From Agarophyton chilense (taxonomy: Eukaryota; Rhodophyta; Florideophyceae; Gracilariales; Gracilariaceae): a DNA stretch of 64,000 bases. The DNA lies in the NCBI GenBank assembly GCA_030374765.1, contig JARGXX010000022.1:496001-560000 (forward strand). Reading direction: 5' to 3'. The position numbers and the translations under genes were made by a program. Positions 1 to 64,000 of the stretch are shown one piece after another. The notes under the pieces were generated by a model, which saw nothing but the letters and a program-made list of their open reading frames with translations, did not search any database and was not told the DNA's origin. Positions within the stretch are counted from its first letter, which is position 1; each line of letters starts with the position of its first letter.

Positions 1-843
1 CTTCAATCCTCTGTAAGGTGAGGCTTTTTTTCTCATCAACCACAAAGACGTGTTCTTCTTCCGAGATCGGGACCTTCGATGACCATCATCACTGTCGTCG
101 TCATCTGACGTATCTGAATCATCAGAATCATCAGTGTTGGAACTGGAGCCCTCCGTACTTGACGATTCATCACTCGAATCACGTGCGGGCTTCCGCTTCT
201 TACGTCGTGACTTCGACTTCTTCGAACGAGCTTCCTTCAAAGGAGCTCCTTCCTCTTCCAGCACGACTGGTTTAGCAGCAGTCTGCGCGTGAGCTGCCGC
301 CTCCAGGCGTTCTAAAAGAGGGTTAGCTCGAGTGAGGACTTCCTCTACATCCACGGTTAAGCCGGGTAGCGCATCGGGCGTATTCCCGTACCTCTCCAGT
401 AGATGGTTTAAATCCTCACGTAGTGTTTTCACTGATGCAGAGACCTGCTTCCCATCGTCTTGAAGAACGAGTGCTTGATGCGCACTGCGTAATTGTTCGA
501 CATCAGCGATAAGAGCAGCGATCTGCGATTCCAACGCAACCATGCGCACACGCGAAGCGCTTGACTCAGACTTGAGACGACGCACTTCCCTGCGCAAATC
601 ATCCTCTTTTTGAGGTCCGACGACCTCAGGGTCAACTACTGCTTCTGTGGTGGGCGTGACTGCCGCTGCCACAGGGGCCGGTACATCCGAGAGATCTCGT
701 TCATCGTTCACCGAGCGTGAGCGCGACATCGCTTGACGATACAGCCGCTCTCCGGCTTCCACATATGAGGCGAGCCTCGGTTTCGGGGGTGGTCCCGCAG
801 GACTGGGGCGACCAGTACTCGACTGGCTTCGGGTCTTCGGCAT
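1..843 (-). CDS. Gag polyprotein N-terminal part, element A (truncated by window edge)
   Basis: Reading the minus strand from an ATG at 843 gives an uninterrupted frame of 281 codons that is still open at base 1. The product starts MPKTRSQSS, has a coiled-coil-like stretch rich in E, R, L and Q at about residues 75-150, then a very acidic serine/aspartate region with basic KKSKSRRKKRK clusters, a composition typical of gypsy Gag N-termini before the capsid domain. It aligns with the gag start of element E at 49364-49807 (shared ERDLSDVP-like and LPGLTVDVEEVLTR-like segments). The capsid part would lie to the left of the window. No zinc knuckle is visible in this portion. The start codon follows the primer-binding site by about 195 bp. 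Confidence 0.75.
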   Translation of the reverse strand, partial: MPKTRSQSSTGRPSPAGPPPKPRLASYVEAGERLYRQAMSRSRSVNDERDLSDVPAPVAAAVTPTTEAVVDPEVVGPQKEDDLRREVRRLKSESSASRVRMVALESQIAALIADVEQLRSAHQALVLQDDGKQVSASVKTLREDLNHLLERYGNTPDALPGLTVDVEEVLTRANPLLERLEAAAHAQTAAKPVVLEEEGAPLKEARSKKSKSRRKKRKPARDSSDESSSTEGSSSNTDDSDDSDTSDDDDSDDGHRRSRSRKKNTSLWLMRKKASPYRGLK

Positions 844-1038
844 CCTAGACCAAATCTGAGTCCAGGTGCGAACCAAATGGTGTCTTCGACTTCTCGACCA
901 CGTGTTCAACCACGATGAATTCTGCAATTGCCGGAGGTGGTTAGATTATCGATAACTGTAATGATTCCACTTCTTCCAAGTATCGATATCGATTCCACGT
1001 TCCAGGAACGAACTGTTCAGTGCAGCTGACCACAGTGG

Positions 1039-1056
1039 TTCTAAGTCGGGAGACCA
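1039..1056 (-). other. Primer-binding site of element A
   Basis: Minus-strand TGGTCTCCCGACTTAGAA, 2 nt inside the 5' LTR end. It is identical over 18 nt to the sites of elements D and E, and is the complement of a tRNA 3' end TCGGGAGA-CCA. Confidence 0.75.
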
Positions 1057-1058
1057 CT

Positions 1059-1725
1059 TGTAGTATCCGCTCTAACGGAGAGAGCAGGCACCTGCGACAG
1101 CGTTCGGACTGCCGATGGGTCGCTTGCGGCGAAGGAAAAGGGGTGGTAGAGCTGCAACACCAGCGAGCTGGAAGTGAGGTGTAAGGCCACTACTCGCCAG
1201 CGAGGGTGAACAGTGCAACTGTAAAACGTTGATGGAACGTAGGTACGACACGGCTCGTGAAGTGGTTGGGGGCTGACTATCTATTATAGCTCGTCCGGAT
1301 CTCCGGTTAAGGAATCCTAAGCGAGGAACAGAATAGTCATGATGCCCATGTTGTCTCCTTTACTTGGATTCGGCGCTCACCTCTGGTACACTATACACTG
1401 TGTGCTAGGGTGAGTGCCCAAATAAATATATAAGTAATACCCAGTGGTCACCCACTTAGCCAAACCACTGTATGGGTATGGTCCCTAATGGACGTCTAGC
1501 TACAAAAGGTAGTAAAACCTGCCACGTGGATCGCCACTACATGCGCCGTTGCAAGCCAGTCCACTCGTGATACCACGTGTTCCACCAATGTACCCTGCCT
1601 CCTGGCATCCTACGCGGTGTGCCGTTTCATATCACAAGTTTGATGACATCACTCACTTATGAGTTCCAACCGCGACTTCGCGAAAAAACATCCTATCGGA
1701 TTCCCCGACATAGTAGAATACTACA
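1059..1725 (-). repeat. 5' LTR of element A (667 bp)
   Basis: On the plus strand it starts TGTAGTATCC and ends GAATACTACA, giving matching terminal inverted repeats TGTAGTAT/ATACTACA with the TG...CA ends. Long stretches align with the two LTRs of element E (40198-40838 and 50023-50668), including the block around GTAGTATCCGCTCT and the shared CACGTGG segment. The inner side (position 1056 leftward) carries the primer-binding site, so this is the 5' LTR of a minus-strand element. Confidence 0.85.
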
Positions 1726-1764
1726 GTAATATGATGGATTTATTAATGTGCCAGCGTAATGCGT

Positions 1765-2003
1765 TGTTGGAAATTGTACATGACCAATCAGGTACACCTA
1801 CATATACTTCCTGACACTGAGGAAATTTCTGGTCCTCTGTTATGATATATTTTATATAGTCTATATAAGGAGAATTCTCTTCCCAGCTATTACGTTTTCC
1901 CCATTTCATTCACAAACAAGTAAACTGTCTTTACTTTTCATCAACATCGTTCAACAAATCAAAGATCATCTTTGACATCTGGACGCCATTCGCTGAATCA
2001 ACA
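1765..2003 (+). repeat. Left LTR of element B (approximate)
   Basis: Starts TGTTGG and aligns with the copy at 6993-7225 through the shared core around ACTTCCTGA, CAAGTAAACTG and TTTTTCATCAACATCGTT-like blocks. An internal TTCAACA at 1956 is an alternative end (then both copies are 192 bp), but similarity continues to GCTGAATCAACA at about 2003. Element A ends only 39 bp to the left, so the true left end may have been cut by that insertion. Confidence 0.65.
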
Positions 2004-2048
2004 ACAACAGTTATCACTGCTTGGGCGCAAGGTCTGTTTTCTGTCAAG

Positions 2049-2798
2049 ATGTCAACTTCGAAAAATCCTGTCGCATCTTCAGCAAAATTGTTCGCGCCGA
2101 TACAAGAACCGAGAATTACCGCATTCTCTCACAAGGCAATCCAAGATTTTTTGAACGAACGAGAAGTTAAAGAAGAAACTATTTCGGCCCAACCTGGGCT
2201 GAAGGCTGTTTCGTGGAAATCCTGCTTTCCAGCATCATTCCTACGTTCTCTCGTAACAGCTTGCATATTCGGAGTGGAAGTGTCAGACGTCTCAACGCTT
2301 TCCGATGCCAGCATTAAGGCGAATCTGACATCGCTATCCAGTACATCAAGATCCATTTCTTCTGATGGAGCTGCCGTTGGCGTCAAGAAAAACACTCGCC
2401 TCGATGCTACCGAACCTGACGCACGCATGCGTACTATGCTGCTTTCTGCTTCATACATAGAATTCTGCGAGGAACGAGGATGGAACTTTGTGAAAGAGGC
2501 CCCGAAAGTTGCAATCTCGCACATTATTTCGGTACTACAACCTCCTCAGCTGAAGTCAAGAATTCAAGATGCAATCAAAATGGAGGAGTCCCAACTAGAA
2601 GACAAGTGCTTCGAATTAATGGATTTTCTCGCAGAAAAATCGGTCACATACGAAGACGTACTACCGTTAAGGATATATGGGGCTTCAACTCGAGGCTCTG
2701 ATTCCAATCAAATCAAGGAAGAAAAAGATGTTCGCAAAATCTTTTTCCGTCAGTCGTCGACAAAGGATCGTAATCCGAATCTTCCTCTCTCTACCTAA
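2049..2798 (+). pseudogene. Gag-like ORF of element B
   Basis: A 249-codon open frame starting MSTSKNPVASS just downstream of the left LTR. It precedes protease, RT and integrase remnants, so by position it is the Gag or leader part of the polyprotein; I see no zinc knuckle and recognise no domain in the sequence itself. It ends at a TAA followed by an aspartic protease-like stretch, and the polyprotein was probably once continuous. Listed as a pseudogene because every downstream domain is disrupted. Confidence 0.5.
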
Positions 2799-2810
2799 AC
2801 AAGATTAAGT

Positions 2811-3213
2811 GAAAGAAACGCCAGTTTCACCTGTCGTATCGATTCTGATGCAGACATTATCGCAATATCTGACACTTTTGTCAATTTCTTGGGAGATCAA
2901 GGTGTCTTTCTACCAACCATAAGACAGAACAAGAAGAAAAAACCCACAGACGTTGACGGTCACGTGATCACTTCATCTGGCATCGTTGAGAAAAGCTCTC
3001 TTATTCAAACCATCGCTGGTACGTGTCGCCTTCGAAACATCAAAGCCCACATCATGCCAGATCAAGACAGCTTCGTTCGCTCCGGAACTGACTGTGCTGG
3101 AGAAATCATTCTTGGAAATCCGTTCTAAATCCAATCAGGATTGAATGTCAAGGACTTTGTTGCCAAGAAAATCGACAATCTCGCGTCGATCGACTGTGGA
3201 GATCCGAACGCTG
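2811..3213 (+). pseudogene. Aspartic protease region of element B
   Basis: Translation shows CRIDSDADIIAISDTFV, equivalent to the D-S/T-G active-site segment of retropepsin-like proteases in a divergent or damaged form (DSDAD), followed further on by an IILGNPF segment that matches the typical (I/L)(I/L)G-x-PF flap-side motif. A TAA at 3126 and a TGA at about 3217 interrupt it. The region is cut at 3213/3656 by a 442-bp LTR-like insertion; the flanking CGCTG/CACTG is an imperfect target duplication. Confidence 0.55.
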
Positions 3214-3655
3214 TGTGAAGGAGCAAAGATAATGGTTGAGCCTTGTAAGCCACCGGGGCCTGAGGTATCTTACTGACGACACGTGGACGGGCTGACCTCA
3301 GCTGGGCCCATTTAGATTATTATTTTATTTAGTGTAATAGATTAGCATTTACAGTACCAGGGAGCTCTCAGGGCCCCGCCATTGTTAATTACTTGGCTCG
3401 AGTGACGCTTCTCTTGCAGGGCAAAGTAGGCACCGTTAGGATACTAAATTACCCTCTTTGATACATTAGTTCCACCAATTGGTCTTCGAGCCGTCGTTTC
3501 CGTAGCTCCGACCTGTAGGACTACGCAGTTAACGCCAGCCTATTGCACCAAGTACTCTAGGAGTGTCGCCGTCAAGGATACGAACCATAGGACCAGCTCT
3601 ACCACGCTACCACCGGTTGAGACCAGGACGCTGACCCACAAGTCATTGCGTTACA
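3214..3655 (-). repeat. LTR-like repeat C1 (442 bp) inserted in element B
   Basis: Starts TGTGAAGGAGC and ends GCGTTACA. It is homologous along its full length to the inverted copy at 53052-53497. The flanks CGCTG and CACTG match at 4 of 5 positions, as for an old target-site duplication, and the insertion interrupts the protease region of element B. This fits a solo LTR. On the minus strand it contains a GGTTCGTATCC box (3576-3586), close to the tRNA B-box consensus, and an A-box-like stretch, so a Pol III-related origin is an alternative. Confidence 0.7.
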
Positions 3656-3758
3656 CACTGAATCAAGCTACTCCAAAGTTGGAAATTTGGGTTCGGGTAT
3701 TGTATTGAATCAGCTCGCTTAACCAACAGCAAAGCTATATGATCTTCGTGTTGGATCG

Positions 3759-4706
3759 ATGTTCACCAATGGTGACCTCCTTCTCAAAGATGGTGACGAC
3801 ATCGACTACAAAGATGTCGACATTGGAAGTCAAGATCAGTCGGAACTTGATGAAAAAATCACCGAAATGATTGATCTCTCTTCTAAAAAGCTTCCAAAAG
3901 AACTTTGTCCGGAGCTGAAGGACTTGGTTAAGGAATTCAATGACTGCTTCCTAACTCGTCTCGGAGCTGATTATCTTGTTGACGTAACTCCAATGGTCTT
4001 CGAATTTCTAGAAGGAGTATGCCCGATTAAAGTTCGTCAGAGAGCTTCTTCACCTCAGCAGACGGACTTCTTCAAGAAAAAGGCACAAGAACTCATCGAT
4101 GTCGGTTACATCTATCGTAACAACGCATCAAAGTGGGAATACTCTCCTCATGTTGTACTGAAAGAAGGATCTGAAGGCTTACGTTTTACCGTGGTCCTTC
4201 GTCCGATCAACGCCCAAACGGAGAACAATATCTGGCCAACGTCTCTTGCTGACCAAATGATTGCCAAACTCACCGATTCTAAGATTTTGTTAAACCTCGA
4301 TTTCATCAATGGATATCGACAATTCTCTCTTGCGAAGAAGTCGCAGGAATATCAATCCCTCCACACTCCGTTTCGTGTCTACACTCCGAAACGAGTTTTT
4401 CATGGATCAAAGAATTCATGTGCATATTTCCAATCTGCGATGGAATCGATTTTCGCACACTTGGCTATTTTCATTTATATCGACGATCTATGGGGCTATG
4501 CAAGTACCCCCGAAGAAGTATTCAAGAAATTCCGTAAACTCTTCGTCTTCTGCAGAGCCGGGGGGCTCAAGATGAACCTGAAGAAATGTATTCTGGTCGC
4601 TATCAATGGTCAATTCTGTGGTAAAATCATCAACAAGGATGGTGTTAGATTCCATCCAAGGCAATACGGAGCTTTAGTCAACATGCCTTCTTCTGTTACC
4701 TTTTAA
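3759..4706 (+). pseudogene. Reverse transcriptase of element B
   Basis: A 315-codon frame with recognisable RT motifs: RFTVVLRPINAQT (finger region), LNLDFINGYRQFSL (equivalent to the motif A segment LD...GY.Q), FHGSKNSCAYFQSAME (equivalent to the FGL.NAP..FQ segment), and the catalytic box FIYIDDLWGY at roughly residues 235-244. Only two aspartates of the YxDD box and one in motif A are required, and all three are still present. The frame ends at 4706 within the connection region, and RNase H continues in other frames. The preserved catalytic residues suggest slow or recent decay of this segment. Confidence 0.75.
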
Positions 4707-5324
4707 GCATTGATGGAACTCGTACATGGTGCAAATTGGATGCGATCAGCCATTCCCTATTTACCACGCTGATTTCTAAGCTTCATGCTTTGCTCGAAGT
4801 AAACTCCACGAAGTTCAACACTCGCAAGAAGAATCGCCTATCTAATCGCTCGATTTCGCAATGAAGAGATGTGCACCAAGCTGCTTTCATATCCCTAATT
4901 CAGGCGGTTAAGGACCAAGTGAGTTTGTCAACACCTGATCCGGTGAAACGTCTCTGTTTGTTTAGGGATGCTTCGTCCACCGATTGGTCGGGGGTTCTCA
5001 CTCAAGTAACGTTGTATGAACAAAACTCTGGAAAATAAGCGGCATTATCGTCTCATCATCCAGTCGCGTTTGTCTCTGGTGCATTCAAGAACGCATCATC
5101 TCTTTGGAAAACCCCCAGAAAAGAAATCTTATACTGCCATCGCCTCTTTCGTTCAATTATCGATCATATTCGTTGCATGCAAAGAATTCTCGCTTTTCAC
5201 AGATCACGAGAACATCTCGTTCATGCTGTCACCTATTCTCTTTAACGCAGACGTGGGTACACACATCATCAACAATGTACAACGTTGGGCTCTGCGCTTA
5301 TCTGAGTTCGAATTTACCATCTAA
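4707..5324 (+). pseudogene. RNase H region of element B (degenerate)
   Basis: Continues the pol polyprotein after the RT. The clearest signal is a segment FSLFTDHENISFML at about 5194-5235 followed by RWALRLSEFEFTI, matching the typical gypsy RNase H end (x-TDH-x-L/I ... RW-x-L-x-L-x-E-(F/Y)-x-F). A stop at 5325 separates it from the integrase zinc region. Earlier bases (4707-5015) are too damaged to read confidently. Confidence 0.6.
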
Positions 5325-5327
5325 CAT

Positions 5328-6890
5328 ATGCCTGGGGAACAAAATGTCTGGGAATTTATACTTACAAGATGGTCTGCTCCAGACAACTCAAAATTTCCTG
5401 CTCTTCGAATCAGTGCTCTTCAAGCTCCTGTAATGAAGATATATTATAATATTCTTGATATGTTGTCATTCGCACCTATTGATGCAAGTCAAGCTCGTGT
5501 TCCTCCAAGTGAAGAAGCACACGACAAGTACGGATACAAGGAAGATTACAACTCCATGACTACATGGAGAGATTCTAATGAAAAGCTATACATTCCACCG
5601 AACGATGAAGAATTGCAACTTCGTAGTTGTGTATCCGCTCATTGTAGAATGGATGGTCATCGTGGATATACTTCTACATCTGCCAAAATCAAAGAAAATG
5701 TTCGTTTGCTGACGCTAGACGCTGACGCCAAGTCTTTGGTAAAAAGCTGCCTTGTCTGCATACTATCGTCAAGTGGAAATAAGGTGCCTTATTTTCTTGG
5801 TCACCAAGTAAATGGCGAAAAAGTCAATGAACTTCTACATTTCGACATTCTCTAAATCGGTGAATCGACAAATACATTCTTATTCTCCAAGATGACTTCC
5901 CTTGATTTCTTTTCTTCAGGTCTTTCAAATCTACAAACGCTGAAACTACCGCTCAGGTTTTGCAGGAATAATTCACTACTTTCGTTTCTGTTCTACAATG
6001 GTTCTCCGATCAAATATCAAACTTCAAGAACGACATCATGGACATAATTGAGACGTCTCTTAGGGCAAAGCACCGCTTTTCTACTGCCTATGTACCCTGG
6101 TCAAATGGTACCGTTGAATCAATCTGCAAGCAAGTCCTTCCTGTCATGCGCGCTCTAAGTGTTGAACTTCAAATCCTTGAAATAAATTGGGCTGATTTTT
6201 CTAGCTATTCAGGATATTATTAACAACTCACCGTTATGAAGACTTCGCAATCAGGCACCAATCACGGTCCATACTAAGATGGAATCTGGAAATCCAATCA
6301 ACATCGCCTTGATCTCTATGATAATTCAAGAAGCAGGTTTAATCGATGAAGTCCAAACTCTGCAGAAGCAGAAAATCGCTGAAATGCTCAAATCATTGCA
6401 AAATATTTACAAGCATGACTTTGAGACAATATTTGATTCCAGAATTCAAGAATTCAATCCTTACAACTTCAAAACCACGTTCTTTCTTTCAATCCTTCTG
6501 TTAAAGACTATTCTATCTTTGCACAAACTTCAGGACCGCAAACAGAGATAGAAACAAACTGGATTGGTCTACACTCTGTAACAGAGTTTCTTTCTGATTT
6601 TACTGTGGAAATTGAACACCTGCTAACTGGAAAATATCAGATAGCTCATGTTTCTCGAATCAAAGTTAACGCTGAAAGTATTGTTAAAACTCCAGCCTCA
6701 CTTGAAAATTTCTCACACTTCTCTGACCGTACCTGGTAGGCTGTCTCCAAGATCCAAGATATTCGCTCATATGCTGGAAACGTCGAATTACTTGTCTTCT
6801 AGAAGGAACTAACATCACATAGAAATTCTTGGGAACCACTGGCAAATATGTTCGAGGATGTTCCATCCAAGGTTTGATCGTTTTACAATC
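5328..6890 (+). pseudogene. Integrase and C-terminal tail of element B
   Basis: The HHCC zinc region reads HCRMDGHRGYTST ... SCLVC (5640-5765), and the first catalytic aspartate lies in ELLHFDIL (about 5828-5852). A frameshift and stop follow. The catalytic glutamate appears in PWSNGTVESICKQV at about 6090-6140. Further on, a segment LHSVTEFLSDFTVEIEHLL at about 6570-6625 and an HVSRIKV end resemble the post-integrase domain. The middle catalytic aspartate was not found. Several stops make the region non-functional. Confidence 0.65.
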
Positions 6891-6992
6891 GTAGCAGCAG
6901 TTGAGCATTACAAAATCGAGCCGAGGTATCCGTTGGGCTCTAAGTATACATCAATCTAGGTTTTATATTCTAAAATTAATTCTAATTCACGT

Positions 6993-7225
6993 TGTTGAAA
7001 ATTTCATATCACCAATTACGTACAATCATATGTACTTCCTGAGATTAAGAAATTTTCTGCTTCTTTGTTATGGTATATTTTATAAATTTTATAAAGGGAG
7101 GATTCTTTTCCTAACTTTTACATTTTCCTTATTACATTCCCAACCAAGTAAACTGCCTTAATTTTTCATCAACATCGTTCAACATCTCAACAATCATCTT
7201 TTGGACTACGGTGGCTGAATCAACA
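6993..7225 (+). repeat. Right LTR of element B (approximate)
   Basis: Starts TGTTGAAAAT and shares with the left copy the blocks TACTTCCTGA, GGTATATTTTATA-like, CAAGTAAACTGCC and ATCAACATCGTTCAACA. The two copies are visibly diverged, which fits the decayed coding region. If the inner TTCAACA (7184) is the end, both LTRs are 192 bp. Confidence 0.65.
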
Positions 7226-8340
7226 CAACATGTGGGCCTGGACGATAGAATGTTTGTAAATGAAAACTGTACGGTGCTCTTCTACTAATATGCATAAACT
7301 CAAATGTCATGGTTTGTGTGGGCGCCATCACGGGACTGTGACGCAGGGGGCTAAAGTTAAAGCGAATAAAGGAATGAACACGTGCGTCTAGTAGACTCAA
7401 AAGCCCCAAAAGATGAAAGCGGCCAAGAAAGAACAAAGGCCAAAGCAGAAAACAGAAGAGTGTGGGGACCAAAAGGACTCAACCCAACACTAATGAAAAA
7501 TGAAAACAAAGAGAGAACACAGGCTCAATCTCTTGTAGAACTCCGACGACTTCTTAAAACTTCTTCAAACGACGCGCAACCCGAGACTTATGTCAAGGGC
7601 TACTAAGTGTCAGACAATCGGCTTCCGGTAAGACACTCCGAATGTGAGACTATTTCTGCAGCCTATGTACTTCTGCACCAACCAGAAGCACGCGTATACA
7701 ATCCCTACAAGGCTTCCTAAGGAGAGCTAATGACAGCGAGATATGCCTTCACTCATACACCCAAGCTGGCCTTTTACGGAAAAGGTTACACGGCACGTCG
7801 CCTGCGGACAGAATCCCGTCCAGCACAACCGTCCGGAAACCACCAGGTCTTTCGACCGTCACTGTTATCCGAGCAAAAGCTCCAGTGGGGGCTCACAGCC
7901 AACAGAAGCGCCGTTGGTACACGCTGCCCGTCTCCCGTCCACGTCTAATGGCGCTTCAACCGGTCTTAGCGACGGTAGTGCCCCACCCCAATACGCGCTA
8001 GCGTTGCGCGCTTTGATGATTGACGATTAAAGTTGAATAGGTTGAAAGAATGATTGCGAGATGTGGGGGGGGGGGCTTGAAGTGTTTGTCGATGGCTTCC
8101 GGTGAGTCGAGACCGAAGTCGGCGACTCTTGACCTCCTTTTATAGAGTTTTGAAGCATTCAGAACTACTCAGAAACTAATTTCTACTCTATGTGCTTCTA
8201 GGTTACTCCATTGGCTTCTTAAAGCCGTTGGAGCAGCACACTAACCAATCACGTTGCGCCAAATATGCCCAGCGTGGCGAAAATGAGACCGTGACGTCAG
8301 CTACAGTAATGACGCTGATGTTCTAGCCGCGTCTGGCACA
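7226..8340. other. Intergenic stretch without a recognised gene
   Basis: Between element B and the CDC50 promoter I see only short open frames on both strands (longest about 95 codons) with no recognisable domain. It contains an uninterrupted run of 11 G at 8065-8075. Nothing supports a gene or RNA here. Confidence 0.5.
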
Positions 8341-8978
8341 CTCTACACGTGTGTGCCAGCAGTGCAGAACTTTCTACACATTCCGCGACCCACAGTTTGG
8401 ACTGAGAAATCTCGTATTGTGCGTGTCAGTCGGGTATACGAGATTTACTAGGAGAATTGATTTAGGTGTATTCTCTCATCTGCTTGAAATTGTGCCCCGA
8501 AAAAGCGCATATGCGAGTTGTACTCTTGTGAAAGTGTGTACGTTTCCATTAGAAACACGTGTGGCACGCAAAGCACGTCACCCACGGACGACACGCCACA
8601 CACGGACGACACGCCACACACGAGCAGTGGTAGCAACAGCATGGGCGACGGACACAGACCAAAGCGCAGTGCGGCAGAGCGGCAGAGCGGCAGAGCGGCA
8701 GAGCGGCACGCGTCACCCCTGCTGTCCTCACGTACGTAAACAGGCGACGCCCTTTGGCGCCATATCGACCGCGTGCGCACGCCCCCCGCCCGCCACCTGC
8801 CCCCGCCACCCGCGCAGCCGTCCGTCCGCGCGCACGCGTCAGTCAATCGCGTCTGTCCGCGCGCGTGCGCTTCGTGTGCCTGCTGCTCGGCATGCGCTTG
8901 CCGCGTCTCAGACGTCCCGCCCGCCCGCGTGCCGCGGAGGACGACGACGATTGGGGAACTAGTTCGCCGGCTGCTATC
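8341..8978 (+). promoter_or_regulatory. Upstream region of the CDC50-like gene with G-box motifs
   Basis: Contains CACGTG cores at about 8347 (TACACGTGTG) and 8557 (ACACGTGTGGC), then two tandem copies of a 14-bp unit around CACGGACGACACGC (8582-8612) and four short copies of a GGCAGAGC unit at about 8670-8703. The region becomes C-rich just before the ATG at 8979. Promoter function is inferred from position; the motifs are seen directly. Confidence 0.45.
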
Positions 8979-10064
8979 ATGGACCACCGCGTTGTGCCGC
9001 CTGTTGTGCCTCCTGAGGGGTCGTCTCCGCCTTTGCCTTCGCGCCGCCGTCGTTTTTCCGCCGCTGTCGCCACTTTGAAGCAGCAGGACCTTTCGTCTTA
9101 TACCTGTACCTTTTCGCCGCGCTGCGTCATCTCGGTTTACTTTTCTGTTGCCCTCATCTTCATCCCCATCGGCGCCGCTCTCGTCGCTGGTAATTCTACC
9201 ATTCGCTCCACTGGCACACAGGTGTATTCCACCCCTCCGCTATGTCGGTTAAGTTCTTCCGCAAATGACTTCTGCCTCATAAAGTTTCCCGTGCAGCGCA
9301 CCATTCGAGCGCCCTCGTACCTCTACTACTCGCTCACCAACTTTTATCAGAATGCGCGCAAGTACGCAAAGTCGCGCTCCGACGTCATCAACATGGGCAT
9401 GATACCCTCGGCCCCTATCGATGTTTCCACCTGCGAGCCCTGGTTGTACAGGCCCGGTACCACTGAAGGCAGCCGCGGCTTCAACGTCACCGAATTTCGC
9501 TACCCATGCGGTCTCACCGCCTTTTCCACCTTCAACGACACCTTTGAGTTGTGCCGCGACGAAAAGTGCCAAAATCCCATAGAGCTCAGAAAGAAAGGCA
9601 TTTCGTGGTGGACAGACATGCAGCACAAGTTTCGTCCCAACACGGAAAGCTCGCTCTTCACCGAGAAACTTGACCGAAACTCTGCCGCGGTTGCCACCTC
9701 GGCCAACGACCTCCTGCAGGACGAGGATTTCATCGTATGGATGCGGCTCTCCGCCTTTCGAGACTTTGACAAACTGTATCGTATCATTGATGAGGACATT
9801 CCGCCCGGAGACTACTACATGAAAATCAAGAATTCTTTCCCAGTTCAATCCTTCGAAGGCACCAAGGCATTCAAGATAACCACCGTCAAATGGTTTGGCG
9901 GACGAAACCCCTTTCTAGGCGCCGCGTATCTTGTGGTGGGCATAGCCGCGCTCTGTATTGCATCTTTGTTACTTGCGTCGCATATATACTCTCCGCAGTC
10001 GTCCAGAGCCATGGATCCGGCCATATGGATGCGCGACCATCTCGACAAGCTTAACATGGAGTAA
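8979..10064 (+). CDS. CDC50/LEM3-family protein, beta subunit of P4-ATPase lipid flippases
   Basis: CDC50 proteins pair with P4-ATPases, are needed for their exit from the ER, and take part in moving phospholipids to the cytosolic leaflet. The 361-residue product has the usual size and layout: a short cytosolic N-terminus ending in the family signature TLKQQDLSSY, a first membrane helix (ISVYFSVALIFIPIGAALVAG), a large lumenal domain, and a second helix near the C-terminus (YLVVGIAALCIASLLLASHI). Family motifs visible in order are YLYYSLTNFYQNARKY with SRSD, CEPW, PCGLTAFSTFNDTF, KKGISWWTD..HKF, FIVWMRLSAFRDFDKLYR, FEGTKAF and GGRNPFLGAAY. Cysteines for the lumenal disulfides are present. The ATG at 8979 is chosen because in-frame upstream ATGs (8754, 8892) would add only low-complexity sequence. 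No intron is seen. A 3' neighbour (ASH2-like) is convergent. Confidence 0.93.
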   Translation: MDHRVVPPVVPPEGSSPPLPSRRRRFSAAVATLKQQDLSSYTCTFSPRCVISVYFSVALIFIPIGAALVAGNSTIRSTGTQVYSTPPLCRLSSSANDFCLIKFPVQRTIRAPSYLYYSLTNFYQNARKYAKSRSDVINMGMIPSAPIDVSTCEPWLYRPGTTEGSRGFNVTEFRYPCGLTAFSTFNDTFELCRDEKCQNPIELRKKGISWWTDMQHKFRPNTESSLFTEKLDRNSAAVATSANDLLQDEDFIVWMRLSAFRDFDKLYRIIDEDIPPGDYYMKIKNSFPVQSFEGTKAFKITTVKWFGGRNPFLGAAYLVVGIAALCIASLLLASHIYSPQSSRAMDPAIWMRDHLDKLNME

Positions 10065-10600
10065 CTGTACAAAATAGTTTGCCTTTCTTCTCAATTTCTA
10101 CTTCCTCTCATCCTAAATGTTACGTCCCCCCATCCCTGCAGCAAACGATAGAGATTAACTTCAGCAGAACCCCCCGTACACTAGTACCCTTCTTTTCTGT
10201 AAATGTTCTTCATCGCACTGCGCTTGGCCTCCTTTCTCCATCCTTCTGTGATTCACCGCTGTGCAACACCCACGATACATCGTCGTGTGTGCGTCATGAA
10301 CCGGTAGCCGCCACAGTCTTGCATGCGACAATCGTGGCATGCTTTTACAACTTTCATGAGGTACGTTACGAGGCGTACCGTTTTATATACGCCAAATACA
10401 CTGCGATGCCGCCTTCTCGGCCTCTGTCAATCACAAACAACGTCGACATGGTTCTGAAAAACACGACGAAGATATCCTTTAGTCAAAAGTTATATTTTAA
10501 AGTCAACGCACTGCTACAACCTGAAGGTATCAGGGGTTGGTGCCACTGTTCACAATAGCTTTGGCAAGCCTTGTATTTGATTCTGTCGTTTTTTCGTACT
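10065..10600. other. Convergent 3' intergenic region
   Basis: Lies between the stop of the CDC50-like gene and the stop of the ASH2-like gene on the opposite strand. Open frames here are short and show no domain. It most likely holds the two 3' untranslated regions. Confidence 0.5.
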
Positions 10601-12460
10601 TTAGCCAGCACCTGAGTAGCTCTGTGATGGAGTTGCTTGCGTTCCAGGACCACTAGCATTTTCGCTATCAGCTCGGACAGCAGCAGACTCAGCTCTTCCA
10701 CCCCTGTCATTAGAATCACCATCACTAGCATTCGCAACTGCAGTGCTTTTATCGCGGGATTCAAAGTTTTTAACGCTTTCATTGTCATGAGTGTCGGCAT
10801 CAAGCTTCTCGCGATGATTGACTTTATCGTTTTGACGAGCATCTACGTCGGGTTGTAGAGCATCGCTGCCCTGACTTTCGCCATAGTGATTGGCATCAAG
10901 TTGCTGGTGGCCGTTTTGGTGAACACCATCGCCAAGCGGTAAAGAGGACTTTGATAGCAATGGTTCATCTGCATTGTCGGCAGCGTCAGATTTCCCTCCC
11001 TTCTTCGCGTCTTGGGTAATCGAAGCCAGCAGTGCACTAGGGTGGGCAACTTTCTCATTGTGACCCGCCCGTTTGATATCTTTTCCTTGCGCTTGGCCTG
11101 CATCGACGGTGTCGGTAGCCGGCTTCGGTGGAGGAGCGTCTCTGGCAGCCTCACACATAGCCTTTGACTCGTCCGGCTTTGGAAACCAAAAGTCAGGGCC
11201 GAAGTTTGCCTTCACAACTGCGTTGCCGTACAAAGAAATTGACGGGTAAAAGCGCCCCGCACACAGCCGTCGTTTCGAATTTGAAGATGACTTCTTAGTA
11301 CCATGATCAATGGGACGTTTCTCCACGGCCGCTTTCCGCGATGATTGTGCATCAACAGGGTCTGTTTTAGAGAAGAAGGCAGGAATACCCATGTCTCGTC
11401 CATTTTTAAAAAACTGCACATGCGCTCGGCCATGAATGTCGATGTCGCAATCTGGGGGCGGCTGACCCTGCAAAAGGTTAATAAAGCGGTGATTGAGCCA
11501 TTTTTCATCGCATTGTGCGATGAGTTGCTTTTGTTCGTCAGACAAATTGGGCAACTTTACTCTGCATCCAATCACATCACCCTCCTCAAATGGTTGAGCA
11601 TAATCTCTGACGCGCGCAGCATGCACAAAGTGACCGGTTCGGACGCGGCAGCCATAGCCGTATGCATCGAATCCTACCGGGGTTTCCGGGTCGGAGCGTC
11701 GTTGCGACCAACCCAGTCGCACCGCTCCGTTGCCCGCGTACGAAATGAGCTTTGCTTCGAAATACCAATCGCCCTCACTGACGGCAGAGGTGGCTCGAAC
11801 CATTCGATATCCCTTGTGACCCATAACGGTGTTTTCTGTGGGATGAGAGACGAATTGAATGGCTGGTGACTTGTCAAACGTGCTGAGACGGACAGGCTTG
11901 TATGACTCGGTTGTCCATTCTGCAGGAATGGTGGCTCGGGACAGTTGCTCCTCGCACAGCTTTGCATCATCGTCTGAAAGGTCCTTCTTCTTGGGCGGTT
12001 GACCCTTCTTAGCGTTTGGCTTGGGGACGTAGTGCAAATCGCGAACGACGTAAATGTCATCGGTGGTGTCGGGGGCGCGCGCAAGGATGGTGTGGCTTCG
12101 AATGCAGGCAGTGATGTCCTTCTTCCATCGCGTGGTTCTCTTGTCCTTTCCCCTGAGCGCGGCGCACTGCGCATTGGCAACGTGCACAATCTCAGCAAGG
12201 CTGAACTGACAACGATGAGGAAAGCGGGCAGTCAAGACAGCCCAGGCGTCGCGCACGGTGTCGTGACACGTAAGACGGCGCGGACGCTTCTGTAGCGGGG
12301 GCTTGTCGGCGGGACGTGCAAGACGCTTTCCAGGCGCCGACTCAACGGCCATTTCGACGGCCACCTCGACGGCCACCTCGACGTCAGTGTAGGGCGGGGA
12401 CAGCGAGGAAGAAGGGGTGTGAGCGTGGTGGGCGCGCGAAGAAGCGTCTGCGACGGACAT
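10601..12460 (-). CDS. ASH2-like subunit of the COMPASS/MLL histone H3K4 methyltransferase complex
   Basis: ASH2 proteins bind RbBP5 and the SET-domain subunit and stimulate H3K4 methylation in the nucleus. From the ATG at 12460 the product has 619 residues. Near the N-terminus a winged-helix-like domain is visible (HDTVRDAWAVLTARFP ... ARAPDTTDDIYVVRDLHYVP), matching the ASH2 DNA-binding region. It is followed by a complete SPRY domain with characteristic ASH2 segments: STFDKSPAIQF, GHKGYRMVRAT, GDWYFEAKL, AVRLGWSQR, GFDAYGYG, GDVIGCRV, VQFFKNGRDMGIPAF, FYPSISLYGNAVVKANFG and PDFWFPKP. The last 170 or so residues are charged and probably disordered. An upstream in-frame ATG at 12787 would add residues encoded by the 21-bp tandem repeat (LRLSALA units), so I prefer 12460. 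A PHD finger typical of animal ASH2L is not seen. Head-to-head with the AGC kinase gene. Confidence 0.9.
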   Translation of the reverse strand: MSVADASSRAHHAHTPSSSLSPPYTDVEVAVEVAVEMAVESAPGKRLARPADKPPLQKRPRRLTCHDTVRDAWAVLTARFPHRCQFSLAEIVHVANAQCAALRGKDKRTTRWKKDITACIRSHTILARAPDTTDDIYVVRDLHYVPKPNAKKGQPPKKKDLSDDDAKLCEEQLSRATIPAEWTTESYKPVRLSTFDKSPAIQFVSHPTENTVMGHKGYRMVRATSAVSEGDWYFEAKLISYAGNGAVRLGWSQRRSDPETPVGFDAYGYGCRVRTGHFVHAARVRDYAQPFEEGDVIGCRVKLPNLSDEQKQLIAQCDEKWLNHRFINLLQGQPPPDCDIDIHGRAHVQFFKNGRDMGIPAFFSKTDPVDAQSSRKAAVEKRPIDHGTKKSSSNSKRRLCAGRFYPSISLYGNAVVKANFGPDFWFPKPDESKAMCEAARDAPPPKPATDTVDAGQAQGKDIKRAGHNEKVAHPSALLASITQDAKKGGKSDAADNADEPLLSKSSLPLGDGVHQNGHQQLDANHYGESQGSDALQPDVDARQNDKVNHREKLDADTHDNESVKNFESRDKSTAVANASDGDSNDRGGRAESAAVRADSENASGPGTQATPSQSYSGAG

Positions 12461-13237
12461 GCTTTGTGCGGCGGCAGCGCAACGATGCGCGCGCGCACCG
12501 CGCGCCAATGGGCCCAGCGCGGTGAAACGAAGTGGAGTCGATGCGAAAAGGCGCCCAAGTGCAAGGGCTCTCAAGCGAAGCGCAAGGGCGCTCAAGCGAA
12601 GCGCAAGGGCGCTCAAGCGAAGCGCAAGGGCGCTCAAGCGAAGCGCAAGGGCGCTCAAGCGAAGCGCAAGGGCGCTCAAGCGAAAGAGCGTGGCGCCGAG
12701 CGTGTGAGTGTGACACGTGGCAACACAATAATTCACGTTGCCACGTATGTGACGCACAGGTAGGTCAGCGCGCGTAGGTCGGTGCAAGTGGTGGACAATC
12801 TGAGTGGCAGCCAGCCACAGCCAAGCGAGCAGAATATATATGAATCACGCCAAGCTAGGTTACAAAGCGGTAGGGTATCTAAATTTACGTACGAGGGGTA
12901 GTTATGTAACGGTTGTTTATTGCCCTCACACGTGGCACACGCGTGCCACGGGGCGCTGCGCATTGGCGTCGGAGCGCACAGTGGCGCCTGTCGCGCGACT
13001 GGTGCGCAGAGCACGCACGCACGCACGCACGCACGCGCGCGCTCTTACTGTCCATGGCTGTGCGCGCACGCCCCGCCAAAGTCGCCTGCCGCCCCTCCCC
13101 CCCCGTACGACGAGCGCCACCGCGCCGTCTACACTCAACCGCCACCGTCCGCACCCTTCACTTTTCTCTCTCTCCCCTCCCCCACTGTTTGTCTTCCTCC
13201 TTTTCCCTCCCGCACCCCTCGCCTCCAACCCTGCAGC
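12461..13237. promoter_or_regulatory. Shared promoter between ASH2-like (-) and AGC kinase (+) genes
   Basis: The two start codons are 777 bp apart on opposite strands. The region holds CACGTGGC at 12714-12721 and 12929-12936, a CACGTTGCCACGT segment at 12734-12746, and an inverted repeat CGTGGCAC-4-GTGCCACG at 12931-12950. G-box cores of this kind recur in the other promoters of the island. Toward the kinase the leader is pyrimidine-rich (13140-13230). Confidence 0.55.
12570..12690. repeat. 21-bp perfect tandem repeat, five copies plus a partial sixth
   Basis: Unit CTCAAGCGAAGCGCAAGGGC+G repeats exactly at 12570, 12591, 12612, 12633 and 12654, with a truncated diverged copy from 12675. Because 21 is a multiple of three, all six frames stay open across it, which creates spurious long ORFs on both strands (repeated RLSALAL on the minus strand). 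It lies in the presumed 5' leader of the ASH2-like gene. Confidence 0.95.
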
Positions 13238-15132
13238 ATGAGCGATTCCGCTGAGCAACAGCAGCGAGAAACACAACAGTCCACGTCCGCGTCCACGTCC
13301 GCGCCCGCGCCCGCGCCTGCGCCCCCTACCCCCCACTCATCGACGCCTCAGTCAAACGCCAACGCCAACTCCGACTTTCGCCAGCGCATGAATCAGAGTC
13401 GCATCGGTGGCCACCAAGCAGAACCTCAACCCCCCAATTCTGCCACGTCTACACCTTCACAAGCCTCTGCCCCATCCCCTTACTTGCGTTCCTCACCCGG
13501 CGCTGCATCCTCCTCCGACAACGGTCTCAACAGCCGTCGATCTGCTTTTCCCCCTTACCGCGATAACACTGTTCTGCATACCGTCTCAGTGCCATGCTCG
13601 CCCGCTTTTCCAGTCAAGGACGACCAAATCGGTCCCAAGCACTTCAGCCGCCTCAAGCTGTTGGGACGCGGCGGCATCGGCCAGGTTTTCCTCGTTCGCC
13701 TCAAAAACACCGACAAGCTCTATGCAATGAAGGTCTTGTCGCGCGACGAAATGATTCAGAAGAACAAGGTGAAACGCGTTATGACCGAACGTGAAATCCT
13801 CGCAACCGCCAACCACCCCTTTATTGTCACCATGTACGCCTCCTTTCAAACCCCCGACCGCCTCTGTTTCGTCATGGACTACTGTGCCGGTGGCGAATTC
13901 TTCCGCGTCTTACAACGTCAGCCAAAGCGCCGCCTCAAGGAGGATGCCGTGCGTTTCTACGCTGCCGAGGTCATTCTGGCGCTGGAATACCTGCATCATA
14001 TGGGCTTCATCTACAGGGACCTCAAACCTGAAAACATTCTAATGCGTGCAAACGGCCACATTGCACTTACCGACTTCGACCTTTCCAAACAGGCGCATGC
14101 CGTTCCGCCCCGCGTCGTTCAACATCAGTTGTCATTTAGTGACAAAATCCGCAAGTCCCTACTAAGTACGTTCACATTATGTCATGTTCTTTGAATCACG
14201 TTGCATGCAAAGTATACCATGCGCGTGCGGTCGCTAGCCATCCGAACACACAATATCTCGCCTGGCAGTATGCGCCTTCAACTGGCACAGCAATGCAATT
14301 TTTTGATGACTGCAGCACTGAGACCCGCCACTGGCATACACGCTGTGCTGCTGGTTTGTTTTCATTTTCATACCTTCTTGTGCATTTCTCTAACGTATTC
14401 CTCGTCTGTGTTTTTCTTGTGTTACCATGTGCAGAAAGGTCAAGCACGTCACTCAACAACTTCGAAATCGTCAGCTCAGAGCCAGTTTTACCTTACCAAA
14501 CAAACTCTTTTGTCGGAACAGAGGAATACATCGCACCAGAAGTGGTCAATGGTGTTAGCCAGAGCTCCGCTGTCGACTGGTGGACACTTGGTATTCTTAT
14601 ATATGAAATGCTTACGGGCACCACCCCATTCAAAGGCAGTTACACGGATGAAACTTTCAAGAACATTGTCAACGAAAATGTCAAGTTTCCTGATGATATC
14701 ACTATAAGCAACGACTGCAAGCAGCTAGTCAAAAAACTTTTGCGCCGAGATGCCGATAAGCGACTTGGGGCACAAGAAGGTGCCACGGAAATCAAGAAGA
14801 GTCGGTGGTTTAGGGAATTCAACTTTGCGTTAATACGGGTATGTTTCCAAAATGTGTGTGTTTTTTTTTTCCGTTGATGGCTCATTGCTGACTAGTCTTT
14901 TTATTTTCCTCTTGTACTGTGCAACCTTTGAAACTTTCAGAATGAAACCCCTCCAATCATTCCCAAAATCCGCGACCCGCTTGACCTTTCACAATATCGG
15001 CGGATGCCGGAAGATGATCCTCCTTCCAGCGCCGCTCCATCACAATCGCCCGGACATATGGATGATGATGCCGACAACCCATTCCGCCACTTCAACCTAA
15101 CGAAGAGTGACAGTCTTCAGCGTCAGTATTAG
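13238..15132 (+). CDS. AGC-family serine/threonine protein kinase, AGC VIII/NRC-2-like (3 exons)
   Basis: Exons 13238-14165, 14435-14838 and 14941-15132 join in frame (introns of 269 and 102 bp, donors GTACGT and GTATGT, both ending in AG) to 507 residues. Residues 1-125 are S/P/A/Q-rich and probably disordered. The kinase domain begins with the glycine loop [10 protein letters not shown] (142-151), then the ATP lysine in YAMKVL (K165), YRDLKPEN with catalytic D261, and LTDFDLS with D279. The DFD in place of DFG is the hallmark of the AGC VIII group (plant phototropin, PINOID and D6PK, and fungal NRC-2-type kinases). The activation segment has the usual inserted stretch before [14 protein letters not shown], and intron 1 falls in this insertion. 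The C-terminal tail ([16 protein letters not shown]) is short and ends with no clear PDK1-docking FxxF. No light-sensing LOV domain is present, so it is not a phototropin. Substrates are unknown. Confidence 0.93.
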
Positions 15133-15693
15133 AAAGTGCTTTCGGTACGCAGCAGGGAGGGATATCATTGGGCTGCTAGGGAGAAATTGCAGCCACTCTT
15201 CTAATAGTCTAACTACTGAAATCCAGCGAATGAAGGAAGCTTTCATTTTCGTTTTGGGGGTCCTTTTATCAGATGAGAGCCGAATGTAGGAGTCATTTAC
15301 GTATAAACGTGCACATCTTTCTTCAGTGCGAAAACCTGTCGTTTCTGGGTTCCCATTTCAGCGTGTAGGAGTGCAGAGCGTATATACACCCACCTCCTCT
15401 TTCAGCAGAACGCTCTTGAAAGGTTCCCAAAAAAAAAACACAGTTTTTATTGTAAGCAACTTGTGAAGTTGCGGAGTCAAAGAGTGATTCACAACTGTTT
15501 ACTAAAGTTGGAAGCAAGCGAGTTAGCTCGTTGGAATTATTTAAGGAAGACACGCAGTTGAGGGCACAAATTTCATAGATGCATGTCTACTGCACGTTCG
15601 CATTAGATAGTATAATTCGGGTTTGACTTTAAATCTCAAGTCGACAGTTTTCGACTTGTCTAGGGCACGTACAACCCTATGAACAAAAAAAGA
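15133..15693. other. Convergent 3' intergenic region
   Basis: Tail-to-tail spacer between the AGC kinase and the HeH/MSC gene. A run of ten A is present near 15429. No open frame with a recognisable domain is seen. Confidence 0.5.
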
Positions 15694-18179
15694 TCATCTC
15701 CCGTCCAAGAAACGCATGACGTACGACCCGAACCCTCTCTGCGGAGTAACATCAAAGTCGGCTTCTGAGCGCAAATCTAAGCTGTCTAGACTGGCCCGAC
15801 TTCCAAAGCTACTGCTTCTACGACTGAAACTATCGAAAGCAGATCCAGAACTCCTACGACTCCCCACATACTCATAGGTGTAGCTGGGCATACCTCGGAT
15901 GGTCTGATGCTTGCGCAGTACTCTTGGATCGCTTTTGAGGACTTCCTCAACATCCTTCCACATTTTGATGACCTGCTTCGATGGTCGACCGAGGACTTCT
16001 TCTCGTAGTATGACATCTGAAACAAAAGCCACGTCTTCTTCGTTATTTCGAAATCCAATAACTTGATCCCTGAGCACCTCCAATGATCTCTGGTGAGCTG
16101 CCTCACACTGTCTTTGCCGTCGACGTATCAGGTAGATTTTCACTCGAACGAAAAGAAGAAGAGCACATACAAATAGACCGGAGAGAATTTCGTAGAGATA
16201 CTCCATGGCTTTTCTTTTCAACTTGCATTTGAAGGAAATCGTAGGATCAAGAGAGCCAAATGCCCCAGTTGAATCAACATAAACCCCGTCATACAGCTCA
16301 CCGCTTAATACACTGAGCGCCTCGCGCACAGCACTGTTAAGTACAGCATTTTCATCCATATCCACCCGGAAAAATGACGGATAGTTCTTTCGCTTTTCGT
16401 GAAAGTGTGCCACGAGATACTCCCGAAGTTCCTCTGTTGTGAGAGTGGTCGGTACGGCCTCTCCACATTCAGCTCGCCCAGCAAGTGTAGCCAAAATTTC
16501 AGCAGCGGAACTTACTAACTGCTCAACAACTCGGTCAAATATATGGTCTCGAATACATTTTGCACCGTCTTTGACAAATCCGGAGTCACAAAGTACTTGC
16601 CCATCTGAACATGTACCAAACTGAGGGCATCTTCTGCATAAGTCGCCATTCTTGGTATAATCTACGCGTGTGTTGATGTTGATATTGGAGAGTGGGAATC
16701 GGTTAGAAATGGTTTAGGTTCCAATCGTCGGAAAGTTAGACATGTCTTCCGCTTTTCCAACCGTTCCTTTTGCTGAAACTGACGTTGTTCTGACAATAGC
16801 TGTTGTCATGACGTGGTACTGAACGGCGTAACTTACTCGAACTTGAATTCGTGTCACAAAACGGAATGACTGGAGTCATGAAGATGGCTTGCAAAGCTAA
16901 CGCCCACAATAACAAAAGCACAACTCCCATGATTAAAACAGTTGATGCAGCGAGGAATCGGGAGTTGGCAATTCCACGAAACCTGTTCCTCGATCGCTTT
17001 TTATTCTTTCCAAACATGGAGCCGTTTCTATTCGACAGCGGCTTTGATCTCTGCGACACAAAAACAACTTCGTCATCATCTTCGTCGGCCGCTGAAGGTG
17101 CAGAGATACCTCGTCTTCTTCTTGAGCTAGCTTCTTGCCGTTGCTTGACAGGTGGGGTTTGGTCCTCATCCATGGCTTCCATTTGCAGTACTTTAGCGCG
17201 AACAATGCCCACAAGCTCTTCCTTTGAAGCGGCGCTATTGAAGTTGACATCATGCGCTAACAACCAGTCGCGTATGTCTTTGGTCCTCCACTGGGTAAAA
17301 TCAGGAAGTTGGTGTTCGTCTTCAGTATCAACAACAGATCCAGGATCAGAATAGTGCAGCCGATCGCTTTCATACGCATCGCTGTCGAAAGGAATGTCTT
17401 CTTGTGCCATTTCGTTTCCGTGTGCTGGTTGAATTTCATCGGCGCCGTGCTCCAACGCTTGTTGGCGCTGCTTTTCTTGTGCATCGTACGCAAGATCTAC
17501 AACACGGGCAGCCCGCTGTGGCTCGTCCTCGCTGCTATACGACTGTTCATCATCTTCGTCTGCTGGTTCTCCATCTGCCTCATAATCTGGGTCCTCGTCG
17601 GACACATAGCTGTCGTCCACGTCCAACAGCCTTCGAACACGGACAGAGCGTCTCGTGGAGGCAGGCGGAACATCAGAATGACTCGTGCGGCGCTGAACGG
17701 TAGGGTTAGCTTCCAAGGCGTCGGCAGCGGACGCACGATTCGGTGGACGCGCAGCAGGAGAAGGCAAGCCGCCTTTGATAATCAACTGAGACGTTTGCAG
17801 CTGAGCTCGAGACTGTTCACCACCATGGATGGCGGCTTCATGGTACGCAGAACGAGAATGGGCGCGAGTTGGGGTTGCAGACTGGTGGGTACGCTTCGGT
17901 TGGAGCGGTTGGTCGACAGGCTTCTCGGCGGGCTTTTCGGTCTGAGCGGGCTTCTCGGTCTCTGTGGGCTTTGAAAGCGGCGGGTGACGAAGCTGGGCGA
18001 GAAGCGAAGGATCGACCCAGCTCGAGGAGCGGCGGCGCAATCGCGCAGGCACACTTTGCTCGGCAGAAGGCGTGCTCGATGCGTCAGCCGCGGTGGATTG
18101 CGGTGTGCGGCGAGACGAAACAAACGGCGGCTGACTCATGTGGTCGGGAGGGGCGTCGGAGGTGGAAAGACGCGGACGA

Positions 18180-18215
<36 letters not shown>

Positions 18216-18454
18216 AGCGACGCTGGAGAGGAACGCCTCGCCTGGAACGGGTTGGCAGGTTGAACTGGGGTGCGCGGTTGAGCAGAGTCGTACTGTTGGC
18301 ACACGTCGAGCGCAGCGGCAAGTAGCTCCGCTTTTCGCGGCGGCCCCGGGGTGCCACCTTTTCGCGCGACGTTTTTCAGCGAGACATCGTGGCGTCGCAA
18401 GAATTCACGAAGCTCAACGACTCGCATTTGCTCGATTTCATCGCGCGATTCCAT
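15694..18454 (-). CDS. HeH/SAP and MSC-domain inner nuclear membrane protein (Src1/Heh1/MAN1-like, 2 exons)
   Basis: Proteins of this family sit in the inner nuclear membrane and tether chromatin and help nuclear pore quality control. Exon 1 is 16762-18454 and exon 2 is 15694-16661, with a 100-bp intron; the join gives 886 residues. The donor choice (AACG/GTTGG) is set by reading frame; an alternative join (GT at 16741, acceptor before AATGGC) also keeps the frame. Seen in order: an N-terminal HeH/SAP helix pair (MRVVELREFLRRHDVSL), an 11-glutamine tract at about residues 81-91, a long disordered acidic linker, a second HeH-like unit (TKDIRDWLLAHDVNFN), an arginine-rich basic patch, a first membrane helix (VLIMGVVLLLLWALALQAIF), a lumenal cysteine-rich part (LCRRCPQFGTC...LCDSGF), a second helix (ILSGLFVCALLLFVRV), and the winged-helix-like MSC tail (MWKDVEEVLKSDPRV). 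This architecture is the Src1/Heh1 one. It is head-to-head with the RAD6-like gene. Confidence 0.88.
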
Positions 18455-19403
18455 GATGACAACGCCCAACTGCTCCGTAACGACTGCAACAAGATTCTCA
18501 ACGCAGAGCACAATGCGGCGCGCACATAGATGAACGACACGAGCCCCTCGCCCGCGGATTCGACGCGCGCCCAACGACAACAACAACAACAGCAATAGCG
18601 CAAGCAACGCTTCGTTGCGTGTCACGTCAGGGTGCCGCACCCCGTTCAAACTCGCGCGCGCCGTTTGATCTATCGGCCCCCCCCCCCCAACCTTTTTGAA
18701 ATTCGAACGCATAATTCCGCAATTCAACCCTTTGGCAGTACCACGTGGTTACGTGGCATACCCACATGTTCACGTCATCATACTTGGCCACGTGGTGTTA
18801 CCGTATGGCAACGTGGAAACCGTTGACCACGTGTCCACCACCGCCCACGCTTACCCCCCGTAGCGTAGGGGAAGCACCACGTCGACTGCGCGTGCGCGCC
18901 CGCTGCCTTTGCTGCGCTGCGTGCGCCACCGTGCGCATTTTGCGCACGCACCCCAGCGCACTTCTTGTCCCTCTTTCGTGCCGCTTCTGCACATTTCTTT
19001 TTCTCGCTCTCGCCCCGAACCTCCCGTCGCGCCTTCCACCTCACCACTGCTAAACCCCGCGCGCTTCATCTTCACGTGCTTTCCATCCGTCGCCACCCGC
19101 TTCGTTGCTCTGCCCTCTTCTTCTTCCCTCTGGTGCCGTTTCTCGCTTTTCTGCCTTGCGCCGTATAACCGTTTTTTCACCCACCCCTTGCTTCCACCTC
19201 CTGTGCGACGCGCTTCTTTCTGCTCGTGCTGCCGCTCGCGTCTTTTGCAACCCCCTGTTTTTGCACTTTTCTTCTCTTCTTGCTCGGTTTTGCCTCTCCA
19301 CGCTTTGCGTCTTGCCCCTTCCTGTTGCCACTCCCCTCCTCACACCCTGGCGTCTCACTCAACGACGCCCGCTCCTACCCGTAAGCGAAAGAGAGACGGA
19401 CGT
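18455..19403. promoter_or_regulatory. Shared promoter between HeH/MSC (-) and RAD6-like (+) genes, dense G-box cluster
   Basis: Between 18741 and 18835 there are at least six ACGTG cores: CCACGTGG at 18741, ACGTGGC at 18751, CACGTCA near 18771, CCACGTGG at 18788, AACGTGG near 18810 and CCACGTGT near 18827. The two CCACGTGG copies are perfect palindromes. The RAD6 side then has a long pyrimidine-rich leader (18960-19360). This is the strongest regulatory-looking cluster in the window; function is inferred. Confidence 0.6.
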
Positions 19404-19874
19404 ATGTCGCATTCAGCCCCGTCCGCCGCGAGGCTTCGCCTCATGACCGATCTCAAGCTCATGCGCCAGGAGCCTCCGGAAGGTTGCAGTGCCAGTCCAC
19501 TCAGCGAGGAAAATCTCTTCGTCTGGGGTGCCACTATCTTCGGTCCCCCAGAAACCCCTTGGGAAGGCGGTGTGTATAGTCTGCGTCTCACTTTCAACGA
19601 GCATTACCCGGAAAAACCTCCCCGTGTGCGTTTTACTGCTGAGATGTTTCATCCCAATGTTTACACTGATGGAACTCTTTGTTTGGATATTATCCAGGAT
19701 AAGTGGTCACCCATATACACCGTCAATACAATTCTTACCTCCATTCAGTCTCTTCTCACCGATCCAAACCCGTCGAGCCCTGCAAACCCGGAGGCTGCTC
19801 AGTTGTATAATGCCGACAGGAATGCTTACAAGAAGAAGGTTCGTCGATGCGCGCAGAAAAGTGTTGAATGCTAG
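19404..19874 (+). CDS. RAD6/UBC2-type E2 ubiquitin-conjugating enzyme
   Basis: E2 of the class that, with a RING E3, monoubiquitinates histone H2B and PCNA and also serves N-degron degradation. The 156-residue product is close to the usual 150-170. It begins with an RLRLMTDLKLMRQEPPEGCSA stretch typical of RAD6, then the core: WGATIFGPPETPWEGGVY, YPEKPPRVRF, the HPN motif (83-85), the catalytic cysteine C93 in DGTLCLDI, and IYTVNTILTSIQSLLTDPNPSSPAN. The C-terminus ends shortly after the E2 core, without the acidic tail of yeast RAD6, as in plant and animal homologues. The ATG at 19404 is preferred; the upstream open frame is the pyrimidine-rich leader. Single exon. Confidence 0.95.
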   Translation: MSHSAPSAARLRLMTDLKLMRQEPPEGCSASPLSEENLFVWGATIFGPPETPWEGGVYSLRLTFNEHYPEKPPRVRFTAEMFHPNVYTDGTLCLDIIQDKWSPIYTVNTILTSIQSLLTDPNPSSPANPEAAQLYNADRNAYKKKVRRCAQKSVEC

Positions 19875-21737
19875 TTATTAGCCTGTGTGCAATCTCGTCG
19901 CTGCCACTGTCATCGCTCTTCCTCTTGGCTAGAAACTTTCGTCGCACAAGCAGCATGAATTGTTCACTCAGCTTGGCAGCAAACTTTTCTTTCCATTTAT
20001 CTTTTCTTCTATCCTACTGCAAGTCTCTCTTCCTCTCTGTCGCTCTACATCTCCCTCTTTCTGCCTTTCTCATTTCTCCGTCTATGTCTCCCTATTCTAT
20101 GTTACTTTGACTTGGAGCCTCTTCGTTTTGATGTTGGAGGATGCCTGTCATGATGCTGGATTTGCGTCTTCCATTACTGCTCATACTACCAAACATGTAA
20201 TACCTAGCGTGTTCCTGTCCTTTCTATGGTAACTTCTCGCGCGACTAAGCCCTCAAATTTGGTTTGGTTGCCCCCTCCTCAAAAGCACTGTTCGCTAGTC
20301 TGTTCTCCTGCCGCGCAGACGTTCCTCTATTTTTTGGTGTTCGTTCTGTTTATGCTATAAGGATCTAGATGTGAGGTTTGGCTTTGCCGCGTCCTTCGTG
20401 CGAGCGCTCATGTGCAAGCTAATACATGTACCGTTATTGGTACACCACGACTACTATTTCTTTTTTTGTACAGCATTCATTCGTTGCAGTGTAAACATAG
20501 CAATAGCCACCACTTTCAAGGCGAAAACAGCATCATCGACGCCCACCCTTCCATTTCACGTGCTCTTAACGTGTTCTTGTTTACGCTTGTGATCGAAATG
20601 AGCAGATGTCGGATGAAACATGAGATCACTCTTGTCCGGCGTTTGGCAAAACCTCAGTGGAACAAAAGGAAATACACTTAGAGATGACCAGGTGTCGGCT
20701 GGCTGGTGATATTTTTTATTAAAGTGCATTCCTGGTATGTTTTATGAAGCTATTCGCAACAGACGGAAATGATGAAAGCGTCATTCGAGTACGATACTTC
20801 ATACATTGATTTAGAGCGCAAATAGGCCTACCAACTGCAAGATATGCGTACCTCTTTCAGCTCAGCGGGTCTTTTGTTGCAGTCCAACGGCAAATGACAG
20901 ACTGGCCAGACCAATCATCTAAATGAGGGCTTTCTTACGAAGTCACATCAAGCACAGCGCGGAGGTAAAGCATTCAATCCCTTCCATACTCTGTGCAGGA
21001 TACATTGTCAGTGAGTCTGAATTGAAGGGGATTGTGTACTTGAGATTAATGGTATCAGAAACGAACAAATCGGTCCGAAACACCACCCTTTCAATTTCAT
21101 TTTTTTCCAATGCATGACTTTCGATATTGTTATTGTAATAAAAACGTTTCACAAGCCAACAATCTGACTTTCCGTTGAGCAGCCCGAGAAACTGTCACCG
21201 AGTATCCATGCCGTTGAAGCATCGACAACAAACCTTCCGAGCAACTGATGCGGACTCCAATCAAAGCCCAGAAAGCACCGGAACAAAACGGGGGCAGCAC
21301 GGGTAAGTAGGAGGGAAGGAACAGTCGCCATAATCAGTCAATCACAGGATGCACCGCACCCTACCACAATTTCCAGCGGCCAACATCCTCAAGGGGCCGT
21401 CAATTAGGCCCGTGAGCGTTGCGAAAAGAGGCATTTTCTTCCAGACAACGCCACTTTTAGTCTGCAAGATGACGTTGCAAACCATACACCCTGGTTTCCA
21501 CGGATGCCGAGATGTTCAAACAGTCATGGACCATTGAGGCTGATGCGATTGCGCGCTCATAAACTGGACCATTTGTGTCCAAGTTCAAAAATGTTAGTTT
21601 GCTTTATCGACACTTTTAGAGAGCAGTATTTCATATTTCTCTCGATCTCTCCTTTCGGTTGAGAAACTGCGTTAAAGTGCTCACATGCACAGAAGGGAAA
21701 ATGGTTCATCCTTCCAAGCGTTAGTGTGGACGACTGA
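19875..21737. other. Long intergenic region between two convergent genes
   Basis: About 1.86 kb between the stop of the RAD6-like gene and the stop of the SMPD4-like gene on the opposite strand. Open frames are shorter than 95 codons and none shows a domain. I see no tRNA or other RNA gene by eye. It must hold two 3' untranslated regions; the size is large for this otherwise compact island. Confidence 0.45.
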
Positions 21738-23642
21738 CTAAGTTAGAGATGAAACAAAATTCCTCATTAGAACTATAAAAATGCATATTAGAACAGTCAT
21801 ACACCACACCCAGTATTGTCCAAGGAAACGAATGTCGGGCAAGAACCCGAGTCTTGGCTCCATCTTCAGGGCAAGCCAGTAAGCGAAAAGGACTAACATT
21901 TCGCTTTCATTGCCAGAGATTGGCTTGTCCCAAACGTCGCCAATAAAAGGCACTTCCTCTCCACGCTCTTTCCCCATCCAATTATTTCGGAAGTCTTTCA
22001 ATCGCCGTTTGGTATTCGACGATCCCACTCCATTCACAGCGGATACTACTTTTCCGCTACCGACGCCCACCATCTCGGAGATGCCCCGAAGCATGCCGTT
22101 CGTAGGCTTGTCTCCAAGGTTGGCGGCAAGGATAGGAATAAAGTTTTTTTCCCGGTGACCATTAGTGCGGTTAAGTCGGCATCTCTGGTCGGCCACGGCA
22201 TCAAGACATAGTTGAAGCTCTTCCATGCGATCCGAGTCTTCTTCTTGAACAGTTATAGATTGAAAACGGGCCGCCTGTGCCGCGTCGGTCAGTAGTGAAA
22301 GAACGCGAACTCCATCTGGGGAGGACGCAACATGCATCTTAGCGGCGAGAATCACAGCGGATCGAAGCAATGATTTGTCGCACTTGACGTATCTCTTTTC
22401 AAGCTTTTCCCGCCACTCTCCTTCTTTCACCGACGTGGCGTTTCCAGGGGAGGTAGCGGACGGCAAATGTGCATTAATGGACGAGAGGGTTGTTGTCCAG
22501 GCAGACATTGATGGGGAGCGATTGGGGTTTTGGATCTTCTTAATCTTAGGTTTTGGTAAGAGCATGTGCGAGGCGGTGGCGCGAATGTTGTGACGCCATG
22601 GCGCAATCATCAAAGCAAGCACTCGGATGTACGCATTGAGGGGAAATATGGGAGATGCCGAGTCAAAGTTAGAGAAAATAACATGTAGCATGGGCGGTAC
22701 AAAGCGGTACACAGCTCCGGAGGTGGTTAGTAGACGAATGGGCACCATTTCAGTAACTTGGAGAGTACACGACTCTGAACTGAGGTCAAGATCTCTCGGG
22801 GAGGCAGGTGGTAGCGCTAAAAGAAGAGTTGCAAGCGCGTCCGCAGTGGAGGTTGATAAGTATGGTAGATTAGTTGGAGTGGCAGTGAGCCATGGGATGA
22901 TCCAATAGTCGAGACAGGTGGGAATAAAGATGTCTTGAGCGTTGAATGGCGAAGAGGGATCGCTGAGAGCAGCGTACGCGCTTATGAGCTGATTATACTG
23001 CGCTCGTATTGACGGGATAGACTTTGATCGCTTTGGGCCTTTGACGGATTGAGAAACAGGAGCATTGACATATTTGAGGGTGGGAGATGCAATCATACAG
23101 ATGAAAAAGTAGTGCAGCGGTGTTAGAAAGACCATGTCGTCAGTTGTATTACGCAACGACGGTGCTAATAAGGATGCAAGGTATGACGTTGAGGTACGGG
23201 GAGACAAATCTCCATCCTGCAAGGCATGATTGGTGAGCGTAGGCAGATTTCGCCTCGGGAATTCAAAAAGCATATCATGGACAAAGTCGATAGGCTTGGA
23301 TCTTGGAGGTGAATGTTTGTTGCAAAAAGTGTGCAGCGGACCATCAGGAAGGACGATGGCGACAAGAGCGTCGCGATCACGACTACGAAGTTCGGAACAG
23401 GTTTCAAGCCAGCCTTGACCGGGGGCGAAGCCAAAGATTCGAAGCATGATAGAAGGGAGGTAGGCGTACACTGTACGGGCTTCATCGGGGTGCTCGGTGG
23501 CGCGCGAGATGAGATGGGCCAGATGGGCGGAGATGGAGTCGGTGGGAGGAGGAAGCTCGGTGCGCAGCGGGCGTTGGGCATACTCGTCAACGGCCAGGAT
23601 GGAGGAGAGTTCAGCGCGAAGGCCGCGGTACCTCCCGACCAT
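21738..23642 (-). CDS. Putative SMPD4-like protein (neutral sphingomyelinase-3 family)
   Basis: A single-exon frame of 634 residues from the ATG at 23642 (an upstream in-frame ATG at 23744 would add 34 residues). Family assignment rests on a segment FPLNAYIRVLALMIAPWRHN in the middle, corresponding to the conserved WPLD...W..YLQPWR region of SMPD4, and on the C-terminal layout: a PISGNESEMLVLFAYWLALKM stretch, LPDIRFLGQYWVW and a hydrophobic tail (CMTVLICIFIVLM) likely to be a membrane anchor. Animal SMPD4 locates to the ER and nuclear envelope. No catalytic residues can be assigned by eye and enzyme activity of the family is debated, so I name it by similarity only. Its start lies 265 bp from the end of the RCE1 gene on the same strand. 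Confidence 0.6.
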   Translation of the reverse strand: MVGRYRGLRAELSSILAVDEYAQRPLRTELPPPTDSISAHLAHLISRATEHPDEARTVYAYLPSIMLRIFGFAPGQGWLETCSELRSRDRDALVAIVLPDGPLHTFCNKHSPPRSKPIDFVHDMLFEFPRRNLPTLTNHALQDGDLSPRTSTSYLASLLAPSLRNTTDDMVFLTPLHYFFICMIASPTLKYVNAPVSQSVKGPKRSKSIPSIRAQYNQLISAYAALSDPSSPFNAQDIFIPTCLDYWIIPWLTATPTNLPYLSTSTADALATLLLALPPASPRDLDLSSESCTLQVTEMVPIRLLTTSGAVYRFVPPMLHVIFSNFDSASPIFPLNAYIRVLALMIAPWRHNIRATASHMLLPKPKIKKIQNPNRSPSMSAWTTTLSSINAHLPSATSPGNATSVKEGEWREKLEKRYVKCDKSLLRSAVILAAKMHVASSPDGVRVLSLLTDAAQAARFQSITVQEEDSDRMEELQLCLDAVADQRCRLNRTNGHREKNFIPILAANLGDKPTNGMLRGISEMVGVGSGKVVSAVNGVGSSNTKRRLKDFRNNWMGKERGEEVPFIGDVWDKPISGNESEMLVLFAYWLALKMEPRLGFLPDIRFLGQYWVWCMTVLICIFIVLMRNFVSSLT

Positions 23643-23906
23643 TACGCGGAGAGAGCAGGCGGGCGACGCGCGTCGCAAACGCAGTGGCAAAAGGGCGCAA
23701 CTCTGAGCAAGGAAGGCGCGGTACGGCGGGGGAGCGCACAGCACCGAAGATCAACGGGAGGTGGTAGACGGATTAGATACATAGATAGATTACACGCCGA
23801 CGCCAAGCAGAAGGGGTGCGCGCCCTGTTCGAAGCGCAAATGGCGGGAACGCCCACAAAAAGTTGCTTTTTGAATTTTGGAGCTTGCATTGTTGGACTCG
23901 CTGCGC

Positions 23907-24680
23907 TTATTGCGAGGCAGAGGTGGACGGTCGCACGAGGGTGGTGAGGGGAGCGAAGGCGACGGCGAAGGCGACAAGCGCACAGCAGTAGAGAGTGATG
24001 ATGAACACGCGGTGGCGATGCGACAAAATGGCGTCAAAGTTGGGCAATTCCAGCATGTTACACAAAACATGGGCGGCAATCGACGAGCACACCGAGCGCG
24101 TATTGATGTAGAGGGCGCCGGCGTATGTGCCAAACAAAAAGGTGATAACGAATTGGGTGCACATGGCCGAGAAGCCAACCGACATGACATGATGGACGTG
24201 CGCCAGCGCGAACATGACGGCCGGGACGAAGATGCGCAACGGAGCAGGATGACACGACCATAGCAGAATTGTATGCCTACGAAAGCAAATTTCTTCCAAC
24301 AACGGGCCCACCACATAGTTCCTAAGCGCGACAAAGCGTTGATGGCGGTCGAACACAGAATATCTGAGCGTGTGGCGCAGCGGGACGACGGCGAGATGGC
24401 CGGCATACAGCAGCGCGGTGAGCAGGGCGCCGACAAACAGCTGCGGCAACGGCAGTGACAAGCGCGACACGACGGGAAGGGCAAGTCTAGTTCGGACGTA
24501 TAGCTCGAGGGCGGCGAGAAGAAGCGCAAGCGTGAAGAGACGACTACGGATTGTTTGCGGTGCATCGCGCGCGCCGCGGTTGAATGGAAGATAGAGACAG
24601 CCGACGTAAAGCGCGGTGACGCACAGCGAGGACGCGGCAGCCTCGAGTGACGAGATGCGCGGCGCGCTGGCGCACTCCAT
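23907..24680 (-). CDS. RCE1-like type II CAAX prenyl endopeptidase
   Basis: Removes the -AAX tripeptide from prenylated CAAX proteins such as Ras/Rho GTPases at the ER. The 257-residue, strongly hydrophobic protein carries the family signature: GPLLEEICFRR with E129/E130 and the following arginines, FALAHVHHVM with H161 and H164, and AAHVLCNMLELPN with H204 and N208. These are the residues of the ABI/RCE1 active site. Several membrane helices are visible (for example LFTLALLLAALELYV and LFVGALLTALLYAGHL). The length is close to the yeast and human proteins' core. Single exon. It is head-to-head with the 45-residue protein gene, 322 bp apart. Confidence 0.92.
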   Translation of the reverse strand: MECASAPRISSLEAAASSLCVTALYVGCLYLPFNRGARDAPQTIRSRLFTLALLLAALELYVRTRLALPVVSRLSLPLPQLFVGALLTALLYAGHLAVVPLRHTLRYSVFDRHQRFVALRNYVVGPLLEEICFRRHTILLWSCHPAPLRIFVPAVMFALAHVHHVMSVGFSAMCTQFVITFLFGTYAGALYINTRSVCSSIAAHVLCNMLELPNFDAILSHRHRVFIITLYCCALVAFAVAFAPLTTLVRPSTSASQ

Positions 24681-25002
24681 GGCTTGCCGCCGCCGCCACC
24701 ACCAACCGAGCAGTGTGTATGTTCGTACCCTTCGTATCTATCTATCTACGTAAGCGCTCCGCGGTCGCGTCGCGGCGCCGTCTCCTGCCCATCGAGGCGC
24801 TCTTCTTGTTGCTGTGCGCGCTTCTGCTGCGCTGCCGTCGCTGTCGCCACAGCTGCGCCACGTGTGCCCCGCGCCAGCAGTGCTCTTGTTCCTGCGCGTC
24901 CGTTTCCCGTCGTCGTCCGCTTGCTCTTTCGTTCGTTCCGTCCGCCGTCGTGCCGCTCTCCTTCCCCCCGCCCTCATCGCCCCCGCCCTCAACGTTGCCC
25001 CC
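24681..25002. promoter_or_regulatory. Shared promoter between RCE1-like (-) and 45-residue protein (+) genes
   Basis: The start codons are 322 bp apart. A G-box-type CCACGTGT lies at 24858-24865. The plus-strand side is pyrimidine-rich, as upstream of other genes here. A TATC repeat (ATCTATCTATCTACG) is at 24736-24750. Confidence 0.45.
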
Positions 25003-25140
25003 ATGATTTACGACGTCAAGTCCGAGTACTACCAAACCTTCCTCAGCTCCAAGCAGGGAACCCGCGGCACCAAGACCAAGCCTGCAGCCGCCGCCGCCGC
25101 CGCCGCAGCCCCTGCCTCGGACGCCATGGACACCGACTGA
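25003..25140 (+). CDS. Small protein of 45 residues, unrecognised
   Basis: Begins MIYDVKSEYYQTFLSSK, continues with a basic glycine/threonine stretch (GTRGTKTKP), a run of nine or more alanines, and ends DAMDTD. The frame is short but well placed: it follows a gene-like leader, shares a promoter with RCE1, and ends 113 bp before the convergent P-loop kinase. The N-terminal MIYDV...FLS pattern feels like a conserved motif but I cannot name a family, so function is unknown. Nine alanines from GCC codons could also inflate an otherwise chance frame. Confidence 0.55.
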   Translation: MIYDVKSEYYQTFLSSKQGTRGTKTKPAAAAAAAAAPASDAMDTD

Positions 25141-25253
25141 AAGCGCGTTCACCACCCCCCCCTTCGAAACCCCCCGCCTCCTCCATGCCTTCCCCATTCC
25201 CCCTGACTCTCCACCGCTAAAGTAAAACCTTTTCTCTGCCCCCTGCCGCCAAG

Positions 25254-25965
25254 TTACGGCACAGTAAGGATTTCCGTCAAAACTCTCTCCGCATCTGCTT
25301 CGCCGCGAATCACGCGACAAAACGTAAACCCCTCCGTACGATCCGGAAACACGAATTGTTCCGCAATGAATTTCACTACATTCTCGTCATTCTCCTCGCC
25401 CGTCAGCGTTTCATGATTCTGCCTCGTTCGCACACGCTGCACACAAGTTTCTAGCGGCGTTGCAAACACGACCACCCCACACGCGCTTCCCCTCGCCTTT
25501 GCCATATCTGTGGCGCGAATCGCTCACACCGTTCCGTCAGTTTCTTGCTGCAAAGCGTTCGTTACGAAACAACACGCGTGTTCATTGCGTCGTACGTACC
25601 TATCCAATGTTTGCGTTGCGATTTGTCAAAGTTGCAGCGATCTATGATGACGTTTAGGCCGTCACGCAGATGACGTACCGTCTTTGTCTCGCACTTCCTT
25701 CTGTTTCCGAGCTCGTCCTGCGACACGCGCGCCCAGCCCACTTCGCACAAGTGCTTGGAAAAAGTGCTCTTTCCAGAACCTGTGTGCAGCACGTTGAAGG
25801 GTGTGGTCATTAGCGCCTTGCGTGTGGTGTGTGGCCGCTGTGGGTGCGAAACATACCTGGGATTCCAACCAAAACTAGCATGCGCGGTGGTGGAAGGTCG
25901 CTATCCTCCTTTCGAGCTGCGTCCAGCTCGGCGAAAAGAACCGCTTTGTTTGGGACAGTCGCCAT
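25254..25965 (-). CDS. Small P-loop kinase/ATPase of the PNKP/AAA_33 type (3 exons)
   Basis: Exons 25857-25965, 25600-25779 and 25254-25507 join through introns of 77 and 92 bp (donors GTATGT and GTACGT, acceptors CAG) into 180 residues. The first splice falls inside the Walker A motif: VLVGIPG joined to SGKST gives GIPGSGKST (residues 34-42). Later come VSQDELG (a D-x-L nucleotide-sensing turn), DGLNVIIDRCNF, and SQRKHWIDMA, matching the DRxNxxxxQRxxW segment of the polynucleotide kinase-like group also fused to aprataxin in plants. The domain stands alone here, with no phosphatase or HIT part. A role in nucleic-acid end repair or nucleotide phosphorylation is inference. Convergent with the 45-residue protein gene. 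Confidence 0.85.
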
Positions 25966-27171
25966 TCTCCCGTTCGTTTTCTCGCGCTTGATGGCGTTCT
26001 TGTTGATGTCGCCTCGCTTGGGGAGCGGCGGTGCAGTCTTGATACACGACCGCAAGGGGGGATGGGGAGGAAAGGAAGATGGCGGGGAAGGGGAGAAGAC
26101 CCACCACCCACATAAGACAGTACAGTGCGTTTCAAAATTAAATCTCTTTGCCCAAAACCGCGCCAAAAACGGCATTTCGTGTACTGTTGTGAGATTTCAG
26201 AAGGCAAATTACAGCTAGGGAGGACATTTGCACAGGCATCGTGCACACGTACGAACAATGCAAGAACTTCATGTCATATAGACTGATAAAGGGACGAAAC
26301 CCATAAGACGAACAAGGCCAGAAGGGGAACGGAGAGAGCAATGATAGTGCATGCTGCGAATGCATCCGAATCCAGACGAGCACGCGGAGACCATATTGCC
26401 GGAGCCAGAATAGCACAAGAGGCATGATAGTCGGCGACGGCTGTAGATGCGTATATTTTCTGTAAAAGGTAAAACCTGCATGGCCAGAGAACGTTAATGT
26501 TTTAATCTAAAGTCTGCGTAGGAATTATTATTTGGGGAGACTTGACAAAACATTGACGCGTCTGAGTTTGTTCGAATACACATTTACTATATCTGCTCAA
26601 AACCTCGATTTCGTAGCCAGATCTGGCTTATAAAAAAGGTTAGTGATGGATCGATGATGAAATGTAGATTATGAGGTCTCTGTGAAGGCGTTAAAGTCAG
26701 CTAAAGACGTATTCGCGCCTTATGCATAAGTTCCTGTACCATCCGCCGGGTTTTAGGCGCTTTGTACACTAGGAAAAGACACGGTGCACTGCGTCCATAA
26801 TCCCCCTGATAATGGATATTTCCCATTTTTTAAGACATGCATAGGACATAAGTCATCCTGTCCAATTTCCCCTTATTTTAGGGTCGCTCGAGAGCGACCC
26901 CACCACATAACCCATCATGATAGCTTATGTCGCCATCCAAAACATTAGTACATAACGTCTCCGTCGCTTCGTGATGGCCATTGCAGCCGTTCTTGCGACT
27001 GAGGATGATGCGCCAAAGATAATGGCCACAAACCTGTTTTCCTCAACCCAACAAATCGCTCTTGAATAACTTTTCAGGACCGAAAACCGACGAGGAACTT
27101 CAGGAGGAACATGGGGGATAACACGCCATGCCCCGTCATGGTTTTTTGATTATGCCATAACCCATGTTTTT
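25966..27171. other. Region between the gene island and the Harbinger remnant
   Basis: No gene is recognised. The sequence becomes more AT-rich after about 26500. A perfect hairpin (GGGTCGCT-CGAG-AGCGACCC, 26881-26900) is present. Part of this stretch could be the 5' end of the DNA transposon whose coding remnant begins near 27172. Confidence 0.45.
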
Positions 27172-27690
27172 CTTCGAAGCTCATCGTGAAGAAGTCTTCT
27201 CTTCGTTTCGTACACTGTATTCTAACGTCTCGCTTATGAGCTTCGTACAAATATAGAGGCTAATGACTCAAGATTTTGCAAGGCGTTGCCTGCTGAGTTA
27301 AAGGTGGCAGCCTTTCTGTTATATGCAGGTGGACGCCTCTTCGAGAAGGGAGCATGTGTACTTGACATAGGTCTAATCACCGTATTCTCGAGTGTTTCTA
27401 CTTTTTCCAGCGCGATCACAAAGCACTACGAAGACACTGTTCAATTTCCAACTGAGGAAACAGAAACTTTTTTGGATATATAAGGTTTTGGAAACATCTG
27501 TAGATTGCCTTACTGTGTCGGGGCTATTGATGGAACCCAAATAAAATGAAGTTCCTGTTTGGAAGAGCAGTACTATGAATACACTGAAGGACAACCTTCA
27601 AGGGGGTTTCTTCGCAGGACTTAGAAGTTTCGCTCGCTTGAGGAATAGCTTGGGCTATGACAAGCTATACCGCTATTGCGTGCTGACGGC
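27172..27690 (+). pseudogene. PIF/Harbinger transposase, N-terminal half (interrupted)
   Basis: Translated segments SFRTLYSNVS, RFCKALPAELKVAAFLLYAGG, LDIGLITVFSSVSTFSSAI and LPYCVGAIDGTQIK (27507-27548) match the order and spacing of PIF/Harbinger (DDE_4-type) transposases; the last holds the first catalytic aspartate in AIDGTQI. Frameshifts and stops are present. The C-terminal half continues more than 10 kb to the right at 38593, after two nested LTR insertions. The wild-type element would have had one continuous transposase frame. Confidence 0.75.
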
Positions 27691-28016
27691 CAGTTAGGAC
27701 CGGAAGGGCACACTGGTGGAACACGTGGACTATACGGATGCCAACGCTCGAGTACAAGGCGTGCCATACGTGGCCCGGACTGTACAAAATGGTTAGTATT
27801 ATTTAGTAATTTTTAGTATTTATTTAGCTACGATATCGCTATTTAGTGTCTATTTTTCGGGCGCGCGCCCACTGTCAGGGGCCGCGCGCCACACTACATA
27901 GGAGATTGAGCACTGCTCCCCAGTAAACACTCTCTTGGGATACCAAAAGGGGGGAGTCTTGGCTCTGAACTTTTCGCCTTCGGCGCGTCTTCAACGCATA
28001 CCGCGTGAGCGCCCGT
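27691..28016 (+). repeat. Left piece of an older LTR related to element D (approximate)
   Basis: Contains CGTGCCATACGTGGCC and a TTTAG-rich stretch that echo the LTR of element D (GTGCCATACACGTGGCC ... ATTTAGCTATTTAG). It ends at the target site CCCGT of element D. Its right part is at 38130-38592. The left boundary inside the transposase remnant is uncertain. Confidence 0.45.
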
Positions 28017-28880
28017 TGAAGAGCAACGTCCTCCAGGGAGGTTTTTGGGGACTTAAGTTTTTTCCGGAGCCTCCGGCGTGCAACCTCGTTATGAGTAGGA
28101 GTAATCCGTTTCACGGCGATGACCGGAACGCCGGTGATGCACCAGCGGGAGCGGGTGCCATACACGTGGCCGCAGCGCCCGCGCGACACATGGCCCCCAG
28201 ATTGACCCCTTTTGTTAGACGGACATTTAGCTATTTAGGATAGACTTTATTTATTGTATTCTACGGTGACTACAGTACTTAGGCCGCCGGCCTCGCGGCC
28301 GCCGGTCCAGTAAAGTCTCCCCAACAAGGGTGATCTTGGTCTTCCAGATCTTGGCTCTGGGTCGAACCGCCTGCGCGGATATAGAACTCCTTACGGAGGG
28401 ATTTCCCGTGGTGCACGGCTTCCCAACCCCCTTGGACGTTCAAGCAGCCTTCGTGTGTTGGGTATCTATTCCCACTTTCGTGGTTCCGCCCGTGTATACG
28501 GTTTGCTACACCCGGCAGTGCCGGCTATTTCCGAGTCCCCTCTTGCGACTCGTGGTCAACCTCGCCCTCTTGCCTCCGTTCCCATTTTCCTTCCCTTTTC
28601 CTCCCCTTCATTGGGCAATTCCCGCTCTTGCGGCTCGCACTGACACCTGTCGTGCTCGCCACTCTCGTGGGTTTTGCCTCCTCAGAGGATACGCAAGCAC
28701 CGCTTCGGCGGATATTCTCGGCTTCTTTCAACCTCCCTGCGCCCGTCGCGACGGTTCGGCTCCGGCTTACATCCGGCATTGCGCGCCGATCCCTGGGAGG
28801 GCTCTACCGCGCCGGTTACCTCGTGAGAGGAAGATCCCGACGTCTTCGTAGGTTTTCCCCCTTGGGGGCATTGTCCTACA
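28017..28880 (+). repeat. 5' LTR of element D (864 bp)
   Basis: Begins TGAAGAGCAACG and ends TTGTCCTACA. The same boundaries occur in the 3' LTR. Immediately before it is the duplicated target CCCGT and 3 nt after it begins the primer-binding site, so both ends are exact. Confidence 0.95.
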
Positions 28881-28883
28881 AAT

Positions 28884-28901
28884 TGGTCTCCCGACTTAGA
28901 A
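28884..28901 (+). other. Primer-binding site of element D
   Basis: TGGTCTCCCGACTTAGAA, the complement of a tRNA 3' end. Folding the complement gives acceptor strand TCGGGAG with discriminator A and C1-G72, a combination diagnostic of eukaryotic tRNA-Tyr. Confidence 0.75.
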
Positions 28902-29024
28902 GTCAAGACCGCTTGTGTGCTCTCTGAGGTTGTTTTCCGTTTAACGGGTTCTCTCCGGTCTCACCGGGTTGCTTTCAATTCTTCCGTCGAGACGGTGTGG
29001 CCAATTCCAAGGAAACCGCCTAGC

Positions 29025-31115
29025 ATGGAGCCTCCTGCAACACGCAGCCGTTCCCGCCAAAGCGGTGATGCCAGGGGCACTGATGTTCCACAGGCCCTGG
29101 CTCCAACACCGGATTCCAGGGAGATACCGGTCACCGGCACTGAAGACCCGCAGCCCGATTCCGGGTTAACGACCGTCGCAACGGTGGTTTCTCCGCCTCC
29201 GCGGTTGGTCGACCAAGCGCGGGTTGTACGCTTGGAAGAGCAGCTCCGCTCCCTGCGGGCTGCTCACAATACCCTCTCGAGGGAGTTCACCTCTTTACGA
29301 GGAAGCCTCGCTAACCCCCCTACAAGTGAGTTAGCCGAGGATATCCTCGTATTGCGGTCGGACGTCAATACACTACTCGAGTGTTTTGGCGCTCCGTCTT
29401 CCTTCGCAGAAGGTATGGAGAATCGCTTCGAGCGTCTCCGAAGCCGACTTGAGTCGGTCGAGAGGACGTTAACCTCGCCCGCGAACGCGGCTAGACCGGT
29501 TGTCTCTCATCGAGAGACCCAGTCGCGGAACCGGAAGAGCCGGAAGAACCGGGATTCTAACCGTAAGCACGGACCCCCGTCCGACTCATCATCTGAGTCG
29601 GACGGTAAACCGAGTGACTCGGAGAGTTCCGATTCGTCGGTGAGCGATGACCCACAGGATCGTTATGGGCGCTCTTCCCGCTCAAAGCGGTCCTCTGCCA
29701 CCTACGGGGCCATCCGGTCGCGCCCCAAGGGTCGGCGACATCCGGGCCTCAAACCCTTGAAGCCCACCAACCCTCTGTACAGGACACTCCTGTCCTACCG
29801 GTATTACCGGCTAGAAGATTCATATTTAGGTCGGACACCGCGTGACACGGGTAAAGTGAAAGACTGCATCAAGCGGATGCAGCTTTCACTTCGTAACCAG
29901 TCATTTACTGGGGATGATCCAATTCTGGGCTTGGATTTCCTACACCGCTTTGTAGCGGAAGCCGATATACTCGGAATGAACGAAGGACAAGCCTACGTGG
30001 CGCTACCCTACTTTCTACGGGGTGTCGCTGAAGATCAGTTTTTGTCGGTTCGGGGCTCGTCGCGAGCCTCCGAAGGAGGTGTGACCTGCTGGCCCGAGGC
30101 CGTGCAGTACCTCCTGCGTTCCTACGCAACCAACACCGCGATACAAGCGGCGATACTCGCTTTGCGAGACACTCGACAACGCTCCGGCGAGCTCGAGACC
30201 GATTACTCGGTACGCCTGAATAAGGCTTTCCACCGTTGTGGTAATGTATACCCCGCTGGGGAACGCTGTACGATGTTCCTTGATGGCTTGGATACAGTCA
30301 TCAAGACTCTTGTCGCCCGTTACAGGGAACAAGAGCCGAAGGTGACCTACCATGAACTCGTACAGTTTGCCCGCGCAGAGGGAGATGCACTACGTGCACG
30401 CAATCCGGGAACCCGGTCGAAGGCCGCTAAGGCATTTCTGCTTGAGTCGGACTCTTCTTCACCGTCATTTGCGACGGATGGCATCCCCAAACAGGGTTAT
30501 GACAATATGAATGTCATCCATCACGATGGTTTATCTATTCCGACAACGGAATTACCGTCTACGACGGATGGCTCGGTTGACTCAACCGCAAGGGACACGG
30601 AGAACGGGCAGGTCTTTTATCTTAATGACCGCCGCACTCCGGCCCCCCGTATGCCGTACTCGAACGGAATGACACGAAGTCAGCGCCCTGGATGGGTTGG
30701 AAACCGGGAGCCCGGAAGATACACCGATGCTCGGAATGCCGTACCGCGAAACGAGGGAGTGACGTTGGTGTGCCAATTGTGCTACGAGCGCGGGCACACC
30801 TCCCCGCAATGCCTTTTATCGCTACGCGATATGGCGCGAGTGGTGGATAATTACGAAGCCCTCTCCCCGCAGGAGAAGGGCTCCGTGCCACTCACGTCAT
30901 ATCTCCGCGCGAAGACGGACTTCCCCAACGCATTGGCTCACACTGCGAATTCTCGGTATAAACCGGCTCAGCCGGCACGCGCCGCACCAGCGCCAAACCA
31001 CGCTGGTGGACCTCCACCCGCTCCTGCGGTAGCTACCGTGCAACGGAATCATGCACTCGTTGCCGAGGAAGTCGGGCCTTCGCCCGACCAGGACCCTGTA
31101 CAGGGAAAAGAATAG
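29025..31115 (+). CDS. Gag polyprotein of element D
   Basis: 696 residues from the ATG at 29025 (MEPPATRSRSRQ), uninterrupted. The frame is open 36 codons further upstream from 28917, but the shorter start matches the Gag N-terminus of element A in style and lies after the leader. Residues about 60-130 are coiled-coil-like (VVRLEEQLRSLRAAHN), followed by an acidic serine-rich and basic RK-rich stretch, then the capsid-like domain (VALPYFLRGVAEDQF, WPEAVQYLLRSYATN) conserved in E and H, and one CCHC zinc knuckle CQLCYERGHTSPQC near residue 585. It ends at TAG 31113, six bases after the slippery heptamer. Confidence 0.92.
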   Translation: MEPPATRSRSRQSGDARGTDVPQALAPTPDSREIPVTGTEDPQPDSGLTTVATVVSPPPRLVDQARVVRLEEQLRSLRAAHNTLSREFTSLRGSLANPPTSELAEDILVLRSDVNTLLECFGAPSSFAEGMENRFERLRSRLESVERTLTSPANAARPVVSHRETQSRNRKSRKNRDSNRKHGPPSDSSSESDGKPSDSESSDSSVSDDPQDRYGRSSRSKRSSATYGAIRSRPKGRRHPGLKPLKPTNPLYRTLLSYRYYRLEDSYLGRTPRDTGKVKDCIKRMQLSLRNQSFTGDDPILGLDFLHRFVAEADILGMNEGQAYVALPYFLRGVAEDQFLSVRGSSRASEGGVTCWPEAVQYLLRSYATNTAIQAAILALRDTRQRSGELETDYSVRLNKAFHRCGNVYPAGERCTMFLDGLDTVIKTLVARYREQEPKVTYHELVQFARAEGDALRARNPGTRSKAAKAFLLESDSSSPSFATDGIPKQGYDNMNVIHHDGLSIPTTELPSTTDGSVDSTARDTENGQVFYLNDRRTPAPRMPYSNGMTRSQRPGWVGNREPGRYTDARNAVPRNEGVTLVCQLCYERGHTSPQCLLSLRDMARVVDNYEALSPQEKGSVPLTSYLRAKTDFPNALAHTANSRYKPAQPARAAPAPNHAGGPPPAPAVATVQRNHALVAEEVGPSPDQDPVQGKE

Positions 31116-31137
31116 AGGGAATCTCCCCTTCGGGAGA
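31103..31137 (+). promoter_or_regulatory. -1 ribosomal frameshift signal at the gag/pro junction
   Basis: The heptamer G-GGA-AAA (31103-31109) sits in the correct X-XXY-YYZ register relative to the Gag frame, two codons before the Gag stop (GAA-TAG). The protease frame is exactly -1 and open across the whole overlap. After a 12-nt spacer comes a perfect 6-bp hairpin TCTCCC-CTTC-GGGAGA (31122-31137). This is the retroviral arrangement; the hairpin is short and no pseudoknot was worked out. Confidence 0.75.
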
Positions 31138-31876
31138 GGCGTCCTCAGAGTTGAGGCTGACGACGCCCGAGGCGCCGATGCCTCGCTCCCCGGTGAAAAT
31201 CCTGACAAGGAAGGACACCGCAGACGCGGACTCTAAACACCTCGGTGTGTTGCGTCGACCGTGGATACGGATTAGAAATAACCGGATCCTGGATAGAGTC
31301 TTGGTAATGGCCAAGCGTAACTACAAGGTTTACGCTGACCTTGGTCTGCACACGCAGTTTATGGTGAGACATCTCACTGTCCTGGATACAGGTGCTGGGC
31401 CGAACTTTATTGTGGAATCGGTTTTACCCCCGCCATTGCGGTCACTCATCCGTTCTGAAACGGTACCCGACGTGTCGGACGCCAATAACAACCCGTTGAA
31501 AACGGCTGGTGTGATCGACCTGGTCGTCAGGCTAGGGCGGATGGTGGTTAAACTAACTTTTATTGTGTGCCGCTCGCTGGCCGCGCCAGTTATACTGGGA
31601 TGTGACTACTGCGACAGGTTTGTCGACGCCATCCGCCCACGCCTTAAGCAGGTGGAACTTGAGGACGGATCGACCGTCCCCATTGTTCGTCAACCGCTGA
31701 AGCGGGCATCGAGGAAACACGTTCCTCTACCTGCTGCGCAGAAACCCACACCGGCGAACCGGGATTCTACGAAGCTACGCGTTGCCTCGTCAGTAACCAT
31801 ACCCCCGGAGAGCCAGGTTATGGTTTCAGTCAATTCCCGTCAACACGGTCTTCGGGTTGTTCAGCCCTTGCCCTAG
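31109..31876 (+). CDS. Protease part of the pol polyprotein of element D (frameshift product)
   Basis: Entered by -1 frameshifting at 31109; 255 codons to an in-frame TAG at 31874. The aspartic protease active site reads VLDTGAGPNFI, followed by LGCDYCDRF, the equivalent of the ILG flap-side motif. Similar segments are VLDTGAGPNSI with LGCDYCERF in element E and VLDTGAAPNLI with LGCDFIDKH in H. The frame on the other side of the TAG is the same one, so the stop alone separates protease from RT. Confidence 0.85.
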   Translation, partial: RIEGISPSGEASSELRLTTPEAPMPRSPVKILTRKDTADADSKHLGVLRRPWIRIRNNRILDRVLVMAKRNYKVYADLGLHTQFMVRHLTVLDTGAGPNFIVESVLPPPLRSLIRSETVPDVSDANNNPLKTAGVIDLVVRLGRMVVKLTFIVCRSLAAPVILGCDYCDRFVDAIRPRLKQVELEDGSTVPIVRQPLKRASRKHVPLPAAQKPTPANRDSTKLRVASSVTIPPESQVMVSVNSRQHGLRVVQPLP

Positions 31877-34800
31877 TTGTACGAGAAATTTCAGTTAACC
31901 GTTGCGAACGGAATCGTGCAAGTCACGCCGAATTCCCCTTTCAGGGTGTTGGTTGCCAACCTGGGGAAGGCACCCCAGACGCTGGCAAAGAACCAAGTCA
32001 TTGGGTCTGTGACGCCGCACCCGCTCGCGATGCTCCCTACAAAGGTGACGGCTGCCGAAGTACTCGGGATAACCCCCTCTACCGAAGATGGTCTCCCGGT
32101 ATCCGGTGCAGAAACCTCCGGGGAGGCACAGCAGTTGGCGCTCGATAAAACCGTCAAGACGGATGCATTTCCGACCTCGTCGGTTCCCACACCTGACACC
32201 AGGGCACAGCCTACGAGCTACGATAAGATAGACCCGATCAAGGCCCTCGAGGACCTGGACCTGAGTCATGTACCGGTCTCACACCGGGACCGCTTACGCG
32301 GAATGCTACGCGAGTTTACCACAATGTGGGACGGCTCACTGGGTGAGATCAATACAACCGAACATCGGATAGACTTGCTACCGGACGCACGTCCGGTTGC
32401 ACAACCCCCTTACAGGGCGGGACCGAAAGCTCGGGAGGAGGAAGAATTTCAGGTGGACAAGATGCTCCGTGCTGGAGTCATCGAGCCCGCCCAATCTCCT
32501 TGGGCTTCACCGGTGGTGCTGGCCCTCAAGGCTGACGGCACTTGGCGGTTTTGCGTTGACTACCGCCGCCTCAATGCCGTCACCGTGAGGGATACCTACC
32601 CGATTCCGCGCATGGACGAGTGTATAGACTCGCTCGGGGACGCTACCGTGTTTACGGCTCTGGATGCTAACTGGGGCTACTGGCAAGTCCCAGTCCGAAA
32701 AGAGGACCAAGACAAAACCGCGTTTGTTTGCCACTCGGGTTCCTACCGCTTCAAGCGGATGCCGTTTGGTTTAACCAATGCACCGGCCAGCTTTCAAAGG
32801 GCAATAGACATACTGATGTCGCGTTTCAAGTGGCGCACGTGCCTTGTCTACTTGGACGACATCATTGGCTTTTCCAGAAACCTGGACGATCACCTGACCC
32901 ACGTGCGGGACGTGATGACCGTACTGCGAGACGCAGGAATAACCCTCAAGTTCAGGAAGTGCGAGTTCTTCACCGACACGGTGAAGTATCTCGGGCACGT
33001 CATCTGTCTAGGACGGTTAATGATCGAACAAGTTCGTATCAAGTCCCTCTGCGAGGCGAAGGAGCCCCGTACTCAAACGGATCTCCGATCCTTTTTAGGT
33101 CTGGTCAACGTCTATCGACGGTTTATACCGAGTTTCTCGGATATCGCCGCTCCGCTAAACGCGCTACTGCGGAAGGGCCAGCCACCGAAGCTGGCGCCAT
33201 TCACCACCGATCAGTCGGAATCTTTTCGCTCCTTGATTAAGGCAGTTACGACAGCTCCCATCCTATCCTTGCCCAAACTTGGGCTTCCCTACTCCATCGA
33301 CACCGACGCCAGCGAACACCAGGTGGGCTGCGCACTGTTCCAAACCACCCCCGAGGGGGAACGCAAACCAATTGGCTATTGGTCCCGCACGCTGAACGTC
33401 CACGAGCGCAACTACTCGGTCTCCGAGAAAGAGTGCCTCGCAGTGGTCTGGGCGCTATCCACTCTGCGCCCATACCTCATGGGCGTTCATTTCACCGTGT
33501 ACACGGACCATGCCTCGTTGAGGTGGCTGCTGAACATCGCAGATCCTTCTGGCCGCTTAATGCGGTGGCGCCTCCGCTTGGCGGAATTGGACTTCGAGGT
33601 CGTCTACAAAAAGGGTGTCCAGAACACCCAAGCAGACGCCCTCTCTCGATTACCTACGACAGGTGAAGCACTTGCCGACCCGGAGGTCGACGAGATCCCG
33701 TGCTTTACCTTGGAAGGGGTAACACCGACGGAGTCGGATTGGCCCGAAACCGGGAAAGACACCATGGAAATGGATGAGCTACTCGCAGCGCGCGAGAATG
33801 AAACAGCCGTACCCGTGGCACCATTGCTTAGAAGCCCCGCCGTGGTACCGCACCCCTCACGGGGTCTCTCCGATATACCGACTTTATCGGAACCACCGGC
33901 AATGCCGGAAACACCTGGCCCTCGCGGCCAGCTACCCTTACGGGCGCCGCGCAGCGGTATTTATACCCGCCATGCGGTTAGCCCTCCATCACCCGTCACT
34001 CCGTCTAAGGAGGGGGAGGGGACCCGCTCAATCGCGGAAGCATCGCCGTCGCAACGGAAGTTTAACCGGACAACCCGGGCAAGGCCCTCGAGCGGGCAAC
34101 CGGCATCGTCGCCGGACGCCAATCCGCTCCCGCGGGACGCGGCGGTCAACCCGACCGCCACGCAACCCCGAAAGGGGAACCAAGGCGCTCGAAGACCCGA
34201 AGCCGGGAAGCGAGACCCTACGGACGCTCCGCATCGCGTGGAAGCAACTAAGGGCTCCCCGCGCATTCGCGGTCGCACACCGAGCGTTTCGGTCGATACC
34301 GGTACTCCGGCGGGCGCTGCGCAAGCAGGTTTAGCGAGCCACTCCGTTGAGAACGGTACGAACCCCATGGGGGAAAAGGGGCGCGACGACAAGTCGAAAA
34401 CCGCCTCCCTTGCCGAACAATCGGAGCCAACCGTCCGCGGCGGCCCGACCACCCGTCCTCAAGGTCACGTGACCCGGGGGGGAGATCGGACCAATGGGCA
34501 CCCGGCATCCCGGTCATTGGCTGACAGCCACCCCGCGGAGGCGGACCGCCGGGACGGTGAACCACTCACCGCCCACGGCGCACCGCACAGCGGAAACTGC
34601 CCACCAATGGGAACGCCGCATGCCGCAAAACAAGCGGAGGCCTCCGGCGAACCGTCACCAAGACGGAAGGACCCCTGCAAACTCGCGGTAAGGGCGGACT
34701 TCAGGGAAGCCCCTACCGCCCAGCGGAAAAACAACCCGGCCGCGCCGGCAACTTCCGCGAAGCGGTACGGCAGCCCCGGCAACCCGGCAACAACCGCAGA

Positions 34801-35110
34801 GCGGAATGACAAACCGGGTGACCCGGAACAGGCGACGACGAGCCCAGCACCACGTGGCGCTGAGGCTCGGGCCACCACCACCCGGCAAGGCCGGCAAGTT
34901 TACGTGCAGGACTACGTCCTCGACCGAATCGTCGGACATAGCTACGATGAGCACGGGGTGCTCCAGTACCGGACCCGTTGGTACGGATACGGGCCGGAGT
35001 GGGACACCCCGGAGCCCATCGAGCACCTCCCGCACTCCGCGGTAATGCGATACCACCGCCTTGCGGGGACCGCACTCCCAGCCACGCTGGTAAACGCCCA
35101 AGAGGGATAA
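31877..35110 (+). CDS. RT, RNase H and chromodomain of element D (integrase missing)
   Basis: 1077 codons in the same frame as the protease after the TAG at 31874-31876. RT motifs: WRFCVDYRRLNAVTV, TALDANWGYWQVPV, FGLTNAPASFQRAI and the catalytic CLVYLDDIIGFS (near residue 325). RNase H: IDTDASEHQVGCALF, ISEKECLAV-type VSEKECLAVVWAL and YTDHASLRWLL (near 541), ending ADALSRLPT. Instead of an HHCC zinc region and DDE core there follows about 400 residues of low-complexity P/R/A/T-rich sequence, then a chromodomain (YVLDRIVGHSYDEHG ... YRTRWYGYGPEWDTPEPI, residues about 1010-1060). E and H keep an integrase at the equivalent place, so D has lost it. The whole downstream frame is intact. Confidence 0.9.
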   Translation: MYEKFQLTVANGIVQVTPNSPFRVLVANLGKAPQTLAKNQVIGSVTPHPLAMLPTKVTAAEVLGITPSTEDGLPVSGAETSGEAQQLALDKTVKTDAFPTSSVPTPDTRAQPTSYDKIDPIKALEDLDLSHVPVSHRDRLRGMLREFTTMWDGSLGEINTTEHRIDLLPDARPVAQPPYRAGPKAREEEEFQVDKMLRAGVIEPAQSPWASPVVLALKADGTWRFCVDYRRLNAVTVRDTYPIPRMDECIDSLGDATVFTALDANWGYWQVPVRKEDQDKTAFVCHSGSYRFKRMPFGLTNAPASFQRAIDILMSRFKWRTCLVYLDDIIGFSRNLDDHLTHVRDVMTVLRDAGITLKFRKCEFFTDTVKYLGHVICLGRLMIEQVRIKSLCEAKEPRTQTDLRSFLGLVNVYRRFIPSFSDIAAPLNALLRKGQPPKLAPFTTDQSESFRSLIKAVTTAPILSLPKLGLPYSIDTDASEHQVGCALFQTTPEGERKPIGYWSRTLNVHERNYSVSEKECLAVVWALSTLRPYLMGVHFTVYTDHASLRWLLNIADPSGRLMRWRLRLAELDFEVVYKKGVQNTQADALSRLPTTGEALADPEVDEIPCFTLEGVTPTESDWPETGKDTMEMDELLAARENETAVPVAPLLRSPAVVPHPSRGLSDIPTLSEPPAMPETPGPRGQLPLRAPRSGIYTRHAVSPPSPVTPSKEGEGTRSIAEASPSQRKFNRTTRARPSSGQPASSPDANPLPRDAAVNPTATQPRKGNQGARRPEAGKRDPTDAPHRVEATKGSPRIRGRTPSVSVDTGTPAGAAQAGLASHSVENGTNPMGEKGRDDKSKTASLAEQSEPTVRGGPTTRPQGHVTRGGDRTNGHPASRSLADSHPAEADRRDGEPLTAHGAPHSGNCPPMGTPHAAKQAEASGEPSPRRKDPCKLAVRADFREAPTAQRKNNPAAPATSAKRYGSPGNPATTAERNDKPGDPEQATTSPAPRGAEARATTTRQGRQVYVQDYVLDRIVGHSYDEHGVLQYRTRWYGYGPEWDTPEPIEHLPHSAVMRYHRLAGTALPATLVNAQEG

Positions 35111-35634
35111 ACCGTGAACACGGAATGGAATGGCTGATGGCGCCACGCGCCATCTCCGTCCATGCCCCAACGCGGGGAAGGAAGCAACCGCTCACGCTAT
35201 CCCAACGTCATTGGTGGTCGTGCCAGTTACCTGGTCCACGCGCGAAGCGCCCACCGTTAAACACGGAACTCCCAGCTAGGCTGGTTCCCTGCAACGCCGG
35301 AAACCCGGTAGAAGGCCGGTACCCCGGAAAGAAAGAAGTGGACTTGGGAAAGGGCGTCGGAAAGGCGACCCTCTTCTTTTATTTCTCACTACTGGCAAGG
35401 GCGCCCTGGTGGCGCCGCCCTATATTCTACCGGAAGCTCCGGTCATTCCTCCGCACGAGGTGGACCCCCGCCCAGGCGGTTGGCTAAGGCATCCCGCATG
35501 GCGGCCACATCACCCGAGATCTCGGAAGGGCGAAGCCCCACCTCCCGAAGGAAGCGCGCGATGACCTCGCCCCGCTCCGCGCCAGCGACGGTTGCGGGCG
35601 GGCCCGCCACCGATGGAGTCGGATAGGAATCCGT
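35111..35634. other. Spacer between pol and the antisense ORF of element D
   Basis: The sense pol frame stops at 35110 and the extended antisense frame stops at 35635, so the two are convergent and do not overlap. No additional conserved frame is seen here. Confidence 0.5.
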
Positions 35635-36000
35635 TCACAAGGCATCAGCAGCCCCGGATGGGGCCGCACCACCGTATTCAACGGACTCCTCACCGGCCTC
35701 GCCGGACCCGTCATCCTCCATCGGAGCGTAACCCGGATCCTCCGGTTCGATGTCGACCATCGGGTCACTATCCGCATAGTCGCTGTAATAGTCGCTCGAG
35801 TCGACATACCCTCGCGGGTGGTCGGCCGGGACTTCACGCGGCGCATGCCGGTTGGCTTCCGCTTCCTCGCGGCTGATCTCGTGGTACTCCCAGGGGTCGA
35901 AATAGACGAAATCCCCCGCTAGCGCGGTATTCCTCCCGAGTCCGGGGCCAGACCCGCGACGCGGTTGAATGCGTTGGGAGTTCTCCAGCGGGACCTCATC

Positions 36001-37218
36001 CTACTGGACCCCCTCCACAAAGTAGAGGAGGCCCAGCATCTCTTCTTCGTTCGCCTCGCCCCCGAGGGGGATGCGCATGTCCAAACGACGGATCGCAGCC
36101 CGCACACGCGGTGGCACGTACCACAATCGGTATTGGTCGTACGCCTCAGCGAGGATAAAAGCCGCAGTGCCGACGGCCCATTCGCTTACCACGACGGACC
36201 ACCACCCCGACTGGGGATCGTTCAAGAACGACGACCCTACATAGGTGAATACTGGGGGCAGCTCAACGAAGCAACCCCAGCACGCCTCCAAGGAGGACCA
36301 CCAGTCTGGGAGACTGACGTACCGACCACGTCGGTGAGCAGGCGCAATGCGCTCAATCTCCGTGTTCTGGTACGGTACAAAATACCCGGTCCGGGCCCGC
36401 CAACGCCGCTCATCGCGGATGAAGTTTCGAAGGAAGTTCGAGCGCGACTGCCGCGGTTGGTAGCGGAACTCTGCCCGAAGAATCGGTCGTGCCCAGCAAA
36501 GGGCTTCTTGCCGAGCGATCGGTGTGCCCCTCCAAACGAGGGTTTCCAATCCGTTAAGACGGTCACAGTACGACATTTCCCCGCGAGTGCAGTAAAGGTG
36601 GACGTCGAATTCGCCCTCTGGCGGTATCGGGAACTCGAAAGGCGCCCGATGGTGCCTGAGATAAGCGATCCGCACAAGCGTGGCTTGAGCCTCCGCAGAG
36701 GATTCACCGCGTCGGCGGAGTATGTGGTGTACCGGGATGGCGATACGATTACGCCAATCCCAGGACAGGGTCACCACGCCGGACAGGTCGCCCGGGAGCA
36801 TCTCCGAGTTATCGGTGTAGGATTGGATCAAATCCTCGTCGCGGACAGCCAATGGGTGAAACCAAGGCGCATACCGCAACCTCGCGGAGCCATGCCGAGT
36901 TCTCGGATTCGCACCCACAAGGGCGTCGTAGGTCGGCCACTGCGGTGGGTCCGCCTGTCCGCGAAAGCGGGCGCCAATACGGCGGTCTTCGTACGCGAGG
37001 TTGGTAATATCCCCAGGGTGGGGCGCAGACCGGAAGCCGGTGGAACCGCCAAGGGCGGGAGTCGCGGATGTGTTATGATGGTCGGGGTTGGACATGGTGC
37101 GCGTTGGTGTGCTGTGGTTGGAATCGGAGGCGGAGGGCGTGCGTGGGATCCTTGGTGAAGGTGTGTTGGTTTCCGGAGACCCGGTGTCCGACGCGCTCTT
37201 ATCATGACGAGCTGCCAT
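36001..37218 (-). CDS. Antisense ORF of element D, unknown protein family
   Basis: 405 codons from the ATG at 37218 (MAARHDKSASDTG), which lies 48 bp inside the 3' LTR boundary, to a TAG at 36001. Frame and similarity continue past the TAG to a TGA at 35635 (total 527 codons), including GDFVYFDPWEYHEI and an acidic tail, so the TAG is probably a W-to-stop change (element E has W there). Residues 1-75 are S/T/P-rich. Then come the blocks shared with E and H: WFHPLAVRDEDLI, GYFVPYQNTEIERI, CFVELPPVFTYVGSSF, YDQYRLWYVPPRVR. The product is rich in W, Y and R; no membrane helix, zinc site or known catalytic motif is recognised. Function unknown. Confidence 0.7.
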   Translation of the reverse strand: MAARHDKSASDTGSPETNTPSPRIPRTPSASDSNHSTPTRTMSNPDHHNTSATPALGGSTGFRSAPHPGDITNLAYEDRRIGARFRGQADPPQWPTYDALVGANPRTRHGSARLRYAPWFHPLAVRDEDLIQSYTDNSEMLPGDLSGVVTLSWDWRNRIAIPVHHILRRRGESSAEAQATLVRIAYLRHHRAPFEFPIPPEGEFDVHLYCTRGEMSYCDRLNGLETLVWRGTPIARQEALCWARPILRAEFRYQPRQSRSNFLRNFIRDERRWRARTGYFVPYQNTEIERIAPAHRRGRYVSLPDWWSSLEACWGCFVELPPVFTYVGSSFLNDPQSGWWSVVVSEWAVGTAAFILAEAYDQYRLWYVPPRVRAAIRRLDMRIPLGGEANEEEMLGLLYFVEGVQ

Positions 37219-37252
37219 GCCGACTTCCTCTTCGAGGTGTTCGCCCTGTCTT

Positions 37253-37265
37253 AAGGGGGGGGATA
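37253..37265 (+). other. Polypurine tract of element D
   Basis: AAGGGGGGGGATA immediately before the TG of the 3' LTR, the expected position of the plus-strand primer. Confidence 0.85.
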
Positions 37266-38129
37266 TGAAGAGCAACGTCCTCCAGGGAGGTTTTTGGGGA
37301 CTTAAGTTTTTTCCGGAGCCTCCGGCGTGCAACCTCGTTATGAGTAGGAGTAATCCGTTTCACGGCGATGACCGGAACGCCGGTGATGCACCGGCGGGAG
37401 CGGGTGCCATACACGTGGCCGCAGCGCCCGCGCGACACGTGGCCGCCAGATTGGCCCCTTTTGTTAGACGGACATTTAGCTATTTAGGATAGACTTTATT
37501 TATTGTATTCTACGGTGACTACAGTACTTAGGCCGCCGGCCTCGCGGCCGCCGGTCCAGTAAAGTCTCCCCAACAAGGGTGATCTTGGTCCTCCAGATCT
37601 TGGCTCTGGGTCGAACCGCCTGCGCGGATATAGAACTCCTTACGGAGGGATTTCCCGTGGTGCACGGCTTCCCAACCCCCTTGGACGTTCAAGCAGCCTT
37701 CGTGTGTTGGGTATCTATTCCCACTTTCGTGGTTCCGCCCGTGTATACGGTTTGCTACACCCGGCAGTGCCGGCTATTTCCGAGTCCCCTCTTGCGACTC
37801 GTGGTCAACCTCGCCCTCTTGCCTCCGTTCCCATTTTCCTTCCCTTTTCCTCCCCTTCATTGGGCAATTCCCGCTCTTGCGGCTCGCACTGACACCTGTC
37901 GTGCTCGCCACTCTCGTGGGTTTTGCCTCCTCAGAGGATACGCAAGCACCGCTTCGGCGGATATTCTCGGCTTCTTTCAACCTCCCTGCGCCCGTCGCGA
38001 CGGTTCGGCTCCGGCTTACACCCGGCATTGCGCGCCGATCCCTGGGAGGGCTCTACCGCGCCGGTTACCTCGTGAGAGGAAGATCCGGACGTCTTCGTAG
38101 GTTTTCCCCCTTGGGGGCATTGTCCTACA
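37266..38129 (+). repeat. 3' LTR of element D (864 bp)
   Basis: Same ends and length as the 5' LTR; differences seen include A/G at the CACC(A/G)GCGGG and ACAC(A/G)TGGCC sites. Followed directly by the target duplication CCCGT. Confidence 0.95.
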
Positions 38130-38592
38130 CCCGTCGCACGTTAGTTCATCCACCCCTCTGTCGACCAGAGTGCTACCACCACCGTGGGTTCATATTTAAT
38201 CGCCGACACTTGTCGTAGTCTCGCCCCTGTATAGGTTTTCGTCCTCGTTTTCCTCTTGTTCTCCTTTTTTGACTCTCGTGAGTGGCCGCCTCACTCACCT
38301 CCCTCGTCCATCTCATACGAGTGTTTCCTCGCTCCTTTTCCGACAATCGCCGTGGTACCGCTCCGCATAGGATTGGTCACACCCCGTACTGTGCCGTGCT
38401 CACCTGAACACTCTAGGTATATCCCGCCGGATTGGCCTCGGTCTTACACCCGACTCCGTCGTGCCTTTCCAGAGTGGCTCTGTTTCTGTGCTCCGCTGGG
38501 ACGCGTCTCCTCCGCCTGAGGCGTGTTTCTCAAGAGAGAAAGATCCCGAACATCTTCGTGGTGTCTCCGCTCCAAGCGTTGTCCTTCATACA
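38130..38592 (+). repeat. Right piece of the older LTR that element D interrupts
   Basis: Ends GCGTTGTCCTTCATACA, close to the end of the element D LTR (GCATTGTCCTACA), and shares GAAAGATCCCGA..TCTTCGT with it. After 38592 the transposase remnant resumes, so this solo or remnant LTR was inserted in the DNA transposon before element D arrived. Confidence 0.6.
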
Positions 38593-39200
38593 CGTTCTTT
38601 AAAGGGCCTCCCATGATTTAACATTTTTCTGTTGTTTCGGCGAACCGGAGATTTTTATACGTGGACATTGGGAAGCCTATAGTTTTGGGAGAATCAAAAA
38701 TCTATGAACGATCCAGTGAAGAAGAATATCGATGATGGCACTTGGCTTCGTGCTCAGATTCCAGACCTTATGATCGCTAACGTATCGATTAGACCGTATT
38801 TGATGGGTGTTTGCGCTTTTCAGTTGAGCCGTAATATGACGAAGACCTGCACGGAGCCCGGATAAAACTCCAACCCTGACTTAGTGCCTGGGATGGGGTT
38901 GCAAGCCAGAGGCGAAAGCCTTTGTAATGTGCCTTTGGGATGCTCAATCGCAGCTTTACGGTTCTAAGAGTTGGCATAAAGCTTTACCACGAAGACGATA
39001 TCGTTCGGTTTATATTTTTCTGCGTGGTTTTGCACAACTGGACAGTTGGAAATGGTCAAGATATTGAAGCGTATCTATGTTCCGACGAGGATGAAGATGC
39101 TAACGCTTTAGAACCGCAGAGACAACGGCAGGCAAAAAGCAACGCGATGCTCTTCTTTACTACATTACGAACGATTTTAGAGAGAAGTAGGAAGAGCTAG
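38593..39200 (+). pseudogene. PIF/Harbinger transposase, C-terminal half
   Basis: Resumes with YVDIGKPIVLGESKIYE (38660-38710), then RPYLMGVCAFQLSRNMTKT and, after frameshifts, VVLHNWTVGNGQDIEAYL, which match the end of PIF/Harbinger transposases (ending in the conserved xxLHN segment). Expected catalytic positions in the D-x-E part are altered (VLGES instead of xxHDS). It completes the N-terminal half at 27172-27690. Confidence 0.7.
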
Positions 39201-39303
39201 GACTTATCCACCAAGCGCTCTAAGACACGGCGTCTCTTTTTACACTCTTCGTTTCTCTTTCAAAGCTCCGAAATTAGGTTTTTATTCGTCTCTTCCTCTT
39301 TCT

Positions 39304-39925
39304 TTATAAATTCAGAAAGCAACTCATCACGAAAAATCGATAATTTCTAGCTAGTACTGGTACTTCCACGTTAAGAGGCAGTAAAACCTTCATCAGTTGA
39401 ATATTGTGCGGGATGATCGTATCTGGCTTTTCCGTCTTCCAACTCATGTATCTGTTCGTAGAACTCTGGAGTGTTGAATAGATCATCATCGTTTTCATCT
39501 CTGCCGGATAGCTTAAGCTTTTCAATACACGAAGACTACTCTTGCTTGATTCTTGAAAACTTCTCCTGCCATCCTTTCGCTGTGCGCTTGATGCCATGGC
39601 TTTGCTCTGCAATTTTTACCGTATCGAAAAACACTTCCTCTAGACTCTTCTTCTGTTGCTTGTGGTTGCCGTACCCAGCTTTCTTCATCATAGAGAAGAA
39701 CAGAATGACGTTGTCATTGTCTTAGTTTGGTTTTGTCGGGGAACTGGGGTTTGGTTCGTTCTTTGTCTGAGTGGCGCTTGAAGAAAGTGCTGGATTAATG
39801 CTTGTTTCAGTCTGCTCCGCGGTGAAAACATTGGCTTCAAAAGCAGTTGCTGGCTTTCCGGGGACGGAGTCCATTCCGTTTGTCGCCGAGTGTGGTGGCG
39901 TATCGCTGTGGGGAACGATAAACAT
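39304..39925 (-). pseudogene. Myb/SANT-like accessory protein remnant of the Harbinger element
   Basis: Convergent with the transposase. The minus strand reads, across a frameshift, FFDTVKIAEQSHGIKRTAKGW, a tryptophan-containing SANT-like stretch, then KLSGRDENDDDLFNTPEFYE and QIHELEDGKARYDHPAQYS, resembling the tail of Myb/SANT-type DNA-binding proteins that accompany PIF/Harbinger transposases. An N-terminal part with MFIVPHSDTPPH is at 39925. Not functional. Confidence 0.55.
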
Positions 39926-39972
39926 TGCAGAAAGAGCGCGTAGAACGATTAAAACCAGACAAATCCAATTGT

Positions 39973-40197
39973 TTAGAGTGAAAGCGGTCTAGGAAGAGTT
40001 GTTGGCGCGAAATCTGCAATCTCGCTCCCCATCCAAGGCCACCATAATTTCAGTTGAACGAAGTGCTTTGTGGACTGCATGGCCCACTGTCCAAGGTCAT
40101 CATGCATCGCCTTCACCACTTCGTCGCGCTCGCCATACTTCGGAACAACCTTCAGCACGGCGTTCGACTGGTTCAGGAGAATATCTCCCACACCCAC
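39973..40197 (-). pseudogene. Integrase zinc-region fragment of element F
   Basis: The minus strand reads VVPKYGERDEVVKAMHDDLG and KHFVQLKLWWPWMGSEIADF, the typical HHCC-flanking segment of a gypsy integrase (xxxHDxxGH...WWPxM). It stops abruptly at about 40005 and is followed by unrelated sequence on the left. Together with the pol remnant at 50669-53051 it is the host copy split by element E. Confidence 0.65.
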
Positions 40198-40838
40198 TGT
40201 AGTATCCGCTCTGATGGAGAGAGCAGACACCTGCGACAGTGTTCGGGACTGCCGAATGGGTGCTTGCGGCCAAGGGGAAGATGTGGTAAAGCACAACACT
40301 AGCGAGCTATAATGGGGGTTGTAAGGCCCCAATCGCCAATGAGGGTGGTTGGTATTATGGAACGGAAAACAACTAATTGTAGCTTGTCCGGATCTCCGGG
40401 TCAAAAATCCTGAACAAGGAACAAGACAGTTTGTAAACCCGTTGTTGTCTCCTTTACTTTGGAGTCGGCTCTCCCCTCTGTGCCTTATGTACTGAGCACC
40501 GCCTATAGTAGTATCTAGATATCACTAGGTTAGCCCATTGATCCTTCTACAGTACAGGATAAATAGCTCGAAATGGGCGTCCGCCTACGAAGGGTAGGCC
40601 TGAATGCCACGTGGCTACCCCCTATATGCCCCGTTGCCAATCCGGTATTTCCCTACAAAGGGTCGAATCGGATGTGCCGTTGCAGACCGAGATCCCAAGT
40701 GTAACATACCACCTAACGGACTATCTGCAGGGTTCCGCTTCATAACTTCATCCTAGCCGTTGCACTCACTTATGAGTATCATCATACTTAGCCAAAAAAA
40801 TCTTTCATCGGCATTCCGACAGTGCAGAATACTATACA
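40198..40838 (-). repeat. 3' LTR of element E (641 bp)
   Basis: Plus-strand start TGTAGTATCC, end ACTATACA. Next to it on the inside is the polypurine tract (minus-strand AACAGGGGGGA, plus 40839-40846). Aligns with 50023-50668 and with the LTR of element A. Confidence 0.88.
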
Positions 40839-41068
40839 TCCCCCCTGTTAAGCGCGAAGCACCGGCGACGCATGACGTCTTTATATATCGGAGCATGCAT
40901 CGGCATTCCGAAATTTCTTCGTTTCCACGAAAATACCATCTGTTTCGACTTGATCAGCGATGAACACATACGCCGCACAAGTCAAACAACGGAGAAGTAC
41001 TCTCAGAGGGTCCTTACGCCAGCATTGGCTTCGATTCGCAAGCTGCGTCGCCCTCGGCCTTCCGATCA

Positions 41069-42551
41069 ATGCGAACTTCTCGTGTCAGTTTCTACTCCTT
41101 GCCCTTACAGCCTTCATCTTCCGGTGTGATGCCGAATGCAGCGTTTGTATCCACCATTGGAATCATTCGAGCGCCGTCTCGTCGGGCTCAACGCAGTTAT
41201 CCACATCCCGCGGATTTGGTGGGACGAGACCCTCTCGACGATGCTGATCTCTTCGCGTAGGCTCTCTGGTTTGACCCAGTCGCTCTTCGCGATGACGCGT
41301 TGATCAACCGATACGTCTTCAGCGGTTACCTTCCCGATGGCCTTTCGTATGCGGCTTTCCGCAGCCACGATTGGCTTATTCACTGTGTTTTGCCAGCTAA
41401 CGCGATTGCCCGGTATACCAACGAAAGTATGCACGGAGCCCAAACTCGGTTCACCAAGCTGATTTACCAGCGTCTGCACCGGTTCATTAGCACGGTCGTT
41501 CTCATTGGAGATTGGAATCGGTATCCCTGGATGGCTCGCACGAATGGCGAAAGATACTTGTGCATCGAGACCTTATACGAAGTCGCCGTCGACGAATGGC
41601 GCGGCTTACGCGATGTACGCACGCGGCACTCTGCTTTCGCCGGCCCTTGCTCCGTGCGGACTTCCGCTTCCTCCACAAGAGAGATATTCCTTCCTGGGAT
41701 TATCCTCGTTGGGAACGACGTACAAGATCCCGCTTGGGGTACCTGGTTCCATACCAAATGATCGAGATTGATCGAGTTAGGCGGAATGCTAGCGTCGGAC
41801 GATATGTCGCGCTGCCAGAACACTGGGCAGAAATCGAGAGCCCTCGTGGATGTCCGGTGGAGCTTCCTGCTGCCATCACCTATATATTTGTTCCGCGTTG
41901 ATTAACGACCAAATCTCGGGATACTGCAAGGTCGTGTTCTCCGAGTTCATTGCCAAGATGGCGGCGTATATCCTCTGGGATGCTTACGATACCTATCGTG
42001 TTTGGTACATGTCGCAAACAGCGCGGAGATATGCGAGACAACTCGATCTTTCCCTTGTGTTGGAGTCACGTGCCAATTACAACGAATTCATACTCTTAGT
42101 AGACTTGGTCGACAGTATCGACTGGCATGGGGTTCCATTGGAGCAATCAGCTAGAGGCACAAGGGTGCGTCATCGAGATAACTCGCCGGGACGCACAGCT
42201 AATGCTGGAGATTTTGTGTGGTAAAATCCCTGGACCAGCCAGATAATCAGGTGTGATCAGGCTCGTGAACTTCGTGCGAATCCTAGGGAGTTCCATTCAA
42301 ATCATCATACTGGATATATGTACGAGTCCACAACTTCCGAGTTTGCAGATCAGGAGTATGAAGAAGCTCCAGGTGCTGATGCAGAACTCGATTTCGAGGA
42401 TGAACCTGAAATATCTGGTACTGCGCCTGTGACGGCTGCTTCGCCACCAACGGCTGCGACATCGGGTATCAACCCTTCAATGGGATACCATCATAGGTTT
42501 TCCAAACAACCGAGCGATGCAGAGGATCCCTTTTTGGCCCCGTTGAGGTAA
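41069..42551 (+). pseudogene. Antisense ORF of element E (degenerate)
   Basis: Plus-strand frames running from about 41069 to the TAG at 42549 carry the same blocks as the antisense product of element D in the same order: WFDPVALRDDALI (after an in-frame TAG at 41258), GYLVPYQMIEIDRV, CPVELPAAITYIF, YDTYRVWYMSQTARRYA, DWHGVPLEQ and GDFVW followed by a TAA, then an acidic tail. Frameshifts near 41640 and 41895 separate the pieces. The sense strand here codes for nothing recognisable, so the similarity must come from selection on, or descent of, the antisense reading. Confidence 0.65.
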
Positions 42552-42863
42552 TTCCTCTTAGACGCGGGTTTCCTCGAAGCACAGCAGCAAGGCGCTCGTG
42601 CTGCGTTTACCTCTATGCCGAATCATCATACCAGTGGGTATGTTTTTTGACCGATTTTAGATGCCGCCAACACCCTTGAGGCGATAACATAATCCAAATT
42701 CTTCTGTTTCCGTGACTTCACGTGTTCCTAAGCACTTCTTCTTCTTCTTCTTCTTCTTGAGTCTTCTTGCCTTCTTCTCGAGTCTCCTCCTCTTCTTCTT
42801 GAGTCTTCTCGTCTCCTTCTCGAGTTTTCTCGTCTCACATCCTTCTTCTGATGGGAAAGGGAA

Positions 42864-44045
42864 TTAACAGTCGCTCTGCGGATTTGCGTCTAGGAAACCC
42901 ATTATCGCGGCGTCGATCGCCACAGGGAGGGGTAGTCGAATGCGACGATGATAAAGCACAACCTGTGGGCGCAGGAAATGAGTTATAGGCTCCCAAGTAT
43001 CCGCTTCCGGAGGAAAACCGTACCAACGGATACAATACAGTAGTCTGTCTGTGTCTTCGTCTTCGCCGTGATCGATGATGCGATCTATGACATATCCCTG
43101 AACATTTCCCAACGTTTCGGCGGATGGCGCGAGGTTTCGGTTCACCGGCTTATACTGTTTGACAAAAAAACGCGTTGAATCCTGAGAGGATGTGACAACG
43201 TTGTCGTTTCGTTGAACCTCCCAAGAGAGCGCTTGGGAACTCCCTATATCTTCAGGTGTAACCTGCGTAGTCTGTTCCGACATCTGAGGGCCGTTTTGTG
43301 CCACTGTAGCGCGGCTCTAGGCTTCTGAATACATAGTCGTCGGGTCTATGGTTATCAGTTTTTCTTCTCGTTGCGTGTTCTTTCTGTCCTTCTTAGGGTC
43401 TTTAGTCAAGCTGGGCTTCTTCACCGAAGGTTCGGCTGGAGGTGCATCCACCACCAATGGAAGTGTGGCATCATCTTCGCTCTCTTCTCTTTCCTCGGCT
43501 GACAAGCGTGATCGCTCAGCAAGTGGCGTTCCACTTGATGGTTCAACCTGGACGGGTAATGGCGTGTGTAGAGCCGCTTCTGGACCGGATCTAATTGGAC
43601 CAAAATTGAAAATATCTTTCCTGTGTTCAGGTACTGTGGTCGTATCAGAGTTCTGGCTCTTGCCACGGGGCTTATTCAGATTTGTCGGAGAATTGCCGTG
43701 GGCTTCCACTGTACTCCCGCGCACCTGGAGATCCAGAGCCGTGTCAGCGCGGTGTTCCATGGAAGGCGGATTGTCTGACTCGACGGGTAGCTCCCGTGCC
43801 CGCTGATAAACAGGGATTCCCTTCCCAGTTTCCTGAGGTTCCGAGTTGTCTGGTGCGGTTTCAACGCGGTCGCGCGAAAATCGTTCAACGTCCTCTCCTG
43901 TCTTCAGGACTACTGAGCCATCGGTGAGCTCCATTACCTTTAAAGGTCCGGAGGCTACCGGTAGCAATTCGTGACGTGGTCCATCCTGCTTTTCAGGTCG
44001 TTCCAGGCGAACAAACGCATATCCTCCTACCCGGAGATCTGACAC
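42864..44045 (-). pseudogene. Post-integrase linker and chromodomain of element E
   Basis: The segment 43317-44045 is a linker with SGPLKVMELTDGSVVL (the post-integrase GPYKV-type motif). 42864-43304 contains a chromodomain: GYVIDRIIDHGEDEDTD, LYCIRWYGFPPEADTWEPI. The two pieces are separated by a stop. A chromodomain at this position directs insertion to particular chromatin in related elements. Confidence 0.75.
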
Positions 44046-44210
44046 CTGTCTTCGCCGTCAGACATCCGAATTACGTTTGTAACGCGCTTTCGTTTTTGCC
44101 AATTCTCGAGCCGCTTGCTCTTTCCTCAACCTCAGTTCGTTTTTCTACTTCAGATGGTTCTTCGCCGGTGTCGGTTTGTCTTTCTCGACTTCGTCCAACG
44201 TAATGGGTAG

Positions 44211-44948
44211 TTACGCTGGGCTGCATGATATCACGAGATCAAAAGGAACTGCCTTTGTAGACGTATGCACTTGCGTGTTGTACGCATAACAGAGTGTGTC
44301 TGTGTACATGTCCCACTCGTTTGGGTGATCCGCGATGTAATGCTGAAGAGCGGCTAATAACGTACGGTTGTAGCGTTCCACCTGAGTATTACACTGTGGA
44401 TGGTAGGTCGTGGTATACACATTCTTGATGCCCATTATTCGGCATACTTTCTGAAAGAACTTAGCGACAAACTGTTTTCCAATATCTGATAGCAAAACTT
44501 CAGGCGGTCCGTACACATACACCCAGTCTTTGATAAAATTCTGAGCTATTACCGAGGCGTTTATCGTCTTCAACGGTACAGTCCGTCCAAGTTTTGAGAA
44601 TCGATCCATAATTACCAATAGGGAGCGATATCCTTGATAGGAACGAGTTAGCTCTCCAAATATGTCGATTCTGACGAATTGTAGAGGGGCATTCGCCGGG
44701 AATAGGGTCATCTTTTTTCTCTTCTTGTAGAGTTTCACGCGATTCATCGCACACCTTCGTCATAGCTTTACTGTAGCATGGCAGTCCATTGCCAACGTTG
44801 GCCAATAGAAGTCCCTTCCCAGGGTCACAAACAACTTTGTTCCTCCTGGGTATCCAGATAGTTTCGCATAATGGGCCAAGTAGGGTACGCGACTTTTCAA
44901 ATCGTGCGTAACCACGATCTGATCATGCTTCTCGACATGTCTGAGCAA
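44211..44948 (-). pseudogene. Integrase of element E
   Basis: 44760-44948 holds the zinc region (LSGYPGGTKLFVTLGRDFYW, with a degenerate HHCC). 44211-44747 holds the core: DIFGEL with the first aspartate, VLLSDIGKQF with the second, and QCNTQVERYNRT with the glutamate. All three catalytic residues are in place, but a stop and frameshift separate the pieces. The usual N of the DNG motif is I (SDIGKQ), an atypical change. Confidence 0.8.
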
Positions 44949-45140
44949 TATACTTCGTTAATCGAGCGAAAAGAGCGAATCCTTCCCACCGTTAAGACGA
45001 GAGCGTATCGTTGTACAGAAGTTATCTGTGAGTTTCTCATTGAGGAGCTCAGAAATCGAGATACGCTCGAGTTGATCAGAAGGTTCCGTTCTATGGGTTT
45101 CCATAAGATGGTCCAATGGGGAGTCATCCCCTTCATCTTC

Positions 45141-46691
45141 TTAATCTTCAAGGTTCGTTTCATCGTTGTTCATCTCCATTGAGAAACACAGTAAATCGTA
45201 ATCGATTTCTCCTTGGGTTTCTCCAAATGTTTCCAATCGCGATAAAGCGTCGGCTTGTATATTAGCCAGTCCCCTCTTATATTTAACTACTAAATCGATT
45301 TCAGATAGTCGTAAGCGCCAACGTGTTAATCTCCCGGAGGGGTCTGTTATTGATAAGGACCATCGTAGGGACGAATGTTCCGTATGGATGGTAAACGTTT
45401 CTCCCTGGAGATAAGGTCGTAAAGTCGTGAGCGCCCACACTACTGCAAGGCATTCCTTCTCTGATACGGAGTAATTCTTCTCTGCAGCGTTCACCGTCCA
45501 TGACCAGCTACCGATTGGTTTCCTCTGACCGTCCGGATGGGTCTGAAAAAGTGCACCCCCTACCTGATACTCACTGGAATCTGTTTCCAGAGAATAGGGT
45601 AGGTTGGGTTTGAGCAATGCCAAGATTGGTGCTGTGACGAGTTTGTCTTCAAAGTCTTGAAGGATTCGTGTTCGGCGGGTTCGAATTTCTAGAGCTTAAC
45701 AGGCTGTCCCTTACGAAACAATGCGTTCAATGGAGCTGCAATGTGCGAGTAGCGCGGTATGAATCTTCTGTAGACGCTACATAATCCAAGAAAGGATCGC
45801 AATTGAGTCTGTGTGGACGGTGGTTGCGATTCGCGGACTGCCGCTGTCTAAGCTTCATGAATTGCAAGCTGATCAGGCCTAATCATGTGGCCCAAATAAT
45901 TCACATTATTAGCTATCCATTCGCATTTCTTGAACTTCAATCTTATAACTGCCGTTCCATATTTTGAGAGAAGATAATAACATTGTCAAAACAGACTAGA
46001 CATGTTTTCCATTTATATTTCGAGAGTAATATGTCGAGGGCGCGCTGGAAAGTTGCCGGAGCATGGACGAGTCCAAAGGGCATCCGCTTGAAGCGGTATA
46101 GTTCAGCATGTGACACAAATGCAGTCTTATCCTGATCTTTTTCGGCTACAGGAACCTGGAAATGGCCAGTGTTGGTGTCAAGCGTGGCGAACACGCTCGC
46201 ATCGCCTAAGCTGTCTATACACTCGTCCATGCGAGGCAATTGATATGTATTTCGTATCGTAACTGCCTTGAGTATCCGGTAGTTGGTAATGAATCGTAAA
46301 GAACCATCAGGTTTTGGGACTAACACCAAAGGTGAAGCCCAAGCAGATTGTGCTGCTTCTCTTACTACCGCTTCGAGTATTCGAGTATCTTCGCAACATT
46401 GCCCTCCTCGATTTGACGACTTCGCGGTCGTGCTCTGTAAGGTGGCTGAGAAATGGGACTAGATCCCGAAATAACATCAATATGATGTTCGGTGGCGGAG
46501 ATCTCTCCTAGTTTTTCACTCCACACAGAGGCATACGTTTTCAACATTTGTTTGATTCTTTCCTTAGAGCGTTCGGGAACATTCTCTAGAACTAGTTCTT
46601 CTACCAGCTTGTCTGGATCCTTCTGTTCTTCTGTCGTTTGCGACTGCTCTCTGGGACCGTCATGTGTGCCAGTTGATCTGTTCTGATACAT
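45141..46691 (-). pseudogene. Reverse transcriptase and RNase H of element E
   Basis: 46365-46691 is the protease/RT linker. 45943-46329 is RT with SLRFITNYRILKAVTI, ATLDTNTGHFQVPV and FGLVHAPATFQRAL; the catalytic box is CFDNVII, so the second aspartate is lost. 45141-45623 is RNase H (SLETDSSEYQVGGALF, SEKECLAVVWALTTLRPYL, HTEHSSLRW). Stops and frameshifts separate the segments. Confidence 0.8.
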
Positions 46692-46839
46692 CAGAAAGCC
46701 CTAGCACTTCTGCGGTAGAGACATGAGTCGGAACCACTGCTATAGGGTGCCGCAGAGCAGCTGCAACGATCCGATTCTTCGGTAAACGATAATCGTCATC
46801 GGTAAAGTTACGAATGAGTATTCGGAAGGGTTTGTTCGG

Positions 46840-47406
46840 TTAAACTTGGGCATTTCCATTCGCTGCGAGAAATCCTCGATGCTCGTACATATCTGCAGTA
46901 GGCTGGATTACCACGTGACCGTGTCGTTGTGTTATCACTTGTACCCAGGTTTCGGATTGAGCCTTTAACACCGTTCGTTTCGACACACGAATCTTTGAAG
47001 ATGTACAACTAAGAGCCAACTCGTATTCCATTGAGGGTGGAAGTGGAGCAGCTGTAGGGACTCTTCGTAGTGGTCTTCTCAATATAAGCACTGTCGAGCA
47101 ATCGTGAAACATAATTAGTCGACTCCGAGGGCGGATTGCTTCAAAAAATCTTTCGCAATAATCACATCCCAGAACAACTGGTGCGGCCAGTGACTTGCAG
47201 ACAGTAAACTTCCCCTTCACTAAAACTTGTCCGAGTCGAACGACCAACTTCACTGTTTCAAGTGTTCTCACTGCATTCCTATTAACATCTCGGATATCCC
47301 GCAACGGACCGTAACGAATTCGTTCCTGATCTGTGGGTCCTAGTTCGGATTTCCGAATAGAGTTCGGTCCGGCGCCTGTATCAAGAACTGTCAGGCGGCG
47401 GGTCAA
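46840..47406 (-). pseudogene. Aspartic protease of element E
   Basis: 188 codons with the active-site segment VLDTGAGPNSI and LGCDYCERFFEAIRP, closely similar to elements D and H. At the position of the element D stop it reads QPTADMYEHR, with D in place of the stop. Confidence 0.8.
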
Positions 47407-48027
47407 TAAATCCTTGTCCCACCGATGTCGGCATATACTTTATAGTTTCCCTTCTGCATTATCATAATAAAATTTCCCATTTCGACGGACAAGTATAACG
47501 TTTCCAAAGACGTTTGAGTCCACAGTCGAAATGTACTCGCTTTCCAACGGACGGATTCAATCCGCTCGACGGAAGATTATGAGTCCTCATCAGGACCTTG
47601 GCTTTCCAAGCTCGGGAACAAGGAGGCGAGTACTTCCTGGTCGGCTCTACGCCATGGAATATAGCCGACCCCGTAGGGGTTCCTTCACTTAGTTTCCCGA
47701 CTGAGGTGGGTCGTCCGCCCTTAAGGCGTTGCATCCAACTTGCGAATTTGCATGTGGTGCTTCAGTTTTATAAATCACTGGATCTCCAGATTGACGTCCA
47801 GGATGGTTGCTAAGCCATGCTTTCACCTTCCAGTAGGTACCAACCGGCACGCGGGTTCTTTCCCCCACTGAGAGAGTCTCTTAATTCGTGAGGACGCGAA
47901 ATAGATCCTTTGCCGGAAGGGTACATTCTGAAGATAGATGATGACGGCCATATCACAGATAGCATATTAAAGCTTCACGGCGTTCTGCCGACATCTGTCG
48001 TGATCGATACGCTATTCGCCTGTCCAC

Positions 48028-49807
48028 CTATCCAGGTTTTTCATTCTTGAATCCCCCATCCGGGGGTTCCATGTATGCACGGGGTACTGGGCGTCTGCCC
48101 TCCATAGCCATTAGAGCTTCTTCCTCCTGGTATTCTGAGTGAGGTAGATCCTCTGTTGGCACCGATGAGTGCCAATAATTCATTAGGTGAATAGACTCGT
48201 ATTGCAATTGGTTATCGTGCCTAACGAACGACGAATCTCGAGAGTCAACTGGAGATTCCAGGTGTAACACATTTCGAGCGGTTTTCACGGCCTGTTTGCA
48301 TCTTTCCTCTGCTTTCGATGCACCAAGCTTTGTGGTGTTCCGCGTTACTCCGCGGGCTGTGACTGCGTCACCTCCAGCTTGCGCAAACTGAACCAACTCC
48401 AGAAATTGGGTTCTTTCATGATTCTCTCGAATTTGAGACGTTAGAGATTTGATAGTAGGATCGAGCCCATCGATGAACAAGGTAATATTGTCCTCTTTTG
48501 AGTGACTTTTTCCACAGCGCGTGGCCGTTTTTTTAAGCCTCGAGCTGTACTCTGCTTCTCCCTCACTTGGTTTCTGGCTTACATCACGAAGATCCCGTAT
48601 AGCCTGTCGGATTGCGTTCGACGTCGCATAGCTTCGCAGTAAGTACTGCACTGCCTCCGGCAAGGATGTCACATCTCCTCCGTCAGCTGTCAGGTATCCG
48701 CAAACGGAACAATATTTCTCGGACGCAAAATCCGTCAAGAAATGAGAAAATGAAACCCAAGCTTGAGGTTCACTCATTTCTAAGGTGTTCGCCTCTGCAA
48801 GAAAATGAGTAAAAAAATCGATAACGAGAATGGGCGTTTTTCCATCGAAGACAAGATCATTCAGTCCAATGTTCAAACGCCTGATGTGGTCCTTAGCCTT
48901 TGCAGTTTCGCAACCCGATCGCTTCTTTCCTCCTCTCTTCAGGCGATAATATCTGTAGTCTAGAATTTTCCGATACCCTTAGCCAAGAAGACTTGTTCCT
49001 CTTCCTAGAACGGGAAATACGATGATCATCATCACTGAAATCGTCAGTGGACGTATTTCACGAGTGAGACTCGTCAGCACTGGAGTCCTCATCCTCCTAT
49101 TCTGTAGAATCATCATTAGTTTCCAGCTTGGACTTTCGCTTCTTGCGACGTCTCGACTTCGATATCTTCGAACGCTCTTCTCTCAAGGGGATTTCATTTT
49201 CGTCTCTCACGACTTAGGTAGCAGTAGTCTGCCCATTCACTACTGCCTCCAGGCGTTCCAGACGGGGGTTCACTCTAGTGAGGATTTCCTCAATGTCAAC
49301 GGTCAGGCCCGGTAAAGCCTCCGGAGCATTACTATGTTTTTCCATTACTTGGTTCAAATCCTCTCACAGGGTTCTCACAACCGCGGGCATCTGGTCCCTT
49401 TCTTCTCTACGAGCGAGTACGCCTTGTTCTCCGTGCAAGCTCTCCACATCCTCTCTAATGATCGTTATCTGCGATTCCAATCCAATGATTCGCTCACGAT
49501 AGGCGTTCGACTCAGATTTTAGACTAAGCACCTGAGCACGCAACTCATTTTCTCGGGCAGGGGTTACGATCTGTTGGTGTCCAGGTTCATTATGGGAACG
49601 ATCAGCCTCCGTGGTTGGTTCAATAGCCAACTCCACGAACATGGGTACATCCGAGAGATCTCGTCTATCGGTTACCGAACGAAAGAGTGTCATCGTCTGA
49701 CAATATATTCGCTCTCCGGCTTCTGTAGATGAGGCGAGCCTCTGTCGCGGACGTGGGTCTAAAGGACCCGGGGCACCAGTATTAGAATGTGTCTTCTTTT
49801 TCAGCAT
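48028..49807 (-). pseudogene. Gag of element E (degenerate)
   Basis: 49364-49807 is the N-terminal part starting MLKKKTHSN, similar to the gag of element A (DLSDVP, LKSES, LESQI). 48028-48876 holds the capsid-like domain (SLPEAVQYLLRSYATSNAI), similar to D. A stop and shift separate them. The zinc knuckle was not located. Confidence 0.8.
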
Positions 49808-50002
49808 TCCGAATAAATCCAATGTTCGGACACGTAATAATGGAGGTCTTCAATTGAATACGACAGCTTAGGTAAGTACGGAACTCCGTAATAGCTGGAA
49901 GTGTGTGGAACCGGTTCAAGAGATTGTGTTCCACTCGATTTAAAGATCGGTATCGATTCCATTTTCCAGGTGCGAAAATTTTGGAATAGCCAACCACAGT
50001 TT

Positions 50003-50020
50003 TTCTAAGTCGGGAGACCA
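50003..50020 (-). other. Primer-binding site of element E
   Basis: Minus-strand TGGTCTCCCGACTTAGAA, two bases from the 5' LTR; identical over 18 nt to the sites of elements A and D. Confidence 0.75.
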
Positions 50021-50022
50021 CT

Positions 50023-50668
50023 TGTAGTATCCGCTCTGACAGAGAGAGCAGACACCTGCGACAGTGTTCGGGACTGCCAAATGGGTGCTTACGGATAAGG
50101 GGAAGATGTGGTAGAGCACAACACTAGCGAGCTAGAATGGGGGTTGTAAGGCCCCACTCGCCAATGAGGGTGGTTGGTACTATGAAACGGACAAAAACCT
50201 ATTGTAGCTTATCCGGATCGCCAGTTAAGGAATCCTGAACAAGGAACAAGGCAGTTTGTAAACCCGTTGTTGTCTCCTTTACTTTGGAGTCGGCGCTCCC
50301 CTCTGTGCCTTATGTACTGGGCACAGTGGTGAGCGCCGCACATAATGAAATCTAGATATCACTTGTTTAGCCCATTAACCCCTCTACATTACAGGATAAC
50401 AAGCTCTAAATGCGCGTACGCCTACGAAGGGTAGGCCTCAATGCCACGTGGCTACCTCCTATATGCCCCGTTGCCAATCCTGTATTTCCCTACAAAGGCT
50501 CGAATCGGATGCGCCGTTGCAGACCGAGATCCCACGGGTAGCATACCACGGACTATCTGCGGGATTCCGCTTCATAACTTCATCCTATCCGTTGCACTCA
50601 CTTATGAGTATCATCATAATTAGCCAAAAAAAAATTCCATAGGCATTCCAACAGTGCAGAATACTACA
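50023..50668 (-). repeat. 5' LTR of element E (646 bp)
   Basis: Plus-strand start TGTAGTATCC and end ATACTACA form terminal inverted repeats. It is followed on the right by GCCAC, the partner of CCCAC at the other end. Confidence 0.9.
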
Positions 50669-53051
50669 GCCACATACGACTTGGTCTTCCTGCGGTTCCT
50701 CACCAGTTCCCTAGAGCCGTTTCGTCAACGAAATAAATCCGTACGGCCTTTAACGTGGATTCATAGGCGTCCATAGCGTGTTCTCCGAGTAATACAACAA
50801 TTTTATCTACCCCTTTCCGCCCTTTCGCGAAGAAGTGCTCCGCCCTGGGTACTCGTTCTTCCCCTCATCGTTCTTGTCACCAATACCCGGGCTTCTTTCA
50901 TAGTTGTGTGACAGGTAGTCGGCGACCGGGTTTAGCTTCCCAGGGACATGGCGGATCTCAAACTCATACTCAGCCATGATTTGAAGCCAACGAGACATTC
51001 GTCCGTGCACGTCTTTTCTGTAGAAGGCAATACGGAGGGCCTGGTCATCATTGAAGACAATTGCCAGGCTGTTGAGCAGGTATTGCCTGAATTTCTTGAA
51101 TACGAACACGATTGTGAGTGCCCCTCGCTCGAACGTGCTGTTCTTCTGCTCTATCTGGCTCAAAAACCGACTCACAAAGTGAATAAGATGGAGCATACCA
51201 TCCACATCTTTCTGCGACAGGACTGTGCCAAGTGCATGAGGAGAGGCGCCTGTACGTACCATAAATGACTTCGTGAAGTCTGGGTACCTCAGCACAGGCG
51301 GCGACGTCATGACCTGCTTCACCTTCATAAACTGCTGCTCTGCCTCTTCATTACACTTTAAGGTGACATCGGTTGACGTCAACTCGTTTAGTGGTGCCGG
51401 GATGGTGGAAAAGTCTTCGAAGAAGCGTCGGTAGAACGAGGCCATCCCCAAAAACCCACTCAAAGCCCTGTGCCTCCTCGGACACTCGGCCACTAAGATC
51501 TTCGAGTTCTTTTCCTGGTCCGTGTGAACAACATCCTCGTTGAGGATGTGTCCCAACATATCGATCTCCGGGACAGAAAAAAAGCATGTACTGTGCTCTA
51601 GATTCAGGTTAACGCTGCGGAGCATTTGGGATACCTTCTCTTGATGCCCCGTGTGTTCCGCACTCGTCTTTGACTTGATGACAATTTCATCAACGTAACG
51701 CATACGAAGTCCATGTCCTCTAACAGCTCGCTGGCCATTCATTCGAAAGTGGGAGGGGCATTAATCAGCCCGAAAGGCATGACAACAAACTCGAAAGATC
51801 TGGACTTGCACCAGAAGCCCGTCTTCTCAATCAGGCCCTCCTTGATCATAAACTGCCAATAGCCGGAGAATATATCTCACTTGCTAAAAACCTTGAACCC
51901 GCCCATGTCCTCCAGTTACTCTTCAATGTTGGAGACGGAGTAGCGGTCAGGCTTCATCACCTTGTTTAACGATCTGTATTTGATACAGAAGCGCGGATTG
52001 CCATCTTTCTTGGTGGCGATCACCACGGTGAATGCCCATGGTCATTGGGATCTCTTGATGATGCCGGCAGCGAGCATCTTGTCAATTACCTGTTTGACCA
52101 CCTCGTTCTGCTTCGCCGCTAGTGGTGGTGTGGGAAAGTTGATCGGTTTGATCGTGTGTAGCTCGAATTAGTGGTGGTACGGGACCCTCGCCGGCCTAAG
52201 ATCTCCTAGGCTCCAAGCCACTATTGACCGACCTTTGAACAGAGCAGCGCGAACAGAGTCTCAATCTTCTGACAAGAGGAGTGAGACCGCGTCACGCCCC
52301 GCTTCTTCTTCTGCGGTGGCTCATGGGCTAGATTGGTGTTCCTTCTAGTTGAGGGGAAGCACCAGTCCTCCCGGGTCAGTCGACGACGAGTCACTTCTGC
52401 CATTCGATCCCTCCCAATCTCCTTCGTCATCGGTTTTGAACTCGTTTCTCATGATACCAAGCTCATGAGCACCTTCACTATTCATCTGCATCTTATACAT
52501 CACACCCTTGTGGAAGAAGGTGACGACATCCTTCTCAAAGTCCAGCTTTGCTCTCATACGAAGCATCAACGGGCGACCAACAATGATGTCGAAGTGGCTT
52601 CGTTCAACGAAAACAAAGTTGAACATCTTCTCGACGCCATCGAAGTTCACCAAGGCGTCATACAGCTCTCCTACGACGCTCATCTCATTCACATCCGCGA
52701 CTGTGACTCTGTGTCTAGACTCCTTGAGCTCACTTTAGTTTTCATCACGCATTTCAGGGAAATGACATCTAGGGTGGCACCGGAGTCTAGGAGCACATTC
52801 GTGTTCAGGCCGAACATAAAGGCTTCGACTAGCTTCAGACGCTTGTCGTCCATCACGTCTTCTAAGTCATCAGAGTCGTAGTTTCCATGCTCTAAGGCTG
52901 TTGCAACGACACTTTTCAGTGGTTTGCTTCCGAACATCTTCCTAGCTTTCAAGCTCTCGTCTTTGGAGTCGCCGCGGGAGAGTTGCCCAACGGAGATCCC
53001 GGCGTTAGCCTGTCCGATCTTGGGAACTACGACGTATTTCTCAACACGAGC
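50669..53051 (-). pseudogene. Pol remnant of element F: protease, RT, RNase H
   Basis: On the minus strand from the right: VEKYVVVPKIGQANAG, a protease-like LLDSGATLDVISL (near 52770), then RT with KKDGNPRFCIKYRSLNK, FGLINAPPTFE and the damaged catalytic region (MRYVDEIVIKS, YVDE in place of YxDD), then RNase H (TFERGALTIVFVFKKF, LQIMAEYEFEIRHVPGKLN and ADYLSH). Many stops. The insertion of element E at 50668 cuts it from the integrase at 39973-40197. It differs clearly from elements A, D, E and H. Confidence 0.75.
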
Positions 53052-53497
53052 TGTAACGCAACGACTGGTGGGTCAGCGTACTGGTCTCGACCTGGGGTAG
53101 CGTGGTAGAGCGGGTCCTAAGGTTCGTATCCTTGACAGCCGCACTCCCAGAGTACTTTGCGCAATGGGCTGGCGTTTATTGCGCAGTCATACAGGTCAGA
53201 GCTACGGAAACGATGGCTTGAAGACCAATTGGTGGAACTAATGTACCAAAGGGGGTAATTTAGTATCCTAACGATGCCTACCTTACTCTAAGAGAGAAGC
53301 GTCACTTGAGCCAATTAAATAGCAATTGCGAACCACTGGGATCTCCCTCGCACTGTAATATTAACCTATTACACTAATTAAATTAAAATAATTATGTAAA
53401 GGAGTCCAGCCGAGGTCAGCCAGTTCACGTGGCGTCTGTGAGACACCTCAAGCCCCGGCGTCTGACAAGGCTCAACCGTTATCGTTGCTCCTCCACA
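53052..53497 (+). repeat. LTR-like repeat C2 (446 bp), inverted copy of C1
   Basis: Starts TGTAACGCAACG and ends CTCCACA; reverse-complement homology to 3214-3655 covers its full length. It directly follows the open frame of element F. The five bases on the two sides (CGAGC, TATCT) do not match, so the target duplication is lost or this is not a simple solo LTR. On the plus strand it contains GGTTCGTATCC at 53121-53131 and GGTAGCGTGGTAGAGC just before it, resembling Pol III B and A boxes. Confidence 0.7.
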
Positions 53498-53724
53498 TAT
53501 CTCCCTCCTTAGAATTCGACTGTCACGGCGAAGTCCAGATTGCCTCATGATTGACCCAGGACACGTGAGCGCTTAGTTGCTCCCATGACCATTGGACGGG
53601 ACGGGACGTCGTATCGTCGTCACTTGCGGGGGTACGGGGAAGTGTGAGCTAAACATTGGCGCCGGGGTGGCAATTAATTTGCCTAAGGACTGAAACTCAA
53701 GCGCGCTGTGAGAACTGGCCATAA

Positions 53725-54558
53725 ATGCATCGCCGGCGTATTCCTCGTGTCGCGTTGGCGAGATGGTCCCTTGGCTTATTCAGCCCTGACCGTCATTGGG
53801 ACCTTCCTTATTCTCTGCTTCTCGTTTGGCGACCCTCCGCGCTCCATCCACCGTGGTTTACGTCTGTCAGTCCGCTCGCGTTAGTTCCATCATCTCATCT
53901 TCCCATCGTAATACTTTTCCATGGGTAGCGGGCGATGCCAAACTCCACTTATAAGCCCGTCGGATACGCCCTTCTTCCTCCGGACATTGACGCTTCCTTC
54001 GGTTCTCCTATTCATTTCCCGGCGGACCCACCGGTGGCCGGCGGCGCCATGGCTTTGAACAACCAAGTGGGGAGCTCCTCGGGATACCAATTGAGTCATG
54101 AGGGCCCCGCGGACAGCTAAAACCATACCATCAGACGAAATCCGCGGAAATGCTTCATGCCATTCTGCCGCACCGTTGGTATTACTCCCTCGATGGACAT
54201 TGCGACAGTCCTGAGAGAAAATTGCTCCTGGATGCCTCGCTCGGCGCGCTACGCCGCGGATGTCCAACAGGGTCAAGATCTGAAGACCGCTATGATCATT
54301 TTACTGCAGCAAAGTGCACAAATGATGTCCCAGAGCGTTACTGTCCACTTGGATGCCAGTGGTGGTCTAAATTTGAGCGACCGGGAGGCTGCCGATGGTA
54401 TCAACAGCTTCTCAGGTGAATCTCCGCCAAAAAAGCATGATCGGCTTGCTTGGGCCGGTCCTATTGGTACAGTGGGCTCCTCGGGTGACCCTTGTCCCGG
54501 TTTCGCTCCTGCAGATTCCAATGAGGACGAAAAAGTTATTACTGCGCTGCCCCATTGA
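53725..54558 (+). pseudogene. Plus-strand frame antisense to element G, possible relative of the antisense family
   Basis: One frame stays open from 53725 to 54558 apart from a TAG (53926) and a TAA (54118). It lies on the antisense side of the pol tail of element G, the same relative place as in D, E and H. The product (DIATVLRENCSWMPRS, SAQMMSQSVTVHLDAS) shows no clear similarity to the other antisense products, so membership is speculative. Confidence 0.25.
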
Positions 54559-54859
54559 GTCCTGTTGGTGTTCGGAGCGCTTTCGCGAACCATGAGGCCA
54601 TGGTGAGGGTTGTTAGTCCTCTACTAGTTAGTCAAAAAAGTAATGCTGGTGCTTTTCCAAAGTTGCTCCTGTATTCCTCAAACGTGCGTGCCCCGAGGCG
54701 GCTTCCGAATCCTGAGAGCGTCTCAGGTCTTCCTCAGGTGTCGCTTGAGGACTGGCTTTGTTCCCTGATGCGGGCGCTACGGCCAACCGTTGTGTTGGAA
54801 GGCGTATCGAGAGGCGTTTTGGGAGGCGGTTTTGCATTATTGGGCCCAATGGTTGCCCT

Positions 54860-55417
54860 TTCCTAAAGGCTGCGCTCCGTGCTGCCGATTTTACGCCAAT
54901 AGTTGGCGACAAACTTAACAGGAATGGTTTGAGGCTTTTGCCAAGTGTCTTCCTCAGGGGTGTAGTAGAACTAACGGACGAGATAGCGCACAGTTCCATC
55001 TTCTCCCCGACCGGCGGAGATGATATGCTCAATCATGTATTCCGGTTGGTGTTCATTCTCCAGAAGGAGAGTGTGGTCCAGAAGGGCAAATCCACCGGTG
55101 TCGGTTGGAAGAGATCGGTCATAGTCATTGGCATTGATGATCGGGTTACTGGGGCTATTCGGGTCCGTGGGAACTGCCTTAGGGAGTGTGGGGCCTTGAG
55201 CGTCGATCCGGGGTCGTAGTGATTTCGTTGGGCCAGAAAACTGGGACTTTGGTGTTTCGGGAGAGTTGGGGGCTCGTGTCACCCGATCAAAAGATACGGT
55301 GTCCTGTAGGCCTTCAATTAGTAATATAGTGGTGTTTTGATTGGCCTTAAAGACTTTATATGGTCCCGGAGAGTGGGGTGAGAGCTTCCTCGTAGTGCTC
55401 TCGAGTTCATCACTGTC
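54860..55417 (-). pseudogene. Element G: post-integrase tail and chromodomain (fragment)
   Basis: Minus strand from 55417: ELESTTRKLSPHSPGPYKVF (post-integrase motif), then TTILLIEGLQDTVSFDRVTR, and a chromodomain EYMIEHIISAGRGEDGTV plus RYLVR, an in-frame TAG where tryptophan is expected, FYYTPEEDTWQKP and VKFVANYW. The LTR of element H at 55418 truncates the upstream pol. It aligns with the tail of H, so G is another chromovirus-type element. Confidence 0.7.
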
Positions 55418-56594
55418 TGTAACGCAATGCGCTACTCGGGAGACCAGCCGCGGGCGGCGAGAGCTACACACGGGCAGAGCCTGGAAAGCCGGGGTCGGCT
55501 ATCTGGCCCTAGAGTCCGCAACGACTCAAGAGAGGCGTCGTCTCACAGGCGGGGAGTGTCGACTAGACACAGACTCCTATCGTTCCACAGGAGCTCTTGG
55601 CGTCCGGAAGACGTGCTCGGAGTGGTGTCGATCCGACACGAACCGAAGTGATCGGCCTGGATATACGCCGCGTATGACGAGTAGCCGGGGCGAACCCCGG
55701 GATTGTACCAGAGCCCGGACGAGCGCCACGACCCTAACGTTGGCAACGACGCACCAACCACTTCCCCCAACGGGTGGCGATAACAAAGCAGGGCAAGCCC
55801 TGAGATTGTACCAGCGCTCAGACGAGAGCGTCTGCTTGGCTATGCCGACTGGCGCCACAAAGTGGTAATCACTCACACCCAACGGGTGACGATAACAAAG
55901 CAGGGCAAGCCCTGGGATTGAACCAGCGCCCAGACGAATGCGCCTGCCTGGCTTTACCAGCTGCACCTGGAAGTGATACTCACTTATCCGAGGCTCCCGA
56001 TCCACACCTCGGTATCCAACAGATACGGGTCTACAATCTGCTCGGGCAGTAGAACTGCCAGCGGTCCAACAGACCGAGCGAAAGTGCAATGCGCCACGCG
56101 GCGACCGATGGCCGTGAGGGCAAAAACTGGACGGGGAATTCTCGATAGGCTAAAACGCGAGAGATACCTCTGCAGCAGTTGATCAGACTGCTGCCTGTCT
56201 TGTCGGCGTCGACTGGGAACGAAGGTCTTATAACCCTATAGTCTCAAGACACGAACTAGTAGTTCGGAGGCGTCTCTCCCGTCTTCGACTTTACTTTGGT
56301 CTAGCCCCCGGCGACCCCGCGCTCAAGTACCCCCGGCCGCTTAGCAGTTAGCCATTACGATAGATTACAACTAATAAATACAATTAAAAATTAAAAGGCA
56401 GCAGTGCAGAGCACTGTATGGTGCCAACCACACGAACTAGCTGCCGGCCATTGCCACACGTATGACACCTGGCGCCATGCACGGTATTCCATCCTGGCAG
56501 TGTGCCAGCTATTACGGCGTCGTCACTGCTTAGTGTAAGGAGGTCGGAGGAGGGTGGCTACTTGTCCTCAATAAGGGCCCGGCGCGTTGCGTCA
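55418..56594 (-). repeat. 3' LTR of element H (about 1177 bp)
   Basis: Ends form imperfect terminal inverted repeats: plus-strand TGTAACGCAATGCGC at the left and GCGCGTTGCGTCA at the right. A purine tract follows on the right (minus strand GAGAAGGGGGTAGGG). The second LTR lies outside the window, so the boundaries are inferred from these features rather than by comparison. Confidence 0.6.
55655..55990. repeat. Tandem repeat in the LTR of element H (about 112-bp period)
   Basis: Two clear copies start at 55767 and 55879 (CCAACGGGTG.CGATAACAAA, AAGCAGGGCAAGCCCTG.GATTG.ACC), with a partial degenerate copy from about 55655 sharing GGGATTGTACCAGAGC. Repeats in the U3/R part of LTRs are common and may modulate promoter activity. 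Confidence 0.7.
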
Positions 56595-56609
56595 CCCTAC
56601 CCCCTTCTC
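56595..56609 (-). other. Polypurine tract of element H
   Basis: Minus-strand GAGAAGGGGGTAGGG immediately before TGACGC of the 3' LTR. Confidence 0.6.
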
Positions 56610-56700
56610 AGCTTGTAGGGTCCCCGCTACAGCCAAGAGTGATCCCGATCACAAGACAGCATAGCATCGATGATATTGCTTCAACTGTGCCACGCACAGT

Positions 56701-58521
56701 ATGATAAGAACGGATCCCTGCAAGCGCCGCCGCGATGGCCACCGTGAACCGCTCTTCGATCGATCGCTTCAACGGGTTCGCTGGGCCTCCGAGACAACCT
56801 TGGCTCGTCCTGAAGTCCCAATAGGACTCGCGAAAGTAGCCACATGGCTACGAGATGTCGCAGACATCGAAGAGTGCTTCCGCTCATACACCTTCAGAGA
56901 GATGGCTAGCCATCCTTCGTCGGACCTGACCGTGTGGGGTCGCCGTCACTTCTTGCGGCTGCTAATCGAACGACGAGCGCGTCTTGCCGCGTTCCTCCGC
57001 TTAATTTCCGATGACTTCATCGGCCGGGTAGACATCGAGTTCTACCGACGTCCGGCGGATGAGCCGTACGTAGCGAGGACGCTACGCGAAAGCTTCCTGA
57101 ACAGGGTTGAAAGTTGGGCGGACGACCGCCCTCTGGTTCACAAGCTTTGCTTGCCTTTCCCGTACCTCTGCGAGGATGCTGAGGGGATTGCCTGGCTGAC
57201 CACCTTCAAGGAAGTCCACAACGGCATGGGTGCCGAGGAGATTGAGCGCATCCTACGGAATCCGAAAATACTCCGGGTGCTGCCTCCGACGGTCATCCGT
57301 GACAACGGAGCCAATTGGGTCCTCGACCCCTGTAGGCGCGATGCGTCAGGCGACTTTGTCGCAAGGGTACTACCTCCGATGGACGCTTGGCTCGACCAAA
57401 TCATGACGTACACGCCACATTCTTGGCGACAATTCGAGCGCATGCGCCGCCATAAGTACAAGGTTCTGGTAGCCTACCACCAAGTCGAGGTCGACTGCTT
57501 CCAGAAAGATGTCATCCGCGACATATCATGGCCGTTGCCATCGTGGTGGGAGGAAGTTGAAGTCCCCTACGGGTTCTTCAACGAAATTCCGCCGGTAGTC
57601 GTCTACCGTGGCTCATACTTCACCACGTATCCTGGATAACAAACAGTGCTCCGCACTGAATGGGCCTGCTCGGTGGCACGCCATCTCATCTATGAGGCCC
57701 GCGCGGGTCGCTTATGGTGGATCCCTCCACCGGTACGCAAGGACATAAGAGATCTTAATCTCACTGGCGTCGAGCCCGATCTGGCTGATGACGAGCGACG
57801 CAACGCCGAAGCGAAGAGTCTGGAGACTCTACTCGAATTTATCGACAAGACCTGGTGGTCTTCTCTTCCAAAAGACGGGGTGTTTCCTGACTTCCCTGCG
57901 ACGCCACGCGTCCGAATGTGTGGCGCAATGCGCCCTGCCCACAACGATGGAGCAACTCCAGTGCATCGCGGCTGTGATTGGGTTGTCTTCAACCCAATCC
58001 TTTGGACTTTGGACATTCCAGAACAATACCTAGTCATCCATGACCAAGGAGGCAACCTCGTTGTGGAGAATCCGCGGGCGGACTTCATCGCTCCTCTCTC
58101 TGTAGGTCGGGTATCTACCTCGTCGAACTCGACGAAATCGGTACGCCTTGCAGAATGGCGTCGCCAACAATTAGCGAAGCTAGCCTCCGAACCGAAGGAT
58201 GTCGACATGGTCGACCAACCGTTGGTTAAATGGCCAAAACTTGGATTGGTGCCCGCACCGCCAAGTGAGCTTGCAAAAGAGAACTCCGCTGCAGCTCTAC
58301 TGGATGCCCTCAAGGCCTACGGGGTGACGAGCCTTGCTCAACTCCAGGCCTGGATGGCCAACAACCCTTCGTCAACGCCGGGACCTGCTGCAGTAGCCGC
58401 ACCAACCACTTCGACTACGGGGGCTATCCCTGATATCAGCAGCACTGCCGTGCCTGCAGGGCCGTCGACGGCCCCTGGGGACGAACTCCTAGATAGTGAG
58501 GAGGAATTATCTCAAGTGTAG
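56701..58521 (+). pseudogene. Antisense ORF of element H (one in-frame stop)
   Basis: Open for 606 codons from ATG 56701, 106 bp beyond the LTR end, except for one TAA at 57637. Shared blocks with D and E: LVAYHQVEVDCF, the FFNEIPPVVVYRGSYF segment, RLWWIPPPVRKDIRDLNL, and DWVVFNPILW in the position of the GDFVYFDPW block. The N-terminal half (residues 1-220) is R/W/E-rich and has LRDVADIEECFRSYTFREM with no recognised domain. It ends with an acidic tail (LLDSEEELSQV). It does not overlap pol (which ends at about 58740-58862). Listed as a pseudogene only because of the single stop. Confidence 0.65.
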
Positions 58522-58739
58522 CTGTCCAAACCTTCTTTTCATAAAACAAATGCGTTCCCTTGAACACCTGCTTGCCTCCTTTGCTCTATCATTCCAGTAG
58601 GTTAGCCATCTAGCGAATGTGTTGGGATTGGTACGGGCTCTGCTCCAGCCGCAATAGCGGGGAGCCCGCACAGGTCCAACAGTTTCAGTGTTGTGTTTAC
58701 ACTTGCGAGTTTGCCTCAGCGGGTTCCACTAGGTCATGA

Positions 58740-61700
58740 GTGGAGCCATGGTTAGCTCGCAGAAGTATCTCATCCCGGTCGGGGACGCTGATCTTCCGTC
58801 GTCGGCAGTAGTGAGCCACGAGGTTCCACGGCAGGCTATCAGCGGTGTGGAAGGTGTCTTCCTATGCTGTATATCCGAGCCACCGAACTTTGTACTCGCG
58901 GTTCTCCGCCGCTCCCTGGGTATGACCCACTATCTTGTCTATGACGCTTTCGTCATCTCCCGTCACCGCGGGCGGCTTAGACGCCACATTGACCACGTGG
59001 TCCAAGTTATGACGCTCCTCGAGTCCTTCGTTCTCAATAAGAACCGTGTGGTTTTCCTCGTCACCGCTAATGACCTTGTAAGGTCCAACGACCTTTCGTC
59101 TCAATTTACGGGAGATCTTCTCACCTGGAACCTCTGGCTCCCTAGGGTCTAAGTGCCTCCGCAGGTACACATACGTACCGGGTTCCGGCATTCGCTTCTC
59201 AACGACGCGAGCATCGTACCGCTGCTTGTAGCGTTGCTGCGCTTTAGTTAAGGCACCGGTCGCGCGCGACAGCAGTTGACGCAGCTGTGTCAAAAACTGC
59301 ATCTTAATCTCTCGAGGAGCCTTCCCCTTTAGGGTTCCGAGTCTCTGTAGAGCCAGCGGCTGCGGGGCGTTAGCGAGTACCAACTCGAACGGGGAATGGC
59401 CGGTGCTAGAATGGACTTGTGTATTGTACCCAAAGGTCAGCGCATCGCTGTAAAGGTCCCAGTTGTGCTGATGCTCAGCAACATAATGCCTCAAGGCAGA
59501 CAACATGGTTCGGTTGAACCTCTCGACTTGACCGTTGGTCTGCGGATGGTACGTGGACGTGAAGAGGTTCTTGATGCCAAGGATTTGGCAAGCGCTCTGA
59601 AAGAACTTCGAGGCGAAGTTGGATCCATTGTCCGACAGGACAGTGACGGGTGGTCCGTAGACAAACACCCAATGGGTGCAGAACGCCCTTGCAATTGCGA
59701 ACGCATCGGTGTTCGACAAGGGGATGGTCTTCGTCAACTTTGTGAAGTGGTCACAGATCACCAGCAAGTAACGATTACCTCTACTCGTAGTCTGAAGTGG
59801 CCCCATGATGTCGATCGCGACACTTTCCAGCGGTGCGGTCGCCGGGAACAGCTTCAATCGGGAGCTTTTTCTCACAAGAGAAATCCTCTCCTTCACACAC
59901 GAGTCACACTCGTTGACCAAACGGTACACATCGGCGGCCATGCTTGGCCAATAATAGCGTCGACGCATCGTGGTGTACATCCTTCGTCCTCCCGGGTGTC
60001 CTGCGACACGGGGGTAATGATGCATATGCATCACGCGCTCCCTTAGCGATTTTGGTGTGAGCACCTGCTCGCTTTGATCTATTCTAGCTTTGCAGACTAA
60101 TAGTCCATCGTGGTCCGTGTACACACGGCATTTGGGGTCATGGAGAGATCGTCCTCTCATGTCCTCACAGAACGAGTCCGTGGCTTGCTCGGCGAGCAAT
60201 TCTTCTAACGAAACCGCCGTCAGCTCATGTTCTTCAACGTCGAGGGCGGCATCCCAAGGATGCGAGGCATTGCAGAACGTGATGCTCGGGCCTGTAGCCT
60301 CCGGCTCACACACAAAACAGGGTATGTCCTCTGAAGGTCTCATAGCGGTCTCACCATCTGTGGGCATGCGCGACAACGCATCGGCCGCTTGGTTTTCCGA
60401 GCCCTTCTTGTAAACGACTTCGTAATCATACTCTGCGAGGCGTAACCTCCATCTAGTTAGGCGGCTATTCGCGTCGGAGTCCGACAATCCGAGAAGCCAT
60501 CTCAAGGACTGGTGGTCGCTGATCACTGTGAAGTGCGTGCGCTCTAAGTAAGGCCGTAATATGGTCAGCGCCCACCCAACTGCGAGACATTCTCGCTCCG
60601 TAATGGAGTATCTCCTCTCAGTGGCGGACAAGGCCCGGCTCCAATACCCAACTGGATGACGGATTTCGTTATGAACTTGCGTCAAGACGCAACCAATCTG
60701 GCCAGCGCTGGCATCGGTCTCCACCGTAAACGGGCGGTCTGCCCTTGGTAGCTTTAACACTGGCGCGTGCGTCAGTGCTTGCTTAAGCGTTTCGAACGCT
60801 TCTAACTGCTCAGCTGTGAGCTGCGGCAATCGAGGTGAAACCTCTTTCTTCGTAAGCTCCGTCAGCGGTGCAGCAACTTTCGCGAAATTTCGCACAAAAC
60901 GTCGGTAGACGTTGCACATTCCGAGAAAGGATCGAACTTCAGTCTGCGTCGCAGGTGGTCGCGCCTTCTGGAGAGCCTCAAGGTTCTTCGTGGCAACTTC
61001 CAACAGGCCCGGTTTGATTACATGGCCAAGGTAATCTACTGACCTCCGAAAGAAGTGACACTTCTTCAACTTCAGGGTTAACCCTGCGTTTCTGAGAACA
61101 GTGAGTATCTCGTCCACATGTCGTATGTGCTCGTCCGCATTTTTGGAGAAGATGATGACATCATCAATATACACCAGGCAACATTGCCATTTGAATCCTG
61201 CTAGCAGGATATCCACGATTCTCTGGAACGTTGCTGGCGCGTTGCAAAGCCCAAAGGGCATACGAGTGAACCTATAGGTACCTGCATGACACGTGAACGT
61301 GGTTTTGTCCTGATCTTCAGGCGCGACGGACAGTTGCCAATACCCGCTATTTCAATCTAGCGTGGTAAAGAACTGGGCCTCGCCCAAGCTGTCAATACAT
61401 TCGTCTATGCGGGGTAGGGGATAGATATCCTTCACGGTAAAGGCGTTGAGGCGCCTATAATCTACGCAGAAGCGTAGGCTTCCGTCGGGTTTCGGAACAA
61501 AGACAACTGGGCTTGCCCACTCTGACCTGGCCGGTTCGATGACACCTGCATCAAGCATACGCTTAACTTCGGCGAACTCGTGTTCTCTAATCTTCGGTCC
61601 AGCTCGATAAGGCTGCGAGTGAACAGGGGTTGCCCCTGGCATCAACTTGATCCGATGAGGAGGTCCTCGAATCTCTCCAAGCTTACCGCTCCACATGTCT

Positions 61701-62765
61701 TCATGCTTTCCAAGCATCTCTTTCACGGCACGCTGCATCTTTGGCGAGATCTCCGAGAGATCTATCGAGTCCAAGAGGCTCGTTGGAGGCTCGGTCGTCC
61801 GCGACTCTCTAGTGTCACATGCCGGGTGTGGCCTGAGGTTTCCGGGTTCCGGTTCCTCGGGTTGTCGATCGTGCAGGATTGCGTAGATGTCTGACGGGCG
61901 CTGCGGAACAGCACGACCAAGGACTTGTCCTTTACAAAGCGTCACTTCGTGACGAGCGAAGTTGGCGACGATAACTCTGAACGGTCTGTTGCTGCGAACG
62001 TTCGCGACGCCATTCGCCAGACGAACGCGATATTTGTCGAAGAGCTTCTCTTCTGGCTGGAGGAAGAAACTTCCTCCATCGGCGCACCTCGCCAAGACGA
62101 TGGTTTCAGAGCTAGGAGAAAGGGCTATCTTCCGTGCAACGTGAATACGTCTGCAATGGTAGAAGGGGTCCTTCTTTAGCTTCTTTCCCTCAGCCTTCGG
62201 TGGCGTGTGACGCCAATCAGATGTCGGTCGTCGGTATATCGGAACAGATGAGTAGTTACTCATATATAGGGTCCCCCTCTTAGGGTGGATAGCGTCAACA
62301 TGCTTATCGATGAAATCACATCCTAGGATCACGTCTGTACTCAGACGTTCGGCGACCAGGAATGGCACGCGTGCCAGATAATCCGCGATGCGGACGGTTA
62401 GAACGGTGGTGCCGCGTATTTTGAGGGCATGCCCTCCTGCGTCGTTAAGTCCGAGGGTCTTCTGAGCGGGTGCCAATGGGGTTATCCTCAACCCCGGAAC
62501 TGCATCCTGGTGGATGAGGTTAGGAGCGGCCCCTGTATCCAATACGGATAAAACCTCCATGGCATCGTCTTTGGTAAAGCCCACACGGGCTACAACTTTG
62601 TAGTTGAAGCGTCCTATTTTGAGGACGGGGTCCTGTTGCGGCGTAACAACTTCCGCACACTTGTCTAATAGACACTTGGCAACGATTTCGTCACCTTCGT
62701 CTCTGATATCCGGAGTCTTAGAAGAGGAGACTTGGGCCTCTAAGTCCGGGGGACGTTTCCCTCAG
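58740..62765 (-). pseudogene. Pol of element H: protease, RT, RNase H, integrase, chromodomain
   Basis: Nearly one frame: 61352-62584 and 58862-61261 are joined in frame by a single TGA (61352-61354) at the position of TALDAN-type motif A (FTTLD-stop-NSGYWQLSV). Protease VLDTGAAPNLI and LGCDFIDKH; RT with RFCVDYRRLNAFTV, FGLCNAPATFQRIV and catalytic YIDDVIIF; RNase H with VETDASAGQIGC and ISDHQSLRWLL; integrase zinc region (HHYPRVAGHPGG, YYWPSMAADV, CDSCVKE); core with AIDIMGPL, LSDNGSNF and QTNGQVERFNR, all catalytic residues present; post-integrase GPYKVI; chromodomain IDKIVGHTQGAAENREYKV. A frameshift at 58862 breaks the end of the chromodomain (EDTFHTADSLPW in another frame). Stops at 62819 and about 62765 separate it from gag, so expression across gag/pol is unclear. 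Confidence 0.88.
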
Positions 62766-62871
62766 CTTGGGGCTCCGCGTTGTACTTGCGAAGGACCTGG
62801 GGTTGCGCGGACACCGCGCTAGGTCGTAGGGCCTGGTATCCTCTTCGTGGAGGCGTGAGTCCTGCAACGAA

Positions 62872-64000
62872 TTACACCATCGCCGGCATCCTTGCCGCTA
62901 TCTCTGGAGAGGCCTCCATTATACGCTGTCGAGCCTGCGCTCGCATGGCCGGAGTGATCCACTCGCAATCAGCGACCACGTGGTCGGAATTGGCGCATAA
63001 GTAACAGGCTCCGTAAGCTTCGCGTCGCGTTGCATGCTGGCTCCGCTGGAGCCTTCGATCAACCCACCCAACGCGCTTGGGCTGCGCCCACTCCTCCATA
63101 CGGGTGTTATAGTTTGACACTACCGGAAGCGCGGGGTCACTCTGTCCCAACAGGTCAGATTGCAGAAGGGTTTCCGCCTCTGTTGTGCTACAGCTGTAGC
63201 TTGGGTCCGTAGGCGGACCCTCTACATCGGTGCCGATATGCAGTATGGCGTCGTCGCCAAGATTACGGCCTGTCAGAGCCGTATCGGTGGAAAGGGTCGT
63301 ACCCTCCGGTGACATCACCGGTGCCTTAGCCTGATACGGCTTAACATTCAACGGATGCCTGAGCGGTCGCGTCAACCGTGACGTATGTCCATGAGACATA
63401 GCCAGTTCAACCACAGCGTCCAAGGTCGTAAATCGATCGCGGTGGAGCTGGCGGTCTCGTGTCACACACGAAACGACGCTGGGCAAGAGCCCTTCGATAA
63501 AGGAAGCAATTTGCTCTTCCTGTGAATAAACCCCACCAAGTCTCGAGAACTTCAGGCGGACACGCTGTCCGAAAGACTGCTCAGTCTCACCAGCCCTCTG
63601 GCGTAGTAATCGGAGATCACGTACTAGATCCTGGATATACTCATCCTTCGCGTAGCTGCGTAGCAGCCATTGGATAGCCTCAGGCCATGACTTGATTCCC
63701 GTGGAGGAATCGTCAATCGCGTCCACGTGCAAAGCACTGTCGTACGCTATACGGGCATTACCCGTCAGGAAGTACGGGAGTACTAACTTTGCCATACCTT
63801 CGGATATTCCGTTGTTATTGGCCTCGCGTTTGAACGCCGCTAAAAAGGTCAGGACTGACATAGGATCTTCTCCGTCGAACCGACGGTTCGCCATGGTGGT
63901 ATTGAACCGCTTGACCATAGAAGCGACACATCGCTTAACTTTCGAGCTCTCGCTTGTTGCTCGATTATCTAACCGATATGTCTTGTACGACAAGACTTTC
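62872..64000 (-). CDS. Gag of element H (5' part beyond the window)
   Basis: Open from 64000 to a TAA at 62872; the ATG at 63993 is an internal methionine. Capsid-like domain with MVKRFNTTMANRRFDGED, LVLPYFLTGNARIAYD, SWPEAIQWLLRSYAKDE and FSRLGGVYSQEEQ, aligned with D and E, and a CCHC zinc knuckle CYLCANSDHVVADC (CX2CX4HX4C) near the C-terminus. The frame to pol is -1, but no canonical slippery heptamer is seen at the junction and the pol frame has a TAG just downstream. Confidence 0.88.
   Translation of the reverse strand, partial: KVLSYKTYRLDNRATSESSKVKRCVASMVKRFNTTMANRRFDGEDPMSVLTFLAAFKREANNNGISEGMAKLVLPYFLTGNARIAYDSALHVDAIDDSSTGIKSWPEAIQWLLRSYAKDEYIQDLVRDLRLLRQRAGETEQSFGQRVRLKFSRLGGVYSQEEQIASFIEGLLPSVVSCVTRDRQLHRDRFTTLDAVVELAMSHGHTSRLTRPLRHPLNVKPYQAKAPVMSPEGTTLSTDTALTGRNLGDDAILHIGTDVEGPPTDPSYSCSTTEAETLLQSDLLGQSDPALPVVSNYNTRMEEWAQPKRVGWVDRRLQRSQHATRREAYGACYLCANSDHVVADCEWITPAMRAQARQRIMEASPEIAARMPAMV

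What the first reader, a model, noticed from the sequence alone, without database searches (positions are those of the whole stretch)
36001..58521. A conserved antisense gene family carried by gypsy retrotransposons
Three different Ty3/gypsy elements (D at 28-38 kb, E at 40-51 kb, H at 55-64 kb) each contain a long frame on the strand opposite to gag-pol, between the chromodomain and the 3' LTR. The products align in the same order: WF.P.A.RD..LI (D, E), (F/V)P/AY...E(I/V) (D, E, H), E(L/I)P...(T/V)Y (D, E, H), R(L/V)W(Y/W) (D, E, H), D(F/W)V..(F)NP/DP (D, E, H). The sense strand there has no recognisable product and gag-pol has already ended. In D the start codon lies next to the LTR and in H 106 bp from it, suggesting an antisense promoter in or near the 3' LTR. 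Antisense genes from LTRs are known in retroviruses (for example HTLV-1 HBZ) and extra or antisense ORFs in some plant gypsy elements; a shared family like this one I do not recognise. This is the best candidate for an undescribed system in the window.
Basis: partly seen in the sequence, partly recalled or inferred. Interest (0 to 1): 0.85.

Follow-up and report, generated by a model that had tools for sequence, protein, structure and literature searches.

The report
Antisense gene family in seaweed retrotransposons
Several families of a common type of jumping gene in a red seaweed carry an extra, evolutionarily preserved protein gene written on the opposite strand, whose predicted shape matched nothing in the structure libraries searched; the arrangement is known from some plant and fungal jumping genes, but this protein family appears to be new.

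Summary
The window lies in an unnamed 79.8 Mb genome; named relatives of the protein are Gracilariaceae red algae. Elements D, E and H each carry a homologous frame antisense to gag-pol, 3' of pol. In the window D's frame ends early, E's is broken and H's has one in-frame stop, but elsewhere frames reach about 590-690 codons: 63 of 95 scored D-type, 18 of 29 H-type (first 312 codons) and 41 of 71 F-type matches lack a stop. Among 69 D-type pol places, 52 had the gene listed within 3 kb, each on the opposite strand and 3' of pol. Between families the antisense frame is the best conserved of six (dN 0.40, dS 2.0; dN 0.58, dS 2.4). A Gracilariopsis chorda protein is 57-71% identical to D-type. 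Pfam, PHROGs and PDB sequences gave nothing reliable; the core folds confidently (pLDDT 81, pTM 0.79), mostly helical, without a structural match. The kind is known (antisense additional ORFs of Grande, RIRE2, Retand, Boty); this protein family, in chromodomain-bearing red-algal elements, was not found in print. Expression, promoter and function are untested; a nuclear regulatory accessory protein is the best guess.

The parts
28017..38129 (+). Element D: Ty3/gypsy LTR retrotransposon with chromodomain-like end, no integrase found in its pol ORF
   Evidence: LTR pair 99.2% identical; TSD CCCGT/CCCGT; RVT_1 and RNase H Pfam hits, no rve; Chromo 21.8 bits, below the 25.1 cut-off
28017..28880 (+). 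D 5' LTR
28884..28899 (+). D primer-binding-site candidate TGGTCTCCCGACTTAG; the same 16 nt lie beside the E 5' LTR
   Evidence: read from sequence; tRNA match not tested
28917..31115 (+). D gag ORF
   Evidence: named by position and a CX2CX4HX4C pattern read by eye (inference)
31877..35110 (+). D pol: RT-RNase H-linker-chromodomain-like, no integrase found
   Evidence: the same stretch is gap-free in other copies
36001..37332 (-). D antisense ORF (443 aa; first ATG at 37218; ends early relative to other copies)
37251..37265 (+). D polypurine-tract candidate
   Evidence: read from sequence
37266..38129 (+). D 3' LTR, immediately upstream of the antisense gene; presumed site of the antisense promoter
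   Evidence: promoter is inference
40194..50666 (-). Element E: older gypsy element, gag-pol on the minus strand, LTRs 40194-40834 and 50018-50666
   Evidence: 88% LTR identity; Chromo 35.7 bits, over the cut-off, in ORF 42864-43304
41261..42548 (+). E antisense gene, broken over three frames (41261-41758, 41491-41898, 41793-42548 with a stop inside)
56701..58521 (+). H antisense gene, one frame with a single in-frame stop; other copies give a 615-codon open frame
58862..63993 (-). Element H gag-pol (integrase present); 5' LTR outside the window

Best explanation
A real protein-coding accessory gene, antisense to gag-pol, carried by at least four related gypsy families (D, E, F, H) in a red alga, most likely of the Gracilariaceae; a fifth protein group (G) is known without its element. 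Shown: the frame is open in many copies, homologous between families, opposite to pol in each of the 52 D-type pairs found, under purifying selection between families, and represented in other Gracilariaceae species. Inferred: it is transcribed convergently to gag-pol from a promoter in or beside the 3' LTR, because the start codon lies only about 50-90 nt from the LTR edge or polypurine tract. Inferred, weaker: the protein has a disordered N-terminus (about 120 aa), a mostly helical core of about 370 aa, a low-confidence linker with a DPxVDN-type motif in most proteins, and a short C-terminal helical pair; it would work as a non-enzymatic accessory factor in the nucleus that tunes element transcription or escorts the pre-integration complex, in the way suggested for the Grande and Retand antisense proteins.
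For: Homology in the antisense frame. Matches without a stop over the aligned part: 63 of 95 D-type, the window copy included; 18 of 29 H-type over the first 312 codons, the window copy included; 41 of 71 F-type over 618 codons; 17 of 79 for the E-like protein P0008, which matches the E fragment at 43% over 129 aa. Opposite strand and 3' of pol in 52 of 52 D-type pairs found among 69 pol places; gap 895-901 nt in 42 of 52. Within-family dN/dS 0.49 (27 D-type copies) and 0.56 (24 distinct H-type), lowest of six frames. Spectrum-corrected omega 0.88/0.86 for singletons (near neutral, as expected after insertion) and 0.59 (p 0.04)/0.71 (p 0.2) for shared variants. Between families dN 0.40 vs dS 2.02 (D-G), 0.58 vs 2.44 (D-F); D-G antisense frame 489 bits vs 252 for the best sense frame. 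Gracilariopsis chorda BWQ96_03215 matches D-type at 57-71% identity. Core model pLDDT 81.1, pTM 0.79. Highest 19-residue mean hydropathy 1.06-1.57 in 11 proteins, so no convincing membrane span.
Against: No RNA or protein evidence was available. Shared-variant omega for H-type is not significant and for D-type only just. Another sense frame also gave low dN/dS within families (0.58 and 0.65), which I ascribe to shared third positions because it holds 13 and 7 stops on average. The between-family test kept only codons in stretches of at least 30% identity and dS is saturated, so omega there is rough and leans to the conserved core. The copies used were the best-scoring matches, so they lean towards intact ones. 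Classical NLS patterns appear only in the H-type protein, 1 of 11. The Ish1-like C-terminus rests on one sub-threshold hit (P0008, E 0.092). Codon usage did not discriminate: for H-type the antisense frame is less like pol than several other frames. For 17 of 69 D-type pol places no antisense gene was listed; the lists are capped, so this shows neither presence nor absence.
Confidence: 0.6

Rival explanations
1. The open frame is a by-product of composition or of a sense-strand product: codon usage of a real sense gene opens its mirror frame.
For: A 397-aa sense ORF lies in exact mirror register over the D antisense frame, and mirror frames can open together. A second sense frame also scores low dN/dS (0.58, 0.65) and is the runner-up in bits.
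Against: The mirror sense frame averages 3 (D-type) and 11 (H-type) stops with omega 1.07 and 2.29 for shared variants; the other sense frame averages 13 and 7 stops; antisense bits exceed sense bits in all four family comparisons; open length exceeds every one of 200 shuffles in four regions.
Confidence: 0.03
2. The antisense transcript, not the protein, matters: it pairs with the genomic RNA and limits retrotransposition through double-stranded RNA.
For: Convergent layout means full-length sense RNA is complementary to any antisense mRNA; such a role is discussed for plant antisense ORFs (PMC7264820).
Against: An RNA-only role does not explain amino-acid-level conservation or a confident protein fold. 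Both roles could hold together.
Confidence: 0.12
3. The protein is structural or particle-associated: an Env-like, movement-like or second Gag-like protein, not a nuclear regulator.
For: Size (about 600 aa), mostly helical core, position between pol and the 3' LTR where env sits.
Against: Antisense orientation; no clear membrane helix; profile comparison with the elements' own Gag (3 sequences) found nothing (E 0.84); no PDB fold match and no viral one for the full-length model.
Confidence: 0.15
4. A captured host gene that hitch-hikes without function in the element.
For: Origin is unknown.
Against: The three protein searches listed only hits without Pfam domains and, where named, hypothetical or unnamed proteins of Gracilariaceae; whether any of those is a host gene was not tested. 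Selection and presence in at least four families speak against a passenger.
Confidence: 0.06

Closest known systems
Antisense additional ORFs (aORF-3R / eORF-3'R) of plant gypsy elements: maize Grande gene23, rice RIRE2, Silene Retand ORF4
   Same: Position between pol and 3' LTR, antisense to gag-pol, present in most copies of a family, function unknown (PMC7264820, parts 1 and 2 of 3 read; PMC11963269, passages).
   Different: Those lie in flowering-plant elements; Retand is described as non-chromovirus and its antisense ORFs carry TRP28/PF04195. Here the elements end in a chromodomain (over Pfam's cut-off in E and F, below it in D and H), the host is a red alga, and PF04195 gave no match over cut-off in the genome.
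Boty of Botrytis cinerea (fungal gypsy element with an antisense ORF)
   Different: Sequence not compared here.
HTLV-1 HBZ and other antisense retroviral genes
   Same: Antisense gene at the 3' end with a 3' LTR promoter (for HTLV as stated in PMC7264820); an analogy only.
   Different: No sequence or fold relation was tested. That HBZ is a much smaller bZIP protein is recalled, from no call.

Membership tests
[quoted passage not shown]
   D in window; 52 of 52 D-type pairs 3' of pol
Antisense additional ORF class (aORF-3R / eORF-3'R) of gypsy elements | Opposite orientation to gag-pol | tested here: met
   52 of 52 D-type pairs; F-type in L070 and L071
Antisense additional ORF class (aORF-3R / eORF-3'R) of gypsy elements | Conserved in many copies of a family, at least 250 codons | tested here: met
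   the 250-codon figure is from PMC6317226, passages
Antisense additional ORF class (aORF-3R / eORF-3'R) of gypsy elements | Own antisense transcription (reported for Grande) | not testable with these tools
   no RNA data
Retand TRP28 (PF04195) antisense proteins | PF04195 domain | tested here: not met
   PF04195 not among Pfam hits of the antisense proteins; one sub-threshold hit elsewhere in the genome
Ty3/gypsy LTR retrotransposon (host element) | LTRs TG...CA with target duplication, and RT-RNase H-integrase order | tested here: met
   LTRs and duplication for D; RT-RH-integrase order for H; RNase H-integrase for F. D itself lacks integrase. PBS and PPT are read by eye only
Chromovirus (chromodomain gypsy) | Chromodomain at the pol end | tested here: inconclusive
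   Chromo over cut-off in E (35.7) and F (32.4), below it in D (21.8), H-type (19.7) and D-type L010 (11.8); cut-off 25.1. RT phylogeny not done
Env-like protein | Sense orientation to gag-pol | tested here: not met
   antisense in 52 of 52
Env-like protein | Transmembrane helix and signal peptide | tested here: inconclusive
   highest mean hydropathy 1.06-1.57; no dedicated predictor; signal peptide not tested

The most novel reading that the evidence does not exclude
An ancient, independently originated antisense accessory gene of red-algal chromodomain gypsy elements that encodes a new, mostly helical fold and acts in trans as a master regulator or integration partner of several element families, including integrase-less copies that still carry it.
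Probability: 0.3. Interest if true: 0.75.

Novelty: new variant of a known kind. Interest (0 to 1): 0.52.

Why it matters
What antisense genes of LTR retrotransposons do is described as unknown in the review read (PMC7264820). Here is a large protein family, kept by selection in at least four element families of one compact genome and represented in other Gracilariaceae, with a confidently predicted core, which makes structure, localisation and binding directly testable. It also extends the phenomenon to red algae and to chromodomain-bearing elements, which suggests that such genes arose more than once.

Tried and rejected
Second-Gag origin: hhalign of the antisense profile against a profile of three Gag sequences gave nothing. 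Homology to Retand TRP28: not found. PHROGs, PDB sequences, PDB and viral folds: nothing usable. Codon-usage similarity to pol: uninformative. Literature on red-algal antisense ORFs: nothing on this family in the listings; some searches asked for only part of their terms, and 39 and 40 listed mostly unrelated papers. The sense ORF over D was considered and rejected as a gene. Dropped rows: three D-type loci (L025, L028, L038) and one H-type (L068) fell out because they did not match in register; H-type went from 29 to 24 after removing identical copies. In one search two of the 71 rows, second pieces of places already listed, were left out, and 20 antisense places were added to the 95. The regular expression missed the motif in P0005; one search recounts it.
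Full report
What the window is. The window is G000:C22:496001-560000 of a 79.8 Mb genome. All hits of the antisense protein that bear a species name come from Gracilariopsis chorda, Gracilaria domingensis or Agarophyton chilense; the first and last are placed in Gracilariaceae, the second from recall. Other hits bear no species name. The F-type protein is 96% identical over 40% of its length to a partial A. chilense protein. The host is therefore most likely a Gracilaria/Agarophyton-like red alga; the species was not established.

The elements. D (28017-38129) is a young gypsy element: LTRs 99.2% identical, target duplication CCCGT, gag and pol on the plus strand. E (40194-50666) is older, LTRs 88% identical. 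H has its gag-pol on the minus strand (58862-63993) and runs out of the window. Pfam finds RT and RNase H in D and RT, RNase H and integrase in H, RNase H and integrase in F. Chromodomain scores: E 35.7 and F 32.4 bits, over the cut-off of 25.1; D 21.8, H-type L046 19.7 and D-type L010 11.8, below it.

The antisense gene. D/E and D/H are most similar in the antisense frame (108 and 68 bits, best sense frames 53 and 36). In the genome a search with the D protein scored 95 places (2056 first-look candidates), 63 of them without a stop, open frames up to 685 codons. H-type, searched with the first 312 residues: 29 matches over that length, 18 without a stop. A third family, F (locus L070 on C68), has a 618-aa antisense gene, 71 scored matches, 41 without a stop. 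A fourth protein group, G (L072 on C71), is 49% identical to D-type; only 1.9 kb was read, so its element was not seen. P0008, which resembles the E fragment (43% over 129 aa), matches 79 places at 51-62% identity, 17 without a stop. These lists are capped, so totals are lower bounds, and they favour well-preserved copies. In three copies (L010, L046, L071) the antisense and pol frames converge without overlapping, about 180-405 nt apart.

Placement. Of 69 D-type pol places, 52 had a listed antisense gene within 3 kb; all 52 were on the opposite strand and 3' of pol, 42 of them 895-901 nt from the pol match. For 17 none was listed, which the capped lists cannot decide.

Selection. Within D-type (27 copies) and H-type (24 distinct copies), dN/dS is lowest in the antisense frame (0.49 and 0.56). 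One other frame is low (0.58, 0.65): the sense frame that shares third positions with it; it has 13 and 7 stops on average, so I read it as a shadow. With the mutation spectrum taken into account, singletons are near neutral (0.88, 0.86) while shared variants are lower (0.59, p 0.04; 0.71, p 0.2); the mirror sense frame gives 1.07 and 2.29. Between families: D-G dN 0.40, dS 2.02 over 505 of 554 codons; D-F 0.58, 2.44 over 350 of 574; F-G 0.58 with dS saturated over 438 of 555; D-H 0.71 with dS saturated over 170 of 487. The codons left out are those in stretches under 30% identity, so these values favour the conserved core. In all four comparisons the antisense frame has the most bits (489, 263, 313, 68; runners-up 252, 102, 143, 35). 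The G. chorda protein P0001 matches D-type at 57-71%, so the frame has been kept open across genera.

How it may work. Start codons lie 47 nt from the LTR edge (D) and 63 and 89 nt from a polypurine-tract candidate (F, H), so the promoter is probably in the LTR (inference). By analogy with Grande gene23, which the review says is nuclear and transcribed antisense from a promoter upstream of the gene (PMC7264820), and Retand TRP28 proteins, predicted to bind DNA (PMC11963269, passages), a nuclear regulatory or pre-integration role is the most likely. Nothing here tests it.

Novelty. The class is known; this protein family, in chromodomain-bearing gypsy elements of red algae, was not found in print in searches, which cover only open-licence PubMed Central papers and were judged from the listings, plus passages of PMC6338049, PMC5408684, PMC6317226 and PMC12477816. 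I rate it a new variant of a known kind.

A fifth family was reduced to a protein group without a seen element, the motif count was raised from 7 to 8 of 11, distances and gap counts were recomputed, and chromodomains were tested. None of this required changing the odds.

Noticed in passing
window 31877-35110 and G000 copies: D-type pol seems to exist in two forms: 24 of 69 scored places match the integrase-less D pol over residues 1-635/636 without a gap (4 more nearly so; longest open frame 1419 codons), while 40 match only from residue 198-210 on (open frames up to 1847 codons, presumably with integrase, which was not read). In one place (C16) the two pieces are only 603 nt apart. The integrase-less query favours its own kind.
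   Followed up: partly
G000 C5:11188-51059, C68:3138136-3157789, C77:295775-306352, C7:631157-641834: Antisense genes recur at exact spacings (9734, 9197, 9249, 9745 nt), which looks like head-to-tail arrays of whole elements sharing LTRs, or an assembly artefact.
   Followed up: no
window 28157-28169 and 37406-37418; genome-wide: GCCATACACGTGG (core CACGTG) occurs 1086 times in the genome against 1 for the reversed control; it lies in both D LTRs and upstream of the F-type antisense start, a possible shared LTR promoter element.
   Followed up: partly
window 28884-28899 and 50005-50020: D and E share a 16-nt primer-binding-site candidate, TGGTCTCCCGACTTAG; the tRNA was not identified.
   Followed up: no
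window 37495-37505 and 56373-56380: AATAAATA on the antisense strand roughly 215-240 nt from the LTR edge (D) or polypurine-tract candidate (H), a possible antisense TATA-like site; seen by eye in two families only.
   Followed up: no
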